IMG/VR virus record: IMGVR_UViG_3300048590_000105
Coordinates: 1 to 35,169 of that record
Strand: one strand, 5' to 3'
From: a virus
Length of the DNA: 35,169 nucleotides
In this document: in pieces, positions 1-35,169 of the stretch
Numbering within the stretch: position 1 is the stretch's first letter
How the letters are laid out: each line of letters starts with the position of its first letter
Notes under the pieces: generated by a model
Seen by the model: the letters and a program-made list of their open reading frames with translations, nothing else
Told to the model about the DNA's origin: nothing
The model's database searches: none
Program-made: the position numbers and the translations under genes

Positions 1-1857
1 GCTGAAATCCCCGGCGGCAACGGTTGTAAGTGTCGGTGTAAAGGATGCGAAATCGCTGATCGGGCCGACCTCGAAACCGCCGGCATACAGGTTCGGCGCG
101 TAGAGTTTCGAGAGCGTCTTGTGCGTCGCGCCGAATTGGTAGACGGCGAATTTGCTCGGATCGGAGGCAGCGTCGGTGATGTTTGTGGTATTGTGCTGGA
201 CAATGCGAAGCTGCCTGGTTTCCGGTGACGCGACCCCTGAAATATCCACTGCGACCGCTACAGTGCCGCCGTTGACATACATCGTGTCAATCAGGATATC
301 GCGGGTCGGATATGTCGTGCCGTCCTTGATCTTGACGACCGGCGCCCCTGTTATATCGGCAAATCTTGGATTAATGACGCGCAGGTATGCGCCTGCGATC
401 GTCAGGTCGCCGCCGCACTCACTAAACGTTCCGCCGACCGCCATAATATACGATTGCGTCGTATCGTGGCGCACCGAAGCGTCGGTAGCGTTTCCATACG
501 TTTCGCAGTTGTTCATCTGGATGCGATAGGGAATGCCGCCCACGGCGTCATCCGGGTGCCCGATGCAGAATCCGTGGCCTCCATTATTGATGGACCGGCA
601 CAGGGTATAACGCGACCAGCCTGGATAACCCGAAACAACGATCCCGGTATAGACGCCGCTGGAATCATGCGCCAACCCGTGCCCGCCATTGTCCCAAGTG
701 ATGCACTGCGTAAAACTCGCAGCCGCCGCACCGTTGATGATGCCGTGACCGGGATGCCCGCTGGCATGAACGTGTTCAACCTTGGCGAAGGCGCCAGAGC
801 CGGAGCCGCTGATATCCGAAAGCAGAAAGCCGATGGATGTTTTTCCCGCGCCCGCCCTCCGGGCGTCCGAGGACTCGATCTTGAAGTTCTGGAAGGTGCA
901 GCCCGATCTGCGGTTCTGGATGCCGATCTTGCTGGTGTGATCCAGCGTCAGAATGGATTGGTTCGGGCCGGCGCCTTCGAGGGTCAGATCGAACTGCGCG
1001 ATAACGATCGGCGCGGTCAGGCGGTAATTCTTCTTCGCCCCGAGCTTGCCCTTCTCATTCGTCGCGGCGAGATAGGTCAGGAACTCGACAAAACGGGTCT
1101 GGTCATCCGTCCCCGTTTGCGTGGCCGGGTTCCAGTCACCGGCGCAGCCGTGGTGTTCCGGCGTGGGGTTGACCGGCACCAGCCCCGGCAAATCCGCGAT
1201 ATAGGTCGCGCCGGTCGCGCCTTTGTAGATCTGGCCGCCGATCAGGTATTGGATGCCGTCTGTCGGCACCCAGCCGCCCGCGATCCGCACGACAACGTCC
1301 GCGCGGGTCTGCGACATAGCGTCTGCGGCTGCTTCGGCCCATGTCTTTGCAGATTTGGTTCCCGGCGAACCAGGCTCGGTTGGACTTTCCGCCCATGCTT
1401 GAGCCTGAGCTGCGGACTGGCTCGCGTTTACCTCAGCGTCGGAAATACTTGTTAGCAAAGCATCGGGCGCCGCTCCGGGTGCAACAAGCAACGCTCGGTC
1501 CACTCGCCCATTCAGCTCTTGCGTCAAGAATGTAAGTTTATCCCAAACACTTTGAACCACCTTCGGATCGTATTTGTTTTGCGAGGTAATTCCGACAAGT
1601 TGTGTTTGTGGGGTCTCTCGAAAAATATAAAGTTTTTCCCCGGACGCTGGGGCCGAGTTAAAGACAACCACTCCCCCAGCATTATCAATATTCAGTGTTA
1701 CGGTGTATTCGGAAGGAGAAACTTCTGTCACCCCAGCCGCTGTCACTACTCCTACCTTAACAGTCTCGGCACTCGTCGCCCCGAACGGGAAGAAGAACTC
1801 CGTGACAATATTGTCACCTGTAACCACAACACCGCTGTCTGTTCCCGAAACAGGCAT
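1..1857 (-). CDS. Tailspike / tail fibre protein, 3' end missing
   Basis: The frame is open for 619 codons from ATG at 1857 to the window edge with no stop, so the C-terminus is missing. Residues 1 to about 110 look like the T7 tail-fibre N-terminal domain that anchors the fibre to the tail (FPFGATSAETVKVGV near the start, FNSAPASGEKLYIFRETP further on). An Ala/Ser/Trp-rich linker follows at about 140-180, of the SAKTWAEAAADA type common in phage fibres. The rest resembles a right-handed beta-helix tailspike: a GDWNPATQTGTDDQTRF segment as at the entry of pectate-lyase-like folds, then many short Gly/Asn/His-rich strands. The role would be host-surface binding, possibly with glycan cleavage; no catalytic residues can be assigned. 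Its start overlaps the upstream stop (TAATG). Codon choice in the distal part is more GC-rich than in the first 140 codons, suggesting an exchanged receptor-binding module. Confidence 0.85.
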   Translation of the reverse strand, partial: MPVSGTDSGVVVTGDNIVTEFFFPFGATSAETVKVGVVTAAGVTEVSPSEYTVTLNIDNAGGVVVFNSAPASGEKLYIFRETPQTQLVGITSQNKYDPKVVQSVWDKLTFLTQELNGRVDRALLVAPGAAPDALLTSISDAEVNASQSAAQAQAWAESPTEPGSPGTKSAKTWAEAAADAMSQTRADVVVRIAGGWVPTDGIQYLIGGQIYKGATGATYIADLPGLVPVNPTPEHHGCAGDWNPATQTGTDDQTRFVEFLTYLAATNEKGKLGAKKNYRLTAPIVIAQFDLTLEGAGPNQSILTLDHTSKIGIQNRRSGCTFQNFKIESSDARRAGAGKTSIGFLLSDISGSGSGAFAKVEHVHASGHPGHGIINGAAAASFTQCITWDNGGHGLAHDSSGVYTGIVVSGYPGWSRYTLCRSINNGGHGFCIGHPDDAVGGIPYRIQMNNCETYGNATDASVRHDTTQSYIMAVGGTFSECGGDLTIAGAYLRVINPRFADITGAPVVKIKDGTTYPTRDILIDTMYVNGGTVAVAVDISGVASPETRQLRIVQHNTTNITDAASDPSKFAVYQFGATHKTLSKLYAPNLYAGGFEVGPISDFASFTPTLTTVAAGDFS

Positions 1858-4800
1858 TAATTTTCTCCAAGCATGGCCGCGCCAGCGCGGTCGAAAAGTT
1901 GTCGAAGGAGCATGTGATTTTGCATAGGAACGAATACCTGTCTCAACGTTTTCAAGTTACGTTGCTGTTGCTTTGGGTTATCCGAGTTTATCTGCATGAC
2001 AGCATCCGCTAACTTATCTGCTTGCCCATAGGTAGGCCCGAGAAAAACACCAAGAAGCCCACTCGGTTTAGAAAAAACTGTAGGTTGAGTTCCGGTAGCC
2101 GCCGGCACCCTCTCCACCACATCTGTCCCGAAAGACATTACTCCAAGAAGCCCCGATCGTTTCACAGCCTCCCAAAGAAACTTTCCAGGATCGAGGTTGT
2201 TAGCTTCCTCTAGGGTTTTTCCACCTGCAGCCACAGCGTAAGTATAGTATGAAACCGCCCCAAAGGCAAGAGAAAAGATAATCCCTTGCATAAGGTATGG
2301 GTCGTTACCTTGAAGCCCACTCAAGGCCATTCGAGAGGTGGCGGAGAAGGTGAAGCTTTTAAACTGAGCCAGCATAGAATACCCCATATTCTCGTCTGTC
2401 CAGTTAGGTCGTTCTAGACCTGGTGTTACGATGAGTTCATCTACCTCTTTAATAGCCGCCGCTTGATAAGCTTGATAAGCTACCGGATCGTCCCAAGCCT
2501 CCATGTTCGGAAGTTTACCGCCGTTTGAGAAAACCTCCATGCCACCTTCACGGTTCATCTGAAAGCCAAGGCGCCGTATGGTATCATCGGACAAACCGAG
2601 GTTACGAAGATACGTCCGCATCTGTAGTAGGTCGCCGGTAAACTCACTTCCTTCAGCCATAGCTTTAGCTACCGCCGGAACATACTCAGCCATAGTAGCA
2701 TGGAATATGTTACCTGCAATGGACTTCATCCCCGCAGTCCAATAATCATACATAGCTATAAGACCCATTTTGTTTGCTAGGGTCGTTACTCCACGCTCAA
2801 CTTTAGTTTTACCAACTACGTTATCAAACAGGCCGAAGACGGCTTGCGCCCGTCCGTGAAGGACAGGCTCGAGATTAAGCCCGATGTTACGATTAAGTTC
2901 TTTCGCTTTAATACGAAAGTCCTTAGCTCCTTCGGCCCAACGGTTTAGATACGGCTTCCATCCGTTGAAGGTCGCCCCAACGCCGTGACGATAGATCGGA
3001 CGGGCTACGTCAGATATTGACGAAGCCACCACTCCACCCATCATCGTAGTTACATTCAGCGCCTTCACGAATTTTCCAGAACGCCACATTAAACTGTTCG
3101 GGTTATCTGGAATTCCTCTAGTAGCCCGAAGACGTTGGATGGCAACATCAAAGTCTCGTGTTGAGGCTTTTACCGCCGCGTGAACTGATTGGCTTAGTTG
3201 GTTCTTTAACTCCGGGGTAAGTGGAATGAACCCAGGCCTCGCTTCGTCAGAAAAGTTTTTGGCGTCGAGATATATATCATCGGCCTCCCCAAGATCGGTG
3301 AGACGTTTTTGAGCACGCTCGACAAAAGAGGCGGCTTTGTCCGTCCAACCTTGCGGCAGCTTTACAAACTTCGCCTCACTAATCCTATGAAGGTGTTCTG
3401 TCGCTTCCTCCTGCATTTCACCGAGCACGCTTTTTCCATTAACGCTGCCATCGAAGGCATACCATAGCTCCAGGTCCGGCGCCATAACTCGGTCGTAAGC
3501 GCGAGTGCCTAGTTCAACGTCTTTCTCGAGATACTTATTTTTTATCCCGTAAGGAATTTTAAGTGTGCGGAGAAGTTCAGCGCCACGGGCATCTTGCCGA
3601 AGAGCCCGGTATGCCGGAGACAATTCCACCTCCGTATTCATTAGTTTTTGATGCAGTAGAATAGCTAGTTCCCTCGAGTGCTCTCGAAAGTCAGGCTCCG
3701 CTGTGTTTACCGGATCGCCAGAACGTTCACCTCTCTCCCGCCACTTCGACTCGAATTTATACTCGACGTCAAGAAGGTCTTGCTCAAGTTTAGTCGCTTT
3801 GGCCTGTCTTTCCTCCGGAGTGAGTTTCTTTGCCTCGGCCGCCTCTAGACGATCTTCCAGATCCTCAGCTCTAACGGCGCGTTTTCGTGCTAGGCGAGCG
3901 GCTTCTTTCACAACGTCCTCACGAACCAAACTAAGCGCACTAAGCTGTTCGTCATATGCAACCTGTTTTCCCTTGGTGGCGGAGAGGCGAGTTAGCAGTT
4001 CATCGTATTTCGCCTTCTGCGCCGCAACTTGTTCCGCCACTTTTTGCCGTGACACAGTATTCGCTCGGTTACTTCCGAGCAACTTAGTCATTTTAGCTTG
4101 GCGTGTCTGGAGAGTTTTAATCACAGACTCAAGTTGTTTTGTAACGGCAGCAAGCGCCTTGTCACCAGCTTTTTGCACGCGCCCGATCGACAGGTCAGCT
4201 TTAATAATCCCTGGAAGTTCCGTGCGGAACATACCTTCAAGCAACTCGTCGGCCTTGTCGATCTCGGCTTGCAGCTTAGCAATACGCTCGCCAGCGTCCC
4301 CGCCGTAGTTACGAAGTAACTTCGCCTCCGACATTAGATTTTTACGGTCTACTTGTAGCTGCTTAACATCATCGGACAAATTTTCTTGCAGCTCTTTCAT
4401 CTGCTCCTTAAGCTGCTCCTTCGACCAATCCTCTTCTCTCGCCTGGCGAGTTAACTCGAGACGAGACTCGCGGAAGTCTTGCCACTCAGGAAGTTCTTCG
4501 AGGAATTCCAAGTCGCTCTCTACGTCAGTAAGTCTAGTGGTAACTTCTTCCGGGGTGAGTCTTGCTGTTTCTAACTCATGCGCGAGACGTGCTTGTGTTT
4601 TGACGTAACGAACTCGTGCTTTCTTAAAAGACTCCGTAAGAGATGCTTCGTTGAACTGAGAGAAATCGTTTATAAATTCTTGCATCTTATCCATCAGCTG
4701 TGTTTTGCTGAAAATATGATGGGCGTAGCCTACAATTTCTTGGCCGAGTTCGTCTGTCTCCAGCTCCTTAAACAACGGATCCACCTCCAACCCGCGGTCT

Positions 4801-6539
4801 TCAAACTCCTTCAAATACTGTTTCTGCCGATCCGTGTAGATTTTAAAGAAGTCGTCAAAAGCTTTTACAGCGGGAGCAAGCTCCGCTGGTATCTCCCCCG
4901 TATTCTGTGCGTCGAAGACCGCCGCTTTATAGTCTGCCCAATTTAGTTTACCGTCGGGTAGTTTTCCAAAGTAAGCTTTAAGCTGCGTTACAGCCGGGCT
5001 GTTAAAGTCATAACCCTTGTCGGTGCCGTGGATATATTTGTAATAGGCTTTGTCTAGAGTTAGGGCAAACTTGACAATGTTTGAGTCGTAGCCTTTAATA
5101 CGGCTGCTCACCGGAGCGTTACCGGCGGAACCTTCTACCTCGTCTAAGCCCGCTTGTCTAACACCTCCGAGGTCTAGCTTAGCAATAGCATGACGCAGCG
5201 ACGGAAACACACGCTGTGTGAGCATCCGATACGCTGGAGAAATATGTCCAATATTATCCATGAAGGTCTGACGTATCCGCCCCGGAGCCGCCTGCGCTCC
5301 GCGAGTATTTCGAGTGCGTGTAGGGGCGGCACCTGCTGCACGTGCGTCGGGCATTGTTGAGCCTGATATGGTTCCTTCACCGTGTGAAGCGGCCATACCA
5401 GTGTCATCCGCTTCTTCCAACATCTTATAAAGCTGATCGTCTAGCTTACCTTCGTCCAAAGCTTTTTTAAGTTCAGCTTCTTTAGTTAGTCCTGTAGCGC
5501 CAGCTTTCTCGTGCGAGTTTATTTTGGCCCGAGGAATACTTATTTCTGTCCCATCTTCCGCATGGAGTGTTATTGCATACTCGCCGTCGGTAAACCACTT
5601 ACCGCCACTTCCAGCTGGCACTTTAACAAAGCGAGCGAAAACGCCTTCGGCTACTGGTGCTTGGAGGAAACTTTTTCCATACTCCAGTTGAACATCAGCT
5701 GACTTTGCTGTAACTCTTTTAATCGCACCTACGGTAAGCGCGCGATCTTTTAGCGGAACGTATGCTCCATCAGGGTTAGCTTCTTCATACCTGGATCGAA
5801 CTTCGTCCGGGTCACGAATATTATCCTCCCGCACCTCACGCTTAACCTCAGCAACGGACGGGGCTTCCTCTCGAACAGTAATAGTTTTTCCAGTCGGAAC
5901 ATCTAGTTTGCCCGTAGGTATCTCAACTCGTTTTTGATTAAACGAAACGTCTGAAGCTAGTCGAGCGCGCCCCTCCTTACTCAGCTTCAGCCAAGCACCT
6001 CCCATCATACCCATCAGCAGGGTATCCATAGCAATACCCCCGTATAGTTCTCCTTCCGTCCGAGTAGCTTGATTAAGAAACAGTGCACCGTTTTGCACAC
6101 CAGCCCCCGCCGCCCCTAGCGCAAGTATCTCGGCAAAAGCCATGCCGCCACGCGCCTGCCCAGTAAACGGAATGAAGGAGGTTGGAGATAAAATACCGGC
6201 ACCAAGCGCGGCGACAGTTCCTCCCCAGCCCGCCGAAGCCAGAACTTCCTTATCCAAATATTCCTTCTTAAGTTTACCTACTTTAAAGTCAAACTCTTCT
6301 TTCGAGAGAGCGCCAGACAGCATGGGCATCCATTCGATCGGAAGCTGCTGTGCGTCAAACTCGGCCTGGAAATTAAACTCTGGATTCGGTTCAAAGGCTG
6401 GCCGGCTCACAAAGTCCAAGAGGTTAACCACGTCGTTCTCAAGGCCGAAGGCGGAAGACATGACTTGCTGAAAGGTCGGAACAAGTGCGGGAGCCTTCTC
6501 AGAATTAGGGAGGTAGATACTTTTAAACAGCGGGTCCAT
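1857..6539 (-). CDS. Very large internal virion protein (1560 aa)
   Basis: The size and the position between the transglycosylase-bearing protein and the tailspike match the gp16-type internal (ejection) protein of T7-like podoviruses, which is expelled into the cell envelope to help form the DNA channel; the assignment rests on position and architecture, not clear sequence identity. Near the N-terminus are two hydrophobic Ala/Gly-rich stretches (about 105-160, including TVAALGAGILSPTSFIPF). Residues about 640-960 are strongly charged Lys/Glu/Arg/Leu sequence typical of long coiled coil. Another hydrophobic stretch lies near 1415-1440 (IIFSLAFGAVSYYTYAV). Start and stop both overlap neighbouring genes (ATGA at 6539, TAATG at 1857), so translation is probably coupled. 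A 33-bp dyad of the phage-wide family lies inside the gene at 5366-5398. No enzymatic motif was recognised. Confidence 0.75.
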   Translation of the reverse strand: MDPLFKSIYLPNSEKAPALVPTFQQVMSSAFGLENDVVNLLDFVSRPAFEPNPEFNFQAEFDAQQLPIEWMPMLSGALSKEEFDFKVGKLKKEYLDKEVLASAGWGGTVAALGAGILSPTSFIPFTGQARGGMAFAEILALGAAGAGVQNGALFLNQATRTEGELYGGIAMDTLLMGMMGGAWLKLSKEGRARLASDVSFNQKRVEIPTGKLDVPTGKTITVREEAPSVAEVKREVREDNIRDPDEVRSRYEEANPDGAYVPLKDRALTVGAIKRVTAKSADVQLEYGKSFLQAPVAEGVFARFVKVPAGSGGKWFTDGEYAITLHAEDGTEISIPRAKINSHEKAGATGLTKEAELKKALDEGKLDDQLYKMLEEADDTGMAASHGEGTISGSTMPDARAAGAAPTRTRNTRGAQAAPGRIRQTFMDNIGHISPAYRMLTQRVFPSLRHAIAKLDLGGVRQAGLDEVEGSAGNAPVSSRIKGYDSNIVKFALTLDKAYYKYIHGTDKGYDFNSPAVTQLKAYFGKLPDGKLNWADYKAAVFDAQNTGEIPAELAPAVKAFDDFFKIYTDRQKQYLKEFEDRGLEVDPLFKELETDELGQEIVGYAHHIFSKTQLMDKMQEFINDFSQFNEASLTESFKKARVRYVKTQARLAHELETARLTPEEVTTRLTDVESDLEFLEELPEWQDFRESRLELTRQAREEDWSKEQLKEQMKELQENLSDDVKQLQVDRKNLMSEAKLLRNYGGDAGERIAKLQAEIDKADELLEGMFRTELPGIIKADLSIGRVQKAGDKALAAVTKQLESVIKTLQTRQAKMTKLLGSNRANTVSRQKVAEQVAAQKAKYDELLTRLSATKGKQVAYDEQLSALSLVREDVVKEAARLARKRAVRAEDLEDRLEAAEAKKLTPEERQAKATKLEQDLLDVEYKFESKWRERGERSGDPVNTAEPDFREHSRELAILLHQKLMNTEVELSPAYRALRQDARGAELLRTLKIPYGIKNKYLEKDVELGTRAYDRVMAPDLELWYAFDGSVNGKSVLGEMQEEATEHLHRISEAKFVKLPQGWTDKAASFVERAQKRLTDLGEADDIYLDAKNFSDEARPGFIPLTPELKNQLSQSVHAAVKASTRDFDVAIQRLRATRGIPDNPNSLMWRSGKFVKALNVTTMMGGVVASSISDVARPIYRHGVGATFNGWKPYLNRWAEGAKDFRIKAKELNRNIGLNLEPVLHGRAQAVFGLFDNVVGKTKVERGVTTLANKMGLIAMYDYWTAGMKSIAGNIFHATMAEYVPAVAKAMAEGSEFTGDLLQMRTYLRNLGLSDDTIRRLGFQMNREGGMEVFSNGGKLPNMEAWDDPVAYQAYQAAAIKEVDELIVTPGLERPNWTDENMGYSMLAQFKSFTFSATSRMALSGLQGNDPYLMQGIIFSLAFGAVSYYTYAVAAGGKTLEEANNLDPGKFLWEAVKRSGLLGVMSFGTDVVERVPAATGTQPTVFSKPSGLLGVFLGPTYGQADKLADAVMQINSDNPKQQQRNLKTLRQVFVPMQNHMLLRQLFDRAGAAMLGEN
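5366..5398. repeat. 33-bp dyad, copy A (inside a virion gene)
   Basis: Left arm ATATGGTTCCT (5366-5376), spacer tcaccgTGTGA (5377-5387), right arm AGCGGCCATAC (5388-5398). It has the same 11-11-11 layout and the same TGTGA at the right end of the spacer as the intergenic copies, in the same orientation on the + strand. It is the only full copy found inside a gene. Because coding constraint also acts here, keeping arms, spacing and TGTGA together is unlikely to be chance. Confidence 0.7.
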
Positions 6540-9487
6540 CAGTTTGCTCCGATCATTCTAAGAACAATTTTACCAGCCAGTTCGTCCGGAACCTTGAGTT
6601 CCTTTTCCACTAGCTTAGACAAAACGTCTGGGAGGTCCTCTTTGGAAACTCCTAGGGTAGCTTGGGAAAATTTCCGGACAAGAGCAGAGTCCGCGGTTAG
6701 CCGTTCTTCTAGAGTTTTAGCGAGTGCGCTAACGGTTTCATCCGAGTCTAGCCCGCCAATTACGGCTTGGTTGTTAATATGCCCCCGCTCAATCGCGGCC
6801 ATTATAGCAGCGTGCTTCTGCTGTTGAACCGCGTAAAGTTTGTCGCTGAGCGCTGCTTGCTCCGGGCTGATGGTTATTCCGGTTCGTAGGCCGGCTATCT
6901 GGTCTGTGTTTTTAGTAACTTCCAGCAACCGCTTAAGTTGATCCTCCTGTCCCGCGTAATAATTAACGCTCTTCAGACTATTTTCTACAGCAGCATTTTC
7001 ACGAATACTATCCGTCGCACTTTTCATGAGTTCGTCCCCGCCAAAGCGGCCTGGAAGAAGAATAGCTTCTCCAAGCGGACCTTTCCCGAGAACCTTATAT
7101 GTTGGCGGCTTGTTCGCTCTAATATCTTCTTCAGTTTGTGCGTCGGGAACCAGCACGGCGTTATTACGTTGTGCCCCCGCTTGCTGCGCGAAGTCAGCAA
7201 TAGCTGTATAGAGGTAGCCAAAGTCGGCGTCTTGCGCGGGGTAGTATTTCTCCGGCGGCCATTGCATAAGAACGGAGCGAGTTCCGCCGCCCTCACTTCC
7301 AAGTTCTTCGGGGGTCCAAGGAGTGATACTTAGTTGTGTTTGAGACACACCAAACCTATTTGACAGCGCGGCTTGCATATAGGCTTCGGCACCTTCGGTC
7401 GAGCCGGTTTTAAGAAAGCCGTCTCGATAAGCGGCGCCAGCGGCCCCCATAACCTGACCCTCAAGAGCGGGATTAACTGTAGAGTCAGGTGCCCAAGAAA
7501 GCCAGCCGTCCCACTGTTTCAGCACATCTTGGACAGTAGGATAAGTTTCTTTAAAGGACTTATACGCCTCAGTAGACAACTGGTTTTCAGTCATTCCAGT
7601 TCGATCTTTAGCCCCGGAGGCTTCAACATAGTCGTTGTAAGCGGCTTCGGGTGATGCCACTCGTTCCGCCATATTTTTATACAACTGCACCTTAGCGATA
7701 AGATCAGCATCGAAGTTGCTACGCTTTAAAATACTCGAGTCGCCCGCCATGGCAGAAGCGAGGAACGCCAGAGCTGTCCCCGCTGTTTTAGGATTACCAA
7801 TAGCTGCGGCGAAAGCGTCAGAGGAGCCTTCTGGAAACAGCCGTGCTTGCTGCGCTGCCCAACCCAATCTTTTATACGCTTCGGGATCGTTGTTTACAAT
7901 TCCGGCAAAGCCGTCTTCTCCAAACCACCGTCCGAACGCTTTAACTTGATTGGTGGAAAGCGGCGAGCCTTCGGAGAGGGAGCGTTGCACCGCGCCCACA
8001 GACGCCTCGCTTTCTCGAAAAACGGATTGACCGGAGTTATATCTAGCTTGTGCCTCGGCATCCCAATTCTTGTTCCCTTGCAGTGCCTCCAGCACCCCCG
8101 GCTCGTTTGAGTAACCGGCGTTGTATGCGTCGTCAAGAAACTGTTTTCTTTCTAAGGCCAGCTGGGAGCCCATAGCAACACGAACTTTCTCCGCCGCCGC
8201 CGAAGCCGCGTCAGAAAAACTCATCTTGCTTTCAAGACTTAACTCGGAAAATCTTGGGTCAGTCCACGGATTTGGCATATTCGCCGGACCTGTGCCCCCG
8301 CCAGCAAAACCCTTTTCTCCTGTCATCATTTCGATGAACTGAGCGTCGGGCATGTTACCGAGCCCCGCCCATTCTAGATCATTTGGGTTAGAACTGCGGG
8401 GTTTGCCCAATACGTCTCGGATAATCAAAAGTTTTCTAGGGTCGCCTGAGGCGAGGATTTCTCTATAAGTGGCGCCGGAGTAGTGACTATTAAATTGGGT
8501 CTCAGCCCAATTCGCCGCTACTCTATCCTGCCACTCAGGAGAAAAGTTAGGAACTTTGACTCCATATTTCTTTTCGTAGGCAGCTGAGGCAGCTCTCCAG
8601 GTGCCCAGGATAAATTGATAACGACCCGCAGCTGAGCTTTTACCCGGTGCCTTTCCGAACGCCGCAGGATGATCTTCATACCCCGTAAACTTAGTCCCTC
8701 CGTTCCATACGTCATAGCCGGGTGCCTCGTTTTTTGCGATGACATTTAGAACCGCTCGATCTCCTACAGGAAGACCAGCGGCTACAACGTCGCTACCATC
8801 ATTGCCCTCACGGACGACGCCGAAACCTTTCGCGCCTTGTTCGACAATAGTGCCGAACTCCAGCCCTTGAAGTGTGGCACGACCGCGCTCAACGAACTGT
8901 TGTTTATCCTCAGCAGGTAGCGCCGTTTTATTAACCATCTCTTCCCAAGTGGCTTGCGCGTCCTCAAGCGTAGCCCCGCCGCCTTTAACCGCAGAACCCA
9001 AAGCGTTTAGATTGGTGCTGAGGTTATTTGTATCCGCGGTGTCGAGAAGAGTTAGTTCGGCTGAGAACGCAGACGCTACACGAGTCGCTCGGTCTTGGGA
9101 AAGCTTCGCTTTAACTTCTTCTTGAAACCGAGGAGGAACTGTTTTAAGAAACTCTGCCTCATGCTTTGCAAGCGTCTCGTCGTAGTCTTTTGTCATGCCA
9201 GCGGGGCTAGCCGACCTTCCACGAGAAAACTCGGCAAACTCAACCGCTCGATCTTTTTGATACTGAAGCAGCTGGGTATCGAGCTCCAGTCCTTTGGACG
9301 CTTGCGCCCGACGGTCGTAGATATTCTCAATATCAGTTTTAGAATTGAGATAGCCCATTCCTGCTTGCGCAAGTCTGTCAATAGCGCCGCCCAGGCCTGA
9401 GTTAGCGCGAGCCAATATCTCGCCTGAGTTATCAGATACGAGTTGAGTTTTCAACCCGCCACTTGCTCTAACGTCACCGATTGCCAT
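6539..9487 (-). CDS. Internal virion protein with lambda R-like (GH104) transglycosylase domain
   Basis: A 982-residue virion protein whose residues about 243-395 resemble phage lambda endolysin R (glycoside hydrolase family 104). The lambda-like order is clear: AKNEAPGYDVWNGGTKFTGY, then DHPAAF, then SSAAGRYQF, then FSPEWQDRVA. Glu254 lies where the catalytic glutamate of lambda R (Glu19) is expected. A domain of this kind inside a virion protein would locally open peptidoglycan during DNA entry. The flanking parts, N-terminal about 240 and C-terminal about 590 residues, are Ala/Gln/Glu-rich and mostly helical-looking with no other recognised domain. By order it occupies the gp15 position of T7-like phages. 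It overlaps the next gene by ATGA and begins two bases after the gp14-like gene stops. A free endolysin gene was not found in the window, but this protein is too long to be one. Confidence 0.8.
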   Translation of the reverse strand: MAIGDVRASGGLKTQLVSDNSGEILARANSGLGGAIDRLAQAGMGYLNSKTDIENIYDRRAQASKGLELDTQLLQYQKDRAVEFAEFSRGRSASPAGMTKDYDETLAKHEAEFLKTVPPRFQEEVKAKLSQDRATRVASAFSAELTLLDTADTNNLSTNLNALGSAVKGGGATLEDAQATWEEMVNKTALPAEDKQQFVERGRATLQGLEFGTIVEQGAKGFGVVREGNDGSDVVAAGLPVGDRAVLNVIAKNEAPGYDVWNGGTKFTGYEDHPAAFGKAPGKSSAAGRYQFILGTWRAASAAYEKKYGVKVPNFSPEWQDRVAANWAETQFNSHYSGATYREILASGDPRKLLIIRDVLGKPRSSNPNDLEWAGLGNMPDAQFIEMMTGEKGFAGGGTGPANMPNPWTDPRFSELSLESKMSFSDAASAAAEKVRVAMGSQLALERKQFLDDAYNAGYSNEPGVLEALQGNKNWDAEAQARYNSGQSVFRESEASVGAVQRSLSEGSPLSTNQVKAFGRWFGEDGFAGIVNNDPEAYKRLGWAAQQARLFPEGSSDAFAAAIGNPKTAGTALAFLASAMAGDSSILKRSNFDADLIAKVQLYKNMAERVASPEAAYNDYVEASGAKDRTGMTENQLSTEAYKSFKETYPTVQDVLKQWDGWLSWAPDSTVNPALEGQVMGAAGAAYRDGFLKTGSTEGAEAYMQAALSNRFGVSQTQLSITPWTPEELGSEGGGTRSVLMQWPPEKYYPAQDADFGYLYTAIADFAQQAGAQRNNAVLVPDAQTEEDIRANKPPTYKVLGKGPLGEAILLPGRFGGDELMKSATDSIRENAAVENSLKSVNYYAGQEDQLKRLLEVTKNTDQIAGLRTGITISPEQAALSDKLYAVQQQKHAAIMAAIERGHINNQAVIGGLDSDETVSALAKTLEERLTADSALVRKFSQATLGVSKEDLPDVLSKLVEKELKVPDELAGKIVLRMIGAN

Positions 9488-9489
9488 TA

Positions 9490-10023
9490 TTAAGACCTCG
9501 CGTAGCTGGGGGAAGAAAGAGACATTCGGTTACGTTTATAGTCGTTTACCATGGAGGCGCTGGAAAGGAAGGACGTAGGAATATCTAGCAAGGTAGAAAG
9601 GAGGCTCATCCTACCCGCGCGTTTTTGCGCCTTAGCCTCCGAGCGTTGTCCAGCGGCTTGACGCTTAGTGTTTTTAAGTTCGTTATCACGCTTTAGCTGT
9701 AGCCGGTCTCGATCGCGTAGGGCGACACTTTCCAGCCCGGTGCGGCGGAACAACATAGAACCTGTGCCGGCGTTTATCCCGCTTGCATCCATTTCCGCTT
9801 GAAGCCCCGCGATTTGCGCTCGCGCCGCAGCGTCCTGATCCGCTATGTCTTGATTAGCTGCAAAGGTTTCGCGAGACGCTTGCTCTTCTAGAAGCTTTGC
9901 ATTGTTTGAGGCCACCGCAGCTTGATAGTTCGCGGATTGCATGGCGGAGATACCGCTAATCGCGGTTGCACCAGCAGTGAGGTAAGGCACCGCAGCCGTG
10001 AGAATAGGGGCAAGCTGTGCCAT
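9490..10023 (-). CDS. gp14-like internal virion protein
   Basis: 177 residues from ATG at 10023, which follows the previous stop by one base and has a GGAG Shine-Dalgarno in the preceding codons; an upstream in-frame start at 10083 would overlap the previous gene by about 60 bases and is less likely. The N-terminus has a hydrophobic Ala/Gly stretch (MAQLAPILTAAVPYLTAGAT), followed by a long Gln/Ala/Glu/Arg-rich helical region including DASGINAGTGSMLF, a pattern frequent in gp14-like core proteins of podoviruses. The family forms part of the internal core and is ejected into the outer membrane with the DNA. The position, directly before the two giant virion proteins, fits. Confidence 0.7.
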   Translation of the reverse strand: MAQLAPILTAAVPYLTAGATAISGISAMQSANYQAAVASNNAKLLEEQASRETFAANQDIADQDAAARAQIAGLQAEMDASGINAGTGSMLFRRTGLESVALRDRDRLQLKRDNELKNTKRQAAGQRSEAKAQKRAGRMSLLSTLLDIPTSFLSSASMVNDYKRNRMSLSSPSYARS

Positions 10024-10024
10024 G

Positions 10025-10354
10025 TTAAACGCTCCGGCTGTAAAGTTTTCTGTTATAGGCTTCGTGCATTTCCACAAAGCCAAGGAAGGTTAGGAACCGC
10101 TGAGACCTAGTTTCTTCAAGGCACGCCTCGGCGTAGACTAGATCGGCGGATATAAGAAGCTGGAGATCAGTGAGGAGTCTTGCCGCCTGTTTCAGCAACG
10201 CCGGTTTAATTTGGAGTAGCTTAAACCACAACACTGGAGGCGCTAAGAAGCTACTACGCATAACACCCACCTGTCCATAATCTTCGTAGTCCCAGACAGA
10301 GGTAGTTACTCTCGCAACCTCGGGAGAAAGTTCTGGATGAACTTGTTTCCACAT
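10025..10354 (-). CDS. gp13-like small virion or assembly protein
   Basis: 109 residues from ATG at 10354, one base after the stop of the nozzle gene (TAAGATG) with a GGGGGA Shine-Dalgarno; a start at 10384 is possible but overlaps more and lacks such a site. Position between the nozzle and the gp14-like gene matches T7 gp13. The C-terminal half (LVYAEACLEETRSQRFLTFL, then GF) vaguely resembles the acyl-CoA-binding part of GNAT-type folds seen in gp13 relatives. The call is mostly positional; no activity is claimed. Confidence 0.5.
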   Translation of the reverse strand: MWKQVHPELSPEVARVTTSVWDYEDYGQVGVMRSSFLAPPVLWFKLLQIKPALLKQAARLLTDLQLLISADLVYAEACLEETRSQRFLTFLGFVEMHEAYNRKLYSRSV

Positions 10355-10355
10355 C

Positions 10356-12848
10356 TTATTCCCCCACGTCAAGATCGAAAGCAAAACCTATTATCCCGGC
10401 GGGAAGGGGATATTTTTGCTCGAAACAAATTTGAGCGTCTAGCGCCCAACCTCCACCACCCCAAAGTTCAATCGTGGTAAACTCACTAGTTGTGCCGAGT
10501 GGGTTGTCCCAAGCTTCCAGGCTGCGCGAAGGAAGTTCTTCAGCGTCTTCATACGTTGTTCCGATGGATAGCCCTCGAGTCCTAAGCGGGCGCAGCGTTA
10601 CGCCACGCAGGGACAAAGGAAAGCCTCCAAGCACATAGTTAGGGAGGGAGAGGGGAAGCGTTTGTCCGCGGGACGAATAGCCAAGCCCCGCTACAACAAA
10701 CGCCGCTTCGTTAACTATCGCCACCTCGCCGTCTACAACAACCGCTTCCTGCGTAGCATCCCCGTCATTCAGCACGCTAACCGTTTCTCCTTCTAGCCAC
10801 CAGAGACCGGAAAGAGAGGAGACAACCGTATTATAACCCCAAGACCCCTCCTCGCTATACGCCACTCTTTTTTGATAGAAGCTGTTAACGACCGGTGCTT
10901 GCATAAGGGCGAGGTCGAGATACCCCACATTAACTTGCGTCACCCTAAACATTCCGCAGAATATGTAAATGATTTGTTCCTCAGCGGCCCAGCTTAAATC
11001 CGAAGAAGTAAGTGTCCAAACGGTATCATCGGAGAAGGTGTCAGTATCCCAATGAAGTGCTACCGCAAGTGCCGGACGAATTAACGGACGGCTCAGCCCA
11101 GCATCGACATACCACATTTTAGAGAAGCAAGTGTCGCCCCGCGGCATCTCCCGCTCAAGAAACATAACGTCGTGGCCTTGGATCGTCCTCCGCACAGTTT
11201 GGTAAGCGAGGTTATAATCGTCCTCTTTAATAACTTGGAGACGGAGGTATTCACCCTTAGTGCGGGAGCGGGTCCAACCATATACCTCGAAGTTCTTCTC
11301 GTAGGTTAGGGAGATGCGTTGCCCATCTTCCCGAATGAAGTAAAGTATTTTGTGCGGTTCAGGCGCCCAAGAAACATCGACGGCTTTATTACTCGGCCCG
11401 AACAAATGGCTGGAGAGAACTAGTATGTCCTGCATTTTAAAACTGTTAGTGTATTCTGTATACACCATCTGGTTCAACTCGCTGAAAAGCGAGGTCATAA
11501 AAAGCACGTCCATGTTGAGCGCGACGGGCTCAAGATCGCTCACGCTAACGTAGCCCTGCACTTCGGCTAAGGCGGATGTGGCAGTAAGAGCGGTGCTTTC
11601 TCCACCACGAAGTTGCGTTATCAAGTCGTCTGTGAAAAGCATCAAGCCATAACGAAGCGACAGCATATGTTTTATTGGATGCTCACTCTCGGAGTCGAGA
11701 GTGTAGCTGTAGCTGTCCGTAGCTACCGGAGGAAAGGCGATGGAAAAAAGGTTTTTGTTTTGGGAAACAGAGCCAACTACAGTAAGAGGTTCGTTGGCAA
11801 GTCCCGCGTAAACGCCACGCTGTTGAAAGCGTGTATAGACTGCGGGCCAGTTACTTCCGGCGAAAAAATCCACCGGGTTCGGAATAGTTTTAGTTCCGTC
11901 TGCTGTAACGTTTCTATCGACGAAGGTTGTGCCAGTGGTAAAGCCGACGTAGCTTAGTTGGACGCCGGCTGGATACGCCGCCGGATAGACGAGAGACCGA
12001 TAGACGTTGTAGCGAGACGCTCCTGGAACCGCCGTCCAGGTCAGCGTGAAATAACCAGTTGTAGTTGTGTAGTCGATTATGGAAGTGGTTACGAGTTCGA
12101 CGGACGACGCCGACTCCACACCATCGACAATCGCGGTAACGGCGAAACCAACAGAGGCAGCACCGGAGGCAGAGGCCGTTCCGGAGAGGCCTGTTGGCGC
12201 GGTTGGGAGGACGTTAGTGTAAGTCGTGAGGGACCAGTTATTATCCGCTATTCGAGTTATGAAAGTAGGACTTCTCGTATCTCTCGTGCAAACAACCCGA
12301 CCGAGGTCTTGGGTTATTTTAAGATTGTCCAAGTCCGCGGCACTGAAGGTAGTAGCGAGTTCGTATACCGGCGCCCAAGTCACAGCACCATCCGGAACAA
12401 CCTGCCCTATAGGGGAGGTTATAGTGAACGTGCCGCTCGTGCGGGAAACTACCTCGAAGTAGCCTTTAATGTCTCCAGCATCAACGTAAACAAGTTGACC
12501 GACGGCAAGGGTGTTGGTAGCAGTAACAACCCCTGCTGACATGGCTCCAGCAACCGGCGCCGTTGTTAGGACGAACTCCTCCTGACGAAGCACCCGCATT
12601 TTATTCACTGTGAAGAATAGAATAAGATCGGAGGTTTTCGCCCGGAAACTTTTTAGCTTATGCGTCTGCAAAGGGAGCATAGCAATGAAGGAAGACCCGC
12701 TTCTGTTCAGCAGTCCCCCGTGATAATCGACAAAAAAGTTTTCAGCCTCGGCCAGACCGAAGGGGTATTTTTGCAAGTCGAGACGGCCGTAAAACGCTGG
12801 GGATACTTCTCCGACAACAAAGGCGAAGGTTTGATTTTTCTGCGCCAT
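10356..12848 (-). CDS. Tail nozzle protein (gp12 / tail tubular protein B-like)
   Basis: 830 residues. The N-terminus (SPAFYGRLDLQKYPFGLAEA, then ENFFVDYHGGLLNRSGS) is characteristic of a large group of podovirus proteins annotated as nozzle, stabilisation or tail tubular protein B, whose start has a conserved G-P-x-R-R-G-like segment. Residues about 215-320 look like a fibronectin type III-type beta sandwich (APTGLSGTASASGAA, then TLTWTAVPGASRYNVYRS). The rest is beta-rich, fitting a propeller-like nozzle that extends the adaptor and carries the fibres. It lies directly after the adaptor gene, with the adaptor's TGA separated from this ATG by one base. Confidence 0.75.
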   Translation of the reverse strand: MAQKNQTFAFVVGEVSPAFYGRLDLQKYPFGLAEAENFFVDYHGGLLNRSGSSFIAMLPLQTHKLKSFRAKTSDLILFFTVNKMRVLRQEEFVLTTAPVAGAMSAGVVTATNTLAVGQLVYVDAGDIKGYFEVVSRTSGTFTITSPIGQVVPDGAVTWAPVYELATTFSAADLDNLKITQDLGRVVCTRDTRSPTFITRIADNNWSLTTYTNVLPTAPTGLSGTASASGAASVGFAVTAIVDGVESASSVELVTTSIIDYTTTTGYFTLTWTAVPGASRYNVYRSLVYPAAYPAGVQLSYVGFTTGTTFVDRNVTADGTKTIPNPVDFFAGSNWPAVYTRFQQRGVYAGLANEPLTVVGSVSQNKNLFSIAFPPVATDSYSYTLDSESEHPIKHMLSLRYGLMLFTDDLITQLRGGESTALTATSALAEVQGYVSVSDLEPVALNMDVLFMTSLFSELNQMVYTEYTNSFKMQDILVLSSHLFGPSNKAVDVSWAPEPHKILYFIREDGQRISLTYEKNFEVYGWTRSRTKGEYLRLQVIKEDDYNLAYQTVRRTIQGHDVMFLEREMPRGDTCFSKMWYVDAGLSRPLIRPALAVALHWDTDTFSDDTVWTLTSSDLSWAAEEQIIYIFCGMFRVTQVNVGYLDLALMQAPVVNSFYQKRVAYSEEGSWGYNTVVSSLSGLWWLEGETVSVLNDGDATQEAVVVDGEVAIVNEAAFVVAGLGYSSRGQTLPLSLPNYVLGGFPLSLRGVTLRPLRTRGLSIGTTYEDAEELPSRSLEAWDNPLGTTSEFTTIELWGGGGWALDAQICFEQKYPLPAGIIGFAFDLDVGE

Positions 12849-12849
12849 G

Positions 12850-13515
12850 TCACAGACGCCCTACGCTGAAAGTGGAGGTAGGGTAGTAGTAACGGGCGCT
12901 TAGGTTGGGGTAGTTAAAGCCGGTTCCTGCGTAGAATGAGGGCGGGGAGTCAGTGTAAGTGTCCTGCCCGTTAGCAACATTGATCGCCGCTTGCGAAATT
13001 ATTTCCAGCGTCTGCTGTTCCAGTTTCTGCGTAACCGCCATCTTTCCGTTTTTCTCCATATTGATGCTGGCGGCGAGCGCCCAGATCACACATCTATACA
13101 GGTCCGGTTCCCAATTAGCTGGAACTGGATCGTCTGCAGTGTAGTGGAGAATAGCGTTTGCGGTGTTTGAAGAAAGGGCTCGCACGGAGCCTAGTCTACT
13201 AATTTCAAACCGAGAATAATCTGCGAGAAACTGCGGCTGGAGTAGGTCGGAAGGAAGTTGGTAGGCGAATTTATTCCCAGGAAGGGGATTGTCGTTTATC
13301 CAATCTACATCTATGTCACGAGTTTGGAGAAGGGGAAGCCGCTTGGTTACGCGAAGGCTGCTCCAATGAACCGCCGTCATTACCGCGTGTCGTGCGACAG
13401 GATACCAAAGTTGAAGAAGCGCAGTCGCTTTTCCTGGACCCTCCGGGTCGGTTACAGTAGGGGCACTTCCTACGGCGGTGAGGGCTTGATTGAATAAGTT
13501 ACCTAGAGTTTGCAT
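12850..13515 (-). CDS. Tail adaptor (gp11 / tail tubular protein A-like)
   Basis: 221 residues with the typical opening LGNLFNQALTAVGSAPTVTD, then a helical part (WYPVARHAVMTAVHWSSLR) and an aromatic-rich section (NKFAYQLPSDLLQPQFL). This pattern is shared by gp11-type adaptor proteins, which form the ring between portal and nozzle. The length is normal for the family. It precedes the nozzle gene and follows a small hypothetical gene after a stable UUCG hairpin (13549-13564), which may separate capsid from tail expression. Confidence 0.75.
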   Translation of the reverse strand: MQTLGNLFNQALTAVGSAPTVTDPEGPGKATALLQLWYPVARHAVMTAVHWSSLRVTKRLPLLQTRDIDVDWINDNPLPGNKFAYQLPSDLLQPQFLADYSRFEISRLGSVRALSSNTANAILHYTADDPVPANWEPDLYRCVIWALAASINMEKNGKMAVTQKLEQQTLEIISQAAINVANGQDTYTDSPPSFYAGTGFNYPNLSARYYYPTSTFSVGRL

Positions 13516-13548
13516 CGCCCGGACACCTTTCGAGGAGGGTATAGATTA

Positions 13549-13564
13549 GGGGGCCGAAGCCCCC
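13549..13564 (-). terminator. UUCG-capped hairpin between capsid and tail genes
   Basis: On the - strand the sequence GGGGGC-TTCG-GCCCCC forms a 6-bp GC stem with the very stable UUCG tetraloop. It lies between the stop at 13576 and the adaptor start at 13515. The expected U-run is weak (TAATCTATA follows), so it may be a partial terminator, a stabiliser of the capsid mRNA 3' end or a processing point rather than a full stop. Confidence 0.5.
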
Positions 13565-13575
13565 CAACCTGATTT

Positions 13576-13839
13576 TTATTCGTCCGCTTCCGCTGTCTTA
13601 GCATCCGCTCTAGAAAGAACCTTTGCGGAGGATGGAATAGCGTCGCTGTCGAGCAGCGCGGGGCCTACCTCGTGGTAAGTGCCTTCGGCGTCGTAGTGCG
13701 GTCGGATGAGTCGCACCCACGTTTTTCCGGCAGGGGCCGCTCGAGTAGCGATTTGCTCGTCTTCCTTCTCGTCCTTTTTCCTGGCAGCGGCTTCTTGCCG
13801 AGCCACCGTCGAGGCAAGAGAGGTTTGTTTGCCGCTCAT
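13576..13839 (-). CDS. Small hypothetical protein in the head region
   Basis: 87 residues. The first half is charged and Ala/Glu/Lys-rich (about 10-30); the second half carries WVRLIRPHYDAEGTYHEVGP, a short beta-hairpin-like piece often seen in small head or neck-associated phage proteins. I cannot name the family. The TAATG overlap with the Bbp16-like gene upstream argues that it is a real, co-translated gene. A UUCG hairpin lies just after its stop. Confidence 0.6.
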   Translation of the reverse strand: MSGKQTSLASTVARQEAAARKKDEKEDEQIATRAAPAGKTWVRLIRPHYDAEGTYHEVGPALLDSDAIPSSAKVLSRADAKTAEADE

Positions 13840-14282
13840 TACCTATTCCCCTGTGCTGGATACGCACGCCAGTTACGAGCGTCCGCCGTATACTCGATCG
13901 AGATGGTGCCTCCAGTGTAGACGGCAACTCCGACCACCGCGCGAAACGCTACATACCGCTCCCACAAATCAGTCGACGGGATCGGCAGGAACAGATCGAA
14001 CTTGGTCAGGCTGGCCAGCGAGATGCCAGTCTGCGTCCAGATAACCGTCGGCGTGGGCAACGCTTCGTCGTCGTCTGTGACAAGTTGGAGGGCCAGCGTC
14101 GGGGCACCGTCCGAGGTAGCACCTCGAACGTTAATGTCCCAGCCCGAACTATAGGGCGTAGACAGCAACCCCAGGTTTCGCTTCGGCCCGAAATCCATCA
14201 CCTCTCCGATCACTTGCGTGGTGACGGTAAGAGTAGACAGATTTTTCCGAATAGCCGGCGAGAGAAGTTTGTCGATAATCAT
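13839..14282 (-). CDS. Bbp16-like capsid cement protein
   Basis: 147 residues, right after the major capsid gene, starting after an excellent AAGGAGGT ribosome-binding site. The layout (an N-terminal MIIDKLLS segment, a VIGEVMDFGPKRNLGL segment, then Thr/Val/Asp-rich strands and an FDLFLPIPSTDLWERYVAF segment) matches the Bbp16 family of Bordetella phage BPP-1, a jelly-roll protein that decorates and stabilises the capsid. The perfect Shine-Dalgarno fits a protein needed in hundreds of copies. Confidence 0.75.
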   Translation of the reverse strand: MIIDKLLSPAIRKNLSTLTVTTQVIGEVMDFGPKRNLGLLSTPYSSGWDINVRGATSDGAPTLALQLVTDDDEALPTPTVIWTQTGISLASLTKFDLFLPIPSTDLWERYVAFRAVVGVAVYTGGTISIEYTADARNWRAYPAQGNR

Positions 14283-14293
14283 GGCATACCTCC

Positions 14294-15325
14294 TTATACA
14301 ACCTTGGCTTCGTCAACACGCATCTGGTCCATGCGACGAATAGGAATTTCTTGGAAGGAGTCGACTCGCTTGCCACCAACTTCCATAACCTGCAGCGTCG
14401 AGTTCTTCACGACGTTGGGAAGTTGCTGCCGAAGTTTCGTCTTGATCGAACGGTCCATGTAGAAAACCGGACGACAGTTTTCCAGCGAAGGCAGATACTC
14501 CAGCGCCTCGAACATGAGGTCGGCGAGGTTAGCGCCAGTGTATCCGGTTACGGTGGGATCGGCGCCGAGAAGGCTGCGGTCGATGTTGGCGATACGAACG
14601 ACGTAGCGATAGTCTTGAACCACAAGGCCCAAGTCCCAACGGTAGTGGGTGGAGTAGGCTTGGTAATAGCCATCCGCCGTCCCGTCTGCCGTCTTAGCAA
14701 CAGAGCGCACTTCACCTTGGTCCTCCACAATCAGGCCCGCTTTGGAACCTTTGGGGAAGATGCCGTAGACAGTGTTAGGCGCCCAGCCTACCAGCAGGAT
14801 CGAAGCATTGTCTGTGCTTGTCCCACCTGCGTTGATGATTTGCGAGCCGACGCCCGACGAGCCGGGTGTAGCGTTGAAGTGCGGCATGATGCCGGTAATC
14901 GCTTCAGGCGAGTTATCCTCGCTTTCGTAGAGAAGCGCCTGGGCAACTTTTTGATTGAAGCCCTCAACGTGCGCGGCGTCTTCTTGCAGCCGGAACCGCA
15001 CGGTGTTGCCGTTGAGGTCGGCCAGAGCCTTGTCAACTTCCGAGTAGTCCTCAAGCATCCCGGTGCTCGCGGTAACTTGCGCGCGGGAACTCTTGGTCGG
15101 CTGGACGCCTTGATACAGACGACGCCAGGTCGGCGTAGGCAGTCCGGTGCGGATGCTGAAGCGGTGACCAGTGAGAAGGTTGCCCTCAACCCAAGTCATA
15201 TCTTCGTAGAGTTGGTTAGTCTGTCGCAGCAGCTCCCCGAGATCCGTCACGGCATCATCAGGACCGAGAGCCTGAAGAAAGTCGTGGAGGGTCGGGTTAT
15301 ATGGAATATCAGGATAAACCGACAT
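14294..15325 (-). CDS. Major capsid protein, BPP-1 (Bbp17) type
   Basis: 343 residues, the usual length for this family, which has the HK97 fold but unusual topology in BPP-1. Recognisable parts: the N-terminal LHDFLQALGPDDAVTDLGEL, then WVEGNLLTGHRFSIRTGLP, ATPGSSGVGSQIINAGG, and the C-terminal QIRVDEAKVV-like end typical of capsid proteins (IRRMDQMRVDEAKVV). It is flanked by a scaffold gene before and a cement protein gene after, the standard order. The ribosome-binding site is AAGGAGTG, 7 bases before ATG. Confidence 0.88.
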   Translation of the reverse strand: MSVYPDIPYNPTLHDFLQALGPDDAVTDLGELLRQTNQLYEDMTWVEGNLLTGHRFSIRTGLPTPTWRRLYQGVQPTKSSRAQVTASTGMLEDYSEVDKALADLNGNTVRFRLQEDAAHVEGFNQKVAQALLYESEDNSPEAITGIMPHFNATPGSSGVGSQIINAGGTSTDNASILLVGWAPNTVYGIFPKGSKAGLIVEDQGEVRSVAKTADGTADGYYQAYSTHYRWDLGLVVQDYRYVVRIANIDRSLLGADPTVTGYTGANLADLMFEALEYLPSLENCRPVFYMDRSIKTKLRQQLPNVVKNSTLQVMEVGGKRVDSFQEIPIRRMDQMRVDEAKVV

Positions 15326-15373
15326 TCTTCACTCCTTGGTTTCTGGTTGATAGTGCCGTGCTAGCGAGTTCAT

Positions 15374-16099
15374 TTAGTCCCCTTTGTTTGCGGAGGTGTA
15401 AATGTTCGCGCCGAGTTGTCGAGAGGGTTTAGCGCCCCCTTGACCTTGAACCACCCCGCCCTCCATATAGGGTTTGGCGAGACGGTGCAATACTTGAAGG
15501 ATAGATGGATGGTTACCCGCGCCGGTAAGATCAAGGGCTTTGAAAAAGTCTTCGCCTGCTCCGATGGAAGTAAGGGCTTGAAGAACCTTGCCCGCCTCAG
15601 CGTCCGGGTTAGCCTTGAACTCGGGAAGTTCCTTAATCTGCTCGCGCCAGCCGTCGTTTGTTTTCGTCCACAGGTCCATGTTCGCCTGGGTCATTTGTTC
15701 GGAGACAGTTTTCAGGTTCTCCGAATACATGTCGATGAGTTTTTGACCACGTTCTTGCGAGGACAAATTTCTGTCGTCGAGAACTTCGGCAAAAGTTTTC
15801 CCGAGTTCCTCAGGAAGTTCCAACCCCTCGGGGAGGGTAAGAGCGGCGAGGTCGAAGGGAGCCGGGGGCTCGGCGGCCTCCGTTTTTTCGGCGTCCTCCG
15901 CTGGAACCTCCTCGGCCTTACCGGCCTCCGTTAGAAAAGTGGTAGCGGGGGGAGAGGGATCGGCAGCAGCGGCTTCTCCCTCTCCCTTATCTTCACCAGC
16001 AGCGACCCCCGAATTATCGCCGCCGGCTCCACTACCTTCTCCCTCCGCTTCGCGGAAGAAAGAAGCCCAAAAATTTTCAACAGGGTTAAACTTATTCAT
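15374..16099 (-). CDS. Capsid scaffolding protein
   Basis: 241 residues. The N-terminal 85 residues are low-complexity, rich in Glu, Ala, Gly and Pro; the middle is helical and charged (LSSQERGQKLIDMYSENLK, KELPEFKANPDAEAGKVLQA). This composition, and the position directly before the major capsid gene, are typical of scaffold proteins that guide procapsid assembly and then leave. The gene start overlaps the end of the previous gene by 8 bases. Confidence 0.8.
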   Translation of the reverse strand: MNKFNPVENFWASFFREAEGEGSGAGGDNSGVAAGEDKGEGEAAAADPSPPATTFLTEAGKAEEVPAEDAEKTEAAEPPAPFDLAALTLPEGLELPEELGKTFAEVLDDRNLSSQERGQKLIDMYSENLKTVSEQMTQANMDLWTKTNDGWREQIKELPEFKANPDAEAGKVLQALTSIGAGEDFFKALDLTGAGNHPSILQVLHRLAKPYMEGGVVQGQGGAKPSRQLGANIYTSANKGD

Positions 16100-16379
16100 C
16101 GGAGGTAAGTTCCTCTAGCATGAGAGTGGGAACCATTCGGGGCTCCACTGAGGTTAAGATTTCCGCGAAGAAAAGACCCGCGGCCTGTAGTCCTTGGTTG
16201 TATGCGTTCTGGACGGGATTAACGTCGAACACAGAGGAAGGTGGAGTAACGTGGCAGATAGAGAGAAAGTGCCGGATCAACACACGAAGGTTGTCGCTAG
16301 CTTCAATCTCTCGAACCGCGAAGTGAAGCTGGGCTTTGAGAGCCGTGTCCCCTTCTTCGGGTTTTGAGTTGTCAGCCAT
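16092..16379 (-). CDS. Bbp19-like small phage protein
   Basis: 95 residues. The core (LRVLIRHFLSICHVTPPSSV, then FDVNPVQNAYNQGLQAAGLF) resembles the Bbp19-like phage domain, in which a short helix is followed by a conserved small-residue turn and an asparagine-glycine-rich helix (usually F-N-E-G-R-R). It lies between portal and scaffold as in BPP-1-like phages. The molecular role of the family is not established. A single half-site of the 33-bp dyad happens to overlap the start codon, discussed under rejected items. Confidence 0.6.
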   Translation of the reverse strand: MADNSKPEEGDTALKAQLHFAVREIEASDNLRVLIRHFLSICHVTPPSSVFDVNPVQNAYNQGLQAAGLFFAEILTSVEPRMVPTLMLEELTSDE

Positions 16380-16426
16380 ACGTTATCCACCTCTCTTTTG
16401 AGCTTACCACGTTCGCCCGCCTATCG

Positions 16427-18088
16427 TCAACCCAAAAGAGATTGAACCGCATTAAGCCCTCCCCCAACATCAACGCTGCCCAGACTGGCCCCGGCGCTAC
16501 CGAAGTTTTTAGCTACCTCGGAGGTTTGTTGCAGCTGGCTCATTTGGTTAGCGGCGTCAGTAGCTTCTTGCGCCGGTTCGTCCTCGTTAAGCACGCTCGG
16601 TCGGACGCCCAGCCCCTCGGCGTATTGTTTTACCACATCGAAGATATTGACCTTGGGTTGTGCCTCGGGCCAAGCGGGAATTATCTGCCCGACAAAGGCA
16701 GTAAAGCGTTCAAGGGTTGCAACGTCGCTAGCTTTCTGCACATCGGAGAGGATGTTGGAAAATTCGATCTCTGCCCCCTCGCCCTCAGGTAGATCAGGAA
16801 CCAGCTTCTTACGCTGAAGTATCCCATACACCCGCTTTACGACTACGCCTATATCATCGAGATAGCTACGGTGAAGAACCGGACCGAGCACTACCATCTT
16901 TTCTTCACGCCTTGCGTCGATCTCAGTCGCGCTTCGCACAGTTTCAAGACTTGAAATCATGTCGAAGAGGTAGTTGAATAGTCCGTCCTTGATAGCTTGG
17001 ACGATGCGTCCTCGCTTGATTTCAAGTTCTTGGAAGGGCATCTGGACGTTTAGCAAGGGGCGTGCCCCGCTATCCTGGCCGAGGTTGTTCGTGTAGGTTA
17101 CTCCGTTAGCGCCGAAAGCTTTCGGGCGGTGCTGGAGGCTGGTGTGTGCGAGTATCGGCGGAGAGATCATCTTGTCCAAACCCTGGTCGGACTTGTATTC
17201 AAGGTTTTGGAGTTGAACGGCTTTACCGATTACGGAGAGAGTAGGCGGGACTCCGTAGGTGGAGTTATCCGGGCAAGACCAACGAAGAATGGCGACTGGC
17301 CATTCGTAAAGCGGTCGAGTAGCTAGGTAAGCAGGACGACCGGCTTGCGGGGCGGTGAACCAATATAACTCTCGGAAGGGGTGGTTAGTTTTAAGAACTC
17401 CGTCCTTCTCGTTTTTCTCGATTAGGTGAGAGACAACGTATGGGGTTCGAGCGGCGGCTCCCCCTTTCTGCGCCCTCTCCAGCATGTCAGGCGTAAGAGC
17501 GTCCTTGCCAAATTCGTCTAGAATGTCTCGAATAGACATGCGAAATTCTCTCGAGAATTTTATAACATTGTTCGCTGCGTCAGTGGTTATATGGTAAGAA
17601 CCAGGCGGGCATACGGTGAATTTGCAAATGAAGTCTCGGTCCTCGTAGCACAAGAGGGCGCCGGTTCCAATGCCGCAACCATCGTAGACTTGCTCCGCGC
17701 GGCTGTCGTAGTAGTTAGTGCCCGCAAGGGTTTCGAGCAACTTGGTTCGGATAGCTGAATGGACGAGGCTTACTCCAGCGTCCGCTTCCTCATACGGCTT
17801 AGTGCCGGGCCGTTTTATGTTGAGCCATTTTCGCGCGGGGGAAGTAACTCCGTTCATAAAACCCGCAGCGAGGACCAGCAAGGCGAGCGCCGGTTCCCCG
17901 TCCAGCATCTTTGGATTTACAATTTTGTCCGGCTCATTCGTGTAGACGGGAGTTGTCCCCTGCAGATGGGTGTAGAGGAAGGGGTAGAACCCCTCGTTAA
18001 GTTTCCGCCAAACGGGAAGCCACCGCTGCTGCTCGTTCTTAGCAGCTTGTAGAGTATCCCGGCTAACTTTAAGCTGCTCGCTGATCAT
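16427..18088 (-). CDS. Portal protein (head-to-tail connector)
   Basis: 553 residues with features of the podovirus head-tail connector family: N-terminal RDTLQAAKNEQQRWLPVWRK, then FMNGVTSPARKWLNIKRPG, the FYWFTAPQ-type and RWSCPDNSTYG segments, and a Glu/Asp/Gln-rich C-terminus. Twelve copies form the ring through which DNA is packaged and leaves. Length is normal. It follows the large terminase and the small 18092-18307 gene, and has a good GGGAGGT ribosome-binding site ending 6 bases before ATG. Confidence 0.9.
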   Translation of the reverse strand: MISEQLKVSRDTLQAAKNEQQRWLPVWRKLNEGFYPFLYTHLQGTTPVYTNEPDKIVNPKMLDGEPALALLVLAAGFMNGVTSPARKWLNIKRPGTKPYEEADAGVSLVHSAIRTKLLETLAGTNYYDSRAEQVYDGCGIGTGALLCYEDRDFICKFTVCPPGSYHITTDAANNVIKFSREFRMSIRDILDEFGKDALTPDMLERAQKGGAAARTPYVVSHLIEKNEKDGVLKTNHPFRELYWFTAPQAGRPAYLATRPLYEWPVAILRWSCPDNSTYGVPPTLSVIGKAVQLQNLEYKSDQGLDKMISPPILAHTSLQHRPKAFGANGVTYTNNLGQDSGARPLLNVQMPFQELEIKRGRIVQAIKDGLFNYLFDMISSLETVRSATEIDARREEKMVVLGPVLHRSYLDDIGVVVKRVYGILQRKKLVPDLPEGEGAEIEFSNILSDVQKASDVATLERFTAFVGQIIPAWPEAQPKVNIFDVVKQYAEGLGVRPSVLNEDEPAQEATDAANQMSQLQQTSEVAKNFGSAGASLGSVDVGGGLNAVQSLLG

Positions 18089-18091
18089 TGG

Positions 18092-18307
18092 TTACCTCCC
18101 AGAAAAAGGATTAGTTTGGGGTTTTCCGGTTGGCTGGGAGTTCGGTGCCAGCGCCCCCGCCTGCACCTGACTTTGGATATTATTACCCGCTGTTTTGAAA
18201 AACTTTCCGAGGAAGGAGTTACCTTGCGTTGCTCCTTGGTCCCGGAAGAAACTGGCGGTAGTGGAGGCGTATGGAAGATTGACCTCTTCGATTTTCGGCG
18301 TTTTCAT
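18092..18307 (-). CDS. Small hypothetical protein between terminase and portal
   Basis: 71 residues, rich in Gln, Gly, Asn, Ser and Pro toward the C-terminus; no domain recognised. The start overlaps the terminase stop by four bases and the portal gene begins three bases after its stop, so it is part of the operon. Small genes at this place are common in BPP-1-like phages; whether it is a virion component is unknown. Confidence 0.55.
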   Translation of the reverse strand: MKTPKIEEVNLPYASTTASFFRDQGATQGNSFLGKFFKTAGNNIQSQVQAGALAPNSQPTGKPQTNPFSGR

Positions 18308-19893
18308 CTTACTGCCTGTGTTGGGTTAAAGGTTTGTTTAGTTACTTGGGCGTAGGGATTTGTTTCAGTGTAGCTGTCGCCTTTTGCCGCAAGCCCGCTT
18401 TCATGGCTAGGTAGCGGAGCGAAGGCCTCGTCGAGGTATGGATAAGCGAAGGTGATAGCGATTGCGTCAGCGTCGTCCGGGGAGATGCCGAGTCGACGGC
18501 GGAGATCCTTCTTACTTTCTAGCTGCAGCTTAACGTCACCTTGGTAGGTGTAAGTTGGTGCGGTAAGTTGCGCGGACAAACCTTTACTTTCGTTTCTCGC
18601 ATCGTCCGGAGGAAGGCAGCCGCCTTTTTTAAGCCAGTCGCGCAGCCGCCCATACATCTCCGCCCGCTTATTCATGTATTTTTCTGACGAGTCGTTATCC
18701 GGGGAACTTGAAAAGTCTACTCCATAGACGTTGATACTCATTAGTTCGAGCTGGTCGAACACGCCGCCGCCTACACCGCCAGTGTCTACTACCAACGCGG
18801 CGAGGTTCGCTCGCAGATACCACTCAAACGCCCAGCGAGCGACGGCCACCGTGCTTTGCCCTTGTATAGATTGCCAAGGCCGCGTCGAGGCGTTACGGCC
18901 CTGACGAAAAGCTAGAACGGAACTATCTGGACCAAAGCGAGCAACGTCAAGGCCGCCAATGACCGGAAGGGCTTCTTGCCCCTCTGGGGCACGGGCCTGT
19001 GCTTCGAGAACATCCTCCAGCGCGATGAATGAAACAGCGTCAACGCGAGGGAAGACCCCGCGAACGCGAACACGAACGAAGTCATGGTCCTCGCCATAGT
19101 CGTCTACCCAGGCTTGAAGCTGGGTTTTGTTGCTGATTTTAACTGTGCGCGAGTCGATCGCGCGAGTGTGCCAGCGATGCTCGAACCTACCGCCGGGAAA
19201 ACACTCACGAAACCGTCCGGAGTTTTTCGTTGGGTTTCCGAACGCACACCAGATGATCTGGGTGTTCGCGTCGGTCATGGCGCCTTCGGCCACTTCCCAG
19301 ATAATATCGTCAATCTCGGAGGCTTCGTCGAAGATGAGTAGAATACGCTTGCCGTGGTTGTGCAAGCCGGCGAACGCGGCGGAGTTCTTCGCGCTCCACG
19401 GAACCATGTCCACACGCCAGGTCTTCTCGTGCAGCGGGTCGATCGAGAAGCGGGAGGTGGCCGTCATCTTGAACAGGTCGCGAGTGATAGATAGGCGATG
19501 CCACTTAGCCAGCTCTGCCCACGTTGTTACCTTTAGCTGGGTTTCAGTGTTGGCGGTGACGCGCCCACGGCAATCTACCTCGGTAGACATTGCCCAATCT
19601 ATGATCCAGGCGACCAGGGCGGATTTGCCGATACCGTGGCCAGAGGTAGTTGCTTCGAGGATAGGGGACGCTACATACTCCTCTCCAGAAGACAGCGCCT
19701 TTTGAATAGCTTCGTCTACCGTAACCACGCCGTCTCGAATACTGCAAAGCACCTCGGCTTGCCAGATGTCAGGCCCGTCGTATTTTGCAAGTTCCCCTTT
19801 CCCCCATTCATACGCTCCAAGGACAAAAGCGTAGGGATCGTTGCGAACCGAGGCGAGCCACTCGATCAGGGCATAATGATCGTCGTCCAGCAT
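18304..19893 (-). CDS. terL: Terminase large subunit
   Basis: 529 residues, the ATPase-nuclease motor for genome packaging. Walker A is at about 85-91 (GHGIGKS), Walker B at about 184-190 (ILLIFDE, with Asp189-Glu190), followed by a coupling motif near 213-220 (IIWCAFGNPT). The C-terminal nuclease shows GGLDVARFGPDSS (Asp316) and LVVDTGGVGGG (Asp370), the expected acidic metal ligands. The start overlaps the small-subunit stop as TAATG. The replacement of the usual first R/K of the motif by a His-Gly (TSGHGIGKS) is common in this terminase group. Confidence 0.92.
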   Translation of the reverse strand: MLDDDHYALIEWLASVRNDPYAFVLGAYEWGKGELAKYDGPDIWQAEVLCSIRDGVVTVDEAIQKALSSGEEYVASPILEATTSGHGIGKSALVAWIIDWAMSTEVDCRGRVTANTETQLKVTTWAELAKWHRLSITRDLFKMTATSRFSIDPLHEKTWRVDMVPWSAKNSAAFAGLHNHGKRILLIFDEASEIDDIIWEVAEGAMTDANTQIIWCAFGNPTKNSGRFRECFPGGRFEHRWHTRAIDSRTVKISNKTQLQAWVDDYGEDHDFVRVRVRGVFPRVDAVSFIALEDVLEAQARAPEGQEALPVIGGLDVARFGPDSSVLAFRQGRNASTRPWQSIQGQSTVAVARWAFEWYLRANLAALVVDTGGVGGGVFDQLELMSINVYGVDFSSSPDNDSSEKYMNKRAEMYGRLRDWLKKGGCLPPDDARNESKGLSAQLTAPTYTYQGDVKLQLESKKDLRRRLGISPDDADAIAITFAYPYLDEAFAPLPSHESGLAAKGDSYTETNPYAQVTKQTFNPTQAVR

Positions 19894-20450
19894 TATTCTT
19901 CTTCCGCTGGAGTAACGTCGATTATGGTGGCGTTAATGCGGCGTGTGGCCTCGGCAAGCCTTTCTGCCAGCCCTACCTTTACATTCACCTCGGTTTTTTG
20001 AGAGGGTCCGTGGCCGGTTCGATCGGCGCCCACCTGAACAATTTGCAGCACCAACGCATCGCTCATATCTTCCGGCTTGTCCTCCATCCGACTTTGCAAG
20101 ATGGAAGCCGCGTCGAGGGCCAGCTCCGACAGCTTCGCTTGGAAGTCTACAAATTCTTCGTTGACGATGGACTGGTAATGAGCGACAAGTTCCCGGAAGC
20201 TAGGGTCCGCGAGCAGCACGCTCATTCTACTTTGCGAGTAGCGTTGCAGGATCGCGGCTTCCCCCGGCTTTCGCCCTTCCGCTATCAGCCGCGCAAGCGC
20301 GTGATGCCGCTCGCGAAACTCTTTAATCTGCGGCGCTTGCACCCCCTTTTCCTCAAGAAGCGACTCCACGTCGCCCATCTCAAGTTCCCGCTCCACCTCC
20401 GCTATCAGCGGCTTTTTCGCCCGTCCAGTCGTTCTTAATCCAAGCGTCAT
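19893..20450 (-). CDS. terS: Terminase small subunit (putative)
   Basis: 185 residues directly before the large terminase. The N-terminal part (FRERHHALARLIAEGRKPGE, then AAILQRYSQSRMSVLLADPS) looks like the helix-turn-helix with which terminase small subunits bind DNA; helices with a VDFQAKLSELALDAASIL segment follow, fitting the oligomerisation domain. The call rests on this pattern plus position. It is the first gene of the leftward operon; a plausible promoter is at 20478-20506. Confidence 0.7.
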   Translation of the reverse strand: MTLGLRTTGRAKKPLIAEVERELEMGDVESLLEEKGVQAPQIKEFRERHHALARLIAEGRKPGEAAILQRYSQSRMSVLLADPSFRELVAHYQSIVNEEFVDFQAKLSELALDAASILQSRMEDKPEDMSDALVLQIVQVGADRTGHGPSQKTEVNVKVGLAERLAEATRRINATIIDVTPAEEE

Positions 20451-20477
20451 ATCGAGGGTTCCTTGCTGGCTCCGCCT

Positions 20478-20506
20478 ACTCTACCACGCCCGCGCTCGCG
20501 GCGCAA
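20478..20506 (-). promoter_or_regulatory. Leftward sigma70-like promoter of the virion operon
   Basis: Read on the - strand: -35 TTGCGC (20506-20501), a 17-bp spacer, -10 TAGAGT (20483-20478). Transcription would begin near 20471 and run into the small terminase at 20450. Four of six matches at each box; spacing is ideal. The prediction is by eye. Confidence 0.5.
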
Positions 20507-20521
20507 GCCCGGCTGTTTACG

Positions 20522-20554
20522 GTATGGCTGGTGCATAGTGTGAAGGAGCCATAC
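20522..20554. repeat. 33-bp dyad, copy B (divergent control region)
   Basis: Left arm GTATGGCTGGT (20522-20532), spacer gcatagTGTGA (20533-20543), right arm AGGAGCCATAC (20544-20554). The arms match at 9 of 11 positions as inverted repeats. It sits between the divergent transcription units, just upstream of the leftward -35 box. Confidence 0.85.
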
Positions 20555-20581
20555 AGTTGGAAATTACTCAAATATTTGCGC

Positions 20582-20608
20582 GGGGCCTCCCCCCACGCGC
20601 GAGGCCCC
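20582..20608. repeat. Perfect 8-bp GC hairpin
   Basis: GGGGCCTC (20582-20589) and GAGGCCCC (20601-20608) are perfect inverted repeats around an 11-base C-rich loop. No T-run follows on either strand, so it is not a standard terminator. It may be a structural or binding element of the divergent region. Confidence 0.5.
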
Positions 20609-20725
20609 GGCACCGGCGAACCCACCCCCTCGGCGTTGTTAGGGAGACGGGGATGTGTTGCTGGTAGGGCACAGGTTGGACCAGGATCAGCGGAAAGAAA
20701 ATTCAAATTGGGGCGAGATAGGATG

Positions 20726-20753
20726 TTGACAAATTTTCCGCAACGATTATATC
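20726..20753 (+). promoter_or_regulatory. Rightward sigma70-like promoter
   Basis: A consensus -35 TTGACA (20726-20731), 16-bp AT-rich spacer and -10 TATATC (20748-20753). Start would be near 20760, leaving a 40-base leader before the gene at 20800. A good match to the host housekeeping promoter suggests early, host-RNA-polymerase transcription. Confidence 0.65.
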
Positions 20754-20799
20754 GAATGTATCGGCGCCACAATGACGCTGATCTAAAGGAGTCCTAGTT

Positions 20800-21474
20800 A
20801 TGGAAATGTTTAATCTTGAAGTCCCTGTCGCGTCCTTGCGTGTTGAAAGCCGGGGCGTGTTTGTTGACGTGCCGGTCGTGGACATTCCGCATGATGTGTT
20901 GCGGCAGGTCGTGTGGCACGGCATCAAGCAAAAGGTGGCGGATGCCGCTAGCAACGCCACGATGCTGATCTGGCAAGAAGTGAAAGGAAAGGATGCGCCC
21001 AAGCCGAGTCGAGATCAACTGAAGGATTTTGCCGAGTCGCATGAAAAGGCAATCCAAGATCAGACGCTGGCGCTGATGCAAAAGGCAGCGGATGCTCTGC
21101 TGGCGGGACAATGGCAGATCAGAACGCCCGGTGACGGAACGTCAACCAAGTGGACCGACGAGCAATCCTTGGCGTTGGATATTGCGAAACAAGCGTTGCA
21201 AGCGGTCTTTGTCGCGGCACTGGCCAAGCGGAAACCCGGCACCAAGCCGACGGCGGCGAACTTTGTCGCGCTGGATCCGAAGATCGCGGCATATTTCAAA
21301 GCCAATGAAAAGCGCCCGACCTGGGATGATGCCGCGATCATGGGGTGGATCGGTAAGCAGAAAGAAGCCGGGACTCGCGATGTGATGGAAGAAGCGCAAG
21401 CGGAATTGGCGCGCCGCGAAAGCGCCATGCCGGACCTGTCGGATGATCTTGACGAGATGTTGAACGACATCTGA
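20800..21474 (+). CDS. Early protein of unknown function with own promoter and terminator
   Basis: 224 residues, acidic C-terminus (SDDLDEMLNDI). The N-terminal 20 residues look beta-rich (ASLRVESRGVFVDVPVVDIP), followed by helices (VLRQVVWHGIKQKVADAASN) and a Lys/Ala-rich C-terminal half (MEEAQAELARRESAMPDL). No known domain was recognised. It is preceded by a strong promoter and AAAGGAGTCC leader and followed at once by a strong terminator, so it is a separate, probably abundant early transcript. Its layout (beta-rich start, helical core, basic helix ending in an acidic tail) is reminiscent of the protein at 27851-28393, which also has its own promoter and terminator; distant homology is possible but unproved. 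Confidence 0.8.
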   Translation: MEMFNLEVPVASLRVESRGVFVDVPVVDIPHDVLRQVVWHGIKQKVADAASNATMLIWQEVKGKDAPKPSRDQLKDFAESHEKAIQDQTLALMQKAADALLAGQWQIRTPGDGTSTKWTDEQSLALDIAKQALQAVFVAALAKRKPGTKPTAANFVALDPKIAAYFKANEKRPTWDDAAIMGWIGKQKEAGTRDVMEEAQAELARRESAMPDLSDDLDEMLNDI

Positions 21475-21492
21475 TCCGATAATAGCCAATCA

Positions 21493-21529
21493 AACCGCCG
21501 GTCCCGCAAGGTTCCGGCGGTTTTCTTTT
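21493..21529 (+). terminator. Rho-independent terminator after the 20800 gene
   Basis: AACCGCCGG (21493-21501) pairs perfectly with CCGGCGGTT (21514-21522), 12-base loop, followed by ttttctttt (21521-21529). It starts 18 bases after the stop codon of the upstream gene. A textbook intrinsic terminator. Confidence 0.85.
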
Positions 21530-21620
21530 GTCTGGTGGTGCTGTGATATGGGCGCATAGGCGGGCGCGTGACGCCCTAATCGCGTTTAGGCGGTGTTTAT
21601 ACACGCCGACCCGTTCCGCC

Positions 21621-21661
21621 CGCCACGCGCCCGCCACGCGCCCGCCACGCGCCCGCCACGC
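21621..21661. repeat. 11-bp tandem repeat, about 3.7 units
   Basis: CGCCACGCGCC is repeated at 21621, 21632 and 21643, with a partial unit (CGCCACG) at 21654, all perfect. It lies in a C-rich stretch of about 160 bases with few G runs. Iterons of replication origins are longer, so function is open; slippage is another explanation. Confidence 0.7.
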
Positions 21662-21836
21662 CACACCACATCCCGCCCCGCCCCCGCCGCGCGCCGCCCC
21701 GCCCGTCCAAACTCATACCCCACATATCTAGGCCACCTATCTCCCGCCCCGCTCATTCCACCCAGCGCTGGCGCGCATGTCTGAAAAGCCCTCGTTTTGC
21801 CAGTTTTGGCGCGAATTTGAAACGTTGCATAGTTTC

Positions 21837-21869
21837 GTATGGCTCCTGTATATTATGTAGGAGCCATAC
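21837..21869. repeat. 33-bp dyad, copy C (perfect palindromic arms)
   Basis: GTATGGCTCCT (21837-21847), spacer gtatattatgt, AGGAGCCATAC (21859-21869): the only copy with perfectly matching 11-bp arms. Its spacer lacks the TGTGA of the other five, and holds a TATATT that could act as a -10 box with TTGCAT at 21825-21830 (18-bp spacing). Confidence 0.9.
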
Positions 21870-21899
21870 TTATCTCGGCGGAAATTGTTTTTTATTGAG

Positions 21900-21921
21900 T
21901 TTTTTTTTTTTTTTTTTTTTT
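21900..21921. repeat. Run of 22 T
   Basis: Twenty-two consecutive T on the + strand, in the loop of the large inverted repeat between dyads C and D; more A/T-rich tracts (gttttttatt before, gaaaaaaac after) flank it. Such a run could help duplex opening or nucleosome-free bending. Its exact length may be uncertain in sequencing. Confidence 0.8.
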
Positions 21922-21950
21922 GACCTCTCAGAAAAAAACGGTCCAGTAAG

Positions 21951-21983
21951 GTATGGCTCCTACCGATTGTGAAGCAGCCATAC
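21951..21983. repeat. 33-bp dyad, copy D
   Basis: GTATGGCTCCT (21951-21961), spacer accgatTGTGA, AGCAGCCATAC (21973-21983); arms match at 10 of 11. Distance from copy C is 114 bases start to start. Its right arm continues into the outer inverted repeat. Confidence 0.9.
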
Positions 21984-22217
21984 GAAACCCCGCAACGTTT
22001 CCAAAAACCCCTAAAACCACCAATAGTCCTGCATTGCAGGGCTACTTGCTAGGGCGGGCAGCTTTGGACAGCGGCGTAGGACCGCCAGTTAGCACTACCG
22101 GCTATCGCCGCCTTGGACGTGGCGGAAAGTCCTGGCGCGATGTGGCCATACCAACTCACAAGCGCCGTTGACAACGCGCAACGCGCATGGTAAACCGGGA
22201 TTGCGGCGCGGATTGCG

Positions 22218-22246
22218 TTGCGGCGAAACTTAGCTCGCATGATACT
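22218..22246 (+). promoter_or_regulatory. Candidate promoter for the small-gene cluster
   Basis: TTGCGG (22218-22223), 17-bp spacer, GATACT (22241-22246), then start near 22253, 16 bases before ATG at 22269. A second possibility is TTGACA (22168-22173), 17 bp, TAAACC (22191-22196). The CGCATGATA segment overlapping the -10 recurs at about 22480 before the next gene. Confidence 0.4.
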
Positions 22247-22268
22247 AGGCGAAAATGGAGTCCAAAGC

Positions 22269-22430
22269 ATGTCTAACTATAAAGCAATATCCGATCTCAA
22301 CGTCCTGATTGATCGGATGCAAATCTGGATCAAACACGAACAACAACCGCTGACCTATGGTTCGTCCGCCTAGACGCTGGCGGAAATGGCGGTTGAGTTG
22401 GCACGTATCGCCAAGGAAACGACCGAGTAA
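22269..22430 (+). pseudogene. Small gene interrupted by an in-frame amber codon
   Basis: ATG at 22269 follows GGAGTCCAAAGC, the same leader as at the next genes. It reads 34 codons (MSNYKAISDLNVLIDRMQIW and 14 more) to TAG at 22371-22373, then continues in the same frame for 18 sense codons (TLAEMAVELARIAKETTE) to TAA at 22428. The helix pattern continues over the stop, so the TAG probably interrupts what was a 53-residue helical protein (CAG or TGG mutated). A true 34-residue protein or amber read-through are alternatives; the phage uses TAG as a normal stop elsewhere (for example 23861, 31324). Confidence 0.55.
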
Positions 22431-22503
22431 GATTGTATCGGTGTGGGGCAGGGCGACTTGCCCCCATCCCATGCAATCCCGCATGATAATGGAGTCCAAA
22501 ACA

Positions 22504-22695
22504 ATGCTACAGATTGACCTCTACCCGGAAGATGCGGCAGAGCTTGTGGGAGCACTTGGAGTGGCAATAGTCGTTTTTAACGGGCTTGAGAGAAACCATA
22601 AGGGCAGTTTCAAGCGAACGTTTCGTCAACACATCGAACGGCTTGTGCCCCTTCAGCAGCAAATCACTTTGACCTACAACGAGGTGGTGTCATGA
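22504..22695 (+). CDS. Small hypothetical protein
   Basis: 63 residues from ATG at 22504, 9 bases after GGAG of the ATGGAGTCCAAA leader; an in-frame codon further upstream at 22357 would run through the previous gene and has no ribosome-binding site. Pattern: acidic start (MLQIDLYPEDAAELVGALGV), then a basic helix (RNHKGSFKRTFRQHIERL). No family recognised. The stop overlaps the next start (ATGA). Confidence 0.6.
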   Translation: MLQIDLYPEDAAELVGALGVAIVVFNGLERNHKGSFKRTFRQHIERLVPLQQQITLTYNEVVS

Positions 22696-22856
22696 CTTTT
22701 CAACCCTCCGATACCAGAGTGCTTCGCAAGCAGAGCTTTGCATCCTGGGAAGAGATTGTCGAGGCCGTGCTACTTAGGCGGCGCCAGATTAAAGCGACGC
22801 TAGAAGAACGGAAAGACTGGTTTGTTATTCAGAATAACATCGGGATGGAGGAATAA
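22692..22856 (+). CDS. Small basic hypothetical protein (54 aa)
   Basis: 54 codons: MTFQPSDTRVLRKQSFASWE followed by a helix with four Arg in a row (LLRRRQIKATLEERKDWFVI). It starts within the stop of the previous gene (ATGA) and ends one base before the next start (TAAGATG), so it is real by context. Function unknown. Confidence 0.6.
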   Translation: MTFQPSDTRVLRKQSFASWEEIVEAVLLRRRQIKATLEERKDWFVIQNNIGMEE

Positions 22857-22857
22857 G

Positions 22858-23088
22858 ATGCAACAACTTGACCTGGAGCGGTTTCATTCCGCCTGCACCG
22901 ACGTTATTCTCGGCGCGAAAGCTTCCAAGGCACTCAACTACGCCGTTGGATATGCGCGCGCCGGGATGAACCTAAGCGACGCCGAGTCCATCCGCGTTCA
23001 GTGTCTTTACATCCTAAACAACATCACCCACTGGCGCGGAGATACCGCCAAGCGGGCTCGCGCCGTTTTCAAGGAGTTTGCAGCGTGA
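22858..23088 (+). CDS. Small hypothetical protein
   Basis: 76 residues from ATG at 22858, with GGAGG 8 bases ahead inside the previous gene; an earlier in-frame start at 22822 would overlap that gene. Helical, with LERFHSACTDVILGAKASKA and an ILNNITHWRGDTAKRARAVF segment; the pattern of Ala, Asp and basic residues suggests a compact helical bundle. No family named. Confidence 0.6.
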   Translation: MQQLDLERFHSACTDVILGAKASKALNYAVGYARAGMNLSDAESIRVQCLYILNNITHWRGDTAKRARAVFKEFAA

Positions 23089-23402
23089 TTAGCTTCAACG
23101 AAAGATATGCCAAGGCGGCTGGGTTGCTTCCAACCTTTCTCGATGAAGGTGACCCCCGTCCGGCCCAAGTGCAAATCCACGAAGCCTATGCGCATGGAGG
23201 TGGCTGGAACAAGTTCGAGGGCTTCGACGTGAACGTCGATCTGGAGGACCCAGAAGATAGCCTCCTGCTCTACCCCGACGACCCGCCGGTGCGAGCGGTA
23301 GCTTACTGCCGCTTCCGTGATGAGTTGATCACCCTGTTTGAGCATAGCTGGTGCGCAATAACTCAACTGGACGGAACGTCGGAAGTGGCGCGGCTGGATT
23401 AA
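23085..23402 (+). CDS. Hypothetical acidic protein, GTG start
   Basis: 105 residues. The best start is GTG at 23085, overlapping the previous stop (GTGA) with AAGGAG 7 bases ahead; the frame is open further upstream but only through the previous gene. Contains HEAYAHGGGWNKFEGFDVNV and an acidic LEDPEDSLLLYPDDPPVRAV segment, followed by a beta-rich tail with Trp and Cys. Looks like a compact alpha/beta phage protein; function unknown. Confidence 0.65.
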   Translation: MISFNERYAKAAGLLPTFLDEGDPRPAQVQIHEAYAHGGGWNKFEGFDVNVDLEDPEDSLLLYPDDPPVRAVAYCRFRDELITLFEHSWCAITQLDGTSEVARLD

Positions 23403-23480
23403 AACGAAACCTGCGCAAGCAGGTCGTGGGGATTGACATTCCCTGCCTGATGAGTTTGTCACAATCTTAGGAGTCCAAAC

Positions 23481-23615
23481 ATGCAAGGATCGTTCGCCCT
23501 GGCTGTCGCCGCGTTGTTTCTCGCGCTGACGCTCCCCACCGTCGCTTGGCTTGAAGGATTTAAGCAACAAGTGATGCAATCCTGCCCGCAAGAGATCATG
23601 GAGTGCCCGAAATGA
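23481..23615 (+). CDS. Small membrane or secreted protein (44 aa)
   Basis: 44 codons after GGAGTCCAAAC. Residues 4-22 (SFALAVAALFLALTLPTVA) form a hydrophobic segment, followed by a short tail with two Cys (VMQSCPQEIMECPK). This suits a single-pass inner-membrane protein, or a signal peptide with a tiny product. A holin or superinfection-exclusion peptide are possibilities only. Its stop overlaps the next start (AAATGA). Confidence 0.6.
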   Translation: MQGSFALAVAALFLALTLPTVAWLEGFKQQVMQSCPQEIMECPK

Positions 23616-23863
23616 ACCTATCCCCTGAAATGGAGCATCAGAAGAACCACTTCCTCAACTACGGTTTTTCTTCCTGCCCACTCTCCGACGAACAGCTATG
23701 CGAGTTGGAGCGGCGGTGCGTCAACCACGATTTCATCTACGGTATCGGCTGCGATGTGAACGCAGGAGTTGACTTCGAAGTGGCCGTTCTCCTCGTCCAC
23801 GAAATTTACGGGGAGGAAAGCTACGCGCCGGGAAGCCACAGTTTCATCGATGAACGAGACTAG
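23612..23863 (+). CDS. Hypothetical acidic protein
   Basis: 83 residues from ATG at 23612, overlapping the previous stop; GGAG lies 8-9 bases upstream. Features: LSDEQLCELERRCVNHDFIY (two Cys) and an acidic C-terminus (SHSFIDERD). No family recognised. A weak hairpin follows (AGCGGCG 23871-23877 with CGCCGCT 23893-23899, 15-base loop, no T-run), maybe an attenuator. Confidence 0.6.
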   Translation: MNLSPEMEHQKNHFLNYGFSSCPLSDEQLCELERRCVNHDFIYGIGCDVNAGVDFEVAVLLVHEIYGEESYAPGSHSFIDERD

Positions 23864-23937
23864 CTAACAGAGCGGCGGTGTTTAATCAGCATCGCCGCTT
23901 CATTAGTGAGTTTCAACCCAGCTAAAGGAGCTACACA

Positions 23938-24216
23938 ATGAAACTACCGTTCGGTTACGAGATCATCTTCGGAAAAGTTAAAATTCCGCAAGAAACGCAA
24001 CGAGATTTACTCGACGCCGTTAACGAGGTAAATACGCTGTGGACTCAGGCGCGAGCCCAAAAACTTTATCTGTCTCTCTGGTTAGATTGGGAGAAGAAAG
24101 AGCTGCTTGTCACCACTATTGATCGAAAAAAAGTGGCGGACGAGCCGGTGGAGCCGAAGAAACGTGGGCATAAAGTAGCTACTAAGCCGGCAATAACGCT
24201 CGGCAGCGTAAATTAA
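23938..24216 (+). CDS. Hypothetical protein with basic C-terminus
   Basis: 92 residues. The N-terminal two thirds is a mixed alpha/beta-looking domain (FGYEIIFGKVKIPQETQRDL, LYLSLWLDWEKKELLVTTID); the last 25 residues are Lys/Arg-rich (KKRGHKVATKP), compatible with nucleic-acid binding. The leader AAAGGAGCTAC before ATG is repeated before the next gene, suggesting a duplicated leader. Confidence 0.6.
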   Translation: MKLPFGYEIIFGKVKIPQETQRDLLDAVNEVNTLWTQARAQKLYLSLWLDWEKKELLVTTIDRKKVADEPVEPKKRGHKVATKPAITLGSVN

Positions 24217-24233
24217 ATCAAAGGAGCTACCAA

Positions 24234-24506
24234 ATGGGAATTAACTACAGTAATCTACCCGAACACATGCAGGACGGTATGAGGCGGTATATCGAACATG
24301 GGATACTTCCAGGAAGTTTCCTTACCGCAGTTCTGGCGAATAACTTAATGATGGCTGTTGGCCATGCCGACAGCATCAACCTGACCCGGTTGCAGAACTA
24401 CCTTCGTTTTCTTTACGAAGAGGCGCCATCAAGCTGTTACGGCTCCACTAAAACAGTTAGAGAGTGGCGTGAGTCCGGCGGGCTTGCTGGCCAGGGGCGT
24501 CTTTAA
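24234..24506 (+). CDS. Conserved phage hypothetical protein
   Basis: 90 residues containing LPEHMQDGMRRYIEHGILPG, SFLTAVLANNLMMAVGHAD and FLYEEAPSSCYGS. I recognise this pattern as a widespread family of small phage proteins (I-P-x-H-M-Q-x-x-M-R-R-Y-I, P-G-S-F-L-x-A-V-L-x-N-N-L) of unknown function. The leader is AAAGGAGCTACCAA. Confidence 0.7.
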   Translation: MGINYSNLPEHMQDGMRRYIEHGILPGSFLTAVLANNLMMAVGHADSINLTRLQNYLRFLYEEAPSSCYGSTKTVREWRESGGLAGQGRL

Positions 24507-24509
24507 AAA

Positions 24510-24920
24510 ATGGCCAGCTACTCCAAATCAGTCAAGTCCTACGTGGACGTGCATCAAGCTTTCGAGGCCGCCGGGGAAACCGGCGGTATTCTTCTCTCCT
24601 TCGACACGCCTCAGCGCGCAACAGTGTGGGCGCAGCGAGCTAACGCCTATCGCGTTTTGCTTCGCAAGCAGAACGAGGCGGCGGGGCGGGACCACGCCTG
24701 CGAGTTCGATCACCTCATGGTTCGGCGCCCGAAGGAAACGGCGCAGGTTCTTATCGAGCCGCGAGGTTTCAACTTCGTAGCAACTACTCTCGAGGGCGCC
24801 CCGGTTACGTTTAGCAAGAAAACCCTATCCGGTTCTGTCCCTACTCCCTACGAAGTAACTTCGGGGGAGGAGGATCTGGAAAGCTTCTTCGAGGGCCTCG
24901 AGAAGGACAAGAAGAAATGA
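24510..24920 (+). CDS. Hypothetical protein
   Basis: 136 residues, compact alpha/beta-like in the first 90 (HQAFEAAGETGGILLSFDTP, QRATVWAQRANAYRVLLRKQ), with an acidic/basic C-terminal tail (EEDLESFFEGLEKDKKK). The middle segment places Arg and Gln at regular intervals in a helix. No ribosome-binding site is obvious before ATG at 24510, three bases after the previous stop. Function unknown. Confidence 0.6.
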   Translation: MASYSKSVKSYVDVHQAFEAAGETGGILLSFDTPQRATVWAQRANAYRVLLRKQNEAAGRDHACEFDHLMVRRPKETAQVLIEPRGFNFVATTLEGAPVTFSKKTLSGSVPTPYEVTSGEEDLESFFEGLEKDKKK

Positions 24921-25228
24921 AGAGATACCCGATCGGCTACGCGGGGCCAGACGTGTATGCTGCACTAACGGAGGGGGAGCGTCTAGCCTGGTTCAACCCC
25001 GATACCAGCAGCTACCATCACTTCTTCCTCGAGCGGATGGGCCTTGACGTTTTCCGTCTCCGCGATAGCAACGAGCCGTTCTTCTACGTTGGTTCTCACT
25101 TCGAGCTGACCCAACATATATGGAGCAAGCTAACCTTGCGCCGCATCTCCCCCGGTTACGAAGAACGTGTAACGGCACTTCGCCTCCTAAGCGCGCAAGA
25201 GGTCGATGACCTACTTTCAGACCTGTAA
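24917..25228 (+). CDS. Hypothetical protein
   Basis: 103 residues, overlapping the previous stop (ATGA). Rich in aromatic residues (RYPIGYAGPDVYAALTEGER, SSYHHFFLERMGLDVFRL). No domain identified. It is followed after one base by a 33-codon membrane peptide. Confidence 0.6.
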   Translation: MKRYPIGYAGPDVYAALTEGERLAWFNPDTSSYHHFFLERMGLDVFRLRDSNEPFFYVGSHFELTQHIWSKLTLRRISPGYEERVTALRLLSAQEVDDLLSDL

Positions 25229-25229
25229 C

Positions 25230-25331
25230 ATGGATGATATAATGATTATCGTCCTCTGGCTTGCGGCAGCGGCCGCGCTCGGACTTTGCGGAACCTTCAC
25301 CTGCTACCTCATCATCATCTTACTCAGTTAG
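25230..25331 (+). CDS. Tiny membrane peptide (33 aa)
   Basis: 33 codons: MDDIMIIVLWLAAAAALGLC, then GTFTCYLIIILLS. Almost wholly hydrophobic, enough for one long or two short membrane segments. The start ATG comes one base after the previous stop; no clear ribosome-binding site, so translation may be coupled. Small phage membrane peptides can act in holin, inhibitor or exclusion roles; none is assigned. Confidence 0.5.
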   Translation: MDDIMIIVLWLAAAAALGLCGTFTCYLIIILLS

Positions 25332-25339
25332 GGAACACC

Positions 25340-25627
25340 ATGGATACTTTAATCGGAGGAATACCAGTAACGGCTCCTCTATGGCGCGGCGCACCGCGGG
25401 ATAAACTTCTCCGCATCATCGAGTTGATGAGTGATGCCAGTTATCACTACGCCGATGATAGCGGAAAGGAGTGGGGACGTGCTCGCGAATGTAAAAACGA
25501 GGCCGCCGCGCTAATCAACCAACTCCGGCTCGACTATGCCGCGATCAAAGTTCTTTACGAGGAAAGGCAACAGCTTGTATCGTTCGAGAACCTCGTCGAC
25601 GCCGTTCTAAAGGATGCCCGGAAATGA
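25340..25627 (+). CDS. Hypothetical protein before the helicase
   Basis: 95 residues from ATG at 25340, with AGGGA upstream; an in-frame codon at 25286 lies inside the membrane peptide gene. Mostly helical, with ASYHYADDSGKEWGRARECK and a C-terminal amphipathic helix (VSFENLVDAVLKDARK). It overlaps the helicase start (ATGA at 25624), so it may be co-translated with it. Confidence 0.6.
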   Translation: MDTLIGGIPVTAPLWRGAPRDKLLRIIELMSDASYHYADDSGKEWGRARECKNEAAALINQLRLDYAAIKVLYEERQQLVSFENLVDAVLKDARK

Positions 25628-27081
25628 CCCACCAATGGACTCCCGAACAGTCCGCTATCTTCGAGGCGGCTCGCGATACCTCCGACAACCTCCTCATCGA
25701 GGCCCTGGCCGGGGCGGCAAAAACCTCCACCCTCGTTGAGCTCTCCAAGTTGTTGCGAGGCAACACCCTCTCCCTCGCCTTCAACAAGAAAATTGCAGAC
25801 GAGATGCAGAAGAGGATGCCTCAGAATGTTCAATCCCAGACACTTAACTCCCTCGGACACCGTGTTTGGTCGCAAGCCCTGGGAGGCAAGCGCCTTATTT
25901 TATCTTCTTCCAAACTCCACCATCTCCTAATTGAGGAGATCGAGCTTGCTCCGTCCGAGGAACGCACCCACCTATACGACACTTTAGGCGATCTTGGCCG
26001 TTACGTCAGCGGCTCCAAGAATCATGGGCACGTCCCTGACTCCCTTGTGAACGGCCTCGGCGCTCGTCTATCTCGTCTCATGTCAGACGACGAGTTTTTC
26101 GAGATGCTTCCAGAGGAACCTACCCCGTCGCAGATCGACGTAATGCTCAAGGTGCTACGGCGTTCATGGGAAATGGCCCTCGAGGGGAAGATCGACTACG
26201 CAGATCAGTTGCTTATGCCAACTGTCCTTCGTTGCTCCTTCCCCATCTTCTCCAATGTCCTCGTGGACGAAGCGCAAGACCTGTCCGAGCTAAATCACGT
26301 CATGCTGTCCAAGGTATCCAAGCGCCGTTGCATCGCCGTGGGCGACTCCCTTCAAGCTATCTACGCTTTCCGAGGAGCCCACACCGAAGGGATGCCTCTG
26401 CTTCAGCAGCGGTTCAACATGCGCACCCTCCATCTATCTACAACCTTCCGTTGCCCTGAAAGAGTCTGCGACCACGTTAGGCACCATGCGACTCGCATCC
26501 TCCCTTGGGACAACAACCCAAACAATCCGGGGAGCGTCCTCTACCGGACCTCCTGGGAAATGAATGATATTCCAGATGGCTCCGCCGTCCTCTGCCGCAA
26601 CAACGCGCCTCTATTTCGCTTCGCCCTGCGTATGCTGAAAAAGGGGCGGCGTCCGAACCTCTGGGGACGTGATGTGGGCGCGGCGCTTATCAAGGTGATG
26701 GAAAGCCTCGGCCCGATCAACATGAAGCGAGCGGACGCTGTTGTGGCGTTAGCTAGGCACCACTCAGAGAAAGGAGCAAAGCTAAAGCGAAACAGTGCTA
26801 AAGTAGCCCTCGCCGAACGAGTTGAGTGCATGGCTGTTTTTATAGAAAGCGCAGACAGCCTCGGCGGCGCCATCGCCCTGGCAAAGAACGTGTTTAACTC
26901 CAACGGCAAGGTGGACCTCGCCACCGGGCACAAAGCGAAAGGAGCAGAATGGCCTGACGTATTTATCCTTGACAACTATCTTATCGGGGATGATGGGCAA
27001 GAACTAAACCTCGCCTACGTCCTCGCAACTCGCGCTCAGCGCAACCTCACCTACATCGACACCGACGGTTATACCGGCTAA
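25624..27081 (+). CDS. UvrD/Rep-type SF1 DNA helicase
   Basis: 485 residues, short for the UvrD family and so a minimal phage version. Motifs seen: Q motif (WTPEQSAIFEAA), Walker A at about 27-34 (ALAGAAKT), Walker B (NVLVDEAQDLS near 213-222), motif III (AVGDSLQAIYAFRGA), motif IV-like (STTFRCP), motif V (LATGHKAKGAEWP) and motif VI-like (AYVLATRAQRNLTYID). It would unwind DNA 3'-5' at the phage fork or in recombination. The P-loop has AAKT where most relatives have G(T/S)GKT: the Gly before Lys is Ala, a point to check. Followed at 12 bases by a DnaQ-like exonuclease. Confidence 0.88.
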   Translation: MTHQWTPEQSAIFEAARDTSDNLLIEALAGAAKTSTLVELSKLLRGNTLSLAFNKKIADEMQKRMPQNVQSQTLNSLGHRVWSQALGGKRLILSSSKLHHLLIEEIELAPSEERTHLYDTLGDLGRYVSGSKNHGHVPDSLVNGLGARLSRLMSDDEFFEMLPEEPTPSQIDVMLKVLRRSWEMALEGKIDYADQLLMPTVLRCSFPIFSNVLVDEAQDLSELNHVMLSKVSKRRCIAVGDSLQAIYAFRGAHTEGMPLLQQRFNMRTLHLSTTFRCPERVCDHVRHHATRILPWDNNPNNPGSVLYRTSWEMNDIPDGSAVLCRNNAPLFRFALRMLKKGRRPNLWGRDVGAALIKVMESLGPINMKRADAVVALARHHSEKGAKLKRNSAKVALAERVECMAVFIESADSLGGAIALAKNVFNSNGKVDLATGHKAKGAEWPDVFILDNYLIGDDGQELNLAYVLATRAQRNLTYIDTDGYTG

Positions 27082-27092
27082 AGGAGATTACC

Positions 27093-27701
27093 ATGATTGC
27101 TTTTTTCGACACTGAAACCACCGGGCTACCCAACAAACGCTCATCACAACTTGAACTCCAACCGCACGTTCTCCAACTCGCGGTCAGTCTTTACGACGCA
27201 GAACGCCGTCCGGTGTTCGAGCTATCAACGCTCGTCGCCCTTCCATCTGAGGCGAAAATAGACCAAAAAGCCCAGGAAACCCACGGTATTAGTTTCGCCC
27301 AGACGGCTCAATACGGAGTAAGCACCGATCAAGCCACTCAACTCCTCCGCTTTGCCTTCGCCCGGGCCGAGGTTGTCGTCGCACACAACCTTCAGTTCGA
27401 CGAAAAACTCCTCACCTTCGAGACGACCCGAACAGGGCGCCCCTCTCTTTTCGAAGGAAAGCGTAAGTTCTGCACGATGGAGGCGACTATCCCCCTCCTC
27501 AAACTTCCCCCAACGGAGTCAATGATAAAATGGGGTCACGGAGATAAGTTCAAATCTCCCAAACTCTCCGAGGCCTACCGCTACTTATTTAACGAGGACT
27601 TCGAAGGCGCCCACGACGCTCTGGCAGACACGCGCGCTTGCGCCCGTGTTTACTTCGAGTTGGTTGATCGAGGTCTCGACACCAACGGTTACGAAGGTTA
27701 G
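27093..27701 (+). CDS. DnaQ-like DEDDh 3'-5' exonuclease
   Basis: 202 residues with all three exonuclease motifs: ExoI FDTETTG (Asp6, Glu8), ExoII AHNLQFD (His98-Asp103) and ExoIII GAHDALADTRAC (His174, Asp179). These are the four acids and the histidine of the DEDDh group. The gene is close in size to the proofreading epsilon subunits and exonuclease X type proteins. It would trim DNA 3' ends in replication or recombination. The stop is directly followed by dyad copy E. Confidence 0.88.
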   Translation: MIAFFDTETTGLPNKRSSQLELQPHVLQLAVSLYDAERRPVFELSTLVALPSEAKIDQKAQETHGISFAQTAQYGVSTDQATQLLRFAFARAEVVVAHNLQFDEKLLTFETTRTGRPSLFEGKRKFCTMEATIPLLKLPPTESMIKWGHGDKFKSPKLSEAYRYLFNEDFEGAHDALADTRACARVYFELVDRGLDTNGYEG

Positions 27702-27734
27702 ATATGGCTGCTTCACACTGTGAATAAACCATAC
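27702..27734. repeat. 33-bp dyad, copy E (directly after a stop codon)
   Basis: ATATGGCTGCT (27702-27712), spacer tcacacTGTGA, ATAAACCATAC (27724-27734). It starts on the base after the TAG of the exonuclease gene and ends 17 bases before the -35 box of the next promoter. The right arm is the most diverged, with non-compensating mismatches. Confidence 0.8.
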
Positions 27735-27751
27735 AGCACTCACAATCCCGC

Positions 27752-27780
27752 TTGACTCTTTCCGCGCCACGTTCTATATT
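27752..27780 (+). promoter_or_regulatory. Strong sigma70-like promoter
   Basis: -35 TTGACT (27752-27757), 17-bp spacer, -10 TATATT (27775-27780). Start is predicted near 27787, giving a 64-base leader before the gene at 27851, whose ribosome-binding site is AGGAG at 27840. A perfect 9-bp dyad (27762-27795) brackets the -10 box. The dyad E lies 17 bases upstream. Confidence 0.75.
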
Positions 27781-27795
27781 CCATGTGTGGCGCGG
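27762..27795. promoter_or_regulatory. 9-bp dyad bracketing the -10 box, possible operator
   Basis: CCGCGCCAC (27762-27770) and GTGGCGCGG (27787-27795) are perfect inverted repeats 16 bases apart, with the -10 hexamer in between and the downstream arm at the predicted start site. This is the geometry of a repressor operator, different in sequence from the 33-bp dyads; alternatively it gives a 5' hairpin in the mRNA. Found once in the window. Confidence 0.5.
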
Positions 27796-27850
27796 GACAA
27801 CCCCGGCCTTTTATCCCCGCGCAATCCCGCGCAACCCACAGGAGCCTAAA

Positions 27851-28393
27851 ATGACCACCAAGGAAATTACCATCGCCGGCAGCACGTTCTCCGTCTCGCA
27901 ACCCTACGTCGAAGGCCATACCATCACTGAGGCCGAGGCCAAAGCCCTGAACCAGGTTCGCGCGGAAAATATCCGCAACAACATGGCCTCCAAGGTCAAA
28001 GCGGCGACTGAGGGCACCCAGAAAGAGGGCGAACCCGATGCCTCCACCATCGCCCAGGCTGTGGCCGATTACGACGCCAACTACGTCTTCACCCTCGCCT
28101 CTGTCGGCGGTGGACGGAAGCCTTCCGATCCGGTCGAGGTCGAGGCCCTGCGCATCGCTCGCGGCACCTTCTCGGATTGGGCGGCGTCGAAGAAACTCAC
28201 CGTCAAGGCGATCAAGGAGAAGATCGGAGACGAGGCTTACGAAGCCAAGCTGGCCGAGATTGCCGAGCGCGACGACGTTGTGAAGGAAGCTCGTCGTCGG
28301 GTGAAAGCCCGTCAGGCGACCGCCGAGAGCGCCATGGGTGACTTGGACCTGGGCGAACTCGACGTGGCCTCGCCGGAGGAAGCGGCTGCGTAA
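27851..28393 (+). CDS. Conserved phage protein with own promoter and terminator
   Basis: 180 residues from ATG at 27851, with AGGAG upstream; the frame is open for 33 codons more upstream but through the promoter. The N-terminus is beta-rich (EITIAGSTFSVSQPYVEGHT), then a helix with the ALNQVRAENIRNNMASKV pattern, a Gly-rich segment (TLASVGGGRKPSDPVE), and a Lys/Arg/Glu-rich C-terminal helix ending in an acidic tail (MGDLDLGELDVASPEEAA). I recognise the pattern as a conserved phage family but not a function. Strong promoter, dedicated terminator and acidic tail suggest an abundant single-strand-binding or structural early protein, an inference only. Compare 20800-21474. Confidence 0.75.
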   Translation: MTTKEITIAGSTFSVSQPYVEGHTITEAEAKALNQVRAENIRNNMASKVKAATEGTQKEGEPDASTIAQAVADYDANYVFTLASVGGGRKPSDPVEVEALRIARGTFSDWAASKKLTVKAIKEKIGDEAYEAKLAEIAERDDVVKEARRRVKARQATAESAMGDLDLGELDVASPEEAAA

Positions 28394-28403
28394 GCAGGAC
28401 TAC

Positions 28404-28440
28404 CTGGAGGGGGACACAATTCCCCTCCAGTCTTTCGTTC
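28404..28440 (+). terminator. Terminator after the 27851 gene
   Basis: CTGGAGGGG (28404-28412) pairs perfectly with CCCCTCCAG (28422-28430), 9-base loop, followed by tctttcgttc. The T content of the tail is moderate. It begins 10 bases after the stop codon. Confidence 0.7.
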
Positions 28441-28503
28441 TGCAAGCGGACTCCTCCTCCCAGAGTTGACGCGCGGCTTGGACTCCCCGCTTGCCGCTTG
28501 CAG
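28440..28503. repeat. 10-bp perfect inverted repeat in the intergenic region
   Basis: CTGCAAGCGG (28440-28449) and CCGCTTGCAG (28494-28503) are exact inverted repeats, separated by 44 bases that include CTTGGACTCCCCGCTTG. The inner CCGCTTGC is repeated at 28488-28495, making alternative pairings possible. It may be an mRNA leader fold or binding pair upstream of the 28525 gene. Confidence 0.55.
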
Positions 28504-28524
28504 AACCAAGGACTGGAACCAGAT

Positions 28525-28743
28525 ATGAGCAGCCCCGATCTTACCTTCCTCCTTTTCAAGGCTAACGAGGCCGAGATCGGTTTATCCGTCGTAACTAACA
28601 ACCCTCAGTTACTCCGAAACCAACTCTACGCCGAACGCAAGCGCCAAGGCTTGACGAACCTAACCTTTATCCAGCCTCCGGTAGACAGCGACACACGCCT
28701 CTGGATAGTAAAGAAGGATAAGAAAGCCTATGGCACGGACTAA
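28525..28743 (+). CDS. Small hypothetical protein
   Basis: 72 residues from ATG at 28525 (GGA 10 bases upstream); a TTG at 28498 would place the start inside the inverted repeat. Mixed alpha/beta composition (LTFLLFKANEAEIGLSVVTN) with a basic C-terminus (WIVKKDKKAYGTD). No family recognised. It overlaps the next gene by 14 bases. Confidence 0.6.
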   Translation: MSSPDLTFLLFKANEAEIGLSVVTNNPQLLRNQLYAERKRQGLTNLTFIQPPVDSDTRLWIVKKDKKAYGTD

Positions 28744-28921
28744 AACCGAAGAACTCAAAAAGCACACGCTTAACCTTCGAGATGGGGACATGGAACGACT
28801 AGCGGAGCTCTTCCCCCGCTTCCACCCCTCCGTGATGGTTCGGCGTATCGTCAGCAAATTCGTAGACCATTCTCACAACGTCGAAGAACAGAAGATAGCT
28901 TCCGACGACCTCGACCTTTAA
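28730..28921 (+). CDS. Ribbon-helix-helix-like DNA-binding protein
   Basis: 63 residues with the layout of an Arc/MetJ-type ribbon-helix-helix: a short strand (HTLNLRDGD), helix 1 (MERLAELFPRFH), a turn, and helix 2 (SVMVRRIVSKFVDHS). Ribbon-helix-helix proteins bind palindromic operators as dimers of dimers, which makes it the best candidate in this window for the 33-bp dyads, but nothing ties them together directly. It overlaps the previous gene by 14 bases and uses AGGATAAGAAAG as its upstream region. Confidence 0.6.
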   Translation: MARTKTEELKKHTLNLRDGDMERLAELFPRFHPSVMVRRIVSKFVDHSHNVEEQKIASDDLDL

Positions 28922-28934
28922 GGAGTCCATGTCA

Positions 28935-29171
28935 ATGTCAGACGAAACCCCGATCGCGGAGCTTATGGCTCGCGACCCGCTTCTACTCTCTGCCCAGGAC
29001 CTCGACGCGATCATTGCCGATCTTCGCAAGTCCCGGCTCCGCTTTGTCCAAGCGGACGACAAGAAAATCGGAACTCCCGCTGCTCGGAAATCAGCGGCGC
29101 AGAAAGACCGTGAGGCGAGAGCCAAGGTTCTCAACGTCACCTCGCTCGACGATCTGTTCAAGGATTTGTGA
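28935..29171 (+). CDS. Small hypothetical protein
   Basis: 78 residues. Two ATG codons follow GGAGTCC, at 28929 and 28935; the second is 9 bases from GGAG, the spacing seen at the other GGAGTCC genes, while the first is only 3, so 28935 is chosen. Sequence features: acidic helical start (ETPIAELMARDPLLLSAQDL), Lys/Arg-rich middle (GTPAARKSAAQKDREARAKV), and an LDDLFKDL end. No family named; possibly DNA-associated because of the basic middle. Confidence 0.6.
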   Translation: MSDETPIAELMARDPLLLSAQDLDAIIADLRKSRLRFVQADDKKIGTPAARKSAAQKDREARAKVLNVTSLDDLFKDL

Positions 29172-29174
29172 GTC

Positions 29175-29390
29175 ATGGGAGAGATGTCAGTTATAAGCTG
29201 GTTGGCGTGTAAAATCGACCAGCTCGAAACCGCGGGACTTATGCGCGATGAGGTTGCTATCGCTCTCACTGAGTATCAAGAACGTAAGCTTAAAGAAGAG
29301 TTGCAAGCACTCACTTTTTACGTTCCTTGCTCGGTGCATCATTCTGAATATTACGGCTGGCGTTTGATCGTTAAAGGGGATAACTCATGA
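29175..29390 (+). CDS. Small hypothetical protein
   Basis: 71 residues from ATG at 29175 with AGGA 10 bases upstream; ATG at 29184 has GGAG too close. Helical start (ISWLACKIDQLETAGLMRDE), then a Cys/His-containing beta-like end (YVPCSVHHSEYYGWRLIVKG). It overlaps the nuclease gene start (ATGA). Function unknown. Confidence 0.6.
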   Translation: MGEMSVISWLACKIDQLETAGLMRDEVAIALTEYQERKLKEELQALTFYVPCSVHHSEYYGWRLIVKGDNS

Positions 29391-30301
29391 CCGAGCTTCT
29401 TTCCTTCAACGACTCCGGCTTCCAATACGCTTGGGACTCCACGTCGCTAAGTAGCTTCGCCACCTGCCCCCGCAAATATTACTATTCCATGCTGCAGGGC
29501 TGGACCTCCGTAAACAAGTCCGTTCACCTCATCTTCGGTGGACACTACGCTTCTGCTCTCGAGCACTTCCACAAGCACCGGGCAGCCGACATCAGCTACA
29601 ACGATGCCGTTCGCCTCGTCGTCCGTGAGGCTCTCGAAAATACATGGGACCGGGAGGCGAACGCTCCACAAGACTGGATGCACGCAAGCAAAACCCGCGA
29701 CACTCTCGTCCGTTCCATCGTTTGGTATCTCGAGCAGTTCAAAGACGATCCGATGCAAACCGTCATTCTCTCCGACGGCAAAGCCGCGGTGGAGTATTCC
29801 TTCTCCGTCAACCTCTCGGAGGACTATGTATATTGCGGCCACATTGACCGTCTCGTAACCTATGGCGACGCAGGCGACGTATATGTTCAGGATCAAAAAA
29901 CCTCCGGCGCCCAAATAACCCCTCGCTACTTCCAAGGTTACTCTCCTGACTACCAAATGACAGGCTACACTTGGGCCGGCCAGATCATCTTCTCCACCCC
30001 TGTCAAGGGAGTCGTGATTGACGCCGCTTACGTCGCAGTTGGCTTCACCGCCTTCGGGCGCCAGCCTGTCACTCGCAGCGAGAAACAACTGGAAGAGTTT
30101 CGCACGGAGGCCCTTTACTACATCAACTCCGCCAAGCGTTGTCACGAGGAAAACTACTACCCAATGAACCGGACGGCTTGCGGTAACTACGGTGGCTGTG
30201 AGTTTCGTCAAATCTGCTCGGCGGTTCCCGGCGTCCGAAGCAACCTTCTCGAAGGCGAGTTTAAGAAACGGGATCGTTGGGACCCCTTACAAAGACGTTG
30301 A
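29387..30301 (+). CDS. PD-(D/E)XK nuclease, RecB/Cas4-like with Cys cluster
   Basis: 304 residues. Core motifs are GHIDRLV (Asp near 153), then VQDQKTSG (Asp169-Gln-Lys171, the D-x-K pair), then YQMTGYTW (the QxxxY motif). Cys27 (SSFATCPRKYYY) and three C-terminal cysteines at 265, 271 and 277 (ACGNYGGCEFRQIC) resemble the iron-sulphur cluster arrangement of AddB/Cas4-type nucleases. The start SLSSFATCPRKYYYSMLQGW is the family signature. It is probably a DNA exonuclease for phage recombination, next to the Sak4-like ATPase. Not part of a CRISPR locus; no array or other cas gene was seen. Confidence 0.85.
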   Translation: MTELLSFNDSGFQYAWDSTSLSSFATCPRKYYYSMLQGWTSVNKSVHLIFGGHYASALEHFHKHRAADISYNDAVRLVVREALENTWDREANAPQDWMHASKTRDTLVRSIVWYLEQFKDDPMQTVILSDGKAAVEYSFSVNLSEDYVYCGHIDRLVTYGDAGDVYVQDQKTSGAQITPRYFQGYSPDYQMTGYTWAGQIIFSTPVKGVVIDAAYVAVGFTAFGRQPVTRSEKQLEEFRTEALYYINSAKRCHEENYYPMNRTACGNYGGCEFRQICSAVPGVRSNLLEGEFKKRDRWDPLQRR

Positions 30302-30314
30302 GTGGAGTAAAATA

Positions 30315-30542
30315 ATGCCCAAAGGTAAAGACCCCCTTAACTACTCCGACCCCGGGTGGCACAAGCGACAGGAGCGCTGGCGACACTGTTCTTTTCTCGG
30401 TCACTGCGCCATGGGCCGACAGCACATGCGAGTTATATCTGTAGCCGAAACGACAACCTCGCGCAGCAAGCACTTAGCAACTCACATCAGCGGCCTTTTA
30501 CAGGAGCTCGCAGAAAGTTTGAAGGAACGAGTTGATGACTAA
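30315..30542 (+). CDS. Small basic hypothetical protein
   Basis: 75 residues from ATG at 30315, with GGAG 7-8 bases upstream; the frame is open earlier only through the nuclease gene. Rich in His, Arg, Cys and Trp in the first half (GWHKRQERWRHCSFLGHCAM), so perhaps metal- or nucleic-acid-binding; the C-terminal half is a helix. It sits between the nuclease and the Sak4-like gene and overlaps the latter by 8 bases. Confidence 0.55.
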   Translation: MPKGKDPLNYSDPGWHKRQERWRHCSFLGHCAMGRQHMRVISVAETTTSRSKHLATHISGLLQELAESLKERVDD

Positions 30543-31326
30543 AGCATCCTCCCTCCACGCAAGCGGTAAGCCCGTTCGCGCTCTCTACATCGGTGATAGC
30601 GGCAGCGGCAAGACCGGCTCCCTTATCTCCCTACTCCAGGCCGGTTACAATATCCGTATGCTAGACCTGGATAACAACGCCGACTCCCTCATCCAGCTTT
30701 GCAAGCACCTCGACCCGAAACTTCTTGACCAGCTGGACATTATCTCCGTCCGGGATAAATTCCGCGCTTCCCAGATGACAGGTCTTGAAGTCGCCGGCCA
30801 GCCAAAGGCTTGGGTAGACGCCCTTAAATACCTTAACAAATGGGACGACGGCACCAGCCTTTCAGAATGGGACGCGAAGACAATCTTCGTCCTCGACACC
30901 CTTACTTCCGCTGGACGCGCCGCTTTCCATTGGGCCAAGGGCATGAACCCAACATCAAAAGACCCGAGACAATGGTATGCTGCTGGTCAAGACAGCCTGA
31001 AAACCTTGCTTGAACTCCTCACCTCACCCGAGTTTACCTGCCACATTCTCGTCCTTTCTCACATCGACCTGGTCGAGCGCGACGACGGTTCTATGAAAGG
31101 CTACGCCTCCTCCTTGGGCAAAGCTCTTGGCCCCCAAATCGCCAAAGTATTTCCCACCCTCATTATGGCAGAGACTAAAGGCAGCGGGACTAACGTGAAA
31201 CGCACCATCACCACGCTCCCTACCATGATGATAGACCTGAAAAACCCTGTCCCATTCGCCATTGATGCTCGCTATCCTCTTGAAACTGGATTAGCCAGCA
31301 TCTTTACTGCGCTAACCGCAGTTTAG
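30535..31326 (+). CDS. Sak4-like RecA-type ATPase (single-strand annealing)
   Basis: 263 residues. Walker A is GDSGSGKT (20-27) and Walker B-like IFVLDTLTSAG lies near 123-133, with the conserved HILVLSHID strand further on. This matches the phage AAA_24/Sak4 group, which anneals single strands in recombination and works with a single-strand-binding protein. ATG at 30535 is chosen; a TTG just before it (30532) would add one residue. The next gene is a probable ssDNA-binding partner, and the PD-(D/E)XK nuclease lies just upstream, so the three may form a recombination module. Confidence 0.8.
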   Translation: MTKASSLHASGKPVRALYIGDSGSGKTGSLISLLQAGYNIRMLDLDNNADSLIQLCKHLDPKLLDQLDIISVRDKFRASQMTGLEVAGQPKAWVDALKYLNKWDDGTSLSEWDAKTIFVLDTLTSAGRAAFHWAKGMNPTSKDPRQWYAAGQDSLKTLLELLTSPEFTCHILVLSHIDLVERDDGSMKGYASSLGKALGPQIAKVFPTLIMAETKGSGTNVKRTITTLPTMMIDLKNPVPFAIDARYPLETGLASIFTALTAV

Positions 31327-31380
31327 GTTCAGTAGCACCTACCTACAAGCTACCTCAACCTGATCATGGAGATCAACAAC

Positions 31381-31860
31381 ATGGCCGCTAACTTTATGGA
31401 CGCCCTCAACACCAAAGCGTCTGAAATCGAGAAACCGAGTCTGATGCCGGAAGGCACTTACGTCTGGGCGGTGAACAAGCCGCACAAAGAGTCCACTTCC
31501 AAAGACGGCAAGTGGTTCACCATTGAAGTGCCCTGTGTTCCCAAGTTTCCCTACGAGCCTGCGGAAGATGTGGACATGGAGGCCGTAGCTGAATACGGCG
31601 ACTTGAAGGCGGGGACTAACTCCATCCGCTTCATGCTGGACACAACCGCCGAGGGCAAGGTGGACCAAGAGAAATTCCTCTACAACATCAAGAGGTTTCT
31701 TCTCGACACCCTTCGCGTGGAGGGAGACGACGACGCCACGATCAAGGAGCTTCTGGGCAAGATGATCGGGGCGGAGTTTGTCGCCCAAGCCTCGCACCGC
31801 TACGTCCCCGACCGGGACGAGACTTACTGCGACGTGAAGAATTGGGCTCCGATGGAGTAA
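31381..31860 (+). CDS. Probable ssDNA-binding protein (DUF669-like), partner of Sak4
   Basis: 159 residues. The start chosen is ATG at 31381, because GGAG lies 9 bases upstream; an ATG at 31366 has no ribosome-binding site. The pattern LMPEGTYVWAVNKPHKESTS (beta hairpin with a tight turn), the middle LKAGTNSIRFMLDTT, and the ending YCDVKNWAPME with an invariant-looking N-W tail resembles phage DUF669-type proteins placed beside Sak4 or Erf recombinases and thought to bind single-stranded DNA with an OB fold. Very acidic, Lys-bearing composition fits. The hairpin terminator at 31870 follows. Confidence 0.6.
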   Translation: MAANFMDALNTKASEIEKPSLMPEGTYVWAVNKPHKESTSKDGKWFTIEVPCVPKFPYEPAEDVDMEAVAEYGDLKAGTNSIRFMLDTTAEGKVDQEKFLYNIKRFLLDTLRVEGDDDATIKELLGKMIGAEFVAQASHRYVPDRDETYCDVKNWAPME

Positions 31861-31869
31861 GTTAATCCA

Positions 31870-31900
31870 GGGCGAGGGGAATAATCTCCTCGCCCACACC
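31870..31900 (+). terminator. Hairpin after the ssDNA-binding gene
   Basis: GGGCGAGGGGA (31870-31880) pairs with TCTCCTCGCCC (31885-31895) at 10 of 11 positions with an ATAA loop; ACACCTTT follows. The tail is T-poor, so a partial terminator or mRNA stabiliser is more likely than a full stop, since the next gene begins 27 bases further on. Confidence 0.55.
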
Positions 31901-31921
31901 TTTCACGCTCGAGGCTCACTC

Positions 31922-33256
31922 ATGCTCACTGGTTCCTTTTACTCCTTCCCTATCTCCTCCATTGTAATAACGCCCGAGCGTCAGCGGAAGGAACTCACCG
32001 GCATTACGGAGCTGGCGGAGTCTATCCGCAGTCTCGGCCTTATTCACCCCATTGTAATAACTCCCGACGGTGTTCTTGTCGCAGGCGAACGTCGCCTCCG
32101 AGCGCACGAAGAACTTGGTTTCACGCACATAATGGTGCAGTTCACCACCGACCTCCCTCGCGAAGAACTCGAGGCTATCGAGCTCGAGGAAAACGTAAAG
32201 CGGAAAGCCCTGCATTGGAGAGAAGAAGTCGCCGCTGTTACTCGCTTGCATCAGCTTAAAACCAGCCAAGACGCCGACTGGTCTCAGGCGGACACAGCTA
32301 AACTTCTTTCTGTCTCCCCCAATGTAATAACCAACCATCTCCTTCTTTCCAGTTTTGTGAAAGCGGAGGAGCCGCTGGTCCTTCAAGCCGATACCTACTC
32401 CACCGCTCTTAACATCTGCCTTCGTAAGAAGCAACGGGCAGAGGCTGAGACTGATAGCTACGTAGACGCCGCCTTCGATGAAATCTTTTCCGCCCCGGTT
32501 TCTATCTCCCCGGACGCGAGAAAGGTGTCTAAGGAAACTGAACTACCGTTGCTTCCCTCGACACAACCCAAGCTTCCCTACCTCAACGTCAACTTTCTAG
32601 AGTGGGCGGCCACTCCTTACTCTGGACTTCGGTTCAACTTTATTCATTGTGACTTCCCTTACGGGATCAACTATGACAAGCACAATGGCGGGGCCACTGG
32701 CCTCTTAGGAAGCTACGCCGACACGCCTGAGCTCTACCAAAATTGTCTCGACGCCCTTAAAACTTGTATGTCAGACCGCGTAGCTGAGTCCGCTCACATC
32801 ATGTTCTGGCTATCCGCCCGCGTAGAAATCGTCTCCGCCACCGCAACAGCCCTTACAGAGATGGGGTGGAAAATAAATCCTGTTCCCTTGATATGGCACC
32901 GCAATGACAACGCAGGAATTATGCCTGATCCGCAACGCGGTCCAAGGCAAGTCTATGAAGTATGCCTGTTCGGCGCTCGCGGCGACCGTAAGGTAGTCCA
33001 ACCTGTTTCCAACCTCTACGCTCACCCAAAGACTAAAGAAATCCATCCGAGTGAGAAACCCCGGCCAATGCTCCAGCATTTCTTCCGTATGTTTGTGGAT
33101 GAGTCAACTATCATGCTCGACCCGACTATGGGAAGCGGGAACTCAATCCTTGCCGCCGAGGAAGCTTCGGCTAAACAAGTCCTCGGCTTGGAAATCGACC
33201 CGGAGATTTATTCCAGCGCGGTGATGTATCGGAATAAAGTGAAGCGTCGAGACTGA
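31922..33256 (+). CDS. ParB-domain / DNA adenine methyltransferase fusion
   Basis: 444 residues. Residues 1-110 form a ParB/Spo0J-type N-terminal domain (LIHPIVITPDGVLVAGERRL with the GERR motif); a helix-turn-helix-like segment follows at about 120-145 (ADTAKLLSVSPNVITNHLLL). The C-terminal half is a class beta methyltransferase: motif IV HCDFPYG at about 243-248 and motif I DPTMGSGNS at about 400-408, in that order. Asp-Phe-Pro-Tyr instead of Asp-Pro-Pro-Tyr is a rare catalytic variant. It probably methylates phage DNA (N6-adenine or N4-cytosine), perhaps against restriction or for timing, with target choice by the ParB part. No partner endonuclease was seen. The stop codon is immediately followed by dyad F. 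Confidence 0.85.
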   Translation: MLTGSFYSFPISSIVITPERQRKELTGITELAESIRSLGLIHPIVITPDGVLVAGERRLRAHEELGFTHIMVQFTTDLPREELEAIELEENVKRKALHWREEVAAVTRLHQLKTSQDADWSQADTAKLLSVSPNVITNHLLLSSFVKAEEPLVLQADTYSTALNICLRKKQRAEAETDSYVDAAFDEIFSAPVSISPDARKVSKETELPLLPSTQPKLPYLNVNFLEWAATPYSGLRFNFIHCDFPYGINYDKHNGGATGLLGSYADTPELYQNCLDALKTCMSDRVAESAHIMFWLSARVEIVSATATALTEMGWKINPVPLIWHRNDNAGIMPDPQRGPRQVYEVCLFGARGDRKVVQPVSNLYAHPKTKEIHPSEKPRPMLQHFFRMFVDESTIMLDPTMGSGNSILAAEEASAKQVLGLEIDPEIYSSAVMYRNKVKRRD

Positions 33257-33288
33257 TATGGCTGCTGTATAATGTGAAGTGACCATAC
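33256..33288. repeat. 33-bp dyad, copy F (at a stop codon)
   Basis: ATATGGCTGCT (33256-33266), spacer gtataaTGTGA, AGTGACCATAC (33278-33288). It begins on the last base of the methyltransferase stop. The spacer contains TATAAT (33268-33273), which could be a -10 box, but no good -35 is seen. A GGAGTCC leader and GTG start follow at 33295-33305. Confidence 0.85.
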
Positions 33289-33304
33289 CTAACTGGAGTC
33301 CGCT

Positions 33305-33376
33305 GTGACCATCAACGCAATGCGCAAAGAAATTGGAGGGGAGTTTTTCCCTCAACGTGACGGGGCCACAGTATGA
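33305..33376 (+). CDS. Short peptide before the polymerase-type gene (23 aa)
   Basis: GTG start at 33305, 6 bases after GGAG of a GGAGTCC leader. It encodes 23 residues starting MTINAMRKEIGG, with a basic N-terminal half. Its TGA stop overlaps the next ATG (33373), so it may serve as a leader peptide or coupling element for the exonuclease gene. Confidence 0.4.
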   Translation: MTINAMRKEIGGEFFPQRDGATV

Positions 33377-34389
33377 CGATATTGATTTTGTCCGACCACC
33401 CTGCTCTAAACGAGACCAGCGGTCCGTTCACCAACGGCCTTTGGAAATATTTCAAGGGTAAGCTTCGCTCCGTCGGTATCCACCCCGAGGAGTGCATCTG
33501 GATGAACTGCGTCAACAAGCCAGCAGCTTCTTTCTACTCCCTAACCCAGGAAAGTAAAAGCGGGGCGCTTCCGTCCTTCCCGCAGCTTGCTCGCAAAGCG
33601 TGGCTTCGTGCAGAACACGGCCGTGATCTAGAGAACCTTTACTCCACTATCCGCCGCGTCAAGCCGAGCCTGGTTCTCGCTTGCGGCGAGCTTGCCTTAC
33701 TCGCGTTAACCCACCAGAACAAACTTAAGTTCGCTCGAGGACGTATCACAACCGCGCTGCCCTCCTGCAACAACGTTAAAGTGCTACCAATCCTCCACCC
33801 TCGCGCGATCCTTTCCGAGATAAAGCAAGAACCCATCCTTCTTATGGACTTGCTCAAGGCAAAACGAGAAGCATCTTTTCCCAAGGTGAAACGCCCGCAA
33901 CGGTTCATCCATCTTCACCCCTCTATCGAAGATCTTGAGGACTTCTGGAACACTTACATCATCCCCTCCTCAAACCTATCCATGGATATTGAAACGAAAA
34001 CTCCCATGATAACCTGCGTTGGTGTCGCCCCCTCCCCTGACCGAGCCATCGTAGTCCCATTCTACGACCCGGATAAACCAGGAGGTAACTATTGGGCTAC
34101 CCCTCGCGAGGAGAAGATAGCTTGGAAGTTTATCTTCCGCTGTCTTAACACCCCAGGCACTGAAGTATTCGGACAAAACTTCAGCTACGATGCCCAATAC
34201 CTTTGGGGAAAGATGGGAATACCCGTCACACAGTGGGCAAACGACACGATGGTAATGCACCACGCCCTTCAAATTGAGATGGAGAAAGGACTCGGCTTCC
34301 TTGCCTCCATCTATTCCGACGAACTCGCCTGGAAGTTTATGGCAAAACGTAGGGCAGCCGATCGTAGCAACAAGAAAGAAGATGAATGA
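33373..34389 (+). CDS. UDG-like / 3'-5' exonuclease protein, probable front part of a family A DNA polymerase
   Basis: 338 residues in two parts. Residues 1 to about 160 resemble family 4 uracil-DNA glycosylases (LVLACGELALLALT, FARGRI, then VLPILHPRAIL); that fold is known to occur at the N-terminus of SPO1 phage DNA polymerase. Residues about 195-335 match the DnaQ-like exonuclease of DNA polymerase I: ExoI SMDIETK (Asp205, Glu207), ExoII GQNFSYDAQYL (Asp273) and NDTMVMHHA (Asp291) with LGFLASIYSDE. The ExoIII Y-x3-D motif and the polymerase domain are absent, and the reading frame stops at a Lys/Asp/Glu-rich tail. The family-typical protein would continue there, so the polymerase is split or truncated. 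Overlaps the next start (ATGA). Confidence 0.75.
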   Translation: MTILILSDHPALNETSGPFTNGLWKYFKGKLRSVGIHPEECIWMNCVNKPAASFYSLTQESKSGALPSFPQLARKAWLRAEHGRDLENLYSTIRRVKPSLVLACGELALLALTHQNKLKFARGRITTALPSCNNVKVLPILHPRAILSEIKQEPILLMDLLKAKREASFPKVKRPQRFIHLHPSIEDLEDFWNTYIIPSSNLSMDIETKTPMITCVGVAPSPDRAIVVPFYDPDKPGGNYWATPREEKIAWKFIFRCLNTPGTEVFGQNFSYDAQYLWGKMGIPVTQWANDTMVMHHALQIEMEKGLGFLASIYSDELAWKFMAKRRAADRSNKKEDE

Positions 34390-34733
34390 TGGAAGAATAT
34401 CTAAACGAAGCTTCCGTTGCTTTCGCCAAGGCGGGACTTGACCAAGAGTTTACCCTCTTCAAAATCTACACGCGGAAAATTCGGGATGAGAAAACTGGTG
34501 AGGTGGGTCAGTTCACCATAGACTGTCACTACCCTCTAGCCGTATTCGAGCAGGCGCAAGATAAAGTTGGTTTCCTTAAGCGACTTGTCCGTGAGTATAT
34601 CGAACAGAGCATCGCCTCTACTAAGGTCCCTATCCCCTATTGGGTCGTGGAGTTCTCTCCAATAATGGAACGCTATCAAGTTCCTTCACATCTATTTCTC
34701 GACACAGGAAGGGATAGAGCATGGCTGGCTTAA
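34386..34733 (+). CDS. Unidentified protein within the polymerase region
   Basis: 115 residues. The start overlaps the previous stop (ATGA); an ATG at 34389 also exists. Mixed alpha/beta-like composition, with ASVAFAKAGLDQEFTLFKIY and a VPIPYWVVEFSPIMERYQVP segment. It does not look like a polymerase domain. It overlaps the next gene by 13 bases. Function unknown. Confidence 0.6.
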   Translation: MMEEYLNEASVAFAKAGLDQEFTLFKIYTRKIRDEKTGEVGQFTIDCHYPLAVFEQAQDKVGFLKRLVREYIEQSIASTKVPIPYWVVEFSPIMERYQVPSHLFLDTGRDRAWLA

Positions 34734-35068
34734 TCTACCTAGCGAGTCCTTACTCACACACCAGCGACGCTATAAGAGAACTCCGTTACTGCAAGGCCCG
34801 GCTATTCACCATTGAGGCCCTTCGTGCAGGCTACGCTGTTTTCTCCCCCATAGTCTACGGTATGGATATGGAGACCGCTATTGGAGTTTCCTTTGAACCC
34901 TGGCAAAAGCTTAACGACTCGGTGATCGAAAAATCTGATGAGGTCTGGGTGCTTTGCCTAGAGAATTGGACGAAGTCTCGCGGCGTTCGGCACGAGTTAG
35001 AGCTTGCTAATAACTTGAACAAACCTGTTAAATTTTTCCTCGAATGGGGGAGGCAGATTAATGTCTAA
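34721..35068 (+). CDS. Nucleoside 2-deoxyribosyltransferase-like protein
   Basis: 115 residues with the opening LIYLASPYS, a hallmark of the nucleoside 2-deoxyribosyltransferase superfamily (DUF1937/DUF4406-type), then GYAVFSPIVYG, and the ending SDEVWVLCLENWTKSRGVRH, ELELA, where the Glu of the SRGV-x-H-E segment is in the place of the catalytic or substrate-binding glutamate. Such proteins act on nucleotides, for example by hydrolysing the glycosidic bond of deoxynucleoside monophosphates, fitting nucleotide salvage in phage replication. Confidence 0.7.
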   Translation: MAGLIYLASPYSHTSDAIRELRYCKARLFTIEALRAGYAVFSPIVYGMDMETAIGVSFEPWQKLNDSVIEKSDEVWVLCLENWTKSRGVRHELELANNLNKPVKFFLEWGRQINV

Positions 35069-35169
35069 GAGCATCGCTACAACAACACTCGACCCAAAAA
35101 TTCTACATAAGTGGCTTAGGGCCGACTATGAACAGGGCCTCGTTTTTTGGAAGCATCCAAGAAAAGGAA
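35061..35169 (+). CDS. HNH-type endonuclease gene, 3' part missing
   Basis: ATG at 35061 after GGGGGAGG, overlapping the preceding stop by 8 bases. The 36 codons present encode an L-R-A-D-Y-E-Q-G-L-V-F-W-K segment, which resembles the L-x-x-Y-D-P-E-T-G-x-F-x-W-K motif found at the start of phage HNH homing endonucleases. The catalytic HNH part would lie outside the window. Small fragment, so tentative. Confidence 0.5.
   Translation, partial: MSKSIATTTLDPKILHKWLRADYEQGLVFWKHPRKG

Follow-up and report, generated by a model that had tools for sequence, protein, structure and literature searches.

Symmetric 33-bp DNA sites dispersed at conserved places in a podovirus clade: putative operators of a phage-encoded regulator

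Genome context

We analysed a virus record from IMG/VR (the window, 35,169 bp) whose PHROG matches point to a podovirus gene set. Its genes run on the - strand in the left arm, where the matches include terminase, a head-tail adaptor, the major head protein, tail proteins and an internal virion protein, and on the + strand in the right arm, with a helicase, exonucleases, a Sak4-like ATPase and a ParB-methyltransferase. It belongs to a little-known clade of podoviruses with genomes of about 45 kb. Relatives, collected through three separate queries (terminase, helicase and the exonuclease p304), are about 42-50 kb at full length and carry a DNA polymerase A and a primase/helicase-like protein past the point where the window ends; the closest isolate found was Caulobacter phage Kuura, at 28-35% protein identity and devoid of RTATGG sites. 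The relatives are abundant among viral contigs (536), and a scan of 84,980 bacterial and archaeal genomes yielded only 3 MAG contigs. Tyrosine integrase (PF00589) and serine recombinase (PF00239) were absent from the 13 genomes searched, some of which are fragmentary records, as was an HTH_3 repressor (PF01381), and the ParA-type ATPase PF13614 was absent from 11 genomes, all with positive controls. A T7-like single-subunit RNA polymerase (PF00940) gave no match in 13 genomes, and its control gave none either. The clade most likely consists of virulent phages relying on the host RNA polymerase, and because we found no integrase, recombinase or HTH_3 repressor and the clade is nearly absent from bacterial genomes, a role in lysogeny is unlikely for the DNA sites described below.

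Six dyads in the window

The window holds six copies of one 33-bp dyad, whose coordinates and sequences we verified as they had originally been reported. Site A (5366-5398) falls within the gene for the internal virion protein (1857-6539, - strand; phrog_16310, phrog_342), and the other five are intergenic as claimed. Site B (20522-20554) is upstream of the gene for the terminase small subunit, TerS (19893-20450, - strand, start at 20450), which is the first gene behind it. Sites C1 (21837-21869) and C2 (21951-21983) mark the start of the early arm, with C1 placed before a T tract of more than 20 nt that separates it from C2. Site D (27702-27734) comes right after the stop codon of an exonuclease gene and upstream of the conserved gene p213 (27851-28393, + strand, its start placed by homology), while site E (33256-33288) overlaps the last base of the stop codon of a gene for a ParB_N and DNA methyltransferase protein (31922-33256, + strand) and precedes a gene whose weak matches suggest a UDG-like and 3'-5' exonuclease protein (33373-34389, + strand).

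All 12 half-sites begin with RTATGG, and TGTGA stands at the right side of the spacer in 5 of the 6 copies, both as had been described. When the 33-bp consensus was scanned over both strands with at most 3 mismatches it gave 11 matches, all within the six known places, compared with a mean of 0.00 in 100 dinucleotide-preserving shuffles. We examined whether the family could be a product of chance, be missing from related phages or represent a repeat of the host genome, and none of these was upheld.

Two observations concern the C region. The sequence GAAACGTTGC at 21819-21828 and its reverse complement at 21992-22001 flank the C1/C2 pair at equal 8-bp distances, and it is possible that the region so bounded is an origin or a divergent control region. 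Just before it, at 21617-21660, three or more 11-bp repeats (CGCCCGCCACG) stand head to tail.

Anatomy of the site

Alignment of 93 distinct sites from related phages shows that the outer arm is nearly invariant, and that two stretches, positions 1-6 and 10-15, are strongly symmetric, with only weak symmetry at 7-9. The inner positions 10-15 are symmetric yet variable, with an observed pairing of 0.52-0.86 against the 0.25-0.63 expected for independent halves, whereas at positions 7-9 pairing was no higher than expected. The original division of the site into 11-11-11 thus captures a 33-bp dyad but cuts across the true unit, which pairs the RTATGG of the outer arm with an inner half-site at around positions 11-16; on the right, this inner half-site consists of TGTGA and the following A. 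Within each half the centre of the arm and the inner half-site are about 10 bp, or one helical turn, apart. The shared + orientation noted for the six copies carries little meaning, as the site is nearly symmetric and the inner half-sites are not polarised with respect to transcription (17 versus 16); an apparent polarity of 28 versus 11, obtained with positions 7-16, was gone when positions 11-16 were used.

Could the dyads instead act as RNA hairpins, that is as terminators, processing or antitermination elements? Long stems are conceivable in some relatives, but among mismatches in sense-oriented dyads those that would leave a G-U pair (G-T, 69) were as common as A-C (75), symmetry is weak at positions 7-9, and one of the sites is inside a coding region. 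We therefore rejected the hairpin on the wobble test and regard it as very improbable. The parity of G-T and A-C mismatches means that the dyad acts as double-stranded DNA, which agrees with the earlier preference for a DNA site, and its sequence pattern points to a symmetric protein as the likely reader.

Conservation and placement in relatives

We counted RTATGG followed by CCATAY at all spacings from 0 to 60. The 21-bp spacing occurred 44 times in a first set of relatives versus at most 4 times for any other spacing, 46 times versus at most 5 in a second, independently fetched set, and 101 times versus at most 8 when pooled over 87 related records. Among whole records 17 of 33 had 1-5 sites, the reversed-pattern control giving none, and the number per genome is usually 2-6. 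The original proposal that the dyad family is kept at equivalent places in relatives is borne out by six recurring places, A to F. A sites are embedded in the gene for the internal virion protein; B sites precede TerS, mostly by 70-100 bp and by 46-101 bp over most related phages; C sites occupy the start of the early arm and adjoin long A/T tracts in several phages; D sites fall in the gap between the helicase gene and p213 and, for most of the genomes that have one, 66-135 bp ahead of where p213 starts; E sites stand between the ParB-methyltransferase and UDG-like genes; and F sites, in some genomes, between the portal and the protease/capsid genes. D and E sites often start at the stop codon of the preceding gene, and a candidate conserved flanking motif, TRG ahead of these sites, turned out to be mostly that stop codon. 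At site A, found in the same place in 11 related genomes, the arms keep the same reading frame in 11 of 11 genomes examined and the amino acids that the interior specifies are hypervariable, which indicates that the constraint acts on the DNA and not on the protein.

In deeper relatives the arms are altered as well. The genome G032 (788 and 39721; L141, L142) has the same early module with another dyad, GGGGGCC...GGCCCCC, just upstream of p213 and in a second copy near terS. In four phages (L179, L181, L191 and L213) everted arms, CCATAY-N17-RTATGG, replace the inverted dyad at the D place upstream of p213.

The promoter behind site D

A sigma-70-like promoter, TTGACT-N17-TATATT, is predicted at 27752-27780 on the + strand, with its -35 box 17 bp after site D. 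Across 29 D sites the promoter signal has a median score of 9.4 versus 3.9 for shuffled sequence (p = 4e-17), and the -35 box is 16-23 bp past the site in 18 of the 29. Signals behind B and F are weaker, and none was seen at A and E sites. We also considered a promoter whose -10 box would fall within the dyad, and rejected it when the -35 scores upstream of TATGG equalled the control.

In this respect D resembles a Class I activator site, its centre lying near -70 with the -35 box mostly 16-23 bp downstream. Unlike such sites, the dyads also occur inside genes and at gene junctions that have no promoter.

A candidate binder

Between p81 and p304 lies a gene (28730-28921, + strand) for a ribbon-helix-helix-like protein of 63 aa, with homologues in 85 of 128 records. 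Its pattern, a strand KHTLNLR followed by two helices, is that of ribbon-helix-helix (RHH) proteins, and an AF2 model shows extended residues and then helices at 20-27 and 33-56 with pLDDT about 92. The only structural match of the model was the RHH omega repressor (1irq; Z 4.3, 47 residues, rmsd 2.9), and a Foldseek search matched no RHH protein. Sequence profiles lend the assignment little support: Pfam RHH_9 matched 3 of 64 family members with a best E of 0.0055, and NikR was reached only at E 0.2. The Arc family (PF03869) had no match at E<=1 in the window, G001, G007 and G008; the control phage UFJF_PfDIW6 was matched at 2.7e-15. RTATGG arms occur upstream of p213 in 38 of 52 records that have [HK]T at strand positions 2-3, versus 1 of 19 others, an association that is only suggestive, as it follows the phage tree (with L177 and G030 as exceptions) and so is not an independent test. 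The 28730-28921 product, which had been named beforehand for binding assays, is on these sequence and model data our best candidate for the protein that binds the dyads.

The comparison with known RHH operators (Arc, MetJ and omega of pSM19035) gives a mixed picture. Here too a small RHH-like protein is encoded nearby and, within each half, subsites are about one helical turn apart; unlike those operators, the dyads are spread over the genome rather than confined to one locus, do not form contiguous repeats, and have a candidate binder that lacks family membership at the sequence level. RHH ParB proteins have a part in partition as well as occupying arrays that overlap promoters, and omega needs contiguous arrays of four or more repeats (PMC9499535). 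Through an RHH-type protein such as the omega ParB of pSM19035, or through another protein, the dyads might thus serve a different DNA transaction: initiation of replication, condensation or looping, partition-like clustering or packaging. The A and E sites without promoters, the C sites beside A/T tracts and the double role of RHH ParB arrays all fit such a function. We nevertheless consider it rather unlikely, given that the dyads are isolated and dispersed and do not form arrays of the kind omega needs, that no PF13614 ATPase was found in the 11 genomes, and that the D site keeps a near-fixed distance from a promoter.

A genome-specific interior

The interior half-site is common to all sites of one genome and differs between genomes. 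At positions 13-15 agreement was 0.73 within genomes versus 0.35 between them, a difference reached in 0 of 300 permutations; non-symmetric positions showed far less within-genome agreement, weak at 9, 17 and 25. An exact-pattern scan of viral contigs for the interior of the window itself gave no match because the interior is phage-specific. The clearest case comes from G028 and G033, which share about 89-97% nucleotide identity. At their sites A, D and F the arms keep 34 of 36 bases and the 100-bp flanks are 91-99% identical, while the interiors keep only 37 of 63.

The RHH-like proteins of these two phages are identical although their interiors differ, so this protein alone cannot set the interior code, and a second factor or copying between sites must account for it. 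Copying may also happen, since G028 sites A and D are identical across 33 bp, the unusual left arm included, in unrelated flanks. In its full form this explanation holds that a phage enzyme cuts or nicks the sites and that repair from another copy (gene conversion) keeps them alike with no specificity factor needed. Apart from the G028 pair, however, the only identical pair was in L013, where the flanks are duplicated too; no enzyme was identified, and within-genome likeness is concentrated at symmetric positions, as selection for recognition predicts. As the general cause of within-genome likeness gene conversion therefore seems improbable to us.

Candidates for a protein that reads the inner site were sought by mutual information in 13 families and by distance correlation in 17, and none stood out. 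The DUF1937-like p115, encoded by the gene behind UDG, is only 61% identical between G028 (28628-28957) and G033 (15282-15620), where its neighbours are 94-99% identical, and it is possible that it was replaced recently; as an interior reader it showed no clade-wide correlation. The protein p136 (24510-24920) gave a good model with no fold match. At present we can only tentatively suggest that the sites follow a two-part operator code, new to phages, in which the conserved RHH-like protein would read the outer arms and a rapidly switching second factor the inner palindrome, with the result that every site of a phage changes in step with the others and close relatives no longer share regulation.

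A dispersed operator system

The original prediction had likened the dyads to the stoperators of mycobacteriophage L5. L5 sites are asymmetric, 13 bp long, present in more than 20 copies per genome and oriented with transcription, and in the temperate phages that carry sites of this type the protein bound to them is a monomeric HTH repressor (PMC9283540, PMC6550527); in cluster A phages the site versions are genome-specific (PMC6550527). What holds of the analogy is the dispersed layout. As in cluster A (L5 gp71, TipsytheTRex), sites are found across both arms, at promoters and in short gene gaps, and each phage has its own site version. The symmetry of the site, the repressor family, the integrase and the orientation do not fit: instead of polar sites we observe symmetric 33-bp dyads, usually few per genome and without polarity, with a two-tier pattern of fixed ends, in genomes where neither integrase nor HTH_3 repressor was found. 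The dyads are not members of the L5 stoperator family, because the features that define it were tested here and found to be lacking. Silencing of a prophage in the stoperator manner, with a repressor at dispersed sites blocking both initiation and elongation in lysogeny, would explain the placement in short intergenic gaps beside stop codons and the genome-specific versions, but has little chance of being correct in view of the absence of lysogeny genes (serine recombinase among them) from the 13 genomes searched, the rarity of the clade in bacterial genomes and the symmetric, unpolarised site.

On the sequence evidence the best reading is that the dyads behave most like a dispersed operator system, being real, conserved and regulatory in layout, and the conserved places in relatives support the earlier view of them as putative protein-binding DNA sites at regulatory positions. 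The fixed places are where transcription units border on each other, and at the helicase/p213 junction a predicted promoter follows closely. We lean, somewhat beyond an even chance, towards operators through which a DNA-binding regulator, encoded by the phage, coordinates genome-wide transcription in a virulent podovirus. The reader of RTATGG would be a symmetric protein, the likeliest being the RHH-like 28730-28921 product; when bound at D, about 70 bp ahead of the start site, it would tune initiation by the host RNA polymerase, and at the promoterless A and E sites it might punctuate or slow elongation or loop distant sites together. The inner half-site would be a code specific to each phage and determined by a trans-acting factor common to the sites of one genome.

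In the open-licence papers searched we found no earlier description of these dyads. With about 90 comparable sites, they would constitute the first mapped cis-regulatory system for an uncultured, widespread podovirus clade, and offer a natural experiment in which a regulator code is rewritten at 4-6 dispersed sites at once, phages about 95% identical differing in the interior of all their sites with flanks and arms unchanged. Should both the binder and the specificity factor be identified, a heteroimmunity-like separation of co-infecting virulent phages becomes testable.

Further features of the window

The products of p213 (window 27752-28393) and p224 (20800-21474) belong to one remote profile family, and each gene adjoins a dyad. 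Between p213 and p81 there is an inverted repeat of 24 nt (28426-28449 / 28494-28517), 92% complementary and 44 nt apart. Finally, positions 31366-31860 encode a protein of 164 aa, possibly an SSB, that is conserved in 73 records; a larger ORF on the - strand, 31339-31899, is the antisense shadow of this gene.
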